Assembly (NCBI RefSeq): GCF_013409595.1
Contig: NZ_JACCBD010000001.1
Location: 1,178,001-1,242,000, forward strand
Length of the DNA stretch: 64,000 nt
Source: Leucobacter aridicollis
GTDB taxonomy: Bacteria > Actinomycetota > Actinomycetes > Actinomycetales > Microbacteriaceae
Direction of reading: 5' to 3'
The position numbers and the translations under genes are program-made. Under the pieces are notes generated by a model. The model had not been told where the DNA came from. It was given only the letters and a program-made list of their open reading frames with translations, and made no database searches. Shown piece by piece: positions 1 to 64,000 of the stretch (its first letter is position 1; each line of letters begins with the position of its first letter).

Positions 1-72
1 GAGGCCGAGTCGCGTGGCATCACCACAGTGGTCGCTGCAGACAACCTCGTGAACGAGCTACTCGGAAGGTAG
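1..72 (+). CDS. C-terminal end of an unidentified protein (partial)
   Basis: An open frame runs in from the left edge and stops at a TAG at 70-72, giving the last 23 residues, ending in LVNELLGR. The tail is too short for a family assignment. It is followed at once by a strong inverted repeat, which supports this being the true end of a transcribed gene. The GVVV/TTVVAADN-like hydrophobic strand followed by a helix would fit the end of a Rossmann-like or sugar-binding domain, but that is only an impression. Confidence 0.5.
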   Translation, partial: EAESRGITTVVAADNLVNELLGR

Positions 73-92
73 CGCTCTCACGCGGGATTCCG

Positions 93-131
93 CAACGCAC
101 CCGCCTGGCCATAAGCCGGACGGGTGCGTTG
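93..131 (+). terminator. Stem-loop terminator after the partial gene
   Basis: An 11-base perfect inverted repeat (93-103 with 121-131) lies 20 bases after the stop of the partial gene and is followed by TTCT. The stem is GC-rich and the U-tract is weak, as is common in high-GC actinobacteria. Confidence 0.6.
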
Positions 132-198
132 TTCTGTGGGACGAACCGGGGTGGGTGCTCTCGTTTGCGCTCACAACCGTGCGCGTCTCGGCAGCCAC

Positions 199-204
199 TA
201 GTCT
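199..204 (+). promoter_or_regulatory. -10 element, leaderless promoter of the beta-lactamase-like gene
   Basis: TAGTCT lies 7 bases before the ATG at 212, and no Shine-Dalgarno sequence precedes that ATG. The spacing fits a transcript starting at or next to the start codon. Confidence 0.5.
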
Positions 205-211
205 GCTCAGT

Positions 212-1114
212 ATGAGCACGAAACTTATCGATGAAGATACCCTCACCGCCCAGATCGCCAAGGTCGCCGAAGACGCTGGGGTGTTCGCGTTCGCGCACGC
301 CCGCGACATCGACACGGGCGTCGAAGTCGGCTTCCGCTCTGACGACCCCACCGTGACGGCCTCGGTCTTCAAGGTTCCCGTGCTCGTCGAGTACGTGCGC
401 CAGGTGGCCGCGGGAGAGCTCGACCCCGCGCAGCGCATCGAGGTATCGCCGTCGGAGGCAACGATGGGCCCCACGGGCCTGAGCGTGTTCTCGGACGTCG
501 CCGACTGGTCGCTGCGCGACATCGCGACCTCGATGATCACGGTGAGTGACAACGCGGCGACCGACATCGTCACAGGGCTCGTCACTGTGGATCGCGTCAA
601 CTCGACGATGCGTGAGCTCGGGCTGCCCGGCACGCAGCTGACCGGTGATTGCTCGGTCATTTTCGACGACATCGCGAAGGATCTCGCGGCGGCCGGCATC
701 GGCACCATCGACGGCATGGCGAGCGTGGACTACGACACCGCCGCGACCTTCACCGCCGCGACGCCCGAAAAGACCAACCGCACGACGCCGCGCGAGGCGA
801 CGTCGCTCCTGCAGCAGATCTGGACGGACGCCGCGGCGACGCCCGAGGCTTGCGCCGAGGCGCGCCGCATCCTCGGCATGCAGGTGTGGCCGCATCGCCT
901 GAGCGCCGGCTTCCCGCGCGACGACGTGAAGATCAGCGGCAAGACCGGCACGATCGGCATGGTGCGCAACGAGATCGGGGTCGTCGAGTTCCCGGATGGC
1001 AAGCGCCACGCGATCGCCGTCTTCCTGCGCGGCAAGACGCTGCAGTCGCGCAACCCGGCGGCAGACCGCGCGATCGGGGACATCGCGCGCCTGCTCTCCG
1101 ACGCGCTCGGCTAG
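212..1114 (+). CDS. Class A beta-lactamase-fold serine hydrolase, cytoplasmic
   Basis: The 300-residue protein has the serine penicillin-recognising triad: S51-x-x-K54 (SVFK), S112-D113-N114 and K244-T245-G246. These define the class A beta-lactamase/PenP fold. The omega-loop glutamate is uncertain: E186 stands three residues before N189, whereas Glu166 and Asn170 are four apart in class A enzymes. There is no signal peptide, so the enzyme should stay in the cytoplasm, where it could not protect the wall from beta-lactams. I favour a hydrolase for a peptide, amide or D-amino-acid derivative, matching the D-peptide genes that follow. The start at 212 is chosen over 155 because a -10 hexamer sits just before it and the upstream 19 residues are not family-like. 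Confidence 0.8.
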   Translation: MSTKLIDEDTLTAQIAKVAEDAGVFAFAHARDIDTGVEVGFRSDDPTVTASVFKVPVLVEYVRQVAAGELDPAQRIEVSPSEATMGPTGLSVFSDVADWSLRDIATSMITVSDNAATDIVTGLVTVDRVNSTMRELGLPGTQLTGDCSVIFDDIAKDLAAAGIGTIDGMASVDYDTAATFTAATPEKTNRTTPREATSLLQQIWTDAAATPEACAEARRILGMQVWPHRLSAGFPRDDVKISGKTGTIGMVRNEIGVVEFPDGKRHAIAVFLRGKTLQSRNPAADRAIGDIARLLSDALG

Positions 1115-1143
1115 CCCGAGCTCCCAGCAGCCTGGCGAGCACA

Positions 1144-1181
1144 CAATAGCCCGGGCCCCGTTCACGGGGCCCGGGCTATTG
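1144..1181. terminator. Bidirectional terminator
   Basis: A 17-base perfect inverted repeat (1144-1160 with 1165-1181) and a TTCA loop lie between two convergent genes. The stem carries AATAG/CTATT ends, so a short U-run is available on either strand. Confidence 0.8.
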
Positions 1182-1193
1182 CGCGTGTGCTGG

Positions 1194-2036
1194 TTAGCGG
1201 TTGATGAGCGGCAGCATGCCGCGCAGCGACGCGGCGGCGAACTGGTAGCACGCGGTGATGAAGTTCACGGCCTCGCGCGGCGAGCGCGCGGTGAGCTTGA
1301 TTGTGCGGATCGCGGTGCGCTCGGCCGTCGGGATCATCTGCGCGAGCTCCGCGGAGGGGATGTTTGGCATGTCGATCTCCGCCTCGATGATCTCCGGCAC
1401 CGGGGCGAGCGCCAGCTCACCGGCGCCCTCCACGGCGCGCTTCGCCGCGTCGTGGATGAGACGGCGCGACTCGGTGGGGGAGACGGAGTCGGCCGCGTTG
1501 TAGCCGTGCGCCTCCTTCACCGTCACCGTGTGGATGCCGGGCAGCGAGGTCGCGATGTCGGCGCAGATCACGTCGTCGCCGGTGAGGAGCGCGACGGGCA
1601 CGCCGACCGCGGCCGCCTGCAGCGCGTTCACGTCCGCCTCGGAGACCGGAGTGCCGTTGACGCGCACCTCGTTGAAGAGCGACGAGTAGGTGTGCGCGAT
1701 GACGCCCGGCCCGCCTGCGGCCGCGTGGTAGCCGATGAAGAGTGCGACGTCGTGGTCCTTGTCGATGCCCTCGGCCATGCAGTCGACCTTGGGGCTGCCG
1801 AATACGACGCGGGCGCGCTGGTCGAGATCCTCGTGAATGAGGTTGTCCATCGTGCCGTGGCTGTCGTTGATGGTCACCTCGGTCGCGCCACCGGCAAAGG
1901 CCCCCTCGATGGCAGCGTTCGCCTCGCCGGTCATCAGCTGCTGCGCGCGCGGGTAGCCGTGGCCGCCTCGGACAACCTGGTCCATCGTGGCGATGCCTGC
2001 GACACCCTCCATATCGATCGAAATGTATACGCGCAT
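1194..2036 (-). CDS. dppA: D-aminopeptidase, M55 family (DppA)
   Basis: This 280-residue zinc enzyme releases D-amino acids from D-Ala-D-Ala and similar peptides in family M55. All five metal ligands known from Bacillus subtilis DppA fall at identical numbers here: D8 and E10 (SIDMEG), H60 (NDSHG), H104 (IGYH) and E133. H115, the catalytic histidine of the family, is also present (VIAHTYSS). The start at 2036 (MRVYIS) is preceded by GGAAAGG; a longer frame to 2207 is upstream read-through. The gene is divergent from a dipeptide ABC operon, the same partnership as in the Bacillus dpp operon. It is probably a cytoplasmic decamer, by family analogy, acting on imported D-peptides. Confidence 0.95.
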   Translation of the reverse strand: MRVYISIDMEGVAGIATMDQVVRGGHGYPRAQQLMTGEANAAIEGAFAGGATEVTINDSHGTMDNLIHEDLDQRARVVFGSPKVDCMAEGIDKDHDVALFIGYHAAAGGPGVIAHTYSSLFNEVRVNGTPVSEADVNALQAAAVGVPVALLTGDDVICADIATSLPGIHTVTVKEAHGYNAADSVSPTESRRLIHDAAKRAVEGAGELALAPVPEIIEAEIDMPNIPSAELAQMIPTAERTAIRTIKLTARSPREAVNFITACYQFAAASLRGMLPLINR

Positions 2037-2248
2037 TACTAACCTTTCCAAGGGGATGTGAAGCGGCGGCGTCGCACCGTCGCGAAGCGTAAGGCCTCCA
2101 ATCTCGAAGCCTATGAGGTATCGGAACCGGGGTGTTGGTACGCCGGACAGTTTTTGGGTTCGTTGCTTGGCGCGTCCGACAATGCGACGCGATTCACTTC
2201 TCCGCAATACTGAGTTCAGCAGCTACGACCCAACGGCGAGGAGAGCGC

Positions 2249-3271
2249 ATGCCAGCAATTTCTGCGAGTCCATTACCGGACACTGATACACCACAACCGC
2301 AGAAGCGAGAATCGTTCCTGGCTCGCAAGCCCTGGGCCGCGTACCTTCTGCGTCGCGGCGGCTACTTCGTCGTATCGATGTTCGTGTTGATCACGGTCAC
2401 GTTCCTGCTCATGCAGCTCATTCCTGGCGACCCCGCGCGCGTGTCCGCGGGCGAGAATGCCTCGCCGGAGGCTATCGAGGCGCGCCGGATCGAGCTCGGC
2501 CTCGACCGGCCCGTGATCGTCCAGTACTTCTCGTTCTGGAAGGGGCTCTTCACCGGCGACCTGGGCGAGTCGATCAGCTCGCGCATGCCGGTGATCGACG
2601 TCATCATGCAGCGCGCACCCGCGACGCTGGAGATCGCGTGGTCCGCGGTCGCGATCGCGCTGTTCGTCGCGATCTGCCTCGGTCTGACGTTCGGCGCCCT
2701 CACCCACGGCGAGCGCCGCCCGGGCGTCGACGCCGGCTTCAACTCGGTCACCGCCGTGCTCGCGCTCATCCCCGAGTTCCTCGCAGGCGTGTTGCTCGTC
2801 TACTTCTTCGCGGTGACGCTCGACCTGTTGCCGGTCGCGGGCAGAGGGGACTTTACCTCGTACATCCTGCCGGTCACGGCGCTGGCGTTCGGGCCAGCCG
2901 CGGGGCTCACCCGCATCGTGCGGGCCGAGACGCTCACGGTGTTGCAGCAGGACTACGTTCGCACCGCCCGCGCTCGGCGGATGTCGCCCGTGCGGCTGTA
3001 CCGCAAGCACGTGCTTCCCAACCTGCTCACGTCGACGCTGACGATCTCGGGTATGGCGCTCGGCGGCATGATCGCGGGCACCGTGATCGTTGAGGGCATC
3101 TTCGCGTGGCCGGGCCTCGGCGGTGTCATCGTGCAGTCGATCCAGGGCAAGGATTACCCGCTGGTGCAGGCGATCATCATCTTCTACGGGGCAGTGGTGC
3201 TGCTCATCAACCTCGTTATCGACGTCCTGCTGATCCTGCTGGATCCCCGTACCGCATTGGATAAATCATGA
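2249..3271 (+). CDS. dppB: Dipeptide/oligopeptide ABC transporter permease (DppB type)
   Basis: A 340-residue inner-membrane permease. After a 35-residue polar N-tail come a first membrane helix (about 37-58), the LIPGDPA segment typical of DppB/OppB, and five further helices with the EAA loop near RAETLTVLQQDYVRTARARR. It forms half of the membrane channel with the permease part of the next gene. The start at 2249 follows GAGGAGAG; an in-frame extension to 2132 lacks family similarity. Its stop overlaps the next start by four bases, so translation is coupled. The 212-base gap to dppA must hold divergent promoters, but I could not identify them. Confidence 0.92.
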   Translation: MPAISASPLPDTDTPQPQKRESFLARKPWAAYLLRRGGYFVVSMFVLITVTFLLMQLIPGDPARVSAGENASPEAIEARRIELGLDRPVIVQYFSFWKGLFTGDLGESISSRMPVIDVIMQRAPATLEIAWSAVAIALFVAICLGLTFGALTHGERRPGVDAGFNSVTAVLALIPEFLAGVLLVYFFAVTLDLLPVAGRGDFTSYILPVTALAFGPAAGLTRIVRAETLTVLQQDYVRTARARRMSPVRLYRKHVLPNLLTSTLTISGMALGGMIAGTVIVEGIFAWPGLGGVIVQSIQGKDYPLVQAIIIFYGAVVLLINLVIDVLLILLDPRTALDKS

Positions 3272-5139
3272 CCATGTCACAGCGCTTCCTCGCAACGTTG
3301 CGAACGCCGCTCGGGGTCGCCTCGATGGCGACGCTCGCCGCCCTCCTGTTCTTCGCGATTTTCGCTCCCATCATCTGGGGTGAGCAGGCCGCCCTCACCA
3401 ACGCGAGTCAGATCTCGCAGCCGCCGAGCGCCGAGCACGTGTTCGGCACCGACGGTTCCGGCAGGGATATCCTGCTGCGCACCCTCGTAGCGACGCGCCT
3501 CTCGATCGTGATGTCGCTCACGGCGACAGTCATCGGGATCGTGTGCGGCGTGGTGCTCGGGCTGATGCCGCTCGTGCTGGGCGGCCGCGCGGGCCGGTGG
3601 CTCGTCGCGGGCATCAACATCGGTGTCGCGTTCCCCGGCCTGCTGCTCGCGATCGCCTTCTCGGTGATCTTCGGGCAGAGCGCGATGGCCGCGAGCCTCG
3701 CGATCGCGATTGCGATGATGCCGAACTACGGTCGCCTCGTGCACAACCTCGCAGCCTCGGTCTGGGGCCGGGACTACGTATCGGCGGCGCTCGTGCTCGG
3801 CGTGCCCAAGCGCCAGATCGTGTTCCGGCACGTGCTGCCGAACATCCGCGATCCGCTGCTCGTGAACGCGACGCTCACCGCGGGCGGCACGCTGCTCGCG
3901 TTCGCCGGGCTGTCGTTCCTCGGCCTCGGCGTGCAGGTGCCGCAGTACGACTGGGGACGCATGCTCAACGAGGGCATCAGCCGGATCTTCGTCACCCCGA
4001 CGGCGGCGCTCGTTCCGGGCATGGCGATCATCCTCGCCGGCATGACGTTCGTGTTGCTCGGCGAGGTGTTGAACCGCACCCTCCGCACGGGCGCGCAGCG
4101 GAGCCTGTCGGCGGGCCTGCTGAAGAAGCTCAAGCTGTCTCGCGCTGAGAACGCCGCCGAGGTGAAGCGCCGCGGCGAGACCGTCTCCACCGGCGAATCG
4201 AGCGACACCGTGTTGTCGGTGCGCGGCCTGAAGGTGTTCGCGCCGCAGGGCGGCACGCAGCTCCGGCCGCTCGTCGATGGGGTCTCCTTCGACGTCGGGC
4301 GCGGCGAGATCGTCGGCGTTGTCGGCGAATCGGGGTCGGGCAAGAGCCTCACCCTCATGTCGATCGCTGGCCTGCTCGAGGCGCCGCTGCACGTCACGTC
4401 GCGCTCGGCGAGCTTCGACGGTGAAGACCTGGTGCTCAGCGAGGAGGGGCATCCGAGGTCCCTCGACCATCACTTTGGCACGAAGCTCGCGATGGTCTTC
4501 CAGGATCCGATGTCGTCGCTGAACCCGGCGCTCCACGTCGGCACGCAGGTCGCCGAGAGCGGGCTGCTGCACCTCGACATGAACAAGGCGGAAGCGAAGG
4601 ACGCCGCGATCGACAGGCTCAACGCCGTGAAGATCCCTGACGCCGAGCGCCGCTACTCGCAGTACCCTCACGAGTACTCGGGCGGCATGCGGCAGCGCGC
4701 GATGATCGCCGCCGGACTCATGGGCAAGCCGTCGCTGATCCTCGCCGACGAGCCGACCACCGCGCTCGACGTGACAGTGCAGGCAGGCATCCTCAAGCTG
4801 CTCAAGCAGATCAACGAGGAGGATGGCACGGCGATCATGTTCGTCTCGCACGACATCGCCGTGGTGACGTCGCTGTGCACGCGCGTGCTCGTGATGTATC
4901 GGGGGCGGATCGTCGAAGACATCAGTTCCGAGGAGCTGCGCGCCGGCAACGCCGCGCACCCGTACACGCAGGCCCTCATGGCGACGGTCCCCACGATGGA
5001 CAGCCCGCGCGGCGAGGCGATGGCATCGATTCCTGACGACGCTGATTTCTCGGGCACCTCGCCCATCGGCGTCATCGAAGCGGTCATGCCGCCCACCGGC
5101 GCGGTGCGCCTCATCGACTTTGAAGGAGCCGTGAAGTGA
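3268..5139 (+). CDS. Fused dipeptide ABC permease (DppC) and ATPase (DppD)
   Basis: A 623-residue fusion of two subunits that are usually separate. Residues 1-285 form a DppC-type permease with the FGTDGSGRDIL signature and an EAA loop (GRDYVSAALVLGVPKRQIVFRHVLPN). A charged linker of about 25 residues follows. Residues 310-600 are an ABC ATPase with Walker A GESGSGKS (about 353-360), Q-loop FQDPMSSLNP, signature YSGGMRQR (about 470) and Walker B LILADEPTTALD (about 490). The C-terminus lacks the usual iron-sulphur cysteines of DppD. The fusion fixes permease and ATPase one to one and is known in some actinobacterial transporters. Both ends overlap neighbouring genes by four bases. Confidence 0.92.
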   Translation: MTMSQRFLATLRTPLGVASMATLAALLFFAIFAPIIWGEQAALTNASQISQPPSAEHVFGTDGSGRDILLRTLVATRLSIVMSLTATVIGIVCGVVLGLMPLVLGGRAGRWLVAGINIGVAFPGLLLAIAFSVIFGQSAMAASLAIAIAMMPNYGRLVHNLAASVWGRDYVSAALVLGVPKRQIVFRHVLPNIRDPLLVNATLTAGGTLLAFAGLSFLGLGVQVPQYDWGRMLNEGISRIFVTPTAALVPGMAIILAGMTFVLLGEVLNRTLRTGAQRSLSAGLLKKLKLSRAENAAEVKRRGETVSTGESSDTVLSVRGLKVFAPQGGTQLRPLVDGVSFDVGRGEIVGVVGESGSGKSLTLMSIAGLLEAPLHVTSRSASFDGEDLVLSEEGHPRSLDHHFGTKLAMVFQDPMSSLNPALHVGTQVAESGLLHLDMNKAEAKDAAIDRLNAVKIPDAERRYSQYPHEYSGGMRQRAMIAAGLMGKPSLILADEPTTALDVTVQAGILKLLKQINEEDGTAIMFVSHDIAVVTSLCTRVLVMYRGRIVEDISSEELRAGNAAHPYTQALMATVPTMDSPRGEAMASIPDDADFSGTSPIGVIEAVMPPTGAVRLIDFEGAVK

Positions 5140-5915
5140 GCAACCAACTCGAATTCGACGCAGTGAGCATCACCTACGGCCACGGTGCGTCCGCCTTCAA
5201 AGCCGTGAACGACGTCAGCCTCGAACTGCGAGCGGGCGAGGTGCTCGGGCTCGTGGGGGAGTCCGGCTCGGGCAAGTCGACGCTCGCTCGCGCCGCCGTC
5301 GGGCTCGCGGAGCCCTCCGACGGCCGCGTGGTGCTTGAGGGCAACGAGATCTCCCACGCGCGCGGTCGCGTGCTGCGGGAGCGGCGGCGGGTGCAGATGA
5401 TCTTTCAGGATCCGCAGTCCTGCTTCAACCCCCGCCGCACGATTGGGCAGTCGCTCGACGAGGCGCTCGTCGCGGCGCATAAGCGCGACGGCTCGGCGAT
5501 CCCGGCGGTTCGAGCGCGCAGGGACGAGATCGCGAACCTGCTGCGCGCGGTCGCGTTGCCCTCCGACACCGCGCAGCGGATGCCCGCGCAGCTGTCCGGC
5601 GGGCAGCGCCAGCGCGTCGCGGTGGCGCGGGCGATCGCGGCGAAGCCGGCCGTGATCCTCGCCGACGAGATCACCTCGGCGCTCGACGTGTCCGTGCAGG
5701 GCTCCGTGCTGAACCTGTTGAAGCAGCTGCAGCGAGACCTCGGCTTCTCGATGCTGTTCATCAGCCACAACCTCGCGGTCGTGCGCCTGGTCTGTGACCG
5801 CGTCGCGGTCATGCGCCAGGGCAGGCTCGTCGAGGTCGGCGAGACCCTCGATGTCATGCACGATCCGCAACACGACTACACCCGCGAGCTCATCGCCGCG
5901 GTTCCCACACTGTAA
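5136..5915 (+). CDS. Dipeptide ABC transporter ATPase (DppF type)
   Basis: A 259-residue ABC ATPase, the second nucleotide-binding subunit of the importer. Walker A GESGSGKST lies near 41-49, the Q-loop reads IFQDPQSCFNPRRTIGQS, the signature LSGGQRQR is near 153 and Walker B VILADEITSALD near 172. Ile replaces the usual Pro after the catalytic Glu, a variant found in other transporters of this family. It starts at a GTG inside the stop codon of the fused gene (GTGA overlap), so the two ATPases are made together. Confidence 0.9.
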   Translation: MSNQLEFDAVSITYGHGASAFKAVNDVSLELRAGEVLGLVGESGSGKSTLARAAVGLAEPSDGRVVLEGNEISHARGRVLRERRRVQMIFQDPQSCFNPRRTIGQSLDEALVAAHKRDGSAIPAVRARRDEIANLLRAVALPSDTAQRMPAQLSGGQRQRVAVARAIAAKPAVILADEITSALDVSVQGSVLNLLKQLQRDLGFSMLFISHNLAVVRLVCDRVAVMRQGRLVEVGETLDVMHDPQHDYTRELIAAVPTL

Positions 5916-5951
5916 CGACTGTTCACTCCTGATCCACCCAACCAGTTCGGG

Positions 5952-6023
5952 GCGGCAAGTCGGGCGAGCGCAACTGCAGAGCACACCGACGTGCTGTGCG
6001 CGCCCGCTCGGTGCGCTTGCCGC
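5952..6023 (+). promoter_or_regulatory. Nested stem-loop before the first binding-protein gene
   Basis: An outer 8-base stem (5952-5959 with 6016-6023), a middle 6-base stem (5965-5970 with 6005-6010) and an inner 5-base stem (5981-5985 with 5995-5999) can form one long hairpin. It sits between the ATPase gene and the Shine-Dalgarno GAAGGAAG of the binding-protein gene. I infer an RNA-processing or stabilising structure that lets the binding protein be made in excess over the membrane parts; it has no U-tract. Confidence 0.5.
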
Positions 6024-6049
6024 TCGAGCTTCAACCGAAGGAAGACACT

Positions 6050-7642
6050 ATGAAGGCGTACACACTTGTTGGTCTTGCGGCCGTGGGGGCGCTTGCGCTC
6101 TCGGCCTGCACCGGCGGCGGCGGAGGCGGCGCGAGCGGCGAGAGCGGTGGCGAGCCGGTCATCGACGGGACGCTGAGCTACGCGATCACCCGCGATCCTG
6201 GCATGTTGTTCAGCCCGCTCAACCCGAGCGGGGCGCTCGGCTCCGTCACTCAGTGGGCGTACGAGTCGCTCATCTACTTTGACGCGGACGGCCAGCCGCA
6301 GGGCTGGCTGGCGAAGTCGTGGGAGCAGACCCCGACGTCCCTGCACTTCGAGGTGCGCGACGATGCGGTGTGCGCGGACGGCACGAAGCTCACCGCCGAG
6401 ACGATCGCGAACAACTTCCGGTGGATCGCGGATCCCGCGAACAACTCGACCGCGATCAACCTCGTCGTGCCGTCGACCGCGAAGATCGAGAACGACGACT
6501 CGAGCATCACGATCACGACCGTTGAGCCAGATCCGTTCATGATCACGGCTATCGGGTCGCAGGCGATCTATTGCCAGGCCGCGCTCGACGACCCGCAGTC
6601 GGTGTCGACGGCGAGCAACGGCACGGGCATGTTCAACGTGACCGATGTTGTCACCGGCGACCACCTGACGCTTGAGCGCCGCGACGACTACGCGTGGGCG
6701 CCCGAGGGCGGCGCCGACAGTTCGACCCCCGGCGTGCCGAAGACCGTCGAGCTGAAGATCATCGAGAACGAGAGCACCCGCGCGAACCTGCTGCTGTCGG
6801 GCGAGCTGAACGTCGCGACGATCACCGGCCCCGACGCCGACAGGCTCGAGGGCAAGGTCGACGTGCTGAACTCGGGGATGCTTATCACCGGCGGCTTCCT
6901 CTACAGCCAGGCTGAGGGGCGCCCGACCGCTGACAAGAACGTCCGCATCGCGCTCACGAAGGCGCTGGATCTCGACGAGCTCATGCAGGTGAGCACCGCA
7001 GGCAAGGGCGAGCGGGCCCAGCGTCTCGCGACCGTCGATCCGCAGGTCTGTCAGTACGACGCTGTCGGACCCAACCTGCCCAAGACCGATGTCGCCGGCG
7101 CCGAGAAGCTGCTCGACGAGGCGGGCTGGGTGAAGGGCGCCGACGGCAAGCGCTCGAAGGACGGGCAGCCGCTCGTGCTCGAGTTCGCGTGGCAGTCGAA
7201 GGGTGCGGAGATCGCGTCGGCGGCTGAGATGATGGCTGACCAGTGGGGCGCGATCGGCGTCGGCGTGAACCACGACGGTTCCGACTACGGTGCGTTCATC
7301 GAGAAGATCAGCACCCCGGGCGCCGCGTCGAAGATCGACGTCATGTGGCTCACCGCGAACTACCCGGTGCCGAGCGCGCTGATGGTCTACTACACGGGTG
7401 AGGCACCGCCGAAGGGGAACAACTTCGCCGCGCTCAACAACCCGAAGTTCGACGCGCTCGTCGAGAAGGCGAACAACAGCACGGGCGCAGAGGGCTGCAA
7501 GGCCTGGGAGGCCGCCGAGGGCGAGATGTACGCGTCTGCGGACTACGTGCCGTTCGCGATGACGTCGCACCCGACGTTCGCGCAGGGCATCAGCGAGTAC
7601 GGCATCAAGGAATTCGCGCCGAGCACGATCCTCGTCAAGTAA
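6050..7642 (+). CDS. Peptide ABC transporter substrate-binding lipoprotein, copy 1
   Basis: A 530-residue extracytoplasmic solute-binding protein of family 5 (SBP_bac_5), which captures peptides for the importer encoded just upstream. The signal peptide ends in the lipobox LSAC with the acylated Cys at residue 20, followed by a Gly-rich linker. The family signature with a tryptophan-containing segment (WAYESLIYFD, ... GWLAKSWEQT) is clear. A strong Shine-Dalgarno, GAAGGAAG, precedes the ATG at 6050. It is a near twin of the next gene: same length, same cysteines and about three quarters or more identical by eye. Confidence 0.92.
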   Translation: MKAYTLVGLAAVGALALSACTGGGGGGASGESGGEPVIDGTLSYAITRDPGMLFSPLNPSGALGSVTQWAYESLIYFDADGQPQGWLAKSWEQTPTSLHFEVRDDAVCADGTKLTAETIANNFRWIADPANNSTAINLVVPSTAKIENDDSSITITTVEPDPFMITAIGSQAIYCQAALDDPQSVSTASNGTGMFNVTDVVTGDHLTLERRDDYAWAPEGGADSSTPGVPKTVELKIIENESTRANLLLSGELNVATITGPDADRLEGKVDVLNSGMLITGGFLYSQAEGRPTADKNVRIALTKALDLDELMQVSTAGKGERAQRLATVDPQVCQYDAVGPNLPKTDVAGAEKLLDEAGWVKGADGKRSKDGQPLVLEFAWQSKGAEIASAAEMMADQWGAIGVGVNHDGSDYGAFIEKISTPGAASKIDVMWLTANYPVPSALMVYYTGEAPPKGNNFAALNNPKFDALVEKANNSTGAEGCKAWEAAEGEMYASADYVPFAMTSHPTFAQGISEYGIKEFAPSTILVK

Positions 7643-7653
7643 CCCACGCGGGT

Positions 7654-7686
7654 GGGGCGGCGCCGGGCTGAATTAGGCGTCGCCCC
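7654..7686 (+). terminator. Stem-loop between the twin binding-protein genes
   Basis: An 11-base stem with one G-U pair (7654-7664 with 7676-7686) begins 12 bases after the stop of copy 1. There is no T-run after it, so it may be a partial terminator or a stabiliser of the upstream mRNA. Confidence 0.5.
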
Positions 7687-7804
7687 ATCTCCGCGTACCC
7701 CCGGTGCGCCGCAGCGAACCGCGAAAGCGGATCGTTTCGGTGCAGCAGGCCAACGAACTGTCCTGGCGAACAGCACCGGCGTTCAAATTTGTATCGCACA
7801 CCGA

Positions 7805-7822
7805 AGTGCGTGGGCACGCACT
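7805..7822 (+). promoter_or_regulatory. Small stem-loop in the leader of binding-protein copy 2
   Basis: AGTGCGT (7805-7811) pairs with ACGCACT (7816-7822) across a GGGC loop, 44 bases before the ATG at 7867. It overlaps the end of a GCACACCGA motif also found before the first binding-protein gene and before the hydrolase gene at 9566. Confidence 0.35.
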
Positions 7823-7866
7823 CCCGGGATGATGGAACCCAGAGCCTCAACACGAAGGAACACACT

Positions 7867-9459
7867 ATGAAGGCGTACAAGATGCTTGGCCTTGCGGCCG
7901 TTGGGGCGCTCGCGCTCGCCGGCTGCGCGGGTGGCGGGGGATCTCCCGCGGGCGGCGAGACCGGCGGCGAGCCCGTGATCGACGGCACGCTGAACTTCGC
8001 GCTCATGCGCGACCCGGGCATGCTCTTCACCTCGCTCAACCCGAGCGCCGTGCTCGGGTCGGTCACACCGTGGGCGTACGAGTCGCTCGTCTACTTCGAC
8101 ACCGACGGCACTGCCAAGGGCTGGCTCGCGACCGAGTGGGAGGAGACCCCCACCTCGCTGCACTTCGAGGTGCGTGACGACGCGGTCTGCTCCGACGGCA
8201 CGAAGCTCACCGCAGAGACCATCGCGAACAACTTCCGCTGGATCGCCGATCCGGCAAACAACTCGACCGCGATCAACCTCGTCGTCCCGTCCGACGCGAA
8301 GATCGAGAACGACGAGACGAGCGTCACGATCACGACGACCGAGCCCGACCCGTTCCGCATCACCGCGATCGGCACGATGCCGATCTACTGCCAGGCGGCG
8401 CTCGACGATCCGAAGAGCATCGCGACGTCCACGAACGGCACTGGCCTCTACCAGATGACCGAGGCCGTCACCGGGGACCACTACACGCTCGAACGCCGCG
8501 ACGAGTACGCGACTGGCCCCGAGGGCGCGCCGACTGGCTCGACCCCCGGTGTCCCCAAGACCGTCGTGATCAGCATCGTCGAGAACGAGAGCACCCGTGC
8601 GAACCTGCTGCTCTCGAAGGAGCTCAACCTCGCGTCGGTTTCAGGCCCCGACGCTGACAGGCTCGAGGGCCAGGTCGACGTGTACGCCACGGGCAAGCTG
8701 CTCAGCGGCGGCATCCTCTACAGCCAGGCTGAGGGCATGCCGACGGCCGACCGCGACGTGCGCATCGCGCTGACGAAGGCGCTGAACCTTGACGAACTCA
8801 TGCAGGTGAGCTCGGCCGGGAAGGGCGAGCGCGCGCAGCGGCTCGCGGTCGCGAACCCGCAGGTCTGCCAGTACGACGCGGCCGGACCAAACCTCCCGAA
8901 GATGGACGTCGCCGCGGCCGAGAAGATGCTCGACGAGGCCGGCTGGGTGAAGGGCGCCGACGGCAAGCGCGCGAAGGACGGCAAGACGCTCGACCTCGAG
9001 TTCGCCTGGCAGTCGAAGGGCGCGGAGACCGCCGCGACCGCCGAGATGATGGCTGACCAGTGGGGCGCGATCGGCGTGGGCGTGAACCACCACGGCGCCG
9101 ACTATGGTGCGTTCATCGAGGAGATCAGCAAGCCGGGCGCCTCGACGGTGATCGACACCATCATGCTGTCGGCAAACTTCCCCGTTCCGAGCGCGCTCAT
9201 GGTCTACTTCACGGGCGAGACCCCGCCGAAGGGCAACAACTTTGCCGCGCTGAACAACCCGAAGTTCGACGAGCTCGTGGCGGAGGCGAACCAGCACACC
9301 GGTGCCGAGGCCTGCGCGGCCTGGGAGACCGCCGAGGCCGAGATGTACCAGTCGGCCGACTACGTGCCGTTCGCGATGACCTCGGGGAAGAGCTTCTCGC
9401 AGGGCGTTGAGGCTTACGGCATCGACGAGTTCTACACGGCGATGATCCTCGTCAAGTAG
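7867..9459 (+). CDS. Peptide ABC transporter substrate-binding lipoprotein, copy 2
   Basis: A 530-residue paralogue of the preceding protein, with lipobox LAGC and Cys at residue 20. The two share long identical blocks (for example around ANNFRWIADPANN and KGERAQRLA) but differ in scattered positions likely to line the binding site, such as around 155-180 and 280-300. The 224-base gap between the copies keeps a similar leader (GCACACCGA about 62 bases before each ATG, and a GAAGGA-type Shine-Dalgarno). This supports a tandem duplication that included the leader, followed by divergence of ligand range. Only one set of membrane and ATPase subunits exists here, so both proteins probably feed the same channel. 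Confidence 0.92.
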   Translation: MKAYKMLGLAAVGALALAGCAGGGGSPAGGETGGEPVIDGTLNFALMRDPGMLFTSLNPSAVLGSVTPWAYESLVYFDTDGTAKGWLATEWEETPTSLHFEVRDDAVCSDGTKLTAETIANNFRWIADPANNSTAINLVVPSDAKIENDETSVTITTTEPDPFRITAIGTMPIYCQAALDDPKSIATSTNGTGLYQMTEAVTGDHYTLERRDEYATGPEGAPTGSTPGVPKTVVISIVENESTRANLLLSKELNLASVSGPDADRLEGQVDVYATGKLLSGGILYSQAEGMPTADRDVRIALTKALNLDELMQVSSAGKGERAQRLAVANPQVCQYDAAGPNLPKMDVAAAEKMLDEAGWVKGADGKRAKDGKTLDLEFAWQSKGAETAATAEMMADQWGAIGVGVNHHGADYGAFIEEISKPGASTVIDTIMLSANFPVPSALMVYFTGETPPKGNNFAALNNPKFDELVAEANQHTGAEACAAWETAEAEMYQSADYVPFAMTSGKSFSQGVEAYGIDEFYTAMILVK

Positions 9460-9565
9460 CACCCCGCGCGGGGCGCCCGGGCCGACCGTCCGTGGCGCTC
9501 CGCGCCCCAACACCACTCAGCACGGCACCAGCACCGCACACCGAACCAGAACACAGGAGTCAACG

Positions 9566-10990
9566 ATGACGAACCCTCTGAACACCCTTGCTTTCGACAC
9601 CGCGCGGTGGGAGCAGTTTCTCGGTGAGACCGCGAGACGGCACCACGTACCCGGCATCGTCGCCGGCGTGCTGCGCATCGACGAGGCGACGGGCCGTGAG
9701 CAGCGCTTCGTCGCGAGCACCGGGCTCGCGAACAATCGCACCGGCGTCGAGACGACCCGCGACACGCTCTGCCAGATCGGCTCAGTCACGAAGATCATCA
9801 CCGCGACGATGATCATGCAGTTGCGCGAGGAAGGCAAGCTCGAGCTCGAGACGCTCGCCTCCGAGCTGCTCCCGGACACCCCGCTGTCGACGACGGACGA
9901 CGGCTCGAAGATCACGATCAGGCACCTGCTGTCCCACACGTCGGGCATCAACGGCGACGTCTTTACCGACACCGGCCGGGGCGACGACTGCATCGAAAAG
10001 TACGTTGCACTGTTGAAGGACGCCGAGCCGCTCTTCAGCCCAGGCAACGGCTGGTCGTACTGCAACTCCGGCTGGGTCGTGCTCGGCCGGATCATCGAGC
10101 TGCTCGATGGCCGCACCTGGGACGCTTCGGTCCAGGCGCGCATCAGCCAGCGCCTCGACCTGCACCAGTTCTTGACGATGCCCGAGCAGATCATGAGCCA
10201 CCGCTACCAGCACGGCCATACCCGCGACACGGGATCGAAGGATTGGGTGCCCGCGCCGACGACCGCGCTACCGCGCTCGGTCGGACCCGCAGGCATCATC
10301 AACAGCAGCGTCGACGACCTGCTCGACTTTGGCCGCTCCTTCCTCCGCGGCGGGCTCGGCGTGGCCGGCACGAACGTGCTCAGCCCGGAGTCGGTCGAAC
10401 TGATGGCGCAGGTCCAGGCGGATCTCGGCGACGCCGACGCGCTGTCGCCGCAGTGGGGCCTCGGCTGGATCCTCGACGAGTGGGAGGGCCACCGCCTGTT
10501 CTGGCACGGCGGCACCACGGTCGGAAACAAGGCCTGGTTCCAGGTGCTTCCGGACGACGGCGTCGTCATCGTTGTGTTCTGCAACGGCGGCATCGCAAAC
10601 CGTGCGGGCGGCGAGATCGTCGAGGCGTTCGCGCGCGAGTTCGTTGGCGCATCCACCGGCGCCGGGGTGAGCCCGTCGGGCCCCGCGAGCGAGACCGTCG
10701 TGAAGGACGAGTGGCTTGGCACGTACGGCGACTTCATCACCTCCGTCGAGGTCTTCAAGGCCGAGGACGGCCAGGTGAAGGCGAAGCTCACGCAGGGGCT
10801 CGACCCGAGCTCGGTCACCTCGACGCTCTTCGACATCCTGCCGACCGCGAAGCCGAACCGGTTCGTGTCCCGCCCGGATTCGCTGTCGACCTGGTCGCAA
10901 CTCACATTCACCACGGTTGACGGGCATCCCTGCCTGTACGCCGACATTCGTTGCCTGCGCAAGCGCGACGAAGCCGAAGCAGCCGCCTAA
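9566..10990 (+). CDS. S12-family serine hydrolase (beta-lactamase class C fold)
   Basis: A 474-residue enzyme with S73-V-T-K76, Y165-C-N167 and H314-G-G316, the three motifs of the S12 family that includes D-aminopeptidase DAP, D-Ala-D-Ala carboxypeptidase and EstB esterases. The HGG in place of KTG is typical of D-aminopeptidase and esterase members. Residues after about 370 form an extra C-terminal domain, as in larger S12 peptidases. There is no signal peptide, so it acts inside the cell on imported substrate. It follows the binding proteins and its stop overlaps the next start (TAATG). I infer D-peptide hydrolysis; the exact bond is not readable from sequence. Confidence 0.85.
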   Translation: MTNPLNTLAFDTARWEQFLGETARRHHVPGIVAGVLRIDEATGREQRFVASTGLANNRTGVETTRDTLCQIGSVTKIITATMIMQLREEGKLELETLASELLPDTPLSTTDDGSKITIRHLLSHTSGINGDVFTDTGRGDDCIEKYVALLKDAEPLFSPGNGWSYCNSGWVVLGRIIELLDGRTWDASVQARISQRLDLHQFLTMPEQIMSHRYQHGHTRDTGSKDWVPAPTTALPRSVGPAGIINSSVDDLLDFGRSFLRGGLGVAGTNVLSPESVELMAQVQADLGDADALSPQWGLGWILDEWEGHRLFWHGGTTVGNKAWFQVLPDDGVVIVVFCNGGIANRAGGEIVEAFAREFVGASTGAGVSPSGPASETVVKDEWLGTYGDFITSVEVFKAEDGQVKAKLTQGLDPSSVTSTLFDILPTAKPNRFVSRPDSLSTWSQLTFTTVDGHPCLYADIRCLRKRDEAEAAA

Positions 10991-12465
10991 TGCGACGCGT
11001 GCTCTTGCGCGGCGGCCGGGTGGTGGACCCTGGCGGCGGGACCGACCGCGTCGCCGACGTGCTCATCGAGGACGGCCGGATCGCCGCGGTCGGGCTGGAG
11101 CTGCGGGTCGACGACGCGCAGGAGATCGACGTCGCCGGCATGATCGTCGGGCCGGGCTTCGTCGACCTGCACAGCCACGTGAACTCGATCGCGGGCCAGC
11201 GGTTGCAGGCCCGCGACGGCGTCACCACCGCGCTCGAGCTGGAGGCAGGGCTGCTGCCCGTCGAGCTCGCCTACACGAAGGCGATGCAGGAGGGGCGGCC
11301 GATCAACTTCGGCTTCTCGGCATCGTGGGGCATGGCCCGCGCCGAGGTGCTCTCTGGCCGGTCGGCCAACGCCGACTTCGCCGAGGGCCTCTCGATCCTC
11401 GGTGACCCTGCCTGGCAGGCTGACTCGACTCCCGCGCAGCTCACCGCGTGGCTCGGTCGGCTCGAGAGCGAGATCGGCGATGGCGCGCTGGGCATCGGGA
11501 TCCTGCAGGGGTACGCGCCGCGGACGGACCCAGCGGAGTACCTCGCCGTCAACGAACTCGCGGCGCGCGCAGGCGTGCCGACGTTCACTCACGTGCGCGA
11601 GATCACCGAGGCCGATCCGACGACGCCGATGGACGGCACGGAGGAGGCCGCGCGCGCCGCGATGGAGTTCGGGGGACAGGTGCACCACTGCCACGTGAAT
11701 AGCACGTCGCGCAGGCACATCGATCGCACGCTCGGCGTGATCGAGCGGGCCCGCGCGGGCGGCGCCGCCATGACCGTCGAAACATACCCCTACGGGGCCG
11801 GCAGCACCGGCATCGGGGCGGCGTTCCTCGCGCCGGAGCGCCTCGGCGTCTGGGGGATTGCGCCGTCGAACATCGTGATTGTCGCGACGGGCGAGCGCAT
11901 CCGCGACGCCGAGCATCTCCGGCACATGCGCAAGACCGATCCGGGCGCGGCGTGCATCGTCGAGTTCATCGACGATGCGGATCCGACGGACCGCGCCCTG
12001 CTCGAGCGCGCGCTCGCGTTCCCGGACGGGATCGTGGCGTCGGACGCGATGCAGGTGAACTGGCCAGACGGGAGCGTCGACACGCGGGAGTGGCCGCTGC
12101 CGGCTGGCGGGACCACCCATCCGCGGACCGCGGGAACGTTTGCGCGCTCGATCCGCATGATGGTGCGCGAGCAGCGGGCCTGGAGCTGGCTCGAGGCGTT
12201 CCGCCGCTGCAGCTTTCTGCCGGCCCGCGTCATGGACCAGACGACCCCGGCGTTCGCGCGGAAGGGCCACCTCGGGCTCGGCGCCGACGCCGACATTGTG
12301 GTGATCGATCCCGACCGCATCACAGACCAGGCGACGTACTTCGACAGCACCCGGCCATCGATCGGGATCGAGCACGTGCTCGTTGCCGGCGAGTTCGTGG
12401 TCCGTGACGAGGACATCGTGACCGACGCCTACCCGGGCCGCGGACTCCGCGGCCAACTCAGGTGA
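10990..12465 (+). CDS. Amidohydrolase-superfamily N-acyl-D-amino-acid deacylase-like protein
   Basis: A 491-residue metal-dependent hydrolase of the D-aminoacylase/dihydroorotase branch. The first metal ligands are H61 and H63 (DLHSH). Later histidines lie in FTHVRE (H201) and VHHCHVN (about 230-235), and an aspartate in ASDAMQ (about 350). The segment TVETYPYGAGSTG resembles N-acyl-D-amino-acid deacylases. It would free D-amino acids from N-acyl or peptide-like derivatives. The start at 10990 is fixed by the TAATG overlap with the hydrolase gene; a longer frame to 10951 lies inside that gene. Activity on a cyclic substrate cannot be excluded. Confidence 0.82.
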   Translation: MRRVLLRGGRVVDPGGGTDRVADVLIEDGRIAAVGLELRVDDAQEIDVAGMIVGPGFVDLHSHVNSIAGQRLQARDGVTTALELEAGLLPVELAYTKAMQEGRPINFGFSASWGMARAEVLSGRSANADFAEGLSILGDPAWQADSTPAQLTAWLGRLESEIGDGALGIGILQGYAPRTDPAEYLAVNELAARAGVPTFTHVREITEADPTTPMDGTEEAARAAMEFGGQVHHCHVNSTSRRHIDRTLGVIERARAGGAAMTVETYPYGAGSTGIGAAFLAPERLGVWGIAPSNIVIVATGERIRDAEHLRHMRKTDPGAACIVEFIDDADPTDRALLERALAFPDGIVASDAMQVNWPDGSVDTREWPLPAGGTTHPRTAGTFARSIRMMVREQRAWSWLEAFRRCSFLPARVMDQTTPAFARKGHLGLGADADIVVIDPDRITDQATYFDSTRPSIGIEHVLVAGEFVVRDEDIVTDAYPGRGLRGQLR

Positions 12466-12529
12466 CACACCCCTCATCCTTGCCCCTGAGCGGCCACAAG
12501 TCGCTCGGAAGACAGAAAGGTCCATCGAC

Positions 12530-13651
12530 ATGACACCGCACACGGTGCGCCTCGATGACATCGTCGAGACGATTCACACCCTCGTCGAATGCGAGTCCCC
12601 ATCAGACGACCACGACGCGGTCGCGGCCTCGGCCGCGCTCGTTGCCGAGCTTGGCGAGGAGCTACTTGGGGCCGCCCCCGAGCGCATCGTCATCGACGGG
12701 GTGAGTCACCTCAAGTGGAGCTTCGGTGACGCGACGCGCGTGCTGCTCGTCGCCCATCACGACACTGTGTGGCCGCTCGGCACGCTCGCCCGGCTGCCTT
12801 TCACGAACGCGGACGGCGTGCTCACCGGTCCCGGCTGCTTCGACATGAAGACGGGCCTCGCGATGGCGATGCACGCGGTCGCCGCGCTCGCGGAGCGTGA
12901 CGGCGTGACGCTGCTCGTCACCGGCGACGAGGAGCTCGGCTCCCCAAGCTCGCGCGCCCTCATCGAGGAGACCGCGAGCGGCGCGAGCGCGGCGCTCGTG
13001 CTCGAGGCGTCCGCCGACGGCGGCGCGCTGAAGATCGAACGCAAGGGCGTGTCGCTCTACGAGCTCGTGGTCTACGGCGTCGCCGCGCACGCCGGGCTTG
13101 AGCCCGAGAAGGGCGTCAACGCCTCGCTCGAGCTCGCCCACCAGCTTCTCGCGGTCGCCGGGCTCGGCGACACGGAGCTCGGCACCACGGTCACCCCGAC
13201 GGTCGCGACCTCGGGGACGACGAGCAACACGGTGCCCGCGCGCGCCTCGTTCAAGGTCGACGTGCGCGCCCGCACATTCGCCGAGCAGGATCGGGTACAC
13301 GCCGCCATGCTCGCGCTCCGCCCGGTGCTCGACGGCGCCCAGCTCGAGGTCATTGGGGGGCCAAACCGGCCGCCATTCGAGGCGGCGTCCGCCGCGGCGC
13401 TCTTCGACCGGGCGCAGGCCGCCGCCGCCAGGCTCGGCCTGGAACCGCTCGAGGGCGTCGCCGTCGGCGGCGCGAGCGACGGTAACTTCACCGCTGGGAT
13501 CGGCGTGCCGACGCTCGACGGCCTCGGGGCCGTCGGCGGCGGGGCGCACGCCGAAAGCGAGCACGTGCTCGTCGCGGCGATCGAACCGCGAACCCTGCTG
13601 CTCACCGAACTCATGACGAGCCTGCTCGACGAACCGAAAGCTGGTGCATGA
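12530..13651 (+). CDS. M20-family amidohydrolase, candidate N-succinyl-L-amino-acid hydrolase
   Basis: A 373-residue M20 zinc hydrolase of the carboxypeptidase G2/ArgE group. H76-H77-D78 (AHHDTVW) carries the first metal ligand and catalytic Asp, D105 (CFDMKTG) the bridging ligand, and the TGDEELGS segment near 130 the catalytic base. The dimerisation domain (VYGVAAHAG...EKGVNA) is present. In the D-to-L pathway described from Geobacillus kaustophilus, an enzyme annotated in this way removes succinate from N-succinyl-L-amino acids. The gene follows GAAAGG and overlaps the next gene by four bases. Alternatively it is a simple dipeptidase or glutamate carboxypeptidase. Confidence 0.85.
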   Translation: MTPHTVRLDDIVETIHTLVECESPSDDHDAVAASAALVAELGEELLGAAPERIVIDGVSHLKWSFGDATRVLLVAHHDTVWPLGTLARLPFTNADGVLTGPGCFDMKTGLAMAMHAVAALAERDGVTLLVTGDEELGSPSSRALIEETASGASAALVLEASADGGALKIERKGVSLYELVVYGVAAHAGLEPEKGVNASLELAHQLLAVAGLGDTELGTTVTPTVATSGTTSNTVPARASFKVDVRARTFAEQDRVHAAMLALRPVLDGAQLEVIGGPNRPPFEAASAAALFDRAQAAAARLGLEPLEGVAVGGASDGNFTAGIGVPTLDGLGAVGGGAHAESEHVLVAAIEPRTLLLTELMTSLLDEPKAGA

Positions 13652-14463
13652 TGACCGGTGAACGCATCACTGAAGCGATGAAACATCAGGCGCACCTTGA
13701 CGCCGAGCGCGCGGCCGCACTCACCGGCGTGACCGTTCGCGAGATGAGCGGGACCGACGAAGAGGCGCAGGTCATTGACCTCCTCGCCCTCATCTGGGGG
13801 CGCACGGCCGACAACCCCGTCGTGCCAAAGGAGATCATGCGCGTGCTCGGGAAGACCGGGAACTACATCGCGGGCGCGTTTCTCGACGGCGAGCTCGTGG
13901 GCGCCGCCCTCGGGCTGCACTCGAGCCCGGAGCGCTCGACGCTGCACAGCCACATCACGGGCGTGGTTCCCGGCCTTGTCGGAAAGGCCGTCGGCTACGG
14001 CATCAAGCTGCACCAGCGGGCGTGGGCGCTCGACCGCGGCATCGAGGCGATCGAGTGGACGTACGACCCGCTCGTGTCGCGCAACGCGAGCTTCAACTTC
14101 AACAAGCTCGGCGCGGTGCCCGTCGAATACCTCGAGAACTTCTATGGGCTCATGGCCGACACGATCAATGCGGGCGATCTCAGCGACAGGCTGCTCGTGC
14201 GCTGGCACCTGCTCGACGAGAACGTCTCGCGGCTGGCGGGCGGCGACCGCTCCGGGAGCGACGTCGCCGAGGGATTCGCGGTCGCGATTCCCGACGACAT
14301 CGAGCGGCTCCGCGTCACCGATCCTGAACGCGCGCGCGAGTGGCGCGGCACGATCCGCGAGCAGCTCACCTCCCACCTGAACAACGGCGCCCGCATCGTC
14401 GGATTCCAGCGCGGCACCGGCTACATCTTGCAACACGCATCAACTGAAGGAGAACAAGACTGA
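13648..14463 (+). CDS. GNAT acyltransferase, candidate D-amino-acid N-succinyltransferase
   Basis: A 271-residue protein of the COG3375 GNAT group, a family that repeatedly sits beside MenC/NSAR genes. The core acyltransferase region covers about 25-175 (EAQVIDLLALIWG, NYIAGAFLDGELVGAALGLH, VGYGIKLHQRAWALDRGIEAIEWTYDPL, NFNKLGAVPVEYLENFYG). The last 90 residues are a family-specific tail. In Geobacillus kaustophilus the matching enzyme transfers succinyl from succinyl-CoA to D-amino acids, committing them to conversion. Two consecutive ATG codons (13648 and 13651) leave the start open by one residue; its stop overlaps the next start by one base. Confidence 0.78.
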   Translation: MMTGERITEAMKHQAHLDAERAAALTGVTVREMSGTDEEAQVIDLLALIWGRTADNPVVPKEIMRVLGKTGNYIAGAFLDGELVGAALGLHSSPERSTLHSHITGVVPGLVGKAVGYGIKLHQRAWALDRGIEAIEWTYDPLVSRNASFNFNKLGAVPVEYLENFYGLMADTINAGDLSDRLLVRWHLLDENVSRLAGGDRSGSDVAEGFAVAIPDDIERLRVTDPERAREWRGTIREQLTSHLNNGARIVGFQRGTGYILQHASTEGEQD

Positions 14464-15563
14464 TGAAGATCGAGGGCTTTGAGCTGCGCCGAGTCGGGCT
14501 GCCGCTGGTTTCGCCGTTCCGCACGTCGTTCAGCACGCAGACCGCGCGCGACATTCTGCTGGTGAAGGCTGTCACCGACCAGGCCGAAGGCTGGGGAGAG
14601 TGCGTCACGCTCGGCGACCCGCTGTACTCACCCGAATACACCGACGGCGCGGCCGACATCATGAAGCGCTACTTCATCCAGGCCATCGCGGACGTCACCG
14701 ATGCGACGGGCGTGGGCCAGGCGCTGCACAAGTTCAAGGGCCACCCGATGGCGAAGGCGGCGCTCGAGACCGCCGTGCTCGACGCCGAGCTGCGCGCGGA
14801 GGGCCGCTCGTTCGGGCGAGAGCTCGGCTCGGTCCGCGACGTCGTGCCGTGCGGCGTCTCGGTCGGCATCATGGACTCGATTCCCGAGCTGCTCGACGCG
14901 GTCGGCGGGTACATCGACGAGGGCTACGTCCGCATCAAGCTGAAGATCGAGCCCGGCTGGGACATCGAGGCCGTCCGTGCGGTCCGCGAGCGATTCGGCG
15001 ACGACGTGCAACTGCAGGTCGACGCGAACACCGCCTACACGCTGCGCGATGCGCGCCATCTCGCGAAGCTCGACGACTTCGACCTCCTGCTCATCGAGCA
15101 GCCGCTCGAGGAGGAAGACATCGTCGGCCACGCCGATCTCGCAAAGATGCTGAAGACCCCGATCTGCCTCGACGAGTCGGTGACGTCGGCCCAGACGGCG
15201 GCCGCGGCGATCCGGCTCGGCGCGACGAGCGTGATCAACATCAAGCCCGGCCGTGTCGGCGGCTACCTCGAGGCGCGCCGCATTCACGACCTCGCGGTCG
15301 CGGCCGGCGTTCCCGTCTGGTGTGGCGGCATGCTCGAATCGGGCATCGGCCGCGCGGCGAACATCGCGCTCGCCTCGCTTCCGGGCTTCACGCTCCCCGG
15401 CGACGTGTCCTCGAGTAGCCGGTTCTACAAGACCGATATCACCGAGCCCTGGGTGATGGAGGACGGTCACCTGACGGTTCCGACGGGCCCCGGCCTCGGC
15501 GTCGCCCCGATCCCCGAGCTGCTTGAGGAGTTCACCACAAGCGTCGAGTGGATCGCGGTCTAG
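14463..15563 (+). CDS. MenC-like enolase, candidate N-succinylamino-acid racemase
   Basis: A 366-residue enolase-superfamily member with the full OSBS/NSAR active site: K159 and K161 (KLK), metal ligands D187, E212 and D237, and K261 (IKPGR). These lysines take and give the alpha proton in racemisation. The same fold makes o-succinylbenzoate for menaquinone, but no other men gene lies in the window. The partners here are a GNAT acyltransferase and an M20 hydrolase, the pairing known for N-succinylamino-acid racemase. I therefore prefer racemisation of N-succinyl-D- to L-amino acids. It is translationally coupled to the GNAT gene (TGATG). Confidence 0.85.
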   Translation: MKIEGFELRRVGLPLVSPFRTSFSTQTARDILLVKAVTDQAEGWGECVTLGDPLYSPEYTDGAADIMKRYFIQAIADVTDATGVGQALHKFKGHPMAKAALETAVLDAELRAEGRSFGRELGSVRDVVPCGVSVGIMDSIPELLDAVGGYIDEGYVRIKLKIEPGWDIEAVRAVRERFGDDVQLQVDANTAYTLRDARHLAKLDDFDLLLIEQPLEEEDIVGHADLAKMLKTPICLDESVTSAQTAAAAIRLGATSVINIKPGRVGGYLEARRIHDLAVAAGVPVWCGGMLESGIGRAANIALASLPGFTLPGDVSSSSRFYKTDITEPWVMEDGHLTVPTGPGLGVAPIPELLEEFTTSVEWIAV

Positions 15564-15604
15564 CGGTGCGGGCCTTGCTGACGTCGGCGCACGGGGGCTA
15601 GCGA

Positions 15605-15610
15605 TATGCT
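15605..15610 (+). promoter_or_regulatory. -10 element, leaderless promoter of the PucR-type gene
   Basis: TATGCT lies 7 bases before ATG 15618. The hexamer contains the alternative ATG at 15606, which argues that 15618 is the real start. Confidence 0.5.
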
Positions 15611-15617
15611 TCCCTTC

Positions 15618-17339
15618 ATGAGCGACCGGCACGAACCACGATTCACCAGGTTCAGTCTCGGACGCGTCCTGGACGACCTCGGGCTCACGCTGCTCGAGGT
15701 CGTCCACGGGCGCATTGACGATCAGCAGGACATCGGCGGAGTCGTCATTTACGACCCCGTCGACGAGCCGCTCTATCCGGCGCACGCCGTCGTGCTCGGC
15801 GTCGGGGTGCACGGCAGTGACGGGCTCAGCGACCTGCTCGCCGGGCTCGCCGGCCACACGATCGCGGCGGTCGTGGTGCGCTCGCCAGTCGAGATCACCG
15901 ACGAGGTACGCGCCCTGGCCGACGAACACGGCGTCGTCGTGCTCGGCCTCGCGCGCGGCGCGACGTGGACGCAGCTGGCGGCGCTGCTCCGGTCACTCCT
16001 CGCGGAGGACGACGTGGGGGACACCCACGTCGACTCGCTCGGCGGCATCCCGTCTGGCGACCTATTCGCCGTTGCGAACGCGATCTCCTCGCTGCTCGAC
16101 GCGCCCGTGACGATTGAGGATCGCTCCTCCCGCGTGCTCGCGTTCTCGGGCAGGCAGGAAGAGGCCGACCCGGCGCGCGCCGAAACGATCATCGGCAGGC
16201 GGGTGCCCGAGCGATACCGGCACCAGCTCACGCAGCAGGGCGTCTTCCGCGAGCTCTACCGCAGCGAGGACCCGGTGGTCATCGCGCGCATCGAGGCCGA
16301 GGCTGACATGTCGACGCAGCGCGTGGCGATCGGCGTGCGCGCTGGCGACGAGGTGCTCGGCTCGATCTGGGCGGCCATGGACGGACCGCTCACCGACGAG
16401 CGCAGGATCACGCTCCGCGACGCGGCCAAGCTCGTCGCGCTCCACCTGCTCCGCGTTCGCGCGGGCGCGGACGTGCAGCGCAGGCTCCGCGCCGAGCTGC
16501 TGAGCACCGCGCTCGAGGGCGGCTCCGGCGCGAGCGAGGCGCTCTCGCGGCTTAACCTGTCGGGCCAGCCGGTGTGCGTCGTTGCCGCGGTGCTCACCGA
16601 AACGGAGCACGGGGGAGCGGGCGGCGCGGATCAGGCGCTCATGGCCGAGCGCGAACGCTTCGCAGACGCGCTTGCCGTGCACCTCTCCGCGATGCGGCCG
16701 GGATCCGCCGTCGCGCTGCTCGGCGACACGGCGTACGGGATCCTCCCCGAGCCGAACGACCCGACGGGCGACCACGCGGTGCGCACGATGGAGGACTTTC
16801 TCGACCGCGTTGGCAGCCGCATGTCCGCCGTGATCGCGGTGGGGCCGCCAGCCGACGACATCGGGGGGATCTCGCGGTCGCGCGCCTCCGCGCGCCGGGT
16901 GCTCCGCGCGCTCCTCGAGCCGGCCGCCGGTCAGGCTGTCGCGCCGCAGGAACAGGCCGCTGCGGGCACGGCGGCTGCCGCAGGCGGGCGGCCACGCGCT
17001 GGCGGGTCGAGGTCGCGCGTGGCGCGACTCAGCGACGTTCACGCGTCGGTGCTGATGCTCGAGCTCCGCGACCTGATGGTCGTGCGCGGCGACGAGTTCA
17101 CGGGCCCGGTGTCGAGGCTCATGGAGCACGACGCGAAGCAGAAGGGGCATCTCGTCGACACGCTGCGCGCCTGGTTCGATCACTTCGGTGACGTCGCGAA
17201 GGCGGCCGACATGCTCTTCGTGCACCCGAACACGTTCAGGTACCGCCTGCGTCGGGCCGTCGAGATCAGCGGCATCGACCTCGACAACGCCGACGACAGG
17301 TTCGAGGCGATGCTCCAGCTGCGCCTGCTGGAACGCTAG
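15618..17339 (+). CDS. PucR-family transcriptional regulator
   Basis: A 573-residue regulator. The first 110 residues resemble the PucR N-terminal ligand domain (purine-catabolism-regulator-like), the middle is a GAF-like region with a variable, Ala/Gly-rich insert near 440-460, and the last 65 residues form the PucR-type helix-turn-helix (GDVAKAADMLFVHPNTFRYRLRR). It follows the D-peptide gene set with 54 bases between and has its own promoter, so it is the likely controller of that cluster. The activating ligand is unknown. I chose 15618 because a -10 hexamer overlaps the upstream ATG. Confidence 0.85.
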   Translation: MSDRHEPRFTRFSLGRVLDDLGLTLLEVVHGRIDDQQDIGGVVIYDPVDEPLYPAHAVVLGVGVHGSDGLSDLLAGLAGHTIAAVVVRSPVEITDEVRALADEHGVVVLGLARGATWTQLAALLRSLLAEDDVGDTHVDSLGGIPSGDLFAVANAISSLLDAPVTIEDRSSRVLAFSGRQEEADPARAETIIGRRVPERYRHQLTQQGVFRELYRSEDPVVIARIEAEADMSTQRVAIGVRAGDEVLGSIWAAMDGPLTDERRITLRDAAKLVALHLLRVRAGADVQRRLRAELLSTALEGGSGASEALSRLNLSGQPVCVVAAVLTETEHGGAGGADQALMAERERFADALAVHLSAMRPGSAVALLGDTAYGILPEPNDPTGDHAVRTMEDFLDRVGSRMSAVIAVGPPADDIGGISRSRASARRVLRALLEPAAGQAVAPQEQAAAGTAAAAGGRPRAGGSRSRVARLSDVHASVLMLELRDLMVVRGDEFTGPVSRLMEHDAKQKGHLVDTLRAWFDHFGDVAKAADMLFVHPNTFRYRLRRAVEISGIDLDNADDRFEAMLQLRLLER

Positions 17340-17367
17340 CGCGCGGGCGCTCTCCGCCGCCACAACG

Positions 17368-17411
17368 CACTGAGGGGGTGCGGATCCAGTTGGATCCGCA
17401 CCCCCTCAGTG
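17368..17411. terminator. Bidirectional terminator, 21-base perfect stem
   Basis: A 21-base perfect inverted repeat with a 2-base centre (17389-17390) lies between the convergent PucR-type and dehydrogenase genes. It closes the D-peptide region on the right. Confidence 0.85.
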
Positions 17412-17424
17412 GCTGCCGAAGCGC

Positions 17425-18780
17425 TTAGCCTGCGTAGCGGAAGAGCTTCTTGTTGGCGAACTCAAGCATGCCGACCTTGCCGAGCTCGCGCCCGTAGCCC
17501 GACTTCTTGACGCCGCCGAAGGGCACGTCAGCGCCCTCGAGGCCCGCGCCACCGATGAAGACCATGCCGACGTCGAGCTGGTTGCCGACCTGCTCCGCGC
17601 GATCGAGATCGTCGCAGATGATGACCGAGCCGAGGCCGTAGGGCGAGGAGTTGGCGAGCTGGATCGCCTCTTCGTCGCTCGATACCTTGTACAGCTGTGC
17701 GACGGGGCCGAACAGCTCCTGGCTGTAGACGTCCATCTTCGGGGTGATGTTCGTGATGATCGACGGGGTGTAGACGTTGCCCTCGGGCTCGTTGTTGCCA
17801 ACGACAACCTCGGCACCCTGGTCGATCGCGCCCTGCACCTGAGCAGCGAGGGTCTTCGTCGCAGCCTCAGACGACATCGGGCCGAAGTCGCCGTCGCTGT
17901 AGGACTGGCCGGCGATAGCGGCCTGGAACTTCTCCGAGAACTCGTCGAAGTACTTGTCCATGACCACGATGCGCTTCGAGCCGTTGCACGCCTGGCCGGT
18001 GTTCTCCATGCGGCCGCCGACAGCGTGCTCGACCGCGTGGTCGAGGTTTGCCGAGTCGAGCACGAGGAAGACGTCCGAGCCGCCGAGCTCGAGCACGCAC
18101 TTCTTCAGTGCGCGGCCGGCCTGCTCAGCGACGATCGCGCCTGCGCGCTCCGAACCGGTGAGCGAGACGCCCTGCACGCGGTCATCGGCGATGATGTCGC
18201 TGACCTGCTCGTGCGTCGCGAAGACGTTGACGTAGGCACCCTTGGGGAAGCCGGCGTCGAGGAACAGCTGCTCGAGCGCGAGGGCCGACTCGGGGCACTG
18301 CGCAGCGTGCTTGAGGATGATGGTGTTGCCGAGAATCAGGTTCGGCACGGCGAAGCGCGCGACCTGGTAGTACGGGTAGTTCCACGGCATGATGCCGAGG
18401 ATGACGCCGGTGCCCTGGAAACGGAAGAACGTCTTCAGGCCGTCCTCGACCTCGAGGTGCTCGTCCGCGAGCCACTTCTCAGCGTTGTCTGCGAACGCAG
18501 CGGTGATCGCGCCCGAGAACTCGGCCTCGCCGATCGACTGGTCGAGGGGCTTGCCCATCTCGCGGTTGATGATCGCGCCGAGTTCTTCCTTGCGCTCGTC
18601 GAAGAGCTCCGCGGCACGCTTTGCGAGTGCGGCGCGCTCGGCGACGGTGGTCTTGCGCGACCACTCCTGGTAGGTCTGCTGCGTCGAAGCGAGTGCCGCT
18701 TCGATGTCAGCAGCGGTCGCGTCCGGGTACTCTGCGAGCTTCTCGCCCGTAGCCGGGTTAATGACGGCGAAGGTGCCCAT
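17425..18780 (-). CDS. gabD: NAD(P)-dependent succinate-semialdehyde dehydrogenase
   Basis: A 451-residue aldehyde dehydrogenase of the short GabD1/Sad type common in actinobacteria. The catalytic glutamate is E231 (LELGGSD) and the nucleophile C265 (NTGQACNGSKR). The N-terminal INPATGE and MPWNYP segments are family-typical. It oxidises succinate semialdehyde or related aldehydes to the acid in the cytoplasm. ATG 18780 follows AAGGAG. It is convergent with the PucR-type gene and probably monocistronic. Substrate is inferred from subfamily only. Confidence 0.88.
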   Translation of the reverse strand: MGTFAVINPATGEKLAEYPDATAADIEAALASTQQTYQEWSRKTTVAERAALAKRAAELFDERKEELGAIINREMGKPLDQSIGEAEFSGAITAAFADNAEKWLADEHLEVEDGLKTFFRFQGTGVILGIMPWNYPYYQVARFAVPNLILGNTIILKHAAQCPESALALEQLFLDAGFPKGAYVNVFATHEQVSDIIADDRVQGVSLTGSERAGAIVAEQAGRALKKCVLELGGSDVFLVLDSANLDHAVEHAVGGRMENTGQACNGSKRIVVMDKYFDEFSEKFQAAIAGQSYSDGDFGPMSSEAATKTLAAQVQGAIDQGAEVVVGNNEPEGNVYTPSIITNITPKMDVYSQELFGPVAQLYKVSSDEEAIQLANSSPYGLGSVIICDDLDRAEQVGNQLDVGMVFIGGAGLEGADVPFGGVKKSGYGRELGKVGMLEFANKKLFRYAG

Positions 18781-18909
18781 AGTTGACTCACTCCTTAGTG
18801 ACTTCGTCGGTGACTGGTTGAGGCTAGTCTTTCACACCTCGATGAGTATCACTAGCGTCCCACGCGCTGCTCTTTTGGCGATCCTGATGGGGCAACAATG
18901 ATCGATTCG

Positions 18910-19845
18910 CTAGGAGGTGTGCTCTTCCGCGACTGATTCCGCAGCATTGGTGCTCAGCGGTTTCTCAGGCGCCTGAGCGCTCCGGGCGCGTCGCCTGCGC
19001 CGGCGCAGCGGGATGAAGATCGCCGCGACCACGATCGCCAGCAGCGCGAGCCACGGCAGCGCGAATCCGAGGCCGACGAACGCCCCGACGAAGAACGAAC
19101 CGATCGAGGCGACGCCGGCCTGCAGGGCGTCCCAGAAGGAGTGCGGCCCGCCGCCGGGAAGCGGGCTCTGCTCGCTCAACGACACCCAGATGCTCGCCTG
19201 CTCGACCTGACCTTCGAGAGACTCGAGCTGCGCCCTCAGCCCGTCGAGCTCCTGCTGTCTCCCGGACAGGGCGCTCTCTGCCTCGATGAGCTCACTCGTC
19301 GTGGCGGCCCCCGCCATGAGGTCGGTGAGCCGCGCGACGGAAGCCTCCAGCGCGGCGACGCGCGCCGTGAGATCGACGTGGACCTCGGTGACGTCTTCGG
19401 CGGACCGTGAGTCAGCCGTCACGTCGCCGAGCTTGCCGAGGTCTGCGATGGCCTCGTCGAGGCGCTCCGCGGGGACTCTGATCGCGACCTCCCCGGTTCT
19501 CGCGGTGCCCCCATCGCCACTGATCGACTGGGACGACACCGAGCCCCCGAGGCGCTTGGCGAGGGCGGCAACGTCGTCTGCGGCGTCGCGCGCGTTCTGC
19601 ACTGTGAGCGCCACCGACGCCGAGCGGACGATCGAGCGAGTTTCGCCCGCCTCGGCCGTGCGGTTACCGTCGACGATGCCGGAGCTCTGCTCCGCCATAC
19701 TGTCGGAGGACGAGGCGAACTCTCCGCCCGCCATCGAATCAATGGCGGGAACGCCGGCGACGTCTGGCGACGAGGCAGCGCACCCCGCGAGGCCGACCGC
19801 CAGGAGGGTAGCGGCAGCTGCCGCCAGGAGTCGCGTGGTTCTCAT
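18910..19845 (-). CDS. DUF4349 lipoprotein
   Basis: A 311-residue protein with a lipoprotein signal (LAGC, Cys 22), a Ser-rich spacer, then the DUF4349 domain (about 68-255) that includes a coiled-coil stretch near 160-215 (TARVAALEASVARLTDLM ... QQELDGLRAQLESLEGQV). A C-terminal membrane helix (about 252-275) and an Arg-rich cytoplasmic tail follow. It is anchored at both ends and faces the outside. Function of the family is unknown. The start is supported by a -10 hexamer 6 bases upstream and no Shine-Dalgarno sequence. Confidence 0.88.
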   Translation of the reverse strand: MRTTRLLAAAAATLLAVGLAGCAASSPDVAGVPAIDSMAGGEFASSSDSMAEQSSGIVDGNRTAEAGETRSIVRSASVALTVQNARDAADDVAALAKRLGGSVSSQSISGDGGTARTGEVAIRVPAERLDEAIADLGKLGDVTADSRSAEDVTEVHVDLTARVAALEASVARLTDLMAGAATTSELIEAESALSGRQQELDGLRAQLESLEGQVEQASIWVSLSEQSPLPGGGPHSFWDALQAGVASIGSFFVGAFVGLGFALPWLALLAIVVAAIFIPLRRRRRRARSAQAPEKPLSTNAAESVAEEHTS

Positions 19846-19851
19846 GAGCTA

Positions 19852-19857
19852 ACGATA
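19852..19857 (-). promoter_or_regulatory. -10 element, leaderless promoter of the DUF4349 gene
   Basis: On the minus strand TATCGT lies 6 bases before the ATG at 19845. Confidence 0.5.
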
Positions 19858-19897
19858 GCCAGGCGGGGAAGACCCCGGAAGAGCAGCCCCCGGATCG

Positions 19898-21124
19898 TTA
19901 CGGGAGCGGGAGGGTGATCGTGCCGGTCTCCGGCGGCTGCTCGATGTCGCGGTCCTTGAGGTCCGGCACCCACCTCGTGGTGCACAGCGCGACGACGCCC
20001 GCGACGAGGATGAGGCCGGTCGATACGATGATCGCGCCCTGCGCGCCCATCGCGTCGATCGCGACGCCAGCAATCGCCGACCCCGTTGCGACGCCGACGA
20101 GCTGCCCGGTGCCGATCCAGCCGAACGCCTCGGCGGTCTCCGAGAACTTCACGGTCGACCCGATCATGCTCGAGATGCCAGCGAAGGTCGGGGCCGTTCC
20201 CAGGCCACCGATGAACAGCACGATCGACAGCCACCAGATGTTCAGGCTGACGAGGCAGGCGGCGGTGCCGACGAGCACCACGCCGATCCTGATCGCGAGC
20301 GACCACGGGCGCAGCGGGCGGTGCCCGATGATGAGTCCGCCCACGAGCGAGCCGCCAGCAAACACTGCGAGGACGATACCCGACTCGATGCTCGAGTGGC
20401 CGCCCTCCGCAGCGGGGGCGAACGCGCGCACGACGCCTGCCTCGATCGCCGCGAAGGACGCGACGAAGAAGAAGCCGATGACGGTCGCGATGATGACGGT
20501 CGGGCGCTTCAGCACAGCGCCAAGGCTCGCCTTCGACGGCGGAATCTTCACGACCCCGACCGGGCGGCTCATGATGAACCAGGCCCCGCCGAGCAGCATG
20601 AACGCGGCGGCGACCGACAGCCCGACCGCGGTGCCGAACTGGGCGGCAACGAAGACGGCGATGACCGGGCCGAGCACCCAGATGAGCTCCTGCGCCGCCG
20701 CGTCAAGCGAGAACAGCGCCGAGATCTGCTTGCCGGGCACGAGGCGCGGGTAAAGGGTACGCACGGCGGGAGTGATCGGTGGCGTCGTCAGGCCGATCGA
20801 GAATGAGATCAGCGCGGTCACCGCGAGCGGCAGATGCACGAACGCGATGAGCACGATGAAGCCGCTGCAGAGCACCGAGGTGATCCACAGCACGCGGCGC
20901 ATGCCGAAGCGGCCCATGAGGCGGCTCGACAGCGGCCCCGAGATCGCCTGGCCGATGCTTTGCGTCGCGAGCACGATGCCGGCAGCGGTGTACTCGCCGA
21001 ACTGCTCCTGCATGTGCAGGAGCACGATAATGGACAGCATCCCAAACGGGAACCTCGCGGTGAGCTGCGAGAAAAGAATACGAAAAACGCCCTCATTGCG
21101 CGCGAGGTCGCGGTAAATGCCCAT
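19898..21124 (-). CDS. MFS transporter
   Basis: A 408-residue major-facilitator carrier with about 12 membrane helices. The loop after helix 2 reads SSRLMGRFGMRR, a variant of the family's conserved GxxxDRxGRR motif A. It most resembles drug or sugar efflux carriers of the YfcJ/SetA-like kind, but substrate is not readable. It lies upstream of the DUF4349 gene on the same strand with 52 bases between, and that gene has its own promoter. The ATG at 21124 is preceded by TAGAAT at 6 bases. Confidence 0.85.
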   Translation of the reverse strand: MGIYRDLARNEGVFRILFSQLTARFPFGMLSIIVLLHMQEQFGEYTAAGIVLATQSIGQAISGPLSSRLMGRFGMRRVLWITSVLCSGFIVLIAFVHLPLAVTALISFSIGLTTPPITPAVRTLYPRLVPGKQISALFSLDAAAQELIWVLGPVIAVFVAAQFGTAVGLSVAAAFMLLGGAWFIMSRPVGVVKIPPSKASLGAVLKRPTVIIATVIGFFFVASFAAIEAGVVRAFAPAAEGGHSSIESGIVLAVFAGGSLVGGLIIGHRPLRPWSLAIRIGVVLVGTAACLVSLNIWWLSIVLFIGGLGTAPTFAGISSMIGSTVKFSETAEAFGWIGTGQLVGVATGSAIAGVAIDAMGAQGAIIVSTGLILVAGVVALCTTRWVPDLKDRDIEQPPETGTITLPLP

Positions 21125-21130
21125 CAGGCG

Positions 21131-21136
21131 ATTCTA
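21131..21136 (-). promoter_or_regulatory. -10 element, leaderless promoter of the MFS gene
   Basis: On the minus strand TAGAAT lies 6 bases before the ATG at 21124; no Shine-Dalgarno is present. Confidence 0.55.
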
Positions 21137-21272
21137 GTCCTCGCGGGCACCCCGAATCGACACGCTTCGCGGTTTTGGCACGGTGAATAATTGGGGGGAT
21201 TCGAGAGGCCATGTTGAGGGCACCTGCTAGGGTCGGGGCACCAGCTGAGGATTCGTGAAGGAGCGAAGTATC

Positions 21273-21734
21273 ATGCCAGGCACTTCTCGCCCGAACCAGG
21301 CCTGGGGCCTCGTCACGCTTGCCGTGGCGACGACTCTCACGCTCGCAGCCTGTGCCCCGGCGGCTACCCCTGAGTCGCAGGACGGTGCTGAGCCCGCGGA
21401 AACGCAGGCAGGTCCCACGGACGCTGCGTTCGTGTGCGGTCAGCTCAACGCGCTGGAGGCCGCCCACTGGCGTGCGGGGATCGACGAGGGCAAAGGGGTG
21501 CTGGCGGGTGACGCGGCCGACGCCGTCCGGAACTCGGTGTTCGACGGCTACGCCACGATCATGGAGCGGGCTCCCGGCGAACTCAGCAGCAAGGTGGTGG
21601 CGCTCCGAGAGAGCGCCGAGGCCGACCCTCGCGATCCCGGGGCGATTGAAGAGGCAAGCCGGGCGCTGGGAAGCGCGTGCGAGGAGGCCGGTGTACCGCT
21701 CGGGATACTCGCGCGTCCGGGCGACGGCGGCTAG
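21273..21734 (+). CDS. Small secreted lipoprotein of unknown function
   Basis: A 153-residue protein with a signal peptide and lipobox LAAC (Cys about 27), an acidic Pro/Glu-rich spacer, then an alpha-helical domain with two cysteines (FVCGQLNALE and LGSACEEAG) that may form a disulphide. I do not recognise a family. ATG 21273 is chosen over the GTG at 21255 because AAGGAGCGA stands 8 bases before it. The gene is convergent with the helicase gene, 15 bases away. Confidence 0.8.
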   Translation: MPGTSRPNQAWGLVTLAVATTLTLAACAPAATPESQDGAEPAETQAGPTDAAFVCGQLNALEAAHWRAGIDEGKGVLAGDAADAVRNSVFDGYATIMERAPGELSSKVVALRESAEADPRDPGAIEEASRALGSACEEAGVPLGILARPGDGG

Positions 21735-21749
21735 CCCGCCGCACCGCCG

Positions 21750-24700
21750 TTAGCCTGCGAGCGCCTTCTGGATCCGCTGCAGCGACACCGCCTCGGAAGC
21801 ACGGAGCTGCTGCGCGAACAGGCTGACCCTGAACTCCTCGATGAGCCAGCGGGTGCGCTCGATGTGCGCAGGCGCGTCGACAGGCAGCGGAATCTTACCT
21901 CCAGCCTCGTCGAAGAGCACGAGCGCGCGGTCGACGTCGTTCTGCCAGGCCCGGTCACGTCCAGGGTTCGCCGGCAGCGCCTGCATGCGCAGCCGCAGCG
22001 CTTCGAGGTAGACGGGAACGCGCTCGAGCTGGGTCGCGCCGGTCCGCGACACGAAGCCGTCGAAGACAAGGCCGTCGAGTTGCTTCGCGGCGTCGGCGAC
22101 CTGGCCGAGCACCTGCAGCGACTTCGCCTGGTCGATTGCTTTCTTCGCCAGGCGCGCCCCGTCGAGGACCTTCGCGGTGAGCGCGATCGTGCCGTAGATC
22201 TCGTCGATGAGGCTGCGCGCGTAGTCGTTCGCGATCGCCTCGAAGTCGGCCGCGCGCCAGACGAGGCCGTCGGGTGCGTGGCGCTGAATCACCCGATCCG
22301 CAACGGCGAGTGAGACGTCGGCGATCGCGGTGTCGAGCGAGCGGTACGGGCCGGCCCCGAGCAGCAGCTTCTCCTGATTTGAGAGGTGGTCGCGCACGTA
22401 GCTCGCGGGCGACGGGCTCGACAGCACGACGAGGCGGCGGATCCCGCGCCGCGAGGCGCGCCGCTGCTCCGCCTCATCGGCAACGAGTCCGAGATCAACG
22501 CTCGTGCGCCGATCCACGATCGCCGGGTAGGCGCGAACGACTCCCGCGCTGCCCGACCGACCCTTTGCGTAGCTCGAATCCACGTGCTTGGGGAGGTCAC
22601 CGAACTCCCACGTCGTCGCGCCGGTGCGCTCGAGCTCGCTCTTCGGGAGCGCCGCCTGCGCAACCCTGGCGACGCCCTTCGTCGCCTGCTCCTTGTGCTT
22701 CGCCTGGAGCTCGGCGAGATCCTTGCCGGCCCCGACCGTGCGGCCGCGCGCGTCAATGACGCGGAACGTCGGCGTGAGGTGCGCAGGGAGCCGCGACGGG
22801 TCGAAGTCGCTTGGCTGCACCTGCTGGCTCGTGCGGCGCCTGATCTCGTCGGCGAGGAGCTGCGTGAGCGACACGTCGGCGCCACCCGCGCCGTCGCCGT
22901 CGAGCTTCGGGCCCACCGCGCTGAGCAGTGTGCGCGCCCAGTCCGCGGCGGGGACGACGTGCTTGCGGATCGCCTTCGGCAGCGTCTTGATGAGCGCGGT
23001 GACGAGCTCCTCGCGCATGCCGGGCACGAGCTTCTCGAAGTCGCCCTGCGCGAGGCGCGGGAGAAGGGGGAGCGGCACGTTCACGGTGACGCCGTCGTCG
23101 TCGCTCGTGGGGTCGAACCGGTACTTGAGCTTCAGCGACTGGTCACCGTGCTGCCACTGGCGCGGGTACTCGGCCTCATCGACCTCGACCGACTCTTCCT
23201 CGAGCAGGTCCTCGCGCTTGAGATGGAGGTACTGCGGATCCTCCGACCGCTTCGTCTTCCACCAGCCCTCGAAGTCGCGCGTGCTCGCGACGTCCTTCGG
23301 GATGCGCGCATCGTAGAACTCGAACACCGCCTCGTCGCCGTCGAGAATGTCGCGGCGGCGGGTACGCTCCTCGAGCTGCACGAGCTCGCGCCGGAGCTGG
23401 TGATTCGCGCGGTCGAACGCCTGCGGCGAATCCCAGTCGCCGTCGACGAGCGCGTGCCTGATGAACAGCTCGCGCGCCTCGACCGGGTCGAACCGTGAGA
23501 GCTGCACGCGACGGCCGGTGACGATGGGCACGCCGTACAGCGTGACGCGCTCGGTCGCGACGGCCGCGCCCTGCTTGCGCTCCCAGCGGGGCTCGGAGAG
23601 CTGACGCTTCGCGAGGGAGCCCGCGAGCTCCTCAGCCCACTCGGGCTCGACCTGGGCGTTCGAGCGCGCGAACAGCCGGCTCGTCTCGACGAGCTCGACG
23701 CTCATCACGACCTCCGGCGGTTTCTTCGCGAGCACCGATCCCGGGTAGAGCACGAACCGGGTGCCGCGCGAGCCGAGATACTCCTGCGCCGGCTTGCGCT
23801 TCACCGCGCCGGGCACCTCGCGACCGCGGCCCGGGGTGGTCCGATCCTGCCGGTCATCGCGCACGCCGAGCTGCGAGAGGAGACCCGCGAGCACCGACCG
23901 GTGAATGAGTTCCGCCGACCCGCCGGTGTCCTCCCGCACCTGCCCCTTGACGCCCGCTGCCCGAGACAGCTGCCTGACGAGGTCCATCCACTCACGCACC
24001 CGCAGGAAGTTCAAGAACTCCTTCTTGCAGAGCCTGCGGAACGCGCTCGACGAGAGCTCGGCCTGCTGCTTCTGCAGGTGGTTCCAGAGATTGAGCAGGG
24101 TCATGAGATCGCCGAGCGGGTCGTTGAACCGCGCGTGGAACTGATCGGCCTGCGCGCGCTCTGCGACGGGCCGCTCGCGCACGTCCTGGATAGTGAGCCC
24201 CGCGACGATTGCGAGCACCTCAGGGACGACCTCGTGCCTGCGCGCCTCGATCACCATGCGCGCAAACCGTGGCTCGATCGGCAGCCGGGCGAGCTCGCGG
24301 CCGGTCTTCGTGATCGCGTGGGTCGCGCCGCCAGAAGTCGCACCGTCGGATGCCGCGGCCTCCGAGTCGCGCTTCGCACGGCCCCGGCTGGCCGGGCGCA
24401 CCGCCCCGAGCTCCTCGAGCAGGCCGAGGCCGTCGCGAATCCCGCGCTGGTCCGGGGGAGTGAGGAACGGGAAGCCCGCGATGTCGCCGAGCCCGAGCGA
24501 AAGCATCTGCAGGATCACGCTCGCGAGGCCGGTGCGCCGGATCTCCGGCTCCGTGAACGCGGGGCGAGACTCGAAGTCCTCCTCGCTGTACAGCCGGATC
24601 GCGATGCCGTTGCTCGTGCGCCCTGACCGGCCGGAGCGCTGGTTCGCGCTCGCCTGCGAAATCGCCTCGATCGGGAGCCGCTGCACCTTCGACCGCGACG

Positions 24701-25712
24701 AGTAGCGCGAGATGCGCGCCGTGCCGGCGTCGATGACGTATCGGATACCAGGGACGGTCAGCGAGGTCTCGGCGACGTTCGTCGCGAGCACGATCCGGCG
24801 CGCGCCCGAATCCTGGCGGCGCTCGAACACCCGATGCTGCTCGGCCGCGGACAGCCTGCCGTAGAGGGGGAGGATCTCGGTGCGGTTCGCCGGCCCGCCG
24901 CGACCCGCGCGCCCCTGCAGCGCGTCGGCGGCGTCGCGGATCTCCGCCTCGCCCGAGAGGAACACGAGCACGTCGCCGCGCGACTCGCGCCCAAGCTCGT
25001 CGACGGCCTCGCCGATCGCCTCGAACACGTCGCGCTCGATCTTACGGGTCTTCGGCTGTTTGGTCTTCGGGTCGACGACCTCGCGCTCCTCGATGAGCGG
25101 CCGGTAGCGGATCTCGACGGGGTAGGTGCGGCCCGACACCTCAATGATCGGGGCGGGCTCGCCGGTGCGGTGGTCAGCGAAGTGCTTCGCGAACGATTCG
25201 GGATCGATCGTCGCCGACGTGATGATGACCTTCAGGTCGGGGCGGCGGGGCAAGAGCGTCCGCAGGTATCCGAGCAGGAAGTCGATGTTCAGCGAACGCT
25301 CGTGCGCCTCGTCGATGATGATCGTGTCGTAGGCCTTGAGATCCCGATCCCGATGGATCGCGTTCAGCAGGATCCCGTCGGTCATCAGCCGGATCTTCGT
25401 GTCCTTCGACGCCTGATCGGTGAACCGCACCTGGTAGCCGACGAGCCCGCCGAGCTCGGTGCCGGTCTCCTCGGCGATGCGTTCGGCGATCGTGCGGGCG
25501 GCGATCCTGCGCGGCTGCGTGTGCGCGATCCGCTCCCGGCCGAGCGCGAGCGCGATCTTCGGGAGCTGCGTGGTCTTTCCCGACCCCGTCTCGCCCGCGA
25601 CGATGACGACCTGGTGGTCGGAGATCGCCTGCTGAATCTCGTCTCGCATCTGCGAGACCGGGAGCTCCTCAGGGAACTCGATGCGGGGGGCGTGGCCTTC
25701 GGGGTTCGACAT
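21750..25712 (-). CDS. hrpA: ATP-dependent RNA helicase HrpA
   Basis: A 1320-residue DEAH-box helicase, the usual HrpA length. Motif I GETGSGKTTQ, motif II DEAH (DEAHERSLNIDFLLGYL), motif III TSATID and motif VI QRSGRSGR are present in the first 400 residues. Helicase-associated and OB regions follow, and the long C-terminal DUF3418 region is typical of bacterial HrpA. It unwinds RNA, and in other bacteria HrpA resolves stalled ribosomes. The start is uncertain among 25712, 25724 and 25739; I chose 25712 (MSNPEG). Further upstream reading to 27074 is antisense to other genes and is not real. Confidence 0.93.
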   Translation of the reverse strand: MSNPEGHAPRIEFPEELPVSQMRDEIQQAISDHQVVIVAGETGSGKTTQLPKIALALGRERIAHTQPRRIAARTIAERIAEETGTELGGLVGYQVRFTDQASKDTKIRLMTDGILLNAIHRDRDLKAYDTIIIDEAHERSLNIDFLLGYLRTLLPRRPDLKVIITSATIDPESFAKHFADHRTGEPAPIIEVSGRTYPVEIRYRPLIEEREVVDPKTKQPKTRKIERDVFEAIGEAVDELGRESRGDVLVFLSGEAEIRDAADALQGRAGRGGPANRTEILPLYGRLSAAEQHRVFERRQDSGARRIVLATNVAETSLTVPGIRYVIDAGTARISRYSSRSKVQRLPIEAISQASANQRSGRSGRTSNGIAIRLYSEEDFESRPAFTEPEIRRTGLASVILQMLSLGLGDIAGFPFLTPPDQRGIRDGLGLLEELGAVRPASRGRAKRDSEAAASDGATSGGATHAITKTGRELARLPIEPRFARMVIEARRHEVVPEVLAIVAGLTIQDVRERPVAERAQADQFHARFNDPLGDLMTLLNLWNHLQKQQAELSSSAFRRLCKKEFLNFLRVREWMDLVRQLSRAAGVKGQVREDTGGSAELIHRSVLAGLLSQLGVRDDRQDRTTPGRGREVPGAVKRKPAQEYLGSRGTRFVLYPGSVLAKKPPEVVMSVELVETSRLFARSNAQVEPEWAEELAGSLAKRQLSEPRWERKQGAAVATERVTLYGVPIVTGRRVQLSRFDPVEARELFIRHALVDGDWDSPQAFDRANHQLRRELVQLEERTRRRDILDGDEAVFEFYDARIPKDVASTRDFEGWWKTKRSEDPQYLHLKREDLLEEESVEVDEAEYPRQWQHGDQSLKLKYRFDPTSDDDGVTVNVPLPLLPRLAQGDFEKLVPGMREELVTALIKTLPKAIRKHVVPAADWARTLLSAVGPKLDGDGAGGADVSLTQLLADEIRRRTSQQVQPSDFDPSRLPAHLTPTFRVIDARGRTVGAGKDLAELQAKHKEQATKGVARVAQAALPKSELERTGATTWEFGDLPKHVDSSYAKGRSGSAGVVRAYPAIVDRRTSVDLGLVADEAEQRRASRRGIRRLVVLSSPSPASYVRDHLSNQEKLLLGAGPYRSLDTAIADVSLAVADRVIQRHAPDGLVWRAADFEAIANDYARSLIDEIYGTIALTAKVLDGARLAKKAIDQAKSLQVLGQVADAAKQLDGLVFDGFVSRTGATQLERVPVYLEALRLRMQALPANPGRDRAWQNDVDRALVLFDEAGGKIPLPVDAPAHIERTRWLIEEFRVSLFAQQLRASEAVSLQRIQKALAG

Positions 25713-25772
25713 AACAGGATCCATTATCGCGCGAGTCATAGACTGGCACCCATTCGACTTCAAGGAGAGACT

Positions 25773-26609
25773 GTGGCTGCACTCGATATCCCGAACATCA
25801 CCCTGCACGACGGCACCGAGATTCCCCAGCTTGGGCTGGGCGTCTTCAAGGTCGACCCCGGCGAGGCCGAGCGCGTTGTCGCCGATGCGCTCGCCGCCGG
25901 CTATCGTCACATCGACACCGCCGCGATCTACCGGAACGAGGCCGAGGTGGGGGCCGCGATCGCTGCGAGCGGCATTCCGCGCGAGGAGCTCTTCGTGACC
26001 ACGAAGCTGTGGAACAGCGACCAGACCCGCGGTGAGGAGGCCTTCGCCGAGAGCCTCGACAAGCTCGGGCTTGACCGCGTCGACCTCTACCTCGTGCACT
26101 GGCCGCAGCCGATGTTCGGCGAGGCGTTGACGGCGTGGAAGTCGCTGCTGAAGATCCACGAGTCGGGGCGCGCGACCTCGATCGGTGTCTCGAACTTCGA
26201 GATCTCCGACCTCGAGGAGATCATCTCGGAGACCGGTGTCGTGCCGACCGTGAACCAGATCGAACTGCACCCGCTGCACCAGCGCCGCGAGCTGGTTGAG
26301 TACTGCGAGGCGAAGGGGATCCGGATCGAGGCCTGGGGTCCGCTGGCGCAGGGCAAGTCCGACCTGTTCGAGCGCCCGGCGATCGCTGATGCTGCTGCCG
26401 CGCACGCGAAGACCCCGGCTCAGGTGATCCTGCGCTGGCACGCGCAGCAGGGGCGGATCGTGTTCCCGAAGACGGTGCGCGCCGAGCGCATGGTGGAGAA
26501 CGCGCAGATCTTCGACTTCGAGCTCTCGGACGCCGAGATGGCCGCGATTGACGCCCTCGACGAGCAGAAGAACTTCGGGTCGAACCCGCACGAGATGGAC
26601 GCCCGCTAG
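25773..26609 (+). CDS. Aldo/keto reductase (AKR5-like)
   Basis: A 278-residue NADPH-dependent oxidoreductase. The catalytic tetrad is visible: Asp and Tyr in HIDTAAIYRNE, Lys in TTKLWN and His in LYLVHWPQ. The NADPH-binding end (IVFPKTVRAERMVENAQIFDFEL) carries a Thr at the usual Ser position. Closest by pattern to 2,5-diketo-D-gluconate reductase A and methylglyoxal-reducing enzymes. It starts at GTG 25773 after AAGGAGA. It is divergent from hrpA across 60 bases. Confidence 0.92.
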   Translation: MAALDIPNITLHDGTEIPQLGLGVFKVDPGEAERVVADALAAGYRHIDTAAIYRNEAEVGAAIAASGIPREELFVTTKLWNSDQTRGEEAFAESLDKLGLDRVDLYLVHWPQPMFGEALTAWKSLLKIHESGRATSIGVSNFEISDLEEIISETGVVPTVNQIELHPLHQRRELVEYCEAKGIRIEAWGPLAQGKSDLFERPAIADAAAAHAKTPAQVILRWHAQQGRIVFPKTVRAERMVENAQIFDFELSDAEMAAIDALDEQKNFGSNPHEMDAR

Positions 26610-26615
26610 CCGGAG

Positions 26616-26681
26616 CCGGCCCGGCCCGGCCCCGGCCCCGGCCCGGCCCCGGCCCCCGGCCCGGCCGGGCCCCGCGCCCCA
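26616..26681. repeat. GC-only simple repeat (GGCCCC-type)
   Basis: About 65 bases made almost only of G and C in runs such as CCCGG and CCCCGG follow the reductase stop by a few bases. It can fold into many alternative stems and may end transcription. It is also a likely site of slippage and of sequencing error. Confidence 0.7.
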
Positions 26682-26766
26682 ACTTTCTCTATGGTTTGAC
26701 GTACTTTGCGGGGCAGGAACTCCGTCAATCCGTAGACAAAGTTGCCGGGCTCGCAGGGCGACCGAG

Positions 26767-26772
26767 TAGCGT
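26767..26772 (+). promoter_or_regulatory. -10 element, leaderless promoter of the second S12 hydrolase gene
   Basis: TAGCGT lies 6 bases before ATG 26779. Confidence 0.5.
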
Positions 26773-26778
26773 GGAGCT

Positions 26779-28733
<1,955 letters not shown>

Positions 28734-28760
28734 TCGGCGCCCGCCCGCCCGCGGCCGTCG

Positions 28761-29378
28761 TCAGCCTTGCGGCGTCACGAGGGCAGTGAGCTGCCTGCGA
28801 ATCCGGGTAAAGGTGTCGATATCGATGACGAGTTCGCCATCGACCTCGCGCACGTGTCGCTGGGCCTCGTCGCCGAGCGCGATCGACAGGTTCACCGCGA
28901 GCCGAGCCTCGGTTTCGTGCGCAACCCCCTCCAACCTGGCATCGTCGGGGTGTTCGTCGAGCCACGAGGTGAGCACCGCGACGAGCCTGTCCGTGCTCGT
29001 GCCGCTCGACCACGAGACTCGACTCGTCACCCCAGGCTCCCGCGAGAACAGCGCGAGACGTTTCTTGGTGACCGGGTTATCCGCTTGGCCACGCACGGAC
29101 TCCATGACGATGAGCGACGAGGCGACGACGAGGTCGCCGGAGCGCTCGGTCAGGATCCGCGTGGTGAGCTCGGGGTCGAACTCGAGCGGCGAACCGAAGA
29201 TCGCCTGCTCGAGGGAAGGAAAGTAGTTGAAGAACGTGCTTCTCGACACCATCGCTGCGGCGCATACGCGATCCACAGTGACTGCAGCGACTCCCTCTGC
29301 GTAGGCGATCTCGACGGCAGCGGCCTCCATCTGCTCGCGCGTGAGCCGCATCTTGCGTTCGCGCAGGCCCTCCGTCAT
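28761..29378 (-). CDS. TetR-family transcriptional regulator
   Basis: A 205-residue repressor-type protein. The N-terminal helix-turn-helix reads VTVDRVCAAAMVSRSTFFNYFPS (about 34-56), the TetR hallmark. The ligand domain is not informative. The ATG follows AGGAGGAG. It is divergent from a large surface-protein gene across 132 bases that contain a palindrome (29448-29460), so it probably controls itself and that gene. Confidence 0.88.
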   Translation of the reverse strand: MTEGLRERKMRLTREQMEAAAVEIAYAEGVAAVTVDRVCAAAMVSRSTFFNYFPSLEQAIFGSPLEFDPELTTRILTERSGDLVVASSLIVMESVRGQADNPVTKKRLALFSREPGVTSRVSWSSGTSTDRLVAVLTSWLDEHPDDARLEGVAHETEARLAVNLSIALGDEAQRHVREVDGELVIDIDTFTRIRRQLTALVTPQG

Positions 29379-29447
29379 GACTCCTCCTGGTGGGGCGCGT
29401 ACTCACCCCGATCGCGGTTGAGTCTCCACCCTACTTGACAAAAATAT

Positions 29448-29460
29448 TGGATAGTGTCCA
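29448..29460. promoter_or_regulatory. Candidate TetR operator palindrome
   Basis: The 13-base element has TGGA/TCCA arms and matches its reverse complement at all but one pair. It lies in the divergent region between the TetR gene and the surface-protein gene, just after a TTGACA (29435-29440) that may serve as a -35 box for the plus strand. No clean -10 at 17 bases follows. Confidence 0.45.
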
Positions 29461-29510
29461 TTCTTGTAGTCTGTGCAAAGTTATTGCATTCGATCTAGGG
29501 GGAACGACAC

Positions 29511-32784
<3,274 letters not shown>

Positions 32785-32822
32785 CGGGAGAGCTGCCGAG
32801 GCAGCGAACGACGGACACGCAG

Positions 32823-32862
32823 CTGTGGGCTGCGCGCGGCTTCGGCCGGGCGCAGCCCACAG
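32823..32862 (+). terminator. argG terminator
   Basis: A 13-base perfect stem (32823-32835 with 32850-32862) encloses an internal GGCTTCGGCC mini-hairpin. It begins 38 bases after the argG stop. Confidence 0.75.
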
Positions 32863-32888
32863 TCGTATGTTCGGGCCGCCCATAACGC

Positions 32889-32926
32889 AGCGAGTCCCGG
32901 CACCCTGTCGGGTGCCGGGACTCGCT
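32889..32926. terminator. Bidirectional terminator before whiB
   Basis: A 17-base perfect stem (32889-32905 with 32910-32926) with a TGTC loop lies 26 bases beyond the stop of the minus-strand whiB gene. It serves whiB and backs up the argG terminator. Confidence 0.78.
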
Positions 32927-32952
32927 TGCGGCCGCGTGAGCGGCGGGAGTGC

Positions 32953-33201
32953 TTAGGAAGCGCGGCGGGCGCGTGCTGCGCGACGCTTGAGCGCGCGGCG
33001 CTCGTCCTCGCTGAGGCCGCCCCAGACGCCTGAGTCCTGACCGGTGTCCATCGCGTACTGGAGGCACATCTCGGTTACTGGGCAGCGGGCGCAGACGGCC
33101 TTCGCTCGCTCAATCTGATCCACTGCCGGACCGGTGTTGCCAACCGGAAAAAACAGCTCGGGATCTACGGTCAGACACGCAGCCTGTTCACGCCAATCCA
33201 T
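32953..33201 (-). CDS. whiB: WhiB-family iron-sulphur regulator (WhiB1-like)
   Basis: An 82-residue protein with the four cluster-binding cysteines C9, C37, C40 and C46 (CARCPVTEMC), the SGVWGGLSEDERR turn, and a basic C-terminal tail (RRAARARRAS) for DNA. The length and the early first cysteine fit WhiB1, a nitric-oxide-sensitive essential regulator that partners the main sigma factor. A strong AGGAGG precedes the ATG. TAGGCT at 33269-33274 (minus strand) is the likely -10, giving a leader of about 60 bases. Confidence 0.93.
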   Translation of the reverse strand: MDWREQAACLTVDPELFFPVGNTGPAVDQIERAKAVCARCPVTEMCLQYAMDTGQDSGVWGGLSEDERRALKRRAARARRAS

Positions 33202-33268
33202 ACTTACCTCCTCTGCGTCGCACGTGCGATGCTCAATCTGTACACGCGCTAATCAGCAAAGGCCAGGT

Positions 33269-33274
33269 AGCCTA
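33269..33274 (-). promoter_or_regulatory. Candidate -10 element of whiB
   Basis: On the minus strand TAGGCT, the commonest -10 form in this window, lies about 67 bases before the whiB start. No good -35 is visible. Confidence 0.35.
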
Positions 33275-33418
33275 AGAGAGATCGCGCGTTGCCATTTGCC
33301 AACGTGACTGAGAATGCTCACACCGGCGTGCGCGAAACTCTGATGAATATATGGTTCCACGGAATTGAACGAAAGACAATAGGCTTTTTGCTGTTGTTTC
33401 AGGAAACGAATAGGTACG

Positions 33419-33835
33419 GTGACGAATATGCGCTCACGCTCCGCTTGGCTCGCGCTTACTGCGGTGTTGGCCATCGAATTGGTGCTTGGGCTCGTTCTCG
33501 TGATCACCATGATCCCCACGTTTCCGGAGGCGGGGCCTGACCAGGCGGCGCTGATGCCGCTGTGGGTGAGCCTGCTCATCAGCATGATCCTGGCGTGCCT
33601 CTGGATCGCCGTGACCCTCGTCGGGGCCATGCGGCGACAGGGGAGTTGGGTGCGCGGCTCGGCCGTGACCATCCACGTGCTGATGTTCGCCGCCGCCCTC
33701 GGAGTCTTCCAGGGGATCCTCGGCACGCCAGCCGTCGGGGCGCTCCTGCTCGGCTTGGCAGTCGTGGGATTCGCCTCGGCGATCCTGATCGGTAAGCCCG
33801 CTGAGGCGGCTCCGCAGATCAGCGAGGCCGGCTAA
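33419..33835 (+). CDS. Small four-helix membrane protein, unknown function
   Basis: A 138-residue hydrophobic protein with four predicted membrane helices (about 9-31, 47-69, 81-101 and 105-123). Start is either GTG 33419 or ATG 33428, three codons later; neither has a clear Shine-Dalgarno. It resembles the small conserved integral membrane proteins common in Microbacteriaceae, but I cannot name the family. It is divergent from whiB across 217 bases that contain an AT-richer patch around 33340-33410. Confidence 0.72.
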   Translation: MTNMRSRSAWLALTAVLAIELVLGLVLVITMIPTFPEAGPDQAALMPLWVSLLISMILACLWIAVTLVGAMRRQGSWVRGSAVTIHVLMFAAALGVFQGILGTPAVGALLLGLAVVGFASAILIGKPAEAAPQISEAG

Positions 33836-34048
33836 CGGCCCGAGTCTGGCCCGGCGCCGCGGCGCGTCCGGCAGCGCGGTCGAACGCCAGCTCGAGCGCT
33901 CCCCGCGATCCCGTGCGCTCGCGACTGCGCTCGCGCGGGTGAACGCGGGGTGTCCAGTCGGTGCCGCCGCCTTCTCATGGACGACGAACGCCGCAGCGGC
34001 CGGTAGAATCCGGCGCGCGCTGCGGCGTTGAATCGTTCGAGCGGTTCG

Positions 34049-34522
34049 CTACGCGTCAACCATCTTGAGCACGCGGGCGACGTGTCCGGTCGCCTTAATG
34101 TTGTACAGCGCGCGCTCGATGACGCCTTGCTCGTCGATGATGAATGTCGAGCGGATCACTCCCTCGACGATCCGCCCGTAGCTGTTCTTCTCCCCGAACG
34201 TGCCATACGCGCGGTGCACTGCGGTGTCGGGATCGCTGAGCAGCGGGTACTCCAGCCCGTCACGGTCGGCGAAGCGCCTGAGCTTGTCGACGGCGTCGCG
34301 CGAGATGCCGATGACGCGGTAGCCAGCTGCCTCGAGGGGCGTGGTTGACTCCTGGAACTCGCACGCCTCGGTCGTGCAGGCCGGGGTCATTGCCTGCGGG
34401 TAGAAGAAGATGATGAGCTTCGAGCCGCGGAACTCGCTGAGTGACCGCTCGGCGCCGTCCTGGTCGAGCAGCGCGAAGTCGGGGGCGGGCATACCTGGCT
34501 CAAGAATCACACGATCAGTCAT
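34049..34522 (-). CDS. bcp: Thioredoxin-dependent thiol peroxidase (Bcp/PrxQ)
   Basis: A 157-residue peroxiredoxin that reduces hydrogen and organic peroxides. The active-site segment YPQAMTPACTTEAC carries the peroxidatic C49 and the resolving C54 five residues later, the classic Bcp arrangement. The downstream FGEKNSYGR segment is also typical. The start at 34522 (MTDRVIL) is chosen over a frame to 34552 because TAGGCT lies 7 bases upstream. Confidence 0.93.
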   Translation of the reverse strand: MTDRVILEPGMPAPDFALLDQDGAERSLSEFRGSKLIIFFYPQAMTPACTTEACEFQESTTPLEAAGYRVIGISRDAVDKLRRFADRDGLEYPLLSDPDTAVHRAYGTFGEKNSYGRIVEGVIRSTFIIDEQGVIERALYNIKATGHVARVLKMVDA

Positions 34523-34529
34523 GCGTTCC

Positions 34530-34535
34530 AGCCTA
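34530..34535 (-). promoter_or_regulatory. -10 element, leaderless promoter of bcp
   Basis: On the minus strand TAGGCT lies 7 bases before the ATG at 34522. Confidence 0.5.
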
Positions 34536-34559
34536 TCGGCGGCGCGCTTCAAGCGTCCG

Positions 34560-35378
34560 CTACTGGGCGGGAGGCGGGGTTTGCGGCGGGGCCTGCGGCG
34601 GGAACGGCGGAGCCTGCGGCGGGCCCTGCGGCGGGAACGGCGGGCCCTGTGGCGAGCCCTGCGGCGGCAGGTATCCGGGCGGCTGGAATCCCTGTGGCGG
34701 CCCCTGCGGGGCTCCCTGGGGCGGCTGGAACGCCTGCGCCGGCGGCGCGTACTGGCGCGGCACGGCGAACCCTGCGAGGTGCCTGTGTTCTTCTGCGAGC
34801 TGGCCCTGCTGCAGGGCCCACAGCGCGGTGACTCCCGCCTGGCCGTAGCCGAGCTCGATCCGGCGGATGTTGAGCGCCTGCCCTATCCCGGCGGCCGGCA
34901 CGAGCACAATCCCGACGATGAACAGGCCGAGCATTGGCAGCCCGTTTGTCACGCCGACGGTTTCCGCGAACGGGCTGAGGGTCGGGGCGATGATCATGAG
35001 CAGGAAGCCGACGCTTGGCAGCACCAGCCCGAGCCAGAGGAGCGCGTTGACCGAGCGCCCCGAGCCCGGGAAGTGCCGCACCATGCCGCGGACGGTGAGC
35101 GCGCTCGTGACGACGCTGGCGATCATGCAGAGCCAGCCGATGACGGCGAGCATGAGCGAGGGGCCCGCGACGCCTGAGAGCGCGGCGATGCCGATTCCGT
35201 ATGCGCCGATCAGGATCAGCGCGATGGTCGGAAAGACGACGCTGAACATCGGGCGGGTGAGCATGACGAGCGACAGGTAGCCGCGCGCGAGATCGGGTAG
35301 CGGCTTCGGCGCAGCGGCCGCGGGCTGCCCCTGCGGAGGCGGTTGGAACTTGGCGTACTGCTGCGGCTGCTCGGACAT
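34560..35378 (-). CDS. Membrane protein with proline/glutamine-rich tail
   Basis: A 272-residue protein. A short polar N-tail (PQQYAKFQPPPQGQ) leads to four membrane helices between about 40 and 165. The C-terminal 70 residues are a low-complexity repeat of the type PPQG-P or PPFPPQ, probably disordered and cytoplasmic. I do not recognise a function. ATG 35378 has TACACT 6 bases upstream; the frame continues to 35501 without similarity. The repeat-coding DNA is prone to slippage. Confidence 0.75.
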   Translation of the reverse strand: MSEQPQQYAKFQPPPQGQPAAAAPKPLPDLARGYLSLVMLTRPMFSVVFPTIALILIGAYGIGIAALSGVAGPSLMLAVIGWLCMIASVVTSALTVRGMVRHFPGSGRSVNALLWLGLVLPSVGFLLMIIAPTLSPFAETVGVTNGLPMLGLFIVGIVLVPAAGIGQALNIRRIELGYGQAGVTALWALQQGQLAEEHRHLAGFAVPRQYAPPAQAFQPPQGAPQGPPQGFQPPGYLPPQGSPQGPPFPPQGPPQAPPFPPQAPPQTPPPAQ

Positions 35379-35384
35379 GCCCCC

Positions 35385-35390
35385 AGTGTA
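35385..35390 (-). promoter_or_regulatory. -10 element, leaderless promoter of the Pro-rich membrane protein gene
   Basis: On the minus strand TACACT lies 6 bases before the ATG at 35378. Confidence 0.45.
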
Positions 35391-35413
35391 GGGGCATGCG
35401 AGGCGCTGGCTGG

Positions 35414-36505
35414 CTATTTCAGGAGGCGGCGGAGCGATTCGACGCGGCGGGCGCCGAGCGCGTCGAGGCGACCGTCTGCGATTGCGAGGTCGAGCTCGCA
35501 ATCGGGCGCTTCCTCGGTGTGCGAGCAGCCGCGCGGGCAGGCGTCGAGAAGGGGAACCAGGTCGGTGAAGCCGCGCAGGATCCCGTCGCTCGTGACGTGC
35601 CCGAGCCCGAACGAGCGGACTCCGGGGGTGTCGATCACCCAGCCGGATTCGCCGGCAGCTGCGCCCGGCGTCGCCGCGCGCAAGGCGACGGACGACGACG
35701 AGGTGTGGCGGCCGCGGCCGGTGACCTCGTTCACGTGGCCGGTCGCGCGCTCGGCCTCGGGGACGAGCGCGTTGATGAGCGTCGACTTGCCGACGCCGGA
35801 GTGCCCGACGAAGACCGTGGTCTTGCCCGCGAGCGTCTCGCGGATCTGCGAGAGCACGCCGGCGGGGGAGTCGTCCTCCCAGGCCCCGGGGGCGGAGCGG
35901 AAGATGGGCACCTCGAGGGCGGCGAAGTTCTCGAGGAACGGCTCCGGATCGGCGAGGTCGATCTTCGTGAGGCAGATGAGCGGTTGAATGCCCGCGTCGT
36001 ACGCCGCGACGAGGTAGCGGTCGACGAGGCGCACGCGCGGCTCGGGGTTCGCCGCGGCGACAACGATGAGCATCTGCTCCGCGTTGGCGACCATGATCCG
36101 TTCGACGCGGTCGCTGTCGTCGGCGCTCCGCCTGAGCATCGTGGTCCGCTCCTCGACGGCGACGATGCGCGACAGGCTGCCCTCGTCGCCGGAGACGTCG
36201 CCGACGAGCTGGACCCTGTCGCCGATGACGATCGCGGTCTTGCGGAGTTCGCGCGCGCGTGCGGCGACGACGACACGTTCGGGCGCGGCCTTGGGGCCGC
36301 CCTTCACCGCGGGGGTCGCGGGCACGAGCGCCGTGTACCTGCCGCGGTCGACGGCGGTGATCATCCCGGTGACCGCGTCGGCGTGCTCGGGGCGACGCTT
36401 CGTACGGGGGCGGTTCGCCTTCGGATTCGGCCGCGTCCGTACCTCGTGATCGGCGTACTCGCCGTAGGGTGCGTCGTCCTCGTCGTCGACGTTGAACCAG
36501 CTCAC
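35414..36505 (-). CDS. rsgA: Ribosome small-subunit GTPase RsgA
   Basis: A 363-residue circularly permuted GTPase that checks 30S maturation. In order: OB fold (about 45-120), G4 LTKIDL, then G1 GHSGVGKST, G2 region GRGRHTSSS, G3 DTPGVRSFG, and the zinc knuckle CPRGCSH...C near 320-335. The N-terminal 45 residues are acidic then basic and absent from the E. coli core. It starts at GTG 36505, 4 bases after the aroA stop, with AAGGGATC of the aroA end as its Shine-Dalgarno. The aroA-rsgA pairing is normal in actinobacteria, where sigR is also often nearby. Confidence 0.94.
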   Translation of the reverse strand: MSWFNVDDEDDAPYGEYADHEVRTRPNPKANRPRTKRRPEHADAVTGMITAVDRGRYTALVPATPAVKGGPKAAPERVVVAARARELRKTAIVIGDRVQLVGDVSGDEGSLSRIVAVEERTTMLRRSADDSDRVERIMVANAEQMLIVVAAANPEPRVRLVDRYLVAAYDAGIQPLICLTKIDLADPEPFLENFAALEVPIFRSAPGAWEDDSPAGVLSQIRETLAGKTTVFVGHSGVGKSTLINALVPEAERATGHVNEVTGRGRHTSSSSVALRAATPGAAAGESGWVIDTPGVRSFGLGHVTSDGILRGFTDLVPLLDACPRGCSHTEEAPDCELDLAIADGRLDALGARRVESLRRLLK

Positions 36506-36509
36506 GCGC

Positions 36510-38066
36510 TCAGATCCCTTCGAGGAAGCCGCGGGCGATGCGCCCGAGCGTGCCGGCGATCGCGGCCCCGTGAGCGGCGCCTTCCGCGGCGATGTCGAGC
36601 CCGAGGCCCAGTCCGTCGTGCTCCGCGCCGTCGGCGTCTGGCAGCATGCCGCGCCAGAGCTCGGGGAACTGGGGGAGCGTCTTCGAGGTGCTGGCGATGT
36701 CGTCGATCTCGACGCCGGGCACGAGCAAGCCGACGAGCGCGCCGGTTGTCGCGATCCGGTGGTCGGCGTAGGCCTGCCACAGCCCGCCGTGCATGGCAGC
36801 GGGGTGGATCCCGATCCCGTCCGGCAGCTCCTCAGCGTTGCCGCCGAGGCGGTTGATCTCGGCGACGAGGGCCGCGATGCGGTCGGTCTCGTGGTGCCGC
36901 GTGTGGCCGATGCCGGTGATGGTGCTCGGCTCACCCGGCGTCCCGTCTGGCCGTGGCATCGCGGCGAGCGCAGCGAGCCCGACGAGGGTGGGCGAAAGCT
37001 CGCCCGCGTCGGGCATGTGGATGTTCACGCCGCGCAGCCGCCCGGTTCCCGTGACTGTAAGTACGCCGTGCTCGAGAGTTGCGGTCCCGCCGAATTCGGG
37101 CAGCAACGTCCGCAGCTGGTCGCCGACCTGGGTGGTGTCCGCTGGCCAGTGCGGGATCGAGACCGTCCCGCCGACGGCGAGAGCCGCGGCAAGGAAGGGC
37201 GCGGCGTTGGACAGGTCGGGCTCGATGGTGATCTCGCGTGCGCGGATGGGGCCGGGCGCGACCCGCCATTCGCCGGTCGCTGGCGAGTCAGCCTCGACGC
37301 CGCGGGCCCGGAGCGCCTCGAGCGTCATCTCGATGTGCGGCACGCTCGGCAGCCTGTCGCCGGTGTGGACGACGTGCACGCCCTGCTCGAAGCGCGGGGC
37401 GGAGAGCAGCAGCGCGGATACGAACTGGCTGGACAGCGACGCGTCAACCTCGACCCGCCCGCCGCGGAGGCCCCCGCCGCCGTGCACGGTGAAGGGGAGC
37501 GCGCCGCGGCCGTCGTCCGAGATGTCTGCGCCGAGCGCGCGGAGCGCGTCAAGCACGGGCCGCATCGGCCGCTTGCGCGCGTAGGGATCGCCGTCGAATG
37601 CGACTGGGCCGAGCGAGAGCGCGGCGACGGCTGGCACGAACCGCATGACGGTGCCGGCGAGGCCGCAGTCGATGCTCGTCGACCCTGTGAGCTCCTCGGC
37701 CGGGGTGACGCGGAGGTCCGGACCGTAGGGGTTCTTCCCGGCAAGCGGGGTGATGTCGGTGCCGAGGAGGCGCAGCGCCTCCACCATGAGGTCGGTGTCG
37801 CGGGAGTGCAGCGGCACCCGGAGCGTGCCCGGGCCGTCTGCGAGGGCGGCGAGGATGAGCTCGCGGCCCGTCAGCGACTTCGACCCGGGGAGCGGCACGT
37901 AGGCATTCAACGGTTCGCGCGTGGTGTCCGGCCCGGACCCGGTGCCGCCGTCTGGGGCGACCGTCGGCACCGTCGGGGCAGCCCAAGGTTCGGTGACATC
38001 GTCGGGCACATCGCCGGAACGGTCGCCGTTGTCGTCGTTTCCACGGTTCATGTTTGCAGCCAGCAT
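36510..38066 (-). CDS. aroA: 3-phosphoshikimate 1-carboxyvinyltransferase (EPSP synthase)
   Basis: A 518-residue protein; the catalytic part begins at about residue 47 with the phosphate-binding PLPGSKSLTGRELILAAL. Further landmarks are CGLAGTVMRFVP, DPYARKRPM, DASLSSQFVSALLL and HHETDRIAAL. It makes EPSP from shikimate 3-phosphate and PEP in aromatic amino-acid synthesis. About 45 N-terminal residues are acidic, Pro/Gly-rich and not part of the enzyme fold; a later ATG at 38051 is possible. The frame continues upstream to 39701 only as antisense of the permease gene. It is followed by rsgA after 4 bases. Confidence 0.94.
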   Translation of the reverse strand: MLAANMNRGNDDNGDRSGDVPDDVTEPWAAPTVPTVAPDGGTGSGPDTTREPLNAYVPLPGSKSLTGRELILAALADGPGTLRVPLHSRDTDLMVEALRLLGTDITPLAGKNPYGPDLRVTPAEELTGSTSIDCGLAGTVMRFVPAVAALSLGPVAFDGDPYARKRPMRPVLDALRALGADISDDGRGALPFTVHGGGGLRGGRVEVDASLSSQFVSALLLSAPRFEQGVHVVHTGDRLPSVPHIEMTLEALRARGVEADSPATGEWRVAPGPIRAREITIEPDLSNAAPFLAAALAVGGTVSIPHWPADTTQVGDQLRTLLPEFGGTATLEHGVLTVTGTGRLRGVNIHMPDAGELSPTLVGLAALAAMPRPDGTPGEPSTITGIGHTRHHETDRIAALVAEINRLGGNAEELPDGIGIHPAAMHGGLWQAYADHRIATTGALVGLLVPGVEIDDIASTSKTLPQFPELWRGMLPDADGAEHDGLGLGLDIAAEGAAHGAAIAGTLGRIARGFLEGI

Positions 38067-38074
38067 CACTTCTG

Positions 38075-38080
38075 AGCTTA
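38075..38080 (-). promoter_or_regulatory. -10 element of aroA-rsgA
   Basis: On the minus strand TAAGCT lies 8 bases before the ATG at 38066, without a Shine-Dalgarno. A leaderless transcript would support 38066 rather than 38051 as the start. Confidence 0.4.
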
Positions 38081-38215
38081 CCCGGCTTCGCTGCGTCCGG
38101 CGGGCGTGATTGGTGCGGCGCACCCGCGTGAGAGGCTGGAGGTGCCGTGAGCGGGCAGGCGCGGATCGCCGCCGCGCCCGAACGAATGTGGGCAAACCTG
38201 CGCGAGTCTCGATCA

Positions 38216-38236
38216 AATTGCGTGAGGCGCGCAATT
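38216..38236. promoter_or_regulatory. Candidate operator of the acid-sugar operon
   Basis: Perfect 7-base arms AATTGCG and CGCAATT are separated by 7 bases. The right arm overlaps the start of the -35 box at 38235, so a bound repressor would block RNA polymerase. The DeoR-family protein encoded at the end of the operon is the obvious candidate. Confidence 0.6.
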
Positions 38237-38263
38237 GACCTCGGGTGAAGTTCCCCCTAAGGT
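38235..38263 (+). promoter_or_regulatory. Promoter of the acid-sugar operon
   Basis: TTGACC (38235-38240), a 17-base spacer and TAAGGT (38258-38263) form a good housekeeping-type promoter. It gives a leader of about 55 bases before the GTG at 38325. Confidence 0.65.
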
Positions 38264-38324
38264 GGTCGAAGCGCGCATCTTCCGCGCCATATCTGCGTGT
38301 TTCAATTACTTTAAGGAGGTCGAT

Positions 38325-39653
38325 GTGGACCTGCAACTGCTTGCCGCGCTCATCGTTGGCGTGGCTGCGATCATTCTCATCATTCTGAAGACCCGCCTCG
38401 ACGCGTTCCCCGCGCTGCTCATCGGCGCGATCGTCACCGGCCTGGTCGCAGGCGTTGCCCCCGTCGAGCTCGTCGGATTGATGACCGCAGGCTTCGGAAA
38501 CACGCTCGCGAGCATCGGCATTGTCATCGGGCTCGGCGTCGCGCTCGGCAAGCTCATGGAGGTCACCGGTGCCGCCGACGCGCTCGCACGCGCCTTTGTG
38601 AAGCTCTTCGGCAAGGGGCGCGAAGCCCTCGCCATGACGATGACGGGCTCGGTCGTCTCGATCCCCGTGTTCTGTGACAGCGGCTACGTGATGCTGCACC
38701 CGCTCGCGCGTTCGCTCGCACGCCGAACGCAACAGGGCGTCGTGGTGCTGTCGCTGGCGCTCGCGGGCGGTCTCGTGCTCAGCCACACCCTGGTCCCGCC
38801 GACCCCGGGGCCTCTCGCGGTCGCCGGCCTGCTCGGCGTCGATCTCGGCGTGATGTTCCTCGTCGGCATTCCGTTCATCATTGTGCTCGTCCCGGTCGTG
38901 CTGTTGTTCGCTCGAATCATGGGCAACAAGCTCGAGCCCTTCCGCGACCCGAGCATGTTCGCGCTTGAGGACGAAGAGGCAAACACGCGCCCCGTCATCG
39001 GCGCGTTCCGGGCGGCGCTGCCGATCGTCGTGCCGATCCTTCTCATCGTGTCGAACACCGCCTCGAAGGCGCTGTTCCCCGGGACCTCGATCGAGGCCGT
39101 GACGAGCTTCATTGGCGCGCCCGCGATCGCGCTGCTCATTGGCCTCGTGCTCGGCGCGTACACGCTGCCGCAGCGCGGCACCGAGCGCAAGGAGGTCGTC
39201 GGGTGGCTGAGCGAGGCTGCTGCATCGGGCGGACTCATCATCTTCATCACCGGCGCGGGCGGCGCGTTCGCGAACGTGCTCACCGAGTCGGGCGTCGGCA
39301 GCAACCTCGCTGACGGAGTCGGCATGCTCCCGCTTCCGCTGTTCCTCATCCCGTTCCTCGTCGCGAGCGTGCTCCGCGTCGCGCAGGGCTCGGGCACCGT
39401 GGCGATGATTACCGCGGCGACGCTCGCCGTGCCGCTCGTCGAGGCTGGCACGCTCAACCCCGTGCTCGCGGCGATGGCATCCGCCTGTGGCGCGTTCCTG
39501 TTCTCGCACTTCAACGACTCGTTCTTCTGGGTCGTGACGAAGTTTGCGGGTCTCTCGGGTACGAAGGCGATGAAGGCCTGGAGCGGGATGACGACAACCA
39601 TCTGGGTCGCGACGATCCCGCTGCTGTTTATCCTCTGGGCTATCGTCGGCTAA
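38325..39653 (+). CDS. GntP-family acid-sugar permease
   Basis: A 442-residue gluconate:H+ symporter-family carrier with about 12-14 membrane helices. Typical segments are VTGAADALARAFVKLFG, PVFCDSGYVMLHPLA and HTLVPPTPGPLAVA, and near the end FSHFNDSFFWVVTKFAGL. It should import the four-carbon acid sugar used by the next two enzymes. GTG 38325 is the start because AAGGAGG stands 5 bases before it; the frame extends to 38235, which lies inside the promoter. Confidence 0.92.
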   Translation: MDLQLLAALIVGVAAIILIILKTRLDAFPALLIGAIVTGLVAGVAPVELVGLMTAGFGNTLASIGIVIGLGVALGKLMEVTGAADALARAFVKLFGKGREALAMTMTGSVVSIPVFCDSGYVMLHPLARSLARRTQQGVVVLSLALAGGLVLSHTLVPPTPGPLAVAGLLGVDLGVMFLVGIPFIIVLVPVVLLFARIMGNKLEPFRDPSMFALEDEEANTRPVIGAFRAALPIVVPILLIVSNTASKALFPGTSIEAVTSFIGAPAIALLIGLVLGAYTLPQRGTERKEVVGWLSEAAASGGLIIFITGAGGAFANVLTESGVGSNLADGVGMLPLPLFLIPFLVASVLRVAQGSGTVAMITAATLAVPLVEAGTLNPVLAAMASACGAFLFSHFNDSFFWVVTKFAGLSGTKAMKAWSGMTTTIWVATIPLLFILWAIVG

Positions 39654-39700
39654 CCCCGACGTCGCGCTCACCCACCGCCGGCTCCGCAGAAGGGCACCCA

Positions 39701-41017
39701 TTGACTACTTCGAATCCCGTCCTCGTGATCGCGGACGACCTCACTGGCGCGAACGCGTCTGGGGCGCGCTTCGCCCGGGCCGGTCTCCGGTCGGCGACGG
39801 TGACGTCGAAGGCGCTCGACGGGCCGATCCCTGGCTTCGACGCGCTCATCGTGACGACCGACAGCCGGCATACGTCCGCCGCCGACGCGGCGACCAGGGT
39901 ACGTGCCGCCGTCGAGGCGATCCCGGGCGCGGAGCTGGTGGTCAAGCGCACCGATACGACCCTGCGTGGGAACGTCTCGGCGGAGGTCGCCGCGGTGCTC
40001 GACGCGGTACGCGCTGCACACCCGGGTGAGCGCGTGCGTGGGCTTGTCGTGCCCGCCTATCCGACATCCGGTCGGACGACGGTTGACGGCGTGCAGCTGC
40101 TCGACGGGCGGCCGCTCGAGCAGACCGAACTGCGGTACGACGTGCACAATCCGATGACGACCTCGATCGTCGCGGACATCCTGTCCGCGCAGCGTCAGCT
40201 GAGCTCGCGGCACGTGTCGCTGCGCACCGTTCTCGGCGCGGCGCTCACGGAGGCGCTCATCGCGGGCGACGAGGATCTCGTCATTTGCGACGCACTCGAC
40301 GACGCGCACATCCAACTCATCGCCGCTGCCGCCGCGCAGGCGACGCGGGAACACGGGGTCCGCTGGGTGACCGTGGACCCCGGTCCCGCTGGCGCGTTTC
40401 TCGCGCGAGCGCTTGAGCTCGGCACGCCCGAGCGGGCGGACGAGCCGCCGCTGCTCGCCGTCATCGGGAGTGTCACCGACCTCTCGATGACGCAGGCGGA
40501 GTACCTCGCGCAGAGCGAACTCGTCCGCGTGCTCGAGGTCGACTCGCTGCGGCTCGCGGGGGAGCGCGAGGGCCAGCCGGGAGCGGGCGATCCCGTCGGC
40601 GAGCTCGCCGACGAGCTGCGGCAGCTCATCGAGACGAGCGCGTTTCCCGAGCAAATCCTCATGCGCGTGCAGCCGCCAGCGGTCGGCGGCCACCTGTCGC
40701 CTGCGGGGCGCGAACGGTTGCCCGGGCTGCTCGCGGCGGTGGTGCTCCGCGCCCTCGAGACGGCGCCCGTCGCCGGCGTGTACAGCAGCGGCGGCGACAT
40801 CACCGCGGCGATCCTCGATGCCGCGGGAATTCGCGCGTTCGAGGTCATCGGCGAGGTCATCCCGCTCGCCGTCTACGGCACCGCGATCGGCGGCACGCTC
40901 GATGGGGTGGCCGTCGTCACCAAGGGCGGCCTCATCGGCACCGAAGTTACTGCCGAGGCCTGCATGAACCAGCTCCGCACCCTCGCGGAACGCACCTTTG
41001 CGCGGGCGGATCGCTAG
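39701..41017 (+). CDS. Four-carbon acid-sugar kinase (DUF1537 family)
   Basis: A 438-residue kinase of the family once called DUF1537. The N-terminal half begins VLVIADDLTGANASGARFARAGL (the DDLTGA substrate motif) and carries KRTDTTLRGN. The C-terminal nucleotide-binding half has GVYSSGGDITAAIL and the closing TKGGLIG. With a PdxA2-type partner, these kinases make 4-phospho-D-threonate or 4-phospho-D-erythronate. It starts at a TTG (39701) after GAAGGG, a rare start codon in this window. The exact isomer is not decided by sequence. Confidence 0.9.
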   Translation: MTTSNPVLVIADDLTGANASGARFARAGLRSATVTSKALDGPIPGFDALIVTTDSRHTSAADAATRVRAAVEAIPGAELVVKRTDTTLRGNVSAEVAAVLDAVRAAHPGERVRGLVVPAYPTSGRTTVDGVQLLDGRPLEQTELRYDVHNPMTTSIVADILSAQRQLSSRHVSLRTVLGAALTEALIAGDEDLVICDALDDAHIQLIAAAAAQATREHGVRWVTVDPGPAGAFLARALELGTPERADEPPLLAVIGSVTDLSMTQAEYLAQSELVRVLEVDSLRLAGEREGQPGAGDPVGELADELRQLIETSAFPEQILMRVQPPAVGGHLSPAGRERLPGLLAAVVLRALETAPVAGVYSSGGDITAAILDAAGIRAFEVIGEVIPLAVYGTAIGGTLDGVAVVTKGGLIGTEVTAEACMNQLRTLAERTFARADR

Positions 41018-41071
41018 CGCCACGCGCGCAGCACGCCCGGCACACATCACGAACATCCATCTGGAGGAATC

Positions 41072-42097
41072 ATGACCCGTCACACACTCGCACTCACCCT
41101 CGGTGATCCCGCAGGCATCGGCCCGGAGATCGCCGTCCAGGCGGTGCTCAACGCCGCGGGCCCCGCGGGCCCGGCGCGCGCCGTCATCGTCGGCGACCCG
41201 GTCTCGGTGACGGCCGCACTCACCGTGCTCGGGCTCGACGCAACGGTGCGCACGGTCGCGTCGTGGGACGAGCTGCCAGCCGAGGAGGCCGGGGTGATCG
41301 ACGTGTTCGACATCGGCGTGCTCGGCGACGAGCCGGTGGCCTGGGGTGAGATCTCGGCACGCGCCGGCGCCTCCGCGGTGCGCGCCATCGAGGTGGCCAC
41401 CCAGGCCGCCCTCGACGGCAAGGTCGCGGGTATCGTCACCGCGCCCATTAACAAGGAAGCCATCTGGGCGGCCGGAAGCGAGCACCTCGGCCACACCGAG
41501 ATGCTCGCCGAGCTCACCGGATCCTCGCGCTCGAACACGATGTTCGTCGCGCGGGGCAAGAAGATCTTCTTCGCCACCCGCCACGTGTCGCTGCGCGGCG
41601 CGCTCGAGCGGATCAGCACGGAGCTTGAGGTGGACGCGATCGACGAGGCGCTGCGCGCACTCAAGGTCTACGGCACCGACGAGCCCCGCCTCGCGGTCGC
41701 AGCGATCAACCCGCACGGCGGCGAGAACGGCAAGTTTGGTACCGAAGAGATCGACTTCATCCGCCCCGCCGTCGCCGAGATGCAGGAGCGCGGCCACAAC
41801 GTCGTCGGGCCGATCCCGGCGGACTCGGTCTTCCACCAGCTGTTCACGGACCGCTACGACGCGGTGCTCTCGCAGTACCACGATCAGGGACACATTCCGG
41901 CGAAGACGATCGACTTCAACGGGACGATCTCGGTGACGGTGGGCCTGCCGATCCTCCGCACGTCGGTCGACCACGGCACCGCATTCGACATCGCGGGCAA
42001 GGCAATCGCCGACCCCGGCACGATGATCTCCGCCTACCTGTCGGGCGCGGAGTTCGCGCCGTTCGCCGGCCGCATCCGTGAGGACTTCAACCGATAG
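41072..42097 (+). CDS. pdxA2: PdxA2-like 4-phospho-threonate/erythronate dehydrogenase
   Basis: A 341-residue NAD-dependent dehydrogenase of the PdxA fold. Metal-binding histidines lie in LGHTEML (H141), VFHQLF and VDHGTAFD, with the QYHDQGHIPAK segment between the last two. In the acid-sugar route it oxidises and decarboxylates the phosphorylated acid to dihydroxyacetone phosphate. The operon context with a DUF1537 kinase separates it from biosynthetic PdxA of vitamin B6 synthesis. ATG 41072 follows GGAGGA. Confidence 0.9.
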   Translation: MTRHTLALTLGDPAGIGPEIAVQAVLNAAGPAGPARAVIVGDPVSVTAALTVLGLDATVRTVASWDELPAEEAGVIDVFDIGVLGDEPVAWGEISARAGASAVRAIEVATQAALDGKVAGIVTAPINKEAIWAAGSEHLGHTEMLAELTGSSRSNTMFVARGKKIFFATRHVSLRGALERISTELEVDAIDEALRALKVYGTDEPRLAVAAINPHGGENGKFGTEEIDFIRPAVAEMQERGHNVVGPIPADSVFHQLFTDRYDAVLSQYHDQGHIPAKTIDFNGTISVTVGLPILRTSVDHGTAFDIAGKAIADPGTMISAYLSGAEFAPFAGRIREDFNR

Positions 42098-42195
42098 CCG
42101 TCGGGCGCGGAGCGCGGCGGCACCCCCGCACGAGCAGATAGGCTGGCGGCGATTGCAACCATGCAGCGCCGCACGCGAGAGAGAGGCCATCGAAC

Positions 42196-42993
42196 ATGGG
42201 GGAGACGCCCGCGCTCCGCGGAGAGTACCAGCACACGAAACGACGGCGCGAACGCCTCGTCGAGCTCGTTGAGGCTGGCTCGGGCAGCGAGAACGTGCAC
42301 GCCCTTGCCGACGAGCTCGACGTCTCGGTGTCAACGGTGCGGCGCGACCTCGCTCACCTTGAAGCCGACGGCAAGCTCGCGCGCACCTACGGCGGGGCCA
42401 TGGGGGCCGGACGGCTCGACCGATCCTGGCAGGTGAAGTCGACCGAGCACCAGGATCGGAAGCAGGAGATCGCGCGCTATGCCGCGACGAAGGTTGCGCG
42501 CGGCATGACCGTGCTCCTCGACTCGGGAACGACGGTCGCGGAGGCCGCCGCGATCCTGGGCACCCGGCCAGACACCCACCTCGTGACGAACGGACTGAGC
42601 TCGCTGCTCGCGCTCGCCGATTCGGATGCGGACGTCACGGTGCTCGGGGGTCGGCTGCGCCGCCCGAGCGAGTCAATCATCGGAGCGGCGACGCTGCAGA
42701 TGCTCCAGCACCTCACCGTGGACGTCGGCTTCCTGGGTGCCGAAGCCCTCCACCCGACGCGCGGACTCAACTGCCCCGAGATGGACCAGGCGCTCGTGAA
42801 GCAGCTCATGTCGACGAACTCGAAGCGGACCTGGGTGCTCGTCGACTCCAGCAAACTCGAGCGGGAGGCCCCGTTCTCCTATTGGGCCCCGGTTGCCGCG
42901 GGCTGTGGCGTCATCACCGACTCGCGCGCAACCGATGCCCAGCTCGCGCCTTTCAGAGACGGCGGATGGATCGTCGAGATCGCACCGGCATAG
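42196..42993 (+). CDS. DeoR-family repressor of the acid-sugar operon
   Basis: A 265-residue regulator. The N-terminal helix-turn-helix reads NVHALADELDVSVSTVRRDLAHLEADGKLARTYGGA (about 33-68). The C-terminal sugar-phosphate sensor has the LLDSGTTV motif. It probably releases the 38216 palindrome when a phosphorylated sugar acid builds up. TAGGCT at 42137-42142 gives it a separate possible promoter, and GAGAGG serves as Shine-Dalgarno before ATG 42196. Confidence 0.9.
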   Translation: MGETPALRGEYQHTKRRRERLVELVEAGSGSENVHALADELDVSVSTVRRDLAHLEADGKLARTYGGAMGAGRLDRSWQVKSTEHQDRKQEIARYAATKVARGMTVLLDSGTTVAEAAAILGTRPDTHLVTNGLSSLLALADSDADVTVLGGRLRRPSESIIGAATLQMLQHLTVDVGFLGAEALHPTRGLNCPEMDQALVKQLMSTNSKRTWVLVDSSKLEREAPFSYWAPVAAGCGVITDSRATDAQLAPFRDGGWIVEIAPA

Positions 42994-43059
42994 CTCGGGT
43001 CGGGTCCCGCCGACGCCCAGACCCCGGCACGTCTCCAGGACGGCGAACCCGCTCCCCGG

Positions 43060-43065
43060 TAGGCT
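43060..43065 (+). promoter_or_regulatory. -10 element, leaderless promoter of the sigma-factor gene
   Basis: TAGGCT lies 6 bases before GTG 43072. No GGAAT-type box of a self-activated SigR promoter is visible in the 80 bases before it. Confidence 0.5.
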
Positions 43066-43071
43066 AGGTGT

Positions 43072-43704
43072 GTGACTAGCAATGAGCAGGCGGCGGGCGG
43101 CGACCTTCAGGCGCGCTTCGCCGACGAGGCGTTGCCGCTGCTTGACCAGCTCTTCGGCGCCGCCATGAAGATGACGCGGAACCAGCAGGACGCGCAGGAC
43201 CTCGTGCAGGAGACCTTCTTGAAGGCGTTCCAGGCATTCGCGTCCTTTGAGCAGGGCACGAACCTGAAGGCGTGGCTGTATCGCATCATGACGAACAGCT
43301 ACATCAACACGTATCGCAAGAAGCAGCGCCAGCCGTTTCTCGGCGCCGTGGAGGAGCTCGAGGACTGGCAGCTCGGCGGCGCAGAGTCGACCACGGCTAT
43401 GGCGTCGCAGTCGGCCGAGGCCGAGGCGATCGACCGCACCCCGGATTCGGTCGTCACGACCGCCCTCAACGACCTCGCCGAAGACTTCAGGATGGCCGTC
43501 TATCTCGCCGACGTTGAGGGCTTCAGCTATCAGGAGATCGCCGACATCCAGGGCGTGCCGATCGGCACCGTGATGAGCCGACTGCACCGTGGGCGAGCAA
43601 AGCTCCGTCAGGTGCTCGGGGAATACGCCAGGGAACAGGGCGTTGGACTTGATAGAGCCGACACGGCAACACAGACATCAACCAAGAAGGGAGCCGCGCG
43701 ATGA
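43072..43704 (+). CDS. sigR: ECF sigma factor, SigR/SigH type
   Basis: A 210-residue extracytoplasmic-function sigma factor of the thiol-oxidative-stress group. Region 2 reads [49 protein letters not shown] and region 4 [31 protein letters not shown]. It directs thioredoxin and mycothiol genes in other actinobacteria. It is overlapped by a zinc anti-sigma gene (ATGA). A C-terminal tail of about 25 residues is unconserved. Confidence 0.93.
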
Positions 43705-43940
43705 GTGACTGCGGGTGCGACAAAGCCAAAGCCAATATTTACGAGTTGCTGCGCGGTGAACTGTGCGCCGAGGAATCTGCCCCGATTCGTGAGCACCTCG
43801 AGCACTGTACCGACTGCCAGAACGAAGAGAGCGTCTGCGCGCGCTTGACCACAGCGGTTCGCCGCGCATGCGAGGAAGAGCGCGACGGCGCCGCGCCAGC
43901 GGACCTGCGTGACGCGATCCTCCGCGGCCTCACGGTCTAG
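43701..43940 (+). CDS. rsrA: Zinc-binding redox anti-sigma factor (RsrA/RshA type)
   Basis: A 79-residue ZAS-family protein. H32-x3-C36-x2-C39 is the metal motif, and C4, C6 and C22 are further cysteines that could join a disulphide switch. Oxidation would release the sigma factor encoded just upstream. It starts inside the sigma stop codon (ATGA), so the two are made in step. Length and motif match the mycothiol-system anti-sigma-R family. Confidence 0.92.
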
Positions 43941-43945
43941 CCGGG

Positions 43946-44434
43946 TTACTCCTCGTCGCGCCAGCCGGTGCAGACGTCGACCCAGCCGAGCGCGTCGCTG
44001 AGCTCCTCGAGCTCGGCAATCGTGAGTTCGACCGCTGAGTGCGCGCTGCCCGCGGCCGGAAACACCGTCTCGAAACGCCTGAGCGATGCGTCGAGGTAGA
44101 CGCGTGCCTCGTCGGGGTTCGCGAACGGGCACACCCCGCCGACCGGGTGCCCGGTCAGCCGCTCGACGTCATCGAACTTCAGCATGCTCGGCTTCGCGCG
44201 GAACTCGCGCTTGAACATGCCGCCGTTGACCTTCGCGTCGCCCGCGGCGACGACAAGGATCGCGCCGGGCTCGTCGGTGGTACTCGCGAACGCGAGCGTC
44301 TTCGCGATGCGCGCGGGCTCGGTGCCGGCCTGCTGCGCGGCGAGCTCGACCGTCGCACTCGACTCGGCAAACTCGAGAATGGTGCCCGTCCAGCCCTGCG
44401 CCAGTAGGTCGGCGCGCACGGTGTCGATGCTCAT
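43946..44434 (-). CDS. YbaK/EbsC-family aminoacyl-tRNA deacylase
   Basis: A 162-residue single-domain editing protein. The YbaK fold is shown by ARIAKTLAFAS (with the conserved Lys), AGDAKVNGGMFKREFRAKPSML and GHPVGGVCPFAN. Such proteins clear mischarged Cys- or Ala-tRNA-Pro. It starts 2 bases after the last gene of a peptide ABC operon, with GGAGG inside that gene as Shine-Dalgarno, so it is probably co-transcribed with it. The link to peptide uptake is unexplained. Confidence 0.9.
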   Translation of the reverse strand: MSIDTVRADLLAQGWTGTILEFAESSATVELAAQQAGTEPARIAKTLAFASTTDEPGAILVVAAGDAKVNGGMFKREFRAKPSMLKFDDVERLTGHPVGGVCPFANPDEARVYLDASLRRFETVFPAAGSAHSAVELTIAELEELSDALGWVDVCTGWRDEE

Positions 44435-44436
44435 GT

Positions 44437-45357
44437 CTATCCTCCGCTCGGTGGGGCGCCGGCCGAGCCGCGCCAGGTGGTGTCTGGAAGTCGCAGCCGC
44501 GAGGCGACGAGCTCCTGCGTGTACGGATGCGTCGGGGCGTCGAGGAGCTCGGCGGTGGGGCCGTCCTCGACGATCCTGCCGCCCTGCATCACGATCGTGC
44601 GCTCCGCCAGCTGCGGGACGATGCCGAGATCGTGCGTGATCGTCACGAGCGTGAGCCCGAACTCGGCTCGCAGCTCGGCGAGGAGGCCCAGCACGCGTGC
44701 GCGCACCAGCACGTCGAGCGCGCTGACGGGCTCGTCGCCGACGAGCAGCTCAGGCCCGTGCACGATCGCGCGGGCGACGGCGATGCGCTGCCGCTGCCCG
44801 CCCGAGAACGCGTCGGGGTAGCGCGTTGCGGCGCTCGCAGGCAGCCCGACGCGCTCCAACACGGCGCGCACCATGGCGCCGTGGTCGCCTGGAATCTGGG
44901 CGCCTTCGAGCGACTCCGAAACCGATTGCTCGATGGTGCGTCGCGGGTTGAACGACGAGTACGGATCCTGGAACACGAGGCCGGTGCGGCGGCGCAGCCA
45001 GCCCAGATCGCCCGATCTCGCGTCGACGTCGCGCCCCGCGAAGCGGACGGTGCCGGCAGTCGGCTTGCTCAGGCCGAGGAGCTGCCGGATGAGCGTGGTC
45101 TTGCCCGATCCTGATTCCCCAACGATCGCGACGCTCTCGCCGCGCTCGATCGTGAGCGAGGCGCCGTCGAGCGCGCGCACGACCTGGCCGCGCTCGAACA
45201 GCTTGCGAGCGGGAGTGCGGAACTCTTTCGAGACGTCGGTGAGCTGCACGAGCGGGTGACCGGCCTCGCTCGCGCGCTGCGCCGCGTCGGGGAGGTTCAG
45301 CTGCCCGGTCCACGGGGTGCTGCCCGTCCACGTGGCGGCTGGCGTGTGGTCGTTCAT
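44437..45357 (-). CDS. Peptide ABC transporter ATPase (DppF/OppF type)
   Basis: A 306-residue ABC ATPase. A 45-residue N-tail precedes Walker A GESGSGKTT. The Q-loop is FQDPYSSFNPRRTIEQS, the signature FSGGQRQR and Walker B LLVGDEPVSALDV, with Gly before the Asp where Ala is usual. It pairs with the next-listed ATPase and overlaps it by four bases (ATGA). The start at 45357 follows AGGAGGGGAA; the longer frame is antisense noise. The last 20 residues are Gly/Pro-rich. Confidence 0.9.
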   Translation of the reverse strand: MNDHTPAATWTGSTPWTGQLNLPDAAQRASEAGHPLVQLTDVSKEFRTPARKLFERGQVVRALDGASLTIERGESVAIVGESGSGKTTLIRQLLGLSKPTAGTVRFAGRDVDARSGDLGWLRRRTGLVFQDPYSSFNPRRTIEQSVSESLEGAQIPGDHGAMVRAVLERVGLPASAATRYPDAFSGGQRQRIAVARAIVHGPELLVGDEPVSALDVLVRARVLGLLAELRAEFGLTLVTITHDLGIVPQLAERTIVMQGGRIVEDGPTAELLDAPTHPYTQELVASRLRLPDTTWRGSAGAPPSGG

Positions 45358-46160
45358 GCCGCTTCCCCTCCTGCCGCTGCGATCAGGGCCTGCGTGACCG
45401 CGTGGGCGGGGCGCTCGAGAATCTCGCGCACGCTGCCCTGTTCGACGATCTGCCCGTCGGCGAATACGAGCACGCGCTCGGCGACCTGATTCACGACCGC
45501 GATGTCGTGCGTGATGCAGACGAGCGAGCACTCGTCGCGGTCGGTGATCTCGGTGAAGAGCTCGAGGATTCCGCGCTGCACGGTCACGTCGAGCGCGGTC
45601 GTCGGCTCGTCGGCGAGCAGCAGCCCGGGCGACGCCGAGATCGCTGCGGCGATCGCGGCGCGCTGTCGCTGGCCACCAGACACCTCGTGCGGGTAGGCGC
45701 GCACGATGCGTTCAGGGTCGCGGAGCCCGACCTGCCGCGCCAGCCGGAGGGCCGCCTCGCGCCGCTGGTCGCGCCCGAGGTGGTAGTGGAGTGCGAGCGC
45801 CTCGGTCATCTGGACGCCGAGTCTGCGGAACGGGCTCAGCGCGGTCTTGGGCTCCTGGAACACCATGCCGATGCGGTCGCCGCGGATTGCCGCGAGCTCC
45901 CTGTCGGTCAGCCCAAGGAGCTCGCGCCCGTTCGCGCGCACTGAGCCGCTCACGGTGGCCTCGCGGGGGAGGAGCCCCGCGATCGCGAGCGCCGTCATCG
46001 TCTTGCCGGAGCCGGAGCCGCCGATGATCCCGAGACGCTCGCCGGCCTCGAGGCTGAAGCTGACGCCGTGCAGGATCTCGGTGCCGCCGATGGCGACTCG
46101 GAGATCCTCGACGACGAGTTCGGTGGCGCCGGTTTCCGGGCCGGATTGCGTGTCGTTCAC
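45354..46160 (-). CDS. Peptide ABC transporter ATPase (DppD type)
   Basis: A 268-residue ABC ATPase with Walker A GGSGSGKTM, Q-loop FQEPKTALSPF, signature VSGGQRQR and Walker B LLLADEPTTALDVT. It ends soon after Walker B and H-loop (CITHDIAVV), without the cysteine tail of full-length DppD. It starts at GTG 46160 overlapping the permease stop, so the operon is fully coupled. Confidence 0.9.
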   Translation of the reverse strand: MNDTQSGPETGATELVVEDLRVAIGGTEILHGVSFSLEAGERLGIIGGSGSGKTMTALAIAGLLPREATVSGSVRANGRELLGLTDRELAAIRGDRIGMVFQEPKTALSPFRRLGVQMTEALALHYHLGRDQRREAALRLARQVGLRDPERIVRAYPHEVSGGQRQRAAIAAAISASPGLLLADEPTTALDVTVQRGILELFTEITDRDECSLVCITHDIAVVNQVAERVLVFADGQIVEQGSVREILERPAHAVTQALIAAAGGEAA

Positions 46161-47005
46161 CGGGGCACCTCCGCGGTCTCATCGGCCGGGTCGCGCATGT
46201 CGAGCGCGTCCCGGAGCTGGTCGCCGAACAGGAAGAACGCGAGCACGGTGACGGTGATGGCGAGGCCCGGCCAGAGCACGGTCTCCGGGTAGACGGACAC
46301 GAAGCGCTGCGTTGACGCGAGCATGCCGCCCCAGGAAGGCACATCCTTCGGGGCGCCGAACCCGAGGTAGCTCAGGCTCGCTTCGGCGAGCACCGCGGTG
46401 CCCATCGTCCAGGTGACCTGCACGATGTAGACGGGGAGCACGCTCGGGATGAGGTGGCGGAACAGGATCCGCGTGCGCGAGAGCCCCGCGACCTGGGCCG
46501 CGACCACGAAGTCGGCGCCCTGCACCTGCCTGAATTCGGCGCGCAGCACGCGGCCCATCGAGACGCCGAACGCGACCCCGAGTGCGGCGACGACGATCGG
46601 GATGCCGCTGCCGAAGACCGCGGTGAGCATGATCGCGAGGAGCGTCGTCGGGAACGCGACGAGCACGTCGATGCCGACCGCAACGACCTCGCGCACCGGG
46701 CGTTTGCCGAGCCCTCCGAGCAGCGCGAGCAGGAAGCCGATGAGGCTCGCGAGGGCGCCGGTGCCGAGCGCGACCCCGAACGAGACGCGGCTGCCGGCGA
46801 GCAGGCGCGACGCGATGTCGCGGCCGCTGCCGTCGGTGCCGAGCCAATGGTCGCCCGACGGCGGCAGCCACACGTTGCTCGTGGCGTGATTCGGGTCCTG
46901 CGGCAGCCAGAAGTAGGAGACGATCGATACGCACGCCACGAGGGCGAGCACGCCGACCGCGAAGACGCCAACGGGCCGTCCCATGATGTTTCGGAGTGTC
47001 TTCAT
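46157..47005 (-). CDS. Peptide ABC transporter permease (DppC type)
   Basis: A 282-residue inner-membrane permease. The first helix covers about 12-34, then comes LGTDGSGRDIASRLLAGSRVS, the hallmark of DppC/OppC, and an EAA loop near RAEFRQVQGADFVVAAQVAGLSRTRILFRHL. It starts inside the stop of the upstream permease gene. It lacks the fused ATPase seen in the transporter at 3268. Confidence 0.91.
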   Translation of the reverse strand: MKTLRNIMGRPVGVFAVGVLALVACVSIVSYFWLPQDPNHATSNVWLPPSGDHWLGTDGSGRDIASRLLAGSRVSFGVALGTGALASLIGFLLALLGGLGKRPVREVVAVGIDVLVAFPTTLLAIMLTAVFGSGIPIVVAALGVAFGVSMGRVLRAEFRQVQGADFVVAAQVAGLSRTRILFRHLIPSVLPVYIVQVTWTMGTAVLAEASLSYLGFGAPKDVPSWGGMLASTQRFVSVYPETVLWPGLAITVTVLAFFLFGDQLRDALDMRDPADETAEVPR

Positions 47006-47958
47006 TCCTCGCCCTCCGCCCGGAGCCGCGGGTCGATGAGGCGGTGCACCACGTCGACGAGAGCCCCCATCACAAGAATCACTGAGGTGAGCACCAGCAG
47101 CGTCGACTGCACCTTCGGCAGGTCGCGCTCGCCAACGTCCGAGACGAGCATCGTTCCAAGCCCGGGCAGGCTGAACAGCTGCTCAACGACGACGGCCCCG
47201 ACGAGGAGCGCCGCCGCCTGCAGACCGAGCATGGAGATGATCGAGAGCCCGACGCCTGGCAGTCCCTGCGTGAGGAGCGCGCGGAGCCTGGAATTGCCCT
47301 GCGACATTGCGGTGCGCACGTGGTCGGCGTCGAGCGCGCGCAGCGTCGCGCTCCGCACGAGCCGGAAGAGGATCGCGCCCTCAATGAGGCCGATCGTGAG
47401 GGCTGGCAGCACGAGCGACCGGAACGCCTGCACTGGCCGCTCCCACCCGTCTTGCGGGAATCCCTGGGACGGCAGCCACCCGAGCCACGACGAGAGGACC
47501 AGCGTGCCGAGGAGGCCCGCCCACACGACGGGGATCGCCGAAGCGAGCACGCTCGACGCCGACACGAGCTGCCCGAGCGGCGTGGAGTTGCGATAGGCGG
47601 CGAAGACCCCAAGCGGGAGCGCGACGAGCAGCACGACCGCGAGCGACATGATTGTCAGCGGTATGGTGACCTCCGCCTTCTCGGCGAGCTCCGAGGAGAT
47701 CTCCGTACCCGTGACAACGGAGTGCCCGAGGTCGAAGCGCAGGACGCCGCCGATCCAGTCGAAGTACTGGGCGAACAGCGGGCGGTTCAGGCCGAGCTGT
47801 TCGCGGAGGTTCTCGACCTGGGCCGGGGAGGCCTGCGTGCCGCCGATGACCTGGGCGACGTCGCCCGGCAGGATCCGCAACGTTGCGAAGATGAGCACGC
47901 TCGCGACGAGCCAGGCGAGAGCCAGGAGGCCGGTGCGGCCGATGATGAATCGCGTCAC
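47002..47958 (-). CDS. Peptide ABC transporter permease (DppB type)
   Basis: A 318-residue permease with first helix about 11-30, LRILPGDVAQVIGG (the DppB PGDPA site, here PGDVA) and six helices in all. The EAA loop is RSATLRALDADHVRTAMSQGNSRLRALLTQ, less conserved than usual. It starts at GTG 47958 and is separated from the binding-protein gene by a hairpin (48013-48051), which should lower permease levels relative to the binding protein. Confidence 0.9.
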   Translation of the reverse strand: MTRFIIGRTGLLALAWLVASVLIFATLRILPGDVAQVIGGTQASPAQVENLREQLGLNRPLFAQYFDWIGGVLRFDLGHSVVTGTEISSELAEKAEVTIPLTIMSLAVVLLVALPLGVFAAYRNSTPLGQLVSASSVLASAIPVVWAGLLGTLVLSSWLGWLPSQGFPQDGWERPVQAFRSLVLPALTIGLIEGAILFRLVRSATLRALDADHVRTAMSQGNSRLRALLTQGLPGVGLSIISMLGLQAAALLVGAVVVEQLFSLPGLGTMLVSDVGERDLPKVQSTLLVLTSVILVMGALVDVVHRLIDPRLRAEGEE

Positions 47959-48012
47959 GTTCCGAGACTACTCACTCTGGGGCCTCCTGTGTGCGTAGGC
48001 GTGATACGTGTT

Positions 48013-48051
48013 CGGGCTCGGGGATCGCCAGCGTGGCGGCCCCCGAGCCCG
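48013..48051 (-). terminator. Attenuating stem-loop after the binding-protein gene
   Basis: An 11-base stem (48013-48023 with 48041-48051) encloses a smaller GGCG/CGCC hairpin. It lies between the binding-protein stop and the permease start, a usual place for partial termination in ABC operons. Confidence 0.6.
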
Positions 48052-48070
48052 AGTGGACGGGTGCGACCGA

Positions 48071-49600
48071 CTAGTCGATCGAGACGCCGGCGAGGCTCAC
48101 GCGGGCGTTGGTGTTGACGCTCGGGAAGCCGCTGACCTTCGTGCTGATGACGTTCGTCGGCGTGTAGTTGAAGAGCCACTTCGCGGGGGCGTCCTCGGCA
48201 ATGATCCCTGCAGCTTCCTCGAGGAGCTTCGCCTCGGCACCGGCGTCGGTGCTCGCGAGTGACTCCGCATACAGGCGCTGCACCTCGGGGTTGTCGTATC
48301 CGAAGTAGTAGCCAGGGTTCGCGTAGTTGCCGAGGTCGCGCGCCTCGGCGTGGTCGACATAGCTGAGGTCGAAGTCGTGGTTCGAGTAGACATCGTTCAG
48401 CCAGGTCGGGAACTCGACAGGCTTCACCTTTGCGGAGACGCCGACCTCTGCGAGCTGGCTGGTCACCATGTCGAGGGCCGCGGTGTCGTAGAAGTTCGGC
48501 GACGTGATGGTGAGGCTAAGGTTCGACTGCCCGGCCTCGGCGAGCAGCGCGCGCGCTGCCTCGGGATCGTACCCGTTGACCTTCGTGAGGTCGACATAGC
48601 CGGGCTCGAGCTCGGTGATCGGGCTGCCGAGCTGCACGGCGTCGCCGTTCTGCGAGGCGACGAGGGCCTCGCCGTCGATCGCCATGCTGAGCGCCTGGCG
48701 CACGCGGGGATCGTCGAAGGGCGCGCGGGCGCTGTTGTAGGCGAGCGTGAACACGTCTGCGCTCTCCGCGCGGACCATGTCGAAGTTCGCGTTGCCCTCG
48801 AACTCCGCGCGCAGCGGCGAGAGGAGCGCGGTGTGGACGTCGATGTCGCCGTCCTTCAGCGCGTTGACTGCAGCGCGTCCCTCGGGGAAGAAGCGGAACG
48901 TCGCGCGGTCGACGAGCGCGGGCTCGCCCCAGTAGCCGGCGAACTTGTCGAGCGTGATGCTGTCGCCCTGCTTCCAGCGCGTGAACTCGAACGGGCCGGT
49001 GCCGTTCGCCGAGTTCTGGAGGCCGTCGGTCGAGCCGCCCTCGAGGATGACGCCCGCTGAGCCTGCGAGCTCCCACAGCAGTCGCGAGTTCGGCTGTTCG
49101 AGCGCGATCCTGACGGTGTTGTCGTCGACCTTTGTCACCTGCGCGTCGAACCCGACGGAGTCCGCGGTGAGCGCGGGCTCGAGCGACGCGACGACGTCGT
49201 CGGCGGTGAACTCGGCCCCCGAGTGGAACGTCACGCCCGACCGCAGCGTGAACGTGTACTCGAGACCGTCCGCGCTCACCTCGGGCATCTCGGTCGCGAG
49301 GACGGGCACGATGTCGGCGATGCTGCCTGCTTCGATGCCGACGAGGCCCTGGTACACGTTGTCGATGAGCACCTGGCCGGTGGCGACGCCTGCGTCGTTG
49401 CGGACGTCGAGGCTCGTGGGTTCGAGCACGAGCCCGACCGAGAGCTCCTTGGTGTCATCGCCGGACGTCGGGCGCGTGAGCGCGAAGTAGGCGGCGACGG
49501 CGGCGATGAGGCCGACGAGGATGATGACGCCAATGACGATGGGCGTCTTTGAGCGCGTGCGCTTCGTGTATGTCGGCGGCTGCGGGTTCGACTCACTCAC
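48071..49600 (-). CDS. Peptide ABC substrate-binding protein with N-terminal membrane anchor
   Basis: A 509-residue SBP_bac_5 protein, the first gene of a five-subunit operon. Instead of a lipobox it has an 18-residue basic cytoplasmic tail (TKRTRSK) and an uncleaved-looking helix (about 19-41, VIGVIILVGLIAAVAAYFAL). The binding domain starts near 55 (LSVGLVLEPTSLDVRND) and carries the family signature YTFTLRSGVTFHSGAEFTADDV. It starts at GTG 49600 after GAGGAG. Ligand unknown. The 231 bases upstream (49601-49831) hold its promoter, which I could not locate. Confidence 0.9.
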   Translation of the reverse strand: MSESNPQPPTYTKRTRSKTPIVIGVIILVGLIAAVAAYFALTRPTSGDDTKELSVGLVLEPTSLDVRNDAGVATGQVLIDNVYQGLVGIEAGSIADIVPVLATEMPEVSADGLEYTFTLRSGVTFHSGAEFTADDVVASLEPALTADSVGFDAQVTKVDDNTVRIALEQPNSRLLWELAGSAGVILEGGSTDGLQNSANGTGPFEFTRWKQGDSITLDKFAGYWGEPALVDRATFRFFPEGRAAVNALKDGDIDVHTALLSPLRAEFEGNANFDMVRAESADVFTLAYNSARAPFDDPRVRQALSMAIDGEALVASQNGDAVQLGSPITELEPGYVDLTKVNGYDPEAARALLAEAGQSNLSLTITSPNFYDTAALDMVTSQLAEVGVSAKVKPVEFPTWLNDVYSNHDFDLSYVDHAEARDLGNYANPGYYFGYDNPEVQRLYAESLASTDAGAEAKLLEEAAGIIAEDAPAKWLFNYTPTNVISTKVSGFPSVNTNARVSLAGVSID

Positions 49601-49831
49601 GGTGACTCCTCGGGGTCGATCTGCGAAGCAGATGGGTCAGAATGGGAGCCTGCGTTGACGCATGGCGCACGCAGACGGGATCAGCGCCGAAACGACGTGC
49701 GCTGAACGCCTGCGCCTCGCTGCGCGGGTGTCGAGGATCGAGACTACGCTGGGCAAACTCGAAGTGGCGCGGAGAAGTCGACCTTGTTGCAGTGTTGTTA
49801 CGAACCGCGCGGTCGGTTGCGGGCCAGACCG

Positions 49832-50221
49832 CTAGCGGACGTACCCGCCGTCACGCAGCCCGGCCTCGACCTCGAAGCGGTTGGTGAGGGGGTCTCGGCC
49901 CGCGAGGAAATAGAGCAGCGGCAGCGCGAGGCCGTAGCGGCGCCACTGGCGGCGGTGCACCTGCTCGTGCCTGAGGATCGCGGGGCTCACGTTCGCGTCG
50001 GTGAGGTAGCAGGAGCCGACGCAGCTGCCGCCCCGGCCGAACGTCCAGCGCGGCATGCCGCGGAACACCCACATCCCGTCGAGGCGTTCGACGGCTCCGG
50101 TTGACCAGATGCTGCCCCAGATGAAGCCGACCGCGGTCGCGTAGGCGTAGCCGAACCACGCGAGCGGCAGATTGCGCGGCGGCCGCGGACCCGCGGGGAC
50201 GCCGGGACCCGTGCCCGTCAC
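49832..50221 (-). CDS. Small HExxH protein of unknown function
   Basis: A 129-residue protein. A Pro-rich N-tail precedes a hydrophobic segment (about 20-40, probably one membrane helix), then a Gly/Cys segment (GRGGSCVGSCYLT, C67 and C71) and H85-E86-Q-V-H89, an HExxH zinc motif on a basic helix (ILRHEQVHRRQWRR). The motif recalls small metallopeptidase-like or M56-like domains, but the protein is too short to place. It starts at GTG 50221 overlapping the arginase-fold gene stop, so the two are co-translated. Confidence 0.7.
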   Translation of the reverse strand: MTGTGPGVPAGPRPPRNLPLAWFGYAYATAVGFIWGSIWSTGAVERLDGMWVFRGMPRWTFGRGGSCVGSCYLTDANVSPAILRHEQVHRRQWRRYGLALPLLYFLAGRDPLTNRFEVEAGLRDGGYVR

Positions 50222-51066
50222 CTGCTGCCGCCCGAGACCAGCGCGGCGAGGAGCCGCAAGACCGTCGGGGAATCGTCGGAGGCGATCTCGGCGGTGGCCG
50301 GCGCAAACTCGCAGATCGCCGCGCCCGCCAGCGGTGCCGTGGCGACGGCAGCGCGCACGGCGCCAGCCAGGTCGGAGACCGCGAGGCCGAACGGCACGGG
50401 AGCGTGCACGGCCGCGAACTCGGCGGGATCGAGCACGTCGAGATCGATATGCACGTAGACGCTCGTCGCGCCGATCTCGGTAAGCCAGTCCCGCACGGCC
50501 TCCGCCGGGCCCTCGGACGTCGCCGCGAGACTGCGGATGCCGAGCTCGTCGATTGCCTGCGCCTCCTCGGCGTCGACCTCGCGCGCGCCGACGAGTAGCA
50601 CGCGACTCGGATCGATCGGATGCGCGCCGTTGAGATCGGCGATCCCCAGACCGAGAGCGTGGCGCAGCGCCATGCCCGAGGCCGCGCCGGAGGGCGAGGT
50701 GCTCGGGTGTTGGAGGTCGGGGTGCGCGTCGAACCAGAGCACCGCGACGCCCGGGTCGCGCTCGGCCGCGCGGTCGAGGCCCGCGAGCGTTGAGGCGCAG
50801 TCGCCCCCGAGGGTGATCGCCGGATCCTCGGCTGAGCGGAGCGTCTCGCGGGCGGCGTCGCGGGCGGCGACCACCGAGCTCAGGCGCGCCACCGGGGTTC
50901 CGAGCGCGTCACCCGCCTGCTGCGGCACGGCGACGTCGAAGCGGGCCGCCGGCGGGAGATCCTCCCGGAGGTGCGCCGCGCCGTCGGTGATGAGCATCGC
51001 GCGCGACGACGCGGAACCCTGCCACTCGGGCATCAACAGAAAGATCGCCTTGGTCGGCTCAGCCAT
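50218..51066 (-). CDS. Arginase/agmatinase-fold protein
   Basis: A 282-residue ureohydrolase-fold protein. Metal-site motifs are D113-A-H115-P-D117 and H-I-D208-L-D210-V-L-D213. The first motif, normally GGDHS, reads GGDCA, so Cys90 replaces the manganese-binding His. Such GGDC members are common among unassigned actinobacterial arginase-family proteins, and activity on arginine is doubtful. ATG 51066 is preceded by AAGGG; a GTG at 51075 is the alternative. Confidence 0.85.
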   Translation of the reverse strand: MAEPTKAIFLLMPEWQGSASSRAMLITDGAAHLREDLPPAARFDVAVPQQAGDALGTPVARLSSVVAARDAARETLRSAEDPAITLGGDCASTLAGLDRAAERDPGVAVLWFDAHPDLQHPSTSPSGAASGMALRHALGLGIADLNGAHPIDPSRVLLVGAREVDAEEAQAIDELGIRSLAATSEGPAEAVRDWLTEIGATSVYVHIDLDVLDPAEFAAVHAPVPFGLAVSDLAGAVRAAVATAPLAGAAICEFAPATAEIASDDSPTVLRLLAALVSGGSR

Positions 51067-51118
51067 CGCACCCACCCTTAGTCATGTGATTCCCTCAGCC
51101 TACGCCGGAGTAGCTGAG

Positions 51119-51955
51119 TCAGTGCCCGACAGATACAAAGTCGATGAGCTCCTCGACGCGGCCGACGAGCTGCGGTTCGAGATCGCGGAAGTTCCGCACC
51201 CTGCCGCGGATGCGCTGCCAGGCCTCGGCGGTGTCCGCGAGATCGTCCGACGGCCAGCCGAGCGCGCGGCAGATGCCTGTCTTCCAGTCGATCCCGCGAG
51301 GGATCTTCGGCCACTCGGTGAGGCCGAGCCGCGCCGGCTTCACGGCCTCCCAAATGTCGATGTATGGGTGGCCGACGATGCGCACGTGGTCGCCGTGCGG
51401 ACCGCGCTCGATCGCCTGCGCGATCCGGGTCTCCTTTGAGCCGGTGACGAGGTGATCGAGCAGCACGCCCGCCCGTCGCCCCGGGCCGGGCTTGAACTCG
51501 GCAAGCACCCGCTCGAGGTGGTCCGCGCCGTCGAGCAGCTCGACGACGATGCCCTCGATGCGCAGGTCGTCGCCCCAGACCTGCTCGACGAGTTCGGCGT
51601 CGTGCTTGCCCTCGACGAAGATGCGGCTCGGCATCGCGACGCGTGCGCGCTCGAGCGGCGCTGCGAACGAGCCGGACGCCGTGCGCTGCCGCGCCTGGGC
51701 CCGCTTCGGCGGCACGAATTTCACTGGCTTGCCATCGACCAGGAACGCGTCAGACAGCGGGAACCCGCGCACCGCGCCGTCGAAGTCTTCGAGCTTCAGC
51801 ACTCCGTCGCGCGCGTCGACGACGGCACCGCAGAACTCGGTGAGGCTGTGCTCGACGACGAGGCCCTTCACGAGTTCGACCTCGGCGCGCTGCACTGGTC
51901 CGCGGCGCGGTTTCATCCTGGCGATGGGGTCGTTGTCGTAGCGGTTGTCGAACAC
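51119..51955 (-). CDS. DUF3097 protein
   Basis: A 278-residue conserved actinobacterial protein. The first 90 residues are a beta-rich domain (VVDARDGVLKLEDFDGAVRGFPL). The segment RIFVEGKHDAELVEQVWGDDLR followed by GVLLDHLVTGSKE has the look of a Toprim fold (Glu then a DxD-like site), hinting at nucleic-acid work, though this is inference. It starts at GTG 51955 with TAGGCT 7 bases upstream. Divergent from the next gene across 64 bases. Confidence 0.85.
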   Translation of the reverse strand: MFDNRYDNDPIARMKPRRGPVQRAEVELVKGLVVEHSLTEFCGAVVDARDGVLKLEDFDGAVRGFPLSDAFLVDGKPVKFVPPKRAQARQRTASGSFAAPLERARVAMPSRIFVEGKHDAELVEQVWGDDLRIEGIVVELLDGADHLERVLAEFKPGPGRRAGVLLDHLVTGSKETRIAQAIERGPHGDHVRIVGHPYIDIWEAVKPARLGLTEWPKIPRGIDWKTGICRALGWPSDDLADTAEAWQRIRGRVRNFRDLEPQLVGRVEELIDFVSVGH

Positions 51956-51962
51956 GACATCG

Positions 51963-51968
51963 AGCCTA
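51963..51968 (-). promoter_or_regulatory. -10 element, leaderless promoter of the DUF3097 gene
   Basis: On the minus strand TAGGCT lies 7 bases before GTG 51955. Confidence 0.5.
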
Positions 51969-52007
51969 GCGAACGGCGGGCGCTGTGCGCCGCAGATCCG
52001 GGGCTGC

Positions 52008-52013
52008 TACCGT
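52008..52013 (+). promoter_or_regulatory. -10 element, leaderless promoter of the hydrolase-like gene
   Basis: TACCGT lies 6 bases before ATG 52020. Confidence 0.45.
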
Positions 52014-52019
52014 GGCGAT

Positions 52020-53090
52020 ATGAACGCTGAAGTTTCTGAACCGCTCATCCTTGTTGCTCGCGACGGCGCGATCACCCGGGTCACGCTCAACCGGCCGCGA
52101 GCGATCAACGCGCTCAACACCGAGATGTTTGCTGGGCTCGCCGCCGCGCTTGACGCGGCCGCCGGTTCGAACGCGATCGTGCTCGACGGGGCGGGGGAGC
52201 GCGGCTTCTGCGGCGGCGGAGACATCAAGCAGATCGCCTTTGGCGGCGACCCGCGGGCGCTGTTCGGCGCCGAGTATCTTGTCGACTACCGCGTGAGTGC
52301 CTCCGAGGTGCCCGTCGTCGCGCTCATGGACGGCATCGCGATGGGCGGCGGGATCGGGCTCGGCGGGCACGCCGCCTTCCGCGTGGTGACTGAGCGCTCG
52401 CGGCTCGCGATGCCCGAGGCCCGGATCGGCATCATGCCCGACGTGGGCGGGCACTACCTCCTCGCGAACGCCCCGGGCCGGCTCGGCGAGTACCTCGCGA
52501 TCACGGCGAGCGAGATGGGGCCGGCGGATGCGATCGCCCTGGGGTTCGCGGACACCTTCGTGCGCAGCGACCGGCTCGACGACCTGCGCGCCGCGCTCGC
52601 CGCAGGGGGCGACCCGGCGGCGACGCTGGCGACGTTCGCTGAGCCGGTGCCCGCTGCGCCGCTCCTCGCGGTGCGCGAGTGGTTCGACCCCATCGCCGAC
52701 GCCGCGTTGCAGGCCGTCGACGCGGTCGCGGACCCGGTGGGCGCAACCGCTGCCCTCCTCCAGGGCCTCGAGGCGAGCCCGCTGCCGATCGCGGCCGAGA
52801 CCGCCGCGATCGTGCGCGGCATGTGCCCCGTGTCGCTCGTCGTCAGTGTCGCGCAGATCGCGCGCACCCGGGCCGAGCGGCTCGACGTCGCCGGCGTGCT
52901 CGAAGACGACTACCGCATCGTGCCGCGCCTCGCCGTGCTGCCGAACTTCGCCGAGGGCGTGCGGGCGCAGCTTGTCGACAAGGATCGAAACCCGACGTGG
53001 GTGCCCGAGCGGGTAGCGGACGTGGACCGGAACGAGATCGCCGCGATCCTCGCGCCCCATGACGCGGGCCAGTCGGGGCTCGGCCTGTAG
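52020..53090 (+). CDS. Crotonase-fold protein, 3-hydroxyisobutyryl-CoA hydrolase-like
   Basis: A 356-residue protein. The crotonase core covers about 10-200: LNRPRAINALNTEM, GAGERGFCGGGDIKQI (oxyanion-hole GGGD) and MDGIAMGGGIGLGGHAAFRV. Length, and the catalytic region EARIGIMPDVGGHYLLANAPGRLGEYLAITA, match 3-hydroxyisobutyryl-CoA hydrolases of valine breakdown rather than hydratases. The C-terminal 150 residues carry the usual HIBYL-CoA extension. The start is supported by a -10 element 6 bases upstream. Confidence 0.88.
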   Translation: MNAEVSEPLILVARDGAITRVTLNRPRAINALNTEMFAGLAAALDAAAGSNAIVLDGAGERGFCGGGDIKQIAFGGDPRALFGAEYLVDYRVSASEVPVVALMDGIAMGGGIGLGGHAAFRVVTERSRLAMPEARIGIMPDVGGHYLLANAPGRLGEYLAITASEMGPADAIALGFADTFVRSDRLDDLRAALAAGGDPAATLATFAEPVPAAPLLAVREWFDPIADAALQAVDAVADPVGATAALLQGLEASPLPIAAETAAIVRGMCPVSLVVSVAQIARTRAERLDVAGVLEDDYRIVPRLAVLPNFAEGVRAQLVDKDRNPTWVPERVADVDRNEIAAILAPHDAGQSGLGL

Positions 53091-53114
53091 CGGACCCGTC
53101 GCCGCTGCCCCCGT

Positions 53115-53137
53115 CGCCGCCGGGCCCGACGGCGGCG
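53115..53137 (+). terminator. Short GC stem-loop
   Basis: An 8-base perfect stem (53115-53122 with 53130-53137) lies 24 bases after the stop of the crotonase-fold gene. No U-tract follows. Confidence 0.4.
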
Positions 53138-53153
53138 CGGGCCGCGACCGGGC

Positions 53154-53159
53154 TACCCT
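53154..53159 (+). promoter_or_regulatory. -10 element, leaderless promoter of the MocR-type gene
   Basis: TACCCT lies 6 bases before ATG 53166. Confidence 0.5.
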
Positions 53160-53165
53160 AGGGGA

Positions 53166-54695
53166 ATGACAGAGGAGTACGCCCGGCCAGACCGGGTGGC
53201 GGGCGGCGCGCGTCAGCCGCGCGGCGCGGCGCGCGAATTCCCGGTCGAGCTCGACCGCGAACTCGAGACGCCCCTGCCGGTGCAGCTCGCCGCTGCGCTG
53301 CGCGAGGCGATCGACGCGGGCACGCTGCGGCCGGCGGAGCCGGTTCCCGCGACCCGGGAGCTTGCTCGCCGGATCGGGGTCGCGCGCGGCGTCGTCGTCG
53401 CCTCCTACGAGCAGCTCATCGCCGAGGGCTACCTCGTCGCCACCCACGGCCGCGGCACCGCCGTGAACCCGCAGCTCGAACGGATGTCGGCTCCGGCCGC
53501 CGCGCGGGCCGAGGCCGCCAGCCCGCGATCAGGATCGGCCCGAGACGCACGCTCGGCAGCGGGCGCCGGCGAGCCGGCCAGCGCTGTGCCCGGGCGCGCG
53601 CCGCTCGCACCCGGGGAGCCGATCCCGAGCGCGATCAACAGCCCCGCGTGGCGCGCCGCCTGGCGTGAGGCGGCGGCCAGGGCCCACGTCGTCGCCCCGG
53701 CGCTCGGCGACGACAGGCTGCGCGCAGAGATCGCGGACCACCTGCGCCGGATGCGCGCGACCGCGCGCTCCGCCGGCGACGTCATCGTGACCGCGGGTAC
53801 CCGCGAGGGGCTCGGGCTGCTGCTCACCGCGCTCGGCACGACGCGCGGCCGGGGACTGGTCGTGGGCGTCGAGGATCCCGGCCTCCCGTCGCTGCGCGGC
53901 GTTGCCGCCAGGCACGGGGCGAGCATCGTCGCCCTGCCCACCGACAGCGAGGGGCTGGACACCGCGCGGCTGCCGGAGGGGGTGCTCGACCTCGTCATCG
54001 TGACCCCGAGCCATCAGTACCCCCTCGGCGGGTCGCTGCCGCTCGTCCGCCGCCGCGAGCTGCTGGACTGGGCGCAGCGCGGCGGGGTCGTGATCGTCGA
54101 GGACGATTTTGACTCCGAGCTGCGCTTCACGGGCAGCCCGCTCCCGACGCTCGCGGCCCTCGACGACGACGTGACCGGCTCGGTCGTGCTCCTCGGCACA
54201 TTCTCCCGTACGGTCGCCCCCTCGCTCTCGGCGGGCTACATGCTCGCACCCGCCGGGATTCGCGCGCTCGTCGAACCGGTGCGCCGCGAGCTCGGCGGCC
54301 CGGTGTCATCGGTCGTGCAGGTGGCGCTCGCGCACTATCTCGCGACGGGGGAGCTGCGCCGGCACACGGCCCGGCTGCTGCGACGCTACGCCGAGCGGCG
54401 CGACCTCGTCTCGGAGCGCCTTGCTGGCGCGCACGGGGTGCGCGTTAGGCCGATGGACGGCGGGCTGCACGCGGTCGTCGAGTTCGTCGGACCCGATCCG
54501 GCCGCCCTCCGCGGGCGGGAAGACGCGGTGGTGCGCCGGACGCGCGACGCCGGGCTCGGCGCGGAACCGCTCGGCGGATACTGGCAGCGCAACGGCGCGG
54601 GCATGTCGGGGCTCGTGATCGGTCTCGGTGGTTCCGACGACCGGGAGTTCGACGACGCGCTGCGCTCGCTCGCCAGGGTGCTGCGCGAGACGTAG
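53166..54695 (+). CDS. MocR-family regulator (GntR HTH plus aminotransferase domain)
   Basis: A 509-residue protein. Residues 20-100 form a GntR-type winged helix (LPVQLAAALREAIDAG ... PATRELARRIGVARGVVVASYEQLIAEGYL). A low-complexity Ala/Arg linker of about 50 residues leads to a class-I aminotransferase fold. PLP-phosphate and ring contacts remain (VTPSHQYPLGGS, VIVEDDFDSELRF), but the Schiff-base lysine of the FSK segment is R348 (GTFSRTVAPSL). The regulator may thus bind a PLP form or ligand without an internal aldimine, or none. No target operon is obvious next to it. Confidence 0.9.
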   Translation: MTEEYARPDRVAGGARQPRGAAREFPVELDRELETPLPVQLAAALREAIDAGTLRPAEPVPATRELARRIGVARGVVVASYEQLIAEGYLVATHGRGTAVNPQLERMSAPAAARAEAASPRSGSARDARSAAGAGEPASAVPGRAPLAPGEPIPSAINSPAWRAAWREAAARAHVVAPALGDDRLRAEIADHLRRMRATARSAGDVIVTAGTREGLGLLLTALGTTRGRGLVVGVEDPGLPSLRGVAARHGASIVALPTDSEGLDTARLPEGVLDLVIVTPSHQYPLGGSLPLVRRRELLDWAQRGGVVIVEDDFDSELRFTGSPLPTLAALDDDVTGSVVLLGTFSRTVAPSLSAGYMLAPAGIRALVEPVRRELGGPVSSVVQVALAHYLATGELRRHTARLLRRYAERRDLVSERLAGAHGVRVRPMDGGLHAVVEFVGPDPAALRGREDAVVRRTRDAGLGAEPLGGYWQRNGAGMSGLVIGLGGSDDREFDDALRSLARVLRET

Positions 54696-54740
54696 CCCGC
54701 GGCCGTTCGACGAGCCTGTGGCCGTATAGGGGCGACGCGG

Positions 54741-54746
54741 TACGCT
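54741..54746 (+). promoter_or_regulatory. -10 element, leaderless promoter of the DtxR-type gene
   Basis: TACGCT lies 6 bases before GTG 54753. Confidence 0.5.
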
Positions 54747-54752
54747 TGTCGC

Positions 54753-55430
54753 GTGAGTGTTGAGAACATCACTGCGAGTATGCAGAACTACCTCAAGGTG
54801 ATCTGGAGCCTGGCCGAATGGTCGGATACCCCGATTACCAATTCGGCGATCGCGGAGTCGGCCGGGGTCCGCCTCTCGACGGTTTCCGACGCGCTGCGCA
54901 AGCTCGCCGACTCCGGGCTGATCGACCACCAGCGCTACGGCACGGTGACGCTCACCGACGAGGGGCGCGAACTCGCGGTCGTCATGACCCGCAGGCATCG
55001 GCTGCTCGAGACGTTCCTCGTGCGCGTGCTCGACTACTCCTGGGACGAGGTCCACGACGAGGCGGATCGCCTTGAGCATGCGGTGTCCGACGAGATGGTG
55101 AACCGGATCGACCGCGTGCTCGACTACCCGACGCGGGACCCGCACGGCGATCCGATCCCGAGCGCCGATGGGCTCGTTCACCGCCCGGCGGCGCAGCTGC
55201 TCACCGAGATCGTCGCGCCGTGTCGCGTGCGGGTCGAGCGCATCTCCGATGCCGACCCCGAGATGCTGCAGTACTTCGCGTCGCGCGGCATCATCGTTGA
55301 CGCGGAGCTCGACCTCATCGAGGGCGAACCGTATTCCGAGACGACCGCGGTCGAGGTGAACGGGTCGGGCACGCAGGTGCTGCTCGGCAAGGCCGCATCG
55401 GACTCGGTCTGGGCGTCCCCGGTCGGCTGA
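54753..55430 (+). CDS. DtxR/MntR-family metal-dependent regulator
   Basis: A 225-residue repressor, DtxR length. The helix-turn-helix (NSAIAESAGVRLSTVSDALRKLADSGLI) and dimer domain are clear. Metal residues by alignment: M10 kept; H82 and E86 match the ancillary His79/Glu83; H101 matches His98; E108-H109 match Glu105-His106. The position of Cys102 is D105. Asp or Glu here is the manganese-type choice, while M10 is the iron-type one, so the site is mixed. The C-terminal SH3-like domain (AVEVNGSGTQVLLGKAASDSVWA) is present. Confidence 0.9.
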   Translation: MSVENITASMQNYLKVIWSLAEWSDTPITNSAIAESAGVRLSTVSDALRKLADSGLIDHQRYGTVTLTDEGRELAVVMTRRHRLLETFLVRVLDYSWDEVHDEADRLEHAVSDEMVNRIDRVLDYPTRDPHGDPIPSADGLVHRPAAQLLTEIVAPCRVRVERISDADPEMLQYFASRGIIVDAELDLIEGEPYSETTAVEVNGSGTQVLLGKAASDSVWASPVG

Positions 55431-55551
55431 GGCCCGATGCCCTGGCAGGCTGCAACGACGCAGCGCATCGAAACCCTGGTTTCGTCGAGGAATGCTTCCC
55501 CGCGCTCGGCGATACGAGATAATGGTGAGGATGTCTTGAGAGGAGGCGAAG

Positions 55552-56193
55552 TTGGGCTGGTTTTCCAAGCGTAAGCGGCAGGCACAGCCGCCGCGCCGTC
55601 TCCCGAAGCGCGTGCTCGCGCCCGTCGAAGAGATCGTCGAGCAGGGGCTGCTCGTCGCCGACGTGGCCGTGCGCATGACCGTGAAGAACGCGATCATCAT
55701 GAACGCGCTCAAGGAGCACGCCGACTACGACGAGGCGCAGATCGTCGAGATGGTGCGCGACGCCCTCAACGAGCTCGCCGCCGAGCGCGAGCGGGATGCG
55801 CGGCACATCTCGCGTGTCAGGGGCGAGATCAAGGACACCGGTCGCAGCTCGTGGAGTGAGACCGAGTACGGCAACAGCGACAGCCGGACACTCAAGCACC
55901 GCCAAGAGGTCTACGAGCAGGTCGCGGCGGAGCTGCGCGCTCGGACCGAGGACGAGGAGTACCTGAGCGCGACCGTCGAGCGCGCCCGCGGGCTCGCGTG
56001 GTCGGAGATCGGTGATTCGCTCAAAGAGCGCGCGAGCCATCCCTACTACAGCGGCGGGCACGACGACGAGTACCGCAGTCACCGCGATGAGCGGATTCAG
56101 CAGCTCATCGAGAAGGATCTCACCTCGCTCATCAAGCAGCAGACCCCGAAGACGAGCCTCAAGGACCGGATCAGGCTCAAGAGCTCGAAGTAG
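55552..56193 (+). CDS. Charged helical protein of unknown function
   Basis: A 213-residue protein that I do not recognise. It opens with a basic stretch (FSKRKRQAQPPRRLPKR), then a helical part with VAVRMTVKNAIIMNALKEHADYDEAQIVEMVRDALNELAAERERDARH, a helical charged middle and a C-terminal basic end (SLKDRIRLKSSK). There are no membrane segments or cysteines. It starts at TTG 55552, 5 bases after AGGAGG. An AT-rich GATAAT at 55517-55522 may be its -10. Confidence 0.8.
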   Translation: MGWFSKRKRQAQPPRRLPKRVLAPVEEIVEQGLLVADVAVRMTVKNAIIMNALKEHADYDEAQIVEMVRDALNELAAERERDARHISRVRGEIKDTGRSSWSETEYGNSDSRTLKHRQEVYEQVAAELRARTEDEEYLSATVERARGLAWSEIGDSLKERASHPYYSGGHDDEYRSHRDERIQQLIEKDLTSLIKQQTPKTSLKDRIRLKSSK

Positions 56194-56202
56194 CCCCCGC
56201 GG

Positions 56203-56532
56203 TTACGTGGACTGGTTGAGTAGCTCGGGATGCTTCGCGAGGTAGCCCTCGATGAACCAGCACGACGCCTGCACCGTGTGTGCCTGCGCGATGTCGGAGG
56301 TCACCGCGCGGTGTGCGAGGAGCCCAGACAGGCCGGTGCCGCGCAGCGAATCGTCGACGACGGTGTGGTCGAAGTCGACGACGCCGTCGCGCGGAAATGA
56401 GTAGTGGGCCTCGCCGACGAGCTCGGCGCCGCCGTTGCCCTCGCGGTAGATCGCGAAGCGCTGCGCGGCAGGCTCGTGGGTGATGGTGATGCCGGCCTCG
56501 GCCGCGTCCGCTTCAGTCAGGTATCTTGCCAT
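56203..56532 (-). CDS. Small GNAT-fold acetyltransferase (YjdJ type)
   Basis: A 109-residue protein of the minimal GNAT group (COG2388). The core is RFAIYREGNGGAELVGEAHYSF, VVDFDHTVVDDSLRGTGLSGLLAHRAV (acetyl-CoA loop RGTGLSG) and CWFIEGYLAKHPEL. It probably acetylates a small molecule or protein terminus. It is divergent from a lipoprotein gene with only 31 bases between start codons. ATG 56532 has TAGGCT 6 bases upstream. Confidence 0.88.
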   Translation of the reverse strand: MARYLTEADAAEAGITITHEPAAQRFAIYREGNGGAELVGEAHYSFPRDGVVDFDHTVVDDSLRGTGLSGLLAHRAVTSDIAQAHTVQASCWFIEGYLAKHPELLNQST

Positions 56533-56538
56533 GTTCGT

Positions 56539-56544
56539 AGCCTA
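56539..56544 (-). promoter_or_regulatory. -10 element, leaderless promoter of the GNAT gene
   Basis: On the minus strand TAGGCT lies 6 bases before ATG 56532, and only 7 bases from the -10 of the divergent gene. Confidence 0.55.
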
Positions 56545-56551
56545 ACCCGGT

Positions 56552-56557
56552 TATCCT
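56552..56557 (+). promoter_or_regulatory. -10 element, leaderless promoter of the lipoprotein gene
   Basis: TATCCT lies 6 bases before GTG 56564. Its -35 region would fall on the start codon of the divergent GNAT gene. Confidence 0.55.
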
Positions 56558-56563
56558 GAAAAG

Positions 56564-57070
56564 GTGCGAGCAAGAATTCTGACAGGACTTGCGGCGGTCG
56601 CCGCGCTCACGCTCGCGGGGTGCTCCGCGCCAGAACCAGAACCCGAGGAGCTGACGGTCACGGCGGCCGGGTCACGTTACCTTGACGCGGTCTGCCCGGT
56701 CAACGATGTGTGGGACAGCGTCGACGCCGAGCTCGACCGACTTCGCCTCGCCGTCTCCAGAGGAGACAGCGCTGACACCGGCCCGCTCGCGACGCAGCTG
56801 CAGGCGCTGCAGGAGGCCTCGGCCATCGCGGCCGAGAGCCTCGCCGACCCGGCGGTTGCGTGGCCCGATGGCGCTAGCTCGGCGGTCGCCGCGGTCGCCG
56901 AATCTCTTGATGCTGACGCCCGGCAGGCCGGAGAGGTCGCGGAGCTCTCAGCCGCCGCCATCGCCGACTACGCGTGGGAGGGCGGGGGAGCCGTCGCCGA
57001 CGCCGCCGCGGACACACGCGCCGCGCTCGGGCTGCCCGCCGACGCCGGGGCCGCCTGCGCCGACCGCTGA
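56564..57070 (+). CDS. Small lipoprotein of unknown function
   Basis: A 168-residue protein with a lipoprotein signal (LAGC, Cys about 20), a Pro/Glu spacer (PEPEPEE), then an Ala-rich helical domain with two cysteines (DAVCPVND and GAACADR) that could be linked. It starts at GTG 56564, leaderless by pattern. Its TGA lies in a 12-base tandem repeat. The overall plan recalls the lipoprotein at 21273, but I see no strong sequence match. Confidence 0.8.
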   Translation: MRARILTGLAAVAALTLAGCSAPEPEPEELTVTAAGSRYLDAVCPVNDVWDSVDAELDRLRLAVSRGDSADTGPLATQLQALQEASAIAAESLADPAVAWPDGASSAVAAVAESLDADARQAGEVAELSAAAIADYAWEGGGAVADAAADTRAALGLPADAGAACADR

Positions 57071-57100
57071 GCCGACCGCCGAGCCGACCGCCGAGCCGAC
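57069..57100. repeat. 12-base tandem repeat at the lipoprotein stop codon
   Basis: GAGCCGACCGCC occurs twice in full and once in part, starting in the stop codon. In the +1 frame it reads (Glu-Pro-Thr-Ala)n, a common secreted-protein linker. The rest of the gap to 57245 shows nothing but the promoter at its end. Confidence 0.7.
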
Positions 57101-57230
57101 ACTGCGGTCCCGGCGCGGGACTACTGCAGTTCGGGCTCGACGGCACCCCTCCGGCTGGGTTCGTCCGGCGACACCAACTGTTCGCTCGCATTTGAGCCGC
57201 TGTGAGTACACTGAGCGGCCGCGACGGGCA

Positions 57231-57236
57231 TAGAAT
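57231..57236 (+). promoter_or_regulatory. -10 element of the DHA2 exporter gene
   Basis: TAGAAT lies 9 bases before ATG 57246, so the transcript would have at most a few untranslated bases. Confidence 0.5.
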
Positions 57237-57245
57237 ATCCCTCCT

Positions 57246-58721
57246 ATGCCAACTTCAGACGACGCCCCAGAATTCACTGAATCGAACGACCCCGCAGCGC
57301 GCGCGTTCGGTCCACGCGAGCGCCTCGCGATCTGGCTTCTCCTCGGATCCGCGTTCGTCGTGATCCTCAACGAGACGATCATGGGCGTCGCGCTCCCGGA
57401 GCTCATGCACACGCTCGGCATCTCCGCGTCCGAGGGGCAGTGGCTGACAACGGCGTTCCTGCTCACGATGAGCGTCGTGATCCCGGTCACGGGCATGCTC
57501 ATCCAGCGCGTGCCGACACGAGCGCTGTTCATCACGGCGATGTCGCTGTTCAGCGTCGGCACGCTCGTCGCCGCGCTCGCGCCTGGCCTGTCGATGCTGC
57601 TCATCGGGCGTATCGTGCAGGCCTGCGGCACGGCGATCATGATGCCGCTGCTCATGACGACCGTCGTAACGCTCGTCCCGGCGGGCCAGCGCGGGCGAAT
57701 CATGGGCAGAATCTCGATCGTCATGTCGGTCGCTCCCGCGCTGGGCCCGACAGTGTCGGGCATGATTCTCGAGGTGCTGAGCTGGCGCTGGCTCTTCCTC
57801 ATTGTTCTCCCGATCGCGATCGTCGCGCTCGTCGTCGGCGGGCTGCGGATGCCGAACGTCGGCGTGCGCAAGCGCACCACGATCGATGTGCTCTCCGTGC
57901 TGCTGTCGGTGCTCGGCTTCGGCGGGCTCGTGCTCGGCCTCAGCGAGATCGGCAGCGCAGCCAACGGGCAGGCGCTCGTGCCACCGGTCATCCCCGCAGG
58001 GATCGGCGCGGTCGCGCTCGCGCTCTTCATCTGGCGCCAGCTCACGCTCCAGCGCACCGACCGGGCGCTCCTCGACCTGCGCACGTTCCGCAGCCGCCCC
58101 TACGCGCTCTCCGTGATCCTCATCGCGTGCGCGGCGATGGCGCTGTTCGGCTCGCTCATTCTCGTGCCGATCTACGCGCAGAACGTGCTCGGTCTGACGC
58201 CGCTGCAGACCGGCCTGCTGTTGCTGCCTGGCGGGCTGCTCATGGGGCTGCTCGGCCCCGTGGTCGGGCGCATCATCGATGCGCGTGGCGTCCGGCCGAT
58301 GCTCATCCCAGGCACCATCGTCACCGCGCTCGCGCTGTTGAGCATGGGCCTCTTCACCGAGACCACGGCGGTCTGGCAGGTGCTTGCCACCCACCTCGTG
58401 CTCAGCGTCGGGCTCGCTGGCGTGTTCACGCCGCTGTTCTCGGTCTCGCTCGGTTCACTCCCCGTCGAGCTCGCGTCGCACGGGTCCGCAATGCTGTCGA
58501 CCGTGCAGCAGGTCGCCGGTGCGGCCGGCACGGCGCTCTTCGTGACCGTGATGACGCTGATCTCGGTGTCGTGGGCCGGCGGCGATCCGGTCGCGGTCGA
58601 CGCGGAGGCGCTCGCGCACGGCACGCGCGTCGCGTTCCTCATCGGCGGCGTGATCGCGTCGCTCGGGGCGATCGTCGCCCTGTTCGTGCGCGAGTCCGAC
58701 TCCGAGCAGCTGTCGGTCTAG
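57246..58721 (+). CDS. DHA2-family multidrug MFS exporter (EmrB/LmrB-like)
   Basis: A 491-residue 14-helix drug:H+ antiporter. The DHA2 pattern is seen in FVVILNETIMGVALPELMHTLGISASEGQWLTTAFLLTMSVVIPVTGML and in the motif C-like ALGPTVSGMIL. It is convergent with a TetR gene (62 bases between stops), which may control it from a distance. Substrate unknown. Confidence 0.9.
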   Translation: MPTSDDAPEFTESNDPAARAFGPRERLAIWLLLGSAFVVILNETIMGVALPELMHTLGISASEGQWLTTAFLLTMSVVIPVTGMLIQRVPTRALFITAMSLFSVGTLVAALAPGLSMLLIGRIVQACGTAIMMPLLMTTVVTLVPAGQRGRIMGRISIVMSVAPALGPTVSGMILEVLSWRWLFLIVLPIAIVALVVGGLRMPNVGVRKRTTIDVLSVLLSVLGFGGLVLGLSEIGSAANGQALVPPVIPAGIGAVALALFIWRQLTLQRTDRALLDLRTFRSRPYALSVILIACAAMALFGSLILVPIYAQNVLGLTPLQTGLLLLPGGLLMGLLGPVVGRIIDARGVRPMLIPGTIVTALALLSMGLFTETTAVWQVLATHLVLSVGLAGVFTPLFSVSLGSLPVELASHGSAMLSTVQQVAGAAGTALFVTVMTLISVSWAGGDPVAVDAEALAHGTRVAFLIGGVIASLGAIVALFVRESDSEQLSV

Positions 58722-58783
58722 CCGGCGGCCGCGGGGCGCTCGTTCGCCCGGACGTGCGGACGGGGCTGGAGGGCCGGGCGTCG

Positions 58784-59452
58784 CTAGTCCTGCGCGCCGG
58801 CCGCCATGAGCCCGGCGATGAGCGCCGCGAGCCCGAACTCGAACGTCTCGACGGTGACCGTCGTGTTGAGCTCGTCGGCGTGCTCGCGTGCCCGTTCCTC
58901 GGCGCGCGTGAGGTGCGGGGCGAGCACGGAGTTGTCGACGGGGCGGAGGTTATCCGCCGGCGCCAGCGAGTCGAGGGCCGACCCGATGACGAACGACTCG
59001 ATCGCGACGATCGCTGGCACGATCCGCCGCTCGGGGTAGCCATCGCGCCGCATCGCCGCGGCGATCCGCTCGTAGTCGATGATCGACTCGGGCTCGTCGT
59101 CGACGGGCATCGTCGCGAGCGCCGCGATGATCCCGGGGTGCGCCCCGAAGGTGTCGCGGTACGCCCGCGCCCAGTCCGCGATCGCGACGTGCCAGGGGCG
59201 CGACTCGAAGCCGTGGTCGCCCACCCGGCGCGTGAGCTGGCCGCGCATGCCAGCGATGAGCTCGTCCTTGCCCGCGAAGTAGTGGTGCAGGGCGGAGGGT
59301 CGAACCTCGAGATTTCGGGCGAGCGCGGCGAGCGTGAAATCGCCGCCCTTGACGTCAGCGAGCTCGAACGCGGCGGCAAGAATTCGCTCGTGGGAGAGGA
59401 TCGCTTGGCGCGGTCGGCCTGCCGGCCTGTGGGCGTCGGGCGCCGTTGTCAT
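58784..59452 (-). CDS. TetR-family regulator
   Basis: A 222-residue regulator. The helix-turn-helix FTLAALARNLEVRPSALHHYFAGKDELIAGM sits at about 38-68, after a Pro/Arg-rich tail. The ligand domain resembles the TetR_C_33-like group. Start 59452 follows AGAAGGA; a longer frame to 59857 is antisense. It is divergent from an amidohydrolase gene across 109 AT-rich bases with a good promoter, so it likely controls that gene. Confidence 0.88.
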   Translation of the reverse strand: MTTAPDAHRPAGRPRQAILSHERILAAAFELADVKGGDFTLAALARNLEVRPSALHHYFAGKDELIAGMRGQLTRRVGDHGFESRPWHVAIADWARAYRDTFGAHPGIIAALATMPVDDEPESIIDYERIAAAMRRDGYPERRIVPAIVAIESFVIGSALDSLAPADNLRPVDNSVLAPHLTRAEERAREHADELNTTVTVETFEFGLAALIAGLMAAGAQD

Positions 59453-59474
59453 TGCACATCCTTCTCTCGCGGGG

Positions 59475-59503
59475 TTGCAGTCTTTATTGAATCTGCGTAA
59501 ATT
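59475..59503 (+). promoter_or_regulatory. Promoter of the amidohydrolase-NhaC pair
   Basis: TTGCAG (59475-59480), a 17-base spacer and TAAATT (59498-59503) lie in the divergent TetR/amidohydrolase gap. The leader to GTG 59562 would be about 50 bases. The local AT-richness is unusual for this window. Confidence 0.55.
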
Positions 59504-59561
59504 AAACTTGCTCCGCGTCTCACTCGAGGATACGGGGTCACACGAACCGAGGGGGACCACC

Positions 59562-61199
59562 GTGGGAGAAGCGACTGCCGACCTGATCATTGCGGGTGCG
59601 CGCGTGCACTCGATGGTGGACGGCGACGCCGACCCGTCACCTCGCTCAATCGCGATCGCCGGCGGTCGCATCATCGCGCTGGGGAAGCCTGATGAGATCG
59701 CCGAGGCCTTTGGGGGGCCGAGCACGCAGGTCGACGACGCGAGCGGATTGACGATCACCCCCGGCCTCATCGACGCGCACCTGCACCCGATCCAGGGTGT
59801 GGAGCTGTGCCAGGGGGCCGACCTCGGCGGCGTGCGCGATCTGCGTGATCTTCGCAACGCGCTCGCTGCGGAGGCGGCGAGGGTGCGCGCGGGCTCCGGT
59901 GGGGGCTGGGTCCGCGCGTGGAACCTCGACTACGCCGTGTTCGACGGGGCGCCGCTGACCTCCCGCTTCCTCGACGACGCGGTCGACGGGCTGCCGGCGA
60001 TGGTGTTCTTCTTCGACTTCCACACCGCCGTCGCGAGCACCGAGGCGCTGCGGCTCGCAGGCATCACCGGCACGATGGCGTTCGACGACACCTCAGAGGT
60101 TGTCGTCGACGCCGACGGCGTGCCGACCGGCGAGCTCCGAGAGGACAGCGCCTACCAGCCCGTCCTCGAGGTCGCCCCGAAGCCGAGCCGCGACGACACG
60201 CTTGAGGCCGCGCGCGCGACGTTCGCAAAGATGCGCCGCTCTGGCCTCACCGGCGGCACGATCATGGACGGCAACTCGGAGACGCTCGACCTGCTCCAGG
60301 CGCTCGATTCCACCGGCATGGGGCTTCCCGTTCGGATCGTGAGTGCGATGGACATCAAGCCGAGCTACACGGCGGAGACCCGCGCGGCGATCAAGGCGCA
60401 GGTCGACCGGGGCGGGAACCGGTGGCGCGGCGGCGTCATCAAGCTCTACGCGGACGGCGTCATCGACACGGGCGCAGGCTGGCTGTACGAGGCGGACGCC
60501 GACGGGGCAGGCCTCACTGGCTTCTGGCCGGATCAGGCCGACTTCGCCGCGACCGTGAAGGAGTTCGCGGAGGCCGGCTTCCAGATCGCGACGCACGCCA
60601 TCGGCGACCGCGCCGTCGGCGAGACGATCACCGCCTACGAGGCCGCCGGTCCGATCGCCCGCACCGGGGTTCCGCACCGCATCGAGCACCTCGAAACGCT
60701 GCAACCGCGCGACGTCGAGCGCCTCGCCGAGGCCGGCATCACGGCGTCGATGCAGCTGCCGCACATGCAGTGGCGAATCTCCGATGGCAGCGACGAGTGG
60801 GCGCGGCGGCTCGGCCCCGAGCGCGCCGCACGCGGCTGGGCCGCCGGCTCCGTAGTCCGGGCGGGCGCGCCGCTCGCGCTGGGCTCCGACTGGCCGATCG
60901 CCGACCTCGACGCGCGCGTCGGCCTCGCGTGGGCTATGCTACGGCGTGCGCCCGGCGACACGGAGGGGTTCGTGTACGAGCCCGAAGAACGACTTTCCGC
61001 CGCCCAGGCGCTGCACGGATACACTCGCGGTGCAGCGCTCGCGCAGGGCGACGACGACCTCGGCATCATCCGTGCCGGCGCTCGTGCAGACCTCGCCGTG
61101 TGGTCTGCGGATCCACTCGGGGTGTCAGGCGACGATCTCGCCACGCTCCCCGTGCGCGCAACATATCTCGACGGGCTGCGCACGTCGCACGTCGAGTAG
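59562..61199 (+). CDS. YtcJ-like metal-dependent amidohydrolase
   Basis: A 545-residue amidohydrolase of the COG1574 group (YtcJ/NfdA). H73 and H75 (DAHLHP) are the first metal ligands. Later come KLYADGVIDTGAGWL (candidate carboxylated Lys), THAIGDRAV, HRIEHLE and LGSDWPI with the final Asp. These enzymes hydrolyse N-acyl or N-formimino compounds; the substrate is unknown. GTG 59562 follows GAGGGGG. An NhaC-type carrier follows after 54 bases and is probably the uptake partner. Confidence 0.88.
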   Translation: MGEATADLIIAGARVHSMVDGDADPSPRSIAIAGGRIIALGKPDEIAEAFGGPSTQVDDASGLTITPGLIDAHLHPIQGVELCQGADLGGVRDLRDLRNALAAEAARVRAGSGGGWVRAWNLDYAVFDGAPLTSRFLDDAVDGLPAMVFFFDFHTAVASTEALRLAGITGTMAFDDTSEVVVDADGVPTGELREDSAYQPVLEVAPKPSRDDTLEAARATFAKMRRSGLTGGTIMDGNSETLDLLQALDSTGMGLPVRIVSAMDIKPSYTAETRAAIKAQVDRGGNRWRGGVIKLYADGVIDTGAGWLYEADADGAGLTGFWPDQADFAATVKEFAEAGFQIATHAIGDRAVGETITAYEAAGPIARTGVPHRIEHLETLQPRDVERLAEAGITASMQLPHMQWRISDGSDEWARRLGPERAARGWAAGSVVRAGAPLALGSDWPIADLDARVGLAWAMLRRAPGDTEGFVYEPEERLSAAQALHGYTRGAALAQGDDDLGIIRAGARADLAVWSADPLGVSGDDLATLPVRATYLDGLRTSHVE

Positions 61200-61253
61200 C
61201 TTTACCCCACATCACCCATCCGAGCGGCACCGTCGCTCCCTCGAAAGGCCACC

Positions 61254-62633
61254 GTGGTCCAAAACACTGCACTGGCGCTGCTGCCAGTCCTTACCGTCCT
61301 TGTCGTGTCGGTGCTCACCAAGCGAGCGCTGCTCGGCCTGTTCTCGGGCGCCGTCGTCGGCGCGATCCTGATCGGCGGCTGGGGGTTCTTCGACTCGCTC
61401 GTCGGGCTCGTCGGTTCCTCGCTGTCGAACGAGACCGTGCACTGGCTCGTGCTCGTCGTCGTGCTGTTCGGCATCCTCATTGCCTACTTCAACGTCTCAG
61501 GGGCGGTCAACGACTTCGCGAAGTGGACCGAGCGATTCGTGAACTCGCGACGCAAGTCGCTGCTGCTGACGTGGCTGCTCACGATCGCGCTGTTCATCGA
61601 CGACTACCTGAACGCGCTCACCGTCGGCACCTCGATGAAACGGGTCACCGACAGGTACAACGTGCCGCGCACCATGCTCGGCTCGGTCGTGAAGCTCACG
61701 TCTGCGCCGATCGCGATCGTGATCCCGTTCTCGACCTGGGCGATCTTCTTCTCCGCGCTGCTCGAGCAGGACGGCGTGACCGTGAACGGTTCGGGCTTCG
61801 GCGCCTACATTGCCGGCCTGCCGTACGTCTTCTTCGGCTGGATCGCGCTGATCGTCGGGCTGTTGCTCGCGCTCGGCGTGCTGCCCCTCGTCGGGCCGCT
61901 GAAGCGCGAGCAGGCGCGCGTCGACCGCACCGGCGACCCGCTGCCGGAGGGGCTCACCCCCGAGGAGCGCGCGTTCGAGCTCGCTGAGGATGGCTCCGAG
62001 GGCAAGCGCCCGCTGCCCTTCAACTTCCTCATCCCGATCATCACCCTCGTCGTCGTCACGATCCTCACCGAGGTCGACATCGTGAAGGGCGCCGCTGCTG
62101 CGGTCGTCGTCGCGATCATCCTTTACCTCGTCCAGCGCCGCATGACGTTCAAGGACGTCGTGGAGCAGGCGTTCGAGGGCATCATGAGCATGTCGTACGT
62201 CATGGTGCTGTTCGTGCTCGCCTTCATGGTGCAGCAGATCAACATGGACCTCCAGCTCGCTGACTGGGTCATCGGAGCGACCGAGCCCATCATGAACGGC
62301 GCGCTGCTGCCCGCCATCGTGTTCCTCGTGTGCGGCCTGTACGCCTACGCTACCGGCGCGTTCTGGGACCTCGCCGCGGTCATCACTCCCGTCGTGCTGC
62401 CGCTCGCGATTGCCGTTGGCGTGGATCCCGTGCTCGCCGGCGCGGCCGTGTTCTCGGGTGCCGCCCTCGGCTCGACGACCTGCCTGTACGGCGACGGCAT
62501 GATCCTCGCCTCGAAGTCTGTCGGTGTGAAGCCGCTGAACCTCATGCTCTCGATCCTGCCGTACGCGGGCTTCGCAGCGGCGCTGTCGTTCATCGCGTAC
62601 CTCATCGCGGGCTACGTCTCCTTCGGGGGCTAG
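61254..62633 (+). CDS. NhaC-family Na+/H+ antiporter-like transporter
   Basis: A 459-residue carrier with 10-12 membrane helices. The NhaC pattern includes LLTWLLTIALFIDDYLNALTVGTSMKRVTD (with the buried Asp pair), SAPIAIVIPFSTWAIFF and GAALGSTTCLYGDGMILAS. Members exchange Na+ or organic solutes for protons. The pairing with an amidohydrolase suggests uptake or export of its substrate. It starts at GTG 61254 after GAAAGG. Confidence 0.9.
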   Translation: MVQNTALALLPVLTVLVVSVLTKRALLGLFSGAVVGAILIGGWGFFDSLVGLVGSSLSNETVHWLVLVVVLFGILIAYFNVSGAVNDFAKWTERFVNSRRKSLLLTWLLTIALFIDDYLNALTVGTSMKRVTDRYNVPRTMLGSVVKLTSAPIAIVIPFSTWAIFFSALLEQDGVTVNGSGFGAYIAGLPYVFFGWIALIVGLLLALGVLPLVGPLKREQARVDRTGDPLPEGLTPEERAFELAEDGSEGKRPLPFNFLIPIITLVVVTILTEVDIVKGAAAAVVVAIILYLVQRRMTFKDVVEQAFEGIMSMSYVMVLFVLAFMVQQINMDLQLADWVIGATEPIMNGALLPAIVFLVCGLYAYATGAFWDLAAVITPVVLPLAIAVGVDPVLAGAAVFSGAALGSTTCLYGDGMILASKSVGVKPLNLMLSILPYAGFAAALSFIAYLIAGYVSFGG

Positions 62634-62659
62634 CCACAGGACCCGCGAAAGCGGAGAGG

Positions 62660-62689
62660 GTGCCCCGGTCGCGCGTGCGGCCGGGGCAC
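62660..62689 (+). terminator. Terminator of the amidohydrolase-NhaC operon
   Basis: A 13-base stem with one G-U pair (62660-62672 with 62677-62689) is followed by TTCGTCGT, 26 bases after the NhaC-type stop. Confidence 0.7.
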
Positions 62690-62765
62690 TTCGTCGTCTG
62701 GCGACCGATCTCGCCGCTTGATAGGTTGGCAGGACACCACAGAGATCCACCAACGGAGGCCCCGC

Positions 62766-63263
62766 ATGCCCGCACCCACACCCTCGTCGCCGACACTCGC
62801 GGTATCGTCGAATCCCCGCGCGCAGCGACGCCGGTCCGCGGTCACAGTCGCCGCACTCGCGGCCGCCGCAGGGCTCATGCTCACGGGGTGCACGTCGCCA
62901 GCGTCGGCGCCCGAGACGAGCGACCCGGGCGGCGTCGTCGCGATCCCCGAGACCGCGGCGGCCGGCCAGATCGAGTGGGCGCTCGGGCTGCTCAACGCGG
63001 ACGCCGACATCACAGTCGACCAGCTCGAGGGCCGGTTCACGAAGGAATTCCTCGCACAGGTGTCGGTCGAGGACCTCGCGGCACAGCTGAACGAGGGGGT
63101 CCGGCCGCTCAAGCCGTTCAAGACGACGGACTACGCCGACGTGAGCGACGTCGTTGGCGCGGCGCGGATCACGGCGGCGAACGCCGAATCGTTCTCGCTT
63201 GAGGTGCGTGTCGAACCGGATGGCACGATCTCCGAGATGCTGATCCGTCCCGCGGCGAAGTAG
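62766..63263 (+). CDS. Lipoprotein with LpqF/ORF12 N-terminal-like domain
   Basis: A 165-residue protein. A long N-tail with Arg-Arg-Arg precedes the hydrophobic core and lipobox LTGC (Cys about 41). The remaining 120 residues (GQIEWALGLLNADADITVDQLEGRFTKEFLAQVSVEDLAAQLN) resemble the small N-terminal domain of LpqF and the clavulanate ORF12 protein, where it precedes a serine-hydrolase domain that is missing here. ATG 62766 follows GGAGG. Family match is by pattern only. Confidence 0.72.
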   Translation: MPAPTPSSPTLAVSSNPRAQRRRSAVTVAALAAAAGLMLTGCTSPASAPETSDPGGVVAIPETAAAGQIEWALGLLNADADITVDQLEGRFTKEFLAQVSVEDLAAQLNEGVRPLKPFKTTDYADVSDVVGAARITAANAESFSLEVRVEPDGTISEMLIRPAAK

Positions 63264-63269
63264 CCGCAG

Positions 63270-64000
63270 CTATCCGGGAGGCGGCGGAACGAGCCGATAC
63301 AGCACCTCGGGCCGGCCGCGCTTGCCGTAGCGGTGAGACAGGTCGATCGACCCGATCTCCACGAGGTAGTCGAGATAGCGCCGCGCTGTCGCCGACGACA
63401 CCGAGCACGCTTCGGCGAGCGCGGCGGAGGTGAGCGGAATCACCGGATCCAGCGCGGCGACGATCTCGGTGAGCGTGACCTGCGAGATCCCCTTCGGGAG
63501 GCGTGCTGCGGGCGCCTGGGCGGCCTGTCTCGCCCGTCCGTCCGGCCCGACCTGCCGAACGGCGGCACGCCCAGCCTGCCCGGCATCGCCCTGCACTGTC
63601 GGCGACCGGTGCGCTCCCGGCGGCTCCCGCAGCGCCTGGACGCTGCCTGTCGACAGCAGCCTGTCGATCTCGCCCTGCGCGAGCGGCAGTTCCCGCGCGT
63701 CCTCGGGGCGCGCCTGGCCGCGCGCGAGGTCGCTGCGGTAGGCCTGCAGCCTGCCGAGGAGGGCCGCCTCCGTGAACGGTTTGACGAGATATCCGACGAC
63801 CTGCCCGGCGAGGGCCTGCCGTACCGTGACCCGGTCCTGGGAGGCGCTGATGACGAGCACGTCGGGCGACGCAGGCCCGAGCGTGCGCACCCGGTTCAGC
63901 ACTTCCACCCCGCTGATGTCGGGCAGCCGCATGTCGAGCAGCACGAGGTCGACCTCGCCGCGCACGATGCGCTCGACCGCAGCGAGCCCGGTGCCGACGG
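63270..64000 (-). CDS. Response regulator of the DcuR/DpiA type (N-terminus off window)
   Basis: The frame runs to the right edge, so the first residues are missing; 243 residues are visible. The receiver domain shows VDLVLLDMRLPDISG with the phosphoacceptor Asp, LVISAS and KPFTEAALLGRLQAYR. A Gln/Arg/Ala/Gly-rich linker of about 70 residues follows, then a winged helix (LTSAALAEACSVSSATARRYLDYLVEIG). Such regulators respond to C4-dicarboxylates or citrate with a DcuS/CitA-type kinase, probably encoded beyond the edge. It is convergent with the lipoprotein gene, 6 bases apart. Confidence 0.88.
   Translation of the reverse strand, partial: VGTGLAAVERIVRGEVDLVLLDMRLPDISGVEVLNRVRTLGPASPDVLVISASQDRVTVRQALAGQVVGYLVKPFTEAALLGRLQAYRSDLARGQARPEDARELPLAQGEIDRLLSTGSVQALREPPGAHRSPTVQGDAGQAGRAAVRQVGPDGRARQAAQAPAARLPKGISQVTLTEIVAALDPVIPLTSAALAEACSVSSATARRYLDYLVEIGSIDLSHRYGKRGRPEVLYRLVPPPPG

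Follow-up and report, generated by a model that had tools for sequence, protein, structure and literature searches.

Organization of the locus

The gene cluster occupies positions 212–17339 of the window, the 64,000-nucleotide stretch of Leucobacter aridicollis DNA that was analyzed, and its importer, hydrolase, M20-GNAT-racemase and regulator genes are all located there. Every gene named in the original prediction was recovered at its place. The features are listed below in window positions.

212..1114 (+): BlaB-like, class A-like serine hydrolase (PF13354; nearest solved sequence relative 2wuq)
1145..1180: perfect inverted repeat in the gap where the BlaB-like gene and dppA converge, candidate terminator for both directions
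1194..2036 (-): DppA-like M55 D-aminopeptidase (PF04951, 305.3 bits), divergent from the importer
2037..2254: divergent intergenic region between dppA and the importer operon (7 Leucobacter sequences aligned)
2255..3271 (+): ABC importer permease B, PermB (listed ORF start 2132; conserved part from about 2255)
3268..5139 (+): fused permease C and ATPase D of the Dpp/Opp-type importer (domain matches)
5136..5915 (+): second importer ATPase, ATPase2, DppF-like (domain matches)
6050..7642 (+): solute-binding lipoprotein 1 (SBP_bac_5, lipobox LSAC)
7867..9459 (+): solute-binding lipoprotein 2, tandem copy of lipoprotein 1 (lipobox LAGC)
9566..10990 (+): S12 serine hydrolase (SVTK 73, YCN 165, HGG 314)
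10990..12465 (+): N-acyl-D-amino-acid deacylase-type amidohydrolase (622.4 bits with NF006560, cut-off 340)
12530..13651 (+): carboxypeptidase G2-type M20 peptidase, candidate N-succinyl-L-amino acid desuccinylase
13648..14463 (+): divergent GNAT, candidate succinyl-CoA:D-amino acid N-succinyltransferase
14463..15563 (+): NSAR/OSBS-family racemase (TIGR01928; catalytic residues present)
15606..17339 (+): PucR-family regulator (alternative start 15618)
17370..17409: perfect inverted repeat 3' of the last gene, candidate terminator (fold of -46.0 kcal/mol, 17368-17416)

Overlaps of 4 nt join PermB to the fused permease-ATPase, the latter to ATPase2, and the M20 gene to the GNAT gene; overlaps of 1 nt join the S12 gene to the amidohydrolase gene and the GNAT gene to the racemase gene. 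The dppA gene lies on the minus strand, back to back with the importer, and the BlaB-like gene (+) converges on it. Since dppA is on the minus strand and the BlaB-like gene is behind a strong hairpin, one transcript would cover at most 2255–17339 (+). The computed fold of this hairpin (1145–1180) was -38.8 kcal/mol on 1143–1185. Neither it nor the repeat at 17370..17409, a candidate 3' border of the cluster, carries a T-run, neither was listed by the consensus terminator scan, and the consensus promoters and terminators in that scan were no more frequent than in shuffled sequence. The segment 2037..2254 is the probable control region of dppA and the importer operon; a common operator was sought there in the 7 aligned Leucobacter sequences, and conserved blocks were found, but no convincing palindrome.

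Assignment of the encoded proteins

When DppA was aligned with 1hi9, the five zinc ligands (D8, E10, H60, H104, and E133) were all found, together with H115. The DppA equivalog model NF058634 gave 196.1 bits, under its cut-off of 430, so the protein is assigned only as a putative M55 DppA-like enzyme. The BlaB-like protein carries SVFK at 51, SDN at 112 and KTG at 244, lacks an E..LN motif, and scored 86 bits with the NCBIfam class A beta-lactamase model (cut-off 200). Its nearest solved relative, 2wuq (BlaB), which we take to come from Streptomyces cacaoi, is named a beta-lactamase regulatory protein; the Leucobacter gene instead adjoins dppA and the importer, and a literature search pairing BlaB with D-aminopeptidase found nothing useful. 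The S12 protein, judged by eye to be cytoplasmic and to lack a signal sequence, as is the BlaB-like one, has the SxxK, YxN and HxG motifs; among solved structures it matches best a protein named IS11, and the NCBIfam D-aminopeptidase model gave 37.7 bits, under the cut-off of 443. The amidohydrolase has an HxH motif (HSH 61), two more histidines (THVR 200, CHVN 234) and an aspartate (ASDA 350), presumably its metal ligands. D-aminoacylase also has a cysteine metal ligand, which is absent from the alignment of the amidohydrolase, where LELEAG replaces the NCG segment.

The importer consists of PF00528 and PF00005 modules with an SBP_bac_5 binding protein, that is, of the Dpp/Opp type. Among the matches listed, no curated substrate-specific model exceeded its cut-off for the importer or the binding proteins: the best permease model was a nickel permease (281.3 bits, cut-off 350), the top models for the binding proteins included NikA-type ones, and the D,D-dipeptide permease model reached 150.5 bits of the 434 required. 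The two lipoproteins are 75.8% identical to each other, and a single copy was present in five of the six other Leucobacter clusters read (L190–L195).

The M20 peptidase is nearest to carboxypeptidase G2, and the residues that we take to be metal ligands are aligned. The GNAT gave no match in the Pfam/NCBIfam search and no solved relative was found for it by sequence; among the matches listed, PF13480 was present on 12 of 120 GNAT homologues. Its structure model (pLDDT 89.1) retrieved N-acetyltransferases with Foldseek over approximately 160–210 alignment columns of 271 residues, and the protein encoded at 13648–14463 is thus predicted to have a GNAT fold.

The racemase is identical to the N-acylamino acid racemase (NAAAR) of Amycolatopsis sp. 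T-1-60 (1sja) at 262 of 365 positions, and the catalytic residues are common to both: K159-x-K161, D187, E212, D237, and K261 are kept, as is the KPGR arginine R264, which presumably corresponds to R266 in Amycolatopsis numbering; the roles of these residues are likewise assumed. The NCBIfam model TIGR01928, named o-succinylbenzoate synthase (OSBS), matched it with 308.4 bits over 200.65, and two L-Ala-D/L-Glu epimerase models stayed under their cut-offs (55.1 and 82 bits against 343 and 500). The possibility raised with the original prediction, that this was the only OSBS in the genome, was removed by a genome search, in which a dedicated actinobacterial menC was found elsewhere (443.9 bits with NF002782, cut-off 288). 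This gene adjoins menB and a menE-like gene, and menD is also present in the genome. Because a dedicated menC lies beside menB, the MenC-like gene of the window is predicted to be a second, NSAR-type enzyme, and its candidacy as the menaquinone menC was discarded.

Conservation of the gene order in actinobacteria

A search for the same gene order elsewhere, as had been proposed, was anchored on the GNAT in named actinobacteria. The best 80 of 579 loci were taken, so that the counts apply to the GNATs closest to that of the cluster; they cover the 75 loci that had 9.5 kb or more upstream (L048, L058, L072, L085, and L092 were left out). Two of the 80, L089 and L114, overlap on one contig; the counts are uncorrected for relatedness, and the 10 kb flanks miss the upstream end in several of the 75. 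On the same strand as the GNAT, NSAR was found in 71 of these loci, PucR in 65, M20 in 64, the fused permease-ATPase in 62, S12, PermB and ATPase2 in 61 each, a binding protein in 57, S9 in 45 and M19 in 14; on the cluster strand M20 was thus not found in 11/75 and NSAR not in 4/75. The whole importer was on the same strand in 59 of the 75, and 56 of these 59 also had S12, S9 or M19, versus 8 of the 16 others (kinship ignored). The fused permease-ATPase was one match over more than 80% of the query in 55/59 importer loci, and S12, S9 or M19 occurred in all 55.

The 69 of the best 80 loci with full flanks served as an internal control, read on either strand. The permease-ATPase was found 57 times in the upstream 10 kb versus 7 times beyond 13.2 kb, S12 59 versus 3 times and M20 60 versus 0 times; over an equal width of 7.5 kb upstream the counts were 45, 58 and 60, respectively. 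Since the same block occurs in many genera and the rate in the far downstream flank is low, its recurrence over many actinobacterial genera exceeds chance. In separate samples, the GNAT flanks of 1.5 kb contained NSAR in 23/29 family loci, none being seen in the other 6, and in 16/17 phylum loci. The prediction that a three-enzyme route is joined to D-peptide uptake and hydrolysis is therefore supported by gene order in many actinobacterial genera.

The description of the system as complete is fair for the Leucobacter locus. Among the 75 loci from the best 80 of 579, DppA was found in 1, the deacylase-like amidohydrolase in 7 and the BlaB-like gene in 1, on either strand, too few for any of them to be a fixed part of the system. 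DppA was searched in 23 of the named-locus genomes and matched in 12; it was next to the importer in just 3 of the 23, all Leucobacter or Agromyces. In 7 other matched genomes the best match had no PermB relative in its 1.5 kb flanks, and in G403 and G410 the neighbours were outside what was read. Enzymes of the S9, S12 or M19 families take the place of DppA in other loci, and the set of peptidases appears to be chosen locally and not to be fixed.

Distribution in Leucobacter and in small-genome relatives

Of 54 Leucobacter genomes, 8 carried the BlaB-like gene; all 8 are among the nine whose racemase is at least 88% identical, and in 7 of the 8 both genes were on one contig. The ninth genome (G843) retains S12-amidohydrolase-M20-GNAT-NSAR; it had no BlaB-like gene, and the 15 kb read contained nothing closely related to DppA or to the importer.

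A different importer, of the polar-amino-acid type, lies beside the GNAT and racemase genes in five relatives with genomes of 1.3–1.4 Mb and in one larger genome, and no S12, S9 or M19 relative was found in the stretch read in these six. They belong to eight family genomes with GNAT-NSAR but no adjoining M20 (in the other two the importer was not read), none of which had a relative of the cluster M20 at E <= 1e-10. The GNAT-NSAR-M20 triad appears to work as a module, since it is joined to other importers elsewhere. A menC over the cut-off was found in all 8 same-family GNAT-NSAR genomes searched; in G204 and G396 a single stop codon interrupts the matched span. Outside the family, G451 and G489 have menB and no menC over the cut-off, and their NSAR may therefore have a double use.

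Proposed function and alternative explanations

In the Geobacillus kaustophilus D-to-L operon, reportedly described by Sakai et al. in 2006, a GNAT succinyltransferase, an NSAR and an M20 desuccinylase are said to carry out succinylation, racemization and L-specific desuccinylation. We propose, with a rough probability of 0.72, that the Leucobacter cluster is a salvage operon for D-amino-acid-containing peptides that uses this N-succinyl route; the enzyme families are provisionally assigned to it from their homology and from the gene order they share. Short peptides would enter by way of the binding lipoproteins and the Dpp-type importer. Judging from family and motifs, M55 DppA and S12 would free D-amino acids in the cytoplasm, probably helped by the BlaB-like enzyme, and the amidohydrolase would act on N-acylated D-residues. 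The GNAT would then transfer succinyl from succinyl-CoA onto the D-amino acid, NSAR would convert the N-succinyl-D- to the N-succinyl-L-form, and M20 would desuccinylate the L-form only, making the D-to-L conversion one-way. If the amidohydrolase accepted N-succinyl-D-amino acids, it could reverse the GNAT step. PucR probably activates the operon when it responds to an intermediate. The conserved gene order appears to link the importer, the hydrolases and the M20-GNAT-racemase triad.

Three other explanations were considered. The operon could take up and degrade amino acids that already carry an N-acetyl, N-succinyl or longer acyl group, the GNAT having another job; the kind of the amidohydrolase agrees with this, as does the fact that NSARs are applied to a number of N-acyl and N-carbamoyl substrates (PMC7431475). 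This is improbable, since the racemase is the most constant partner of the GNAT, both in the 71/75 loci and in the 16/17 of the phylum sample, whereas an amidohydrolase relative was seen in just 7/75 and the S12, S9 and M19 peptidase families are common in the loci. Somewhat less probable still is that the main task of the cluster is to detoxify or clear D-amino-acid peptides, such as antibiotics or cell-wall signals, and not to serve nutrition. The relation of the serine hydrolases to penicillin-recognizing enzymes and the name of 2wuq point that way, but ATP-driven import followed by conversion to L-amino acids would be wasteful for detoxification, and small genomes retain an amino-acid-type importer with GNAT-NSAR. 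Least likely of all, the MenC-like enzyme would be the menaquinone OSBS among unrelated hydrolases, which the name of TIGR01928 and the OSBS activity that NSAR-family enzymes retain would allow, but the dedicated menC beside menB, the menC of all 8 same-family genomes and the proximity of NSAR and GNAT in 23/29 and 16/17 sampled loci argue against it.

Beyond peptide salvage in Leucobacter, the loci can be read as a modular actinobacterial system for D-amino-acid salvage, a proposal whose chances we consider evenly balanced. A fixed GNAT-NSAR core, usually with M20 and PucR, would be combined with an exchangeable intake: either the fused-permease peptide importer with swappable peptidases (S9-S12 fusion, S12, M19, M55, BlaB-like) or a peptidase-free polar-amino-acid importer, the latter in streamlined genomes of small size.

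Comparison with known systems and implications

Compared by family and not by sequence, the Geobacillus kaustophilus operon likewise encodes a divergent GNAT, an enolase-superfamily NSAR and a carboxypeptidase G2-type M20 together, to which Leucobacter adds on the same strand a Dpp-type importer, lipoproteins, D-peptide-type hydrolases and a PucR gene. The Bacillus subtilis dppABCDE-ykfABCD genes, which serve the use of D-peptides and murein peptides, share with the cluster DppA, a dipeptide ABC importer, an enolase-superfamily enzyme and further peptidases. However, the dipeptide itself is the substrate of YkfB, an L-Ala-D/L-Glu epimerase, whereas the Leucobacter enolase-superfamily gene is NSAR-type and accompanied by GNAT and M20, and the Leucobacter dppA is divergent instead of first in the operon. 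The D-Ala-D-Ala system of E. coli, ddpXABCDF, also has an importer for D,D-dipeptides and a cytoplasmic dipeptidase, but no D-to-L conversion module.

The NSAR/OSBS family is a long-studied example of promiscuous enzymes, and to our knowledge the native role of the Amycolatopsis NAAAR has long been unclear; the conserved actinobacterial neighbourhood suggests such a role for enzymes of its type. The o-succinylbenzoate synthase label that NCBIfam gives the racemase conceals this pathway in automatic annotation. Dead cell walls offer a large supply of D-amino acids as nutrients, whose uptake and use by actinobacteria are, as far as we know, poorly mapped. The presence of uptake, cleavage and one-way D-to-L conversion in one cluster would provide a testable physiological role for the NSAR/OSBS family, and the cluster supplies gene markers for D-amino-acid use. 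If the modular reading is true, the NSAR family would gain a native role across the phylum, and small-genome Microbacteriaceae would be predicted to take up free D-amino acids.

Organization of the cluster and its borders

The window occupies positions 1178001-1242000 of a single-contig genome of 3.57 Mb. Its GNAT shares 94% identity with a protein of Leucobacter aridicollis, and the cluster occurs in other members of the genus, which places the source organism in Leucobacter, close to L. aridicollis. The genes from which a system for importing D-peptides and converting D- into L-amino acids had been predicted were observed in the window where they had been placed, in the following layout.

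212-1114, + strand: BlaB-like serine hydrolase (PF13354)
1194-2036, - strand: DppA-like M55 enzyme (PF04951, 305.3 bits)
Right of dppA, + strand: importer permease, fused permease-ATPase and second ATPase, then two SBP_bac_5 lipoproteins
After the lipoproteins, + strand, in this order: S12 hydrolase, amidohydrolase, M20 enzyme, GNAT, MenC-like N-succinylamino-acid racemase (NSAR) and PucR regulator

The lipoprotein pair is a tandem duplication, with 75.8% identity between the copies; among six further importer-bearing Leucobacter clusters (L190-L195) five have one lipoprotein and one, L191, has two. Two perfect hairpins, one separating the BlaB-like gene from dppA and the other 3' of PucR, probably mark the borders of the cluster; both lack T-runs and neither is listed by a consensus terminator scan.

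An aldehyde dehydrogenase gene (17425-18780, - strand) of the succinate-semialdehyde type, scoring below the model cut-off, faces the end of the operon. It also adjoins the cluster in other Leucobacter (84-98% identity), and one might speculate about a link to succinate release. At about 44479-46984 (- strand), three matches to the permease-ATPase query mark components of another peptide-type ABC importer.

Active sites of the encoded enzymes

The five DppA zinc ligands claimed in the original prediction were all present (D8, E10, H60, H104 and E133), as was H115; the roles of these six residues are those of their counterparts in the structure of the B. subtilis enzyme. Retained in the racemase are K159-x-K161, D187, E212, D237, K261 and R264; the protein is identical to 1sja at 262 of 365 positions. 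When the M20 enzyme was aligned with carboxypeptidase G2, the positions that we take to be the metal ligands of the latter matched. The S12 hydrolase has the motifs SVTK, YCN and HGG; among solved structures it best matches one named IS11 (163.7 bits), and further solved matches include D-alanyl-D-alanine carboxypeptidase and alkaline D-peptidase. In the BlaB-like protein, whose closest solved relative is BlaB (2wuq), SxxK, SDN and KTG were present but an E..LN motif was not found. The amidohydrolase scored above the NF006560 cut-off (622.4 vs 340 bits) and weakly resembles N-acyl-D-glutamate deacylase and D-aminoacylase, although it lacks the cysteine metal ligand of the latter. Profile searches gave no family match for the GNAT of the window itself; PF13480 was found in 12 of the 120 GNAT homologues listed, and a structure search with the predicted structure of the window GNAT (pLDDT 89.1) matched N-acetyltransferases.

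Variation within Leucobacter

A racemase match (E <= 1e-60) was found in 17 of 54 Leucobacter genomes, with at least 88% identity in nine, the source genome included. The BlaB-like gene was detected in eight of the 54, all of them within those nine (raw counts, kinship ignored), and lies on the contig of the racemase, about 12-14 kb away, in seven of the eight; in genome G842 the two are on separate contigs. In the ninth genome, G843, the BlaB-like gene was not found, and the 15 kb stretch read contained nothing closely related to DppA or to the importer; S12, amidohydrolase, M20, GNAT and racemase are retained. In Leucobacter, the flanking genes thus appear to be gained and lost along with the importer. 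Four Leucobacter loci (L196-L198 and L200) show a third layout, in which M20-GNAT-NSAR-PucR is not preceded by a close relative of the importer.

Conservation across actinobacteria

A scan of named genomes with the GNAT alignment yielded 579 relatives, and the best 80 of these were analyzed. Counts refer to the 75 of them with at least 9.5 kb upstream (L048, L058, L072, L085 and L092 were dropped); two of the 75, L089 and L114, overlap on one contig. On the same strand, NSAR was present at 71 of these 75 loci, PucR at 65 and M20 at 64; fused permease-ATPase at 62, permease B (PermB) and the second ATPase (ATPase2) at 61 each, and a binding protein at 57; S12 at 61, S9 at 45 and M19 at 14. The importer was complete at 59 of the 75. 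Within these 59, again from the best 80 of 579, S12, S9 or M19 occurred at 56, NSAR at 56, PucR at 55 and M20 at 52; at the 16 loci without a complete importer the numbers were 8, 15, 10 and 12, respectively. Three importer loci (L050, L119 and L126) are without S12, S9 and M19; their importer is less similar and an amidohydrolase is present. In the same sample, the fused permease-ATPase was one match over >80% of its length at 55 of the 59 importer loci, and all 55 have S12, S9 or M19.

Components of such importers are frequent, as the 37 matches to the permease-ATPase protein in the source genome (E <= 1e-30) indicate, and a control was therefore needed. At the 69 full-flank loci from the best 80 of 579, matches on either strand in the 10 kb upstream were compared with those beyond 13.2 kb downstream, a shorter stretch of about 7.5 kb: permease-ATPase 57 vs 7, ATPase2 58 vs 7, PermB 56 vs 4, S12 59 vs 3 and M20 60 vs 0. 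With the upstream stretch narrowed to 7.5 kb, the counts were 45, 58, 17, 58 and 60, respectively; PermB drops because it sits far upstream.

Among the genera with the complete importer are Leucobacter, Agromyces, Microbacterium, Nocardioides, Nonomuraea, Kribbella, Actinophytocola, Lentzea, Planotetraspora, Arthrobacter and Streptomyces. In a sample of the phylum, GNAT was found in 24 of 396 genomes (E <= 1e-40), and NSAR adjoins it at 16 of the 17 new loci; in a sample of the Microbacteriaceae, a GNAT match was obtained in 54 of 398 genomes (E <= 1e-20), with NSAR at 23 of 29 loci (flanks up to 1.5 kb in both cases).

Exchange of peptidases and importers

The peptidases of the cluster replace one another from locus to locus in actinobacteria. 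At many loci, a single open frame that combines an S9 prolyl-oligopeptidase half with an S12 half lies between the importer and M20/GNAT (44 of the 46 loci having both, among the best 80 of 579); at L060:5425-8763 this frame has 1112 aa, the S12 half being beta-lactamase-like by Pfam. Other loci have an M19 dipeptidase instead. Of 23 genomes searched for DppA, three have it adjacent to the importer: L. komagatae, Leucobacter UBA1945 and Agromyces italicus. The importer in Agromyces is a different one (30-53% identity), accompanied by an SBP_bac_5 protein of its own and a different amidohydrolase.

A Nonomuraea DppA (L162, G420:C23:338660-339493) is 65% identical to that of the window; in the 19 kb read around it, none of the remaining query genes gave a match. 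At L134, L135 and L136, distant relatives of DppA (36-38% identity) lie beside weak matches to ABC ATPase or binding proteins, and may represent other DppA-importer pairs, apart from the GNAT-NSAR cluster.

GNAT and NSAR adjoin a polar-amino-acid-type importer in five family genomes of 1.3-1.4 Mb (G154, G092, G204, G010 and G396; loci L157-L161) and in one of 3.5 Mb (G344; L165). It consists of an SBP_bac_3 binding protein, a permease and an ATPase (G010 by family search, the others at 52-87% identity). The stretches read in these six genomes showed no relatives of S12, S9 or M19 at E <= 1e-8; that of G396 gave a weak amidohydrolase match (27%). An M20 relative was found at E <= 1e-10 in none of eight family genomes with GNAT-NSAR (these six, G078 and G069), which counts against a complete pathway there; another desuccinylase would therefore be needed.

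The racemase is not the menaquinone gene

The racemase (14463-15563) is called o-succinylbenzoate synthase (OSBS) by NCBIfam TIGR01928, and it could accordingly be read as a plain menaquinone gene. This reading was rejected in view of a separate menC next to menB, and the racemase is thus not the only OSBS candidate, the alternative against which the original prediction had been set. The enolase C-terminal family has seven matches in the source genome, one of which is this 345-aa menC (443.9 bits on the actinobacterial menC model, cut-off 288). It adjoins menB (540 bits, NF006186 cut-off 378) and a menE-like ligase (273.8 bits, under its own cut-off of 345); menD is elsewhere in the genome (297.6 bits, cut-off 244.2). 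A separate menC above the cut-off was also detected in each of the eight family genomes with GNAT-NSAR that were searched (G154, G092, G204, G010, G396, G344, G078 and G069); in two of them the match contains one stop codon.

Two enolase-superfamily genes of equal score (L001 and L002, G000:C1:3288257-3288898 and 3305711-3306352), about 17 kb apart and nearly identical over the compared stretch, look like a recent duplication.

Functional implications

The original prediction stood in its observations and largely in its interpretation. The present analysis adds a menC distinct from the racemase, the strands and probable borders of the cluster, its conservation in actinobacteria, the exchange of peptidases and the second type of importer. 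The three-step D-to-L chemistry is reportedly known from Geobacillus. Here, the importer and hydrolases are probably specific for D-peptides, the GNAT is a candidate succinyltransferase that would be D-specific, and PucR presumably regulates the cluster. In searches of the open-licence literature, no title or listed abstract opening described the importer-hydrolase-GNAT-NSAR-M20 combination. In passages of PMC8142540, PMC7431475 and PMC7700177, NSAR is treated as a biocatalyst or for its enzyme mechanism. Automatic annotation with the TIGR01928 name will hide NSARs of the cluster type.
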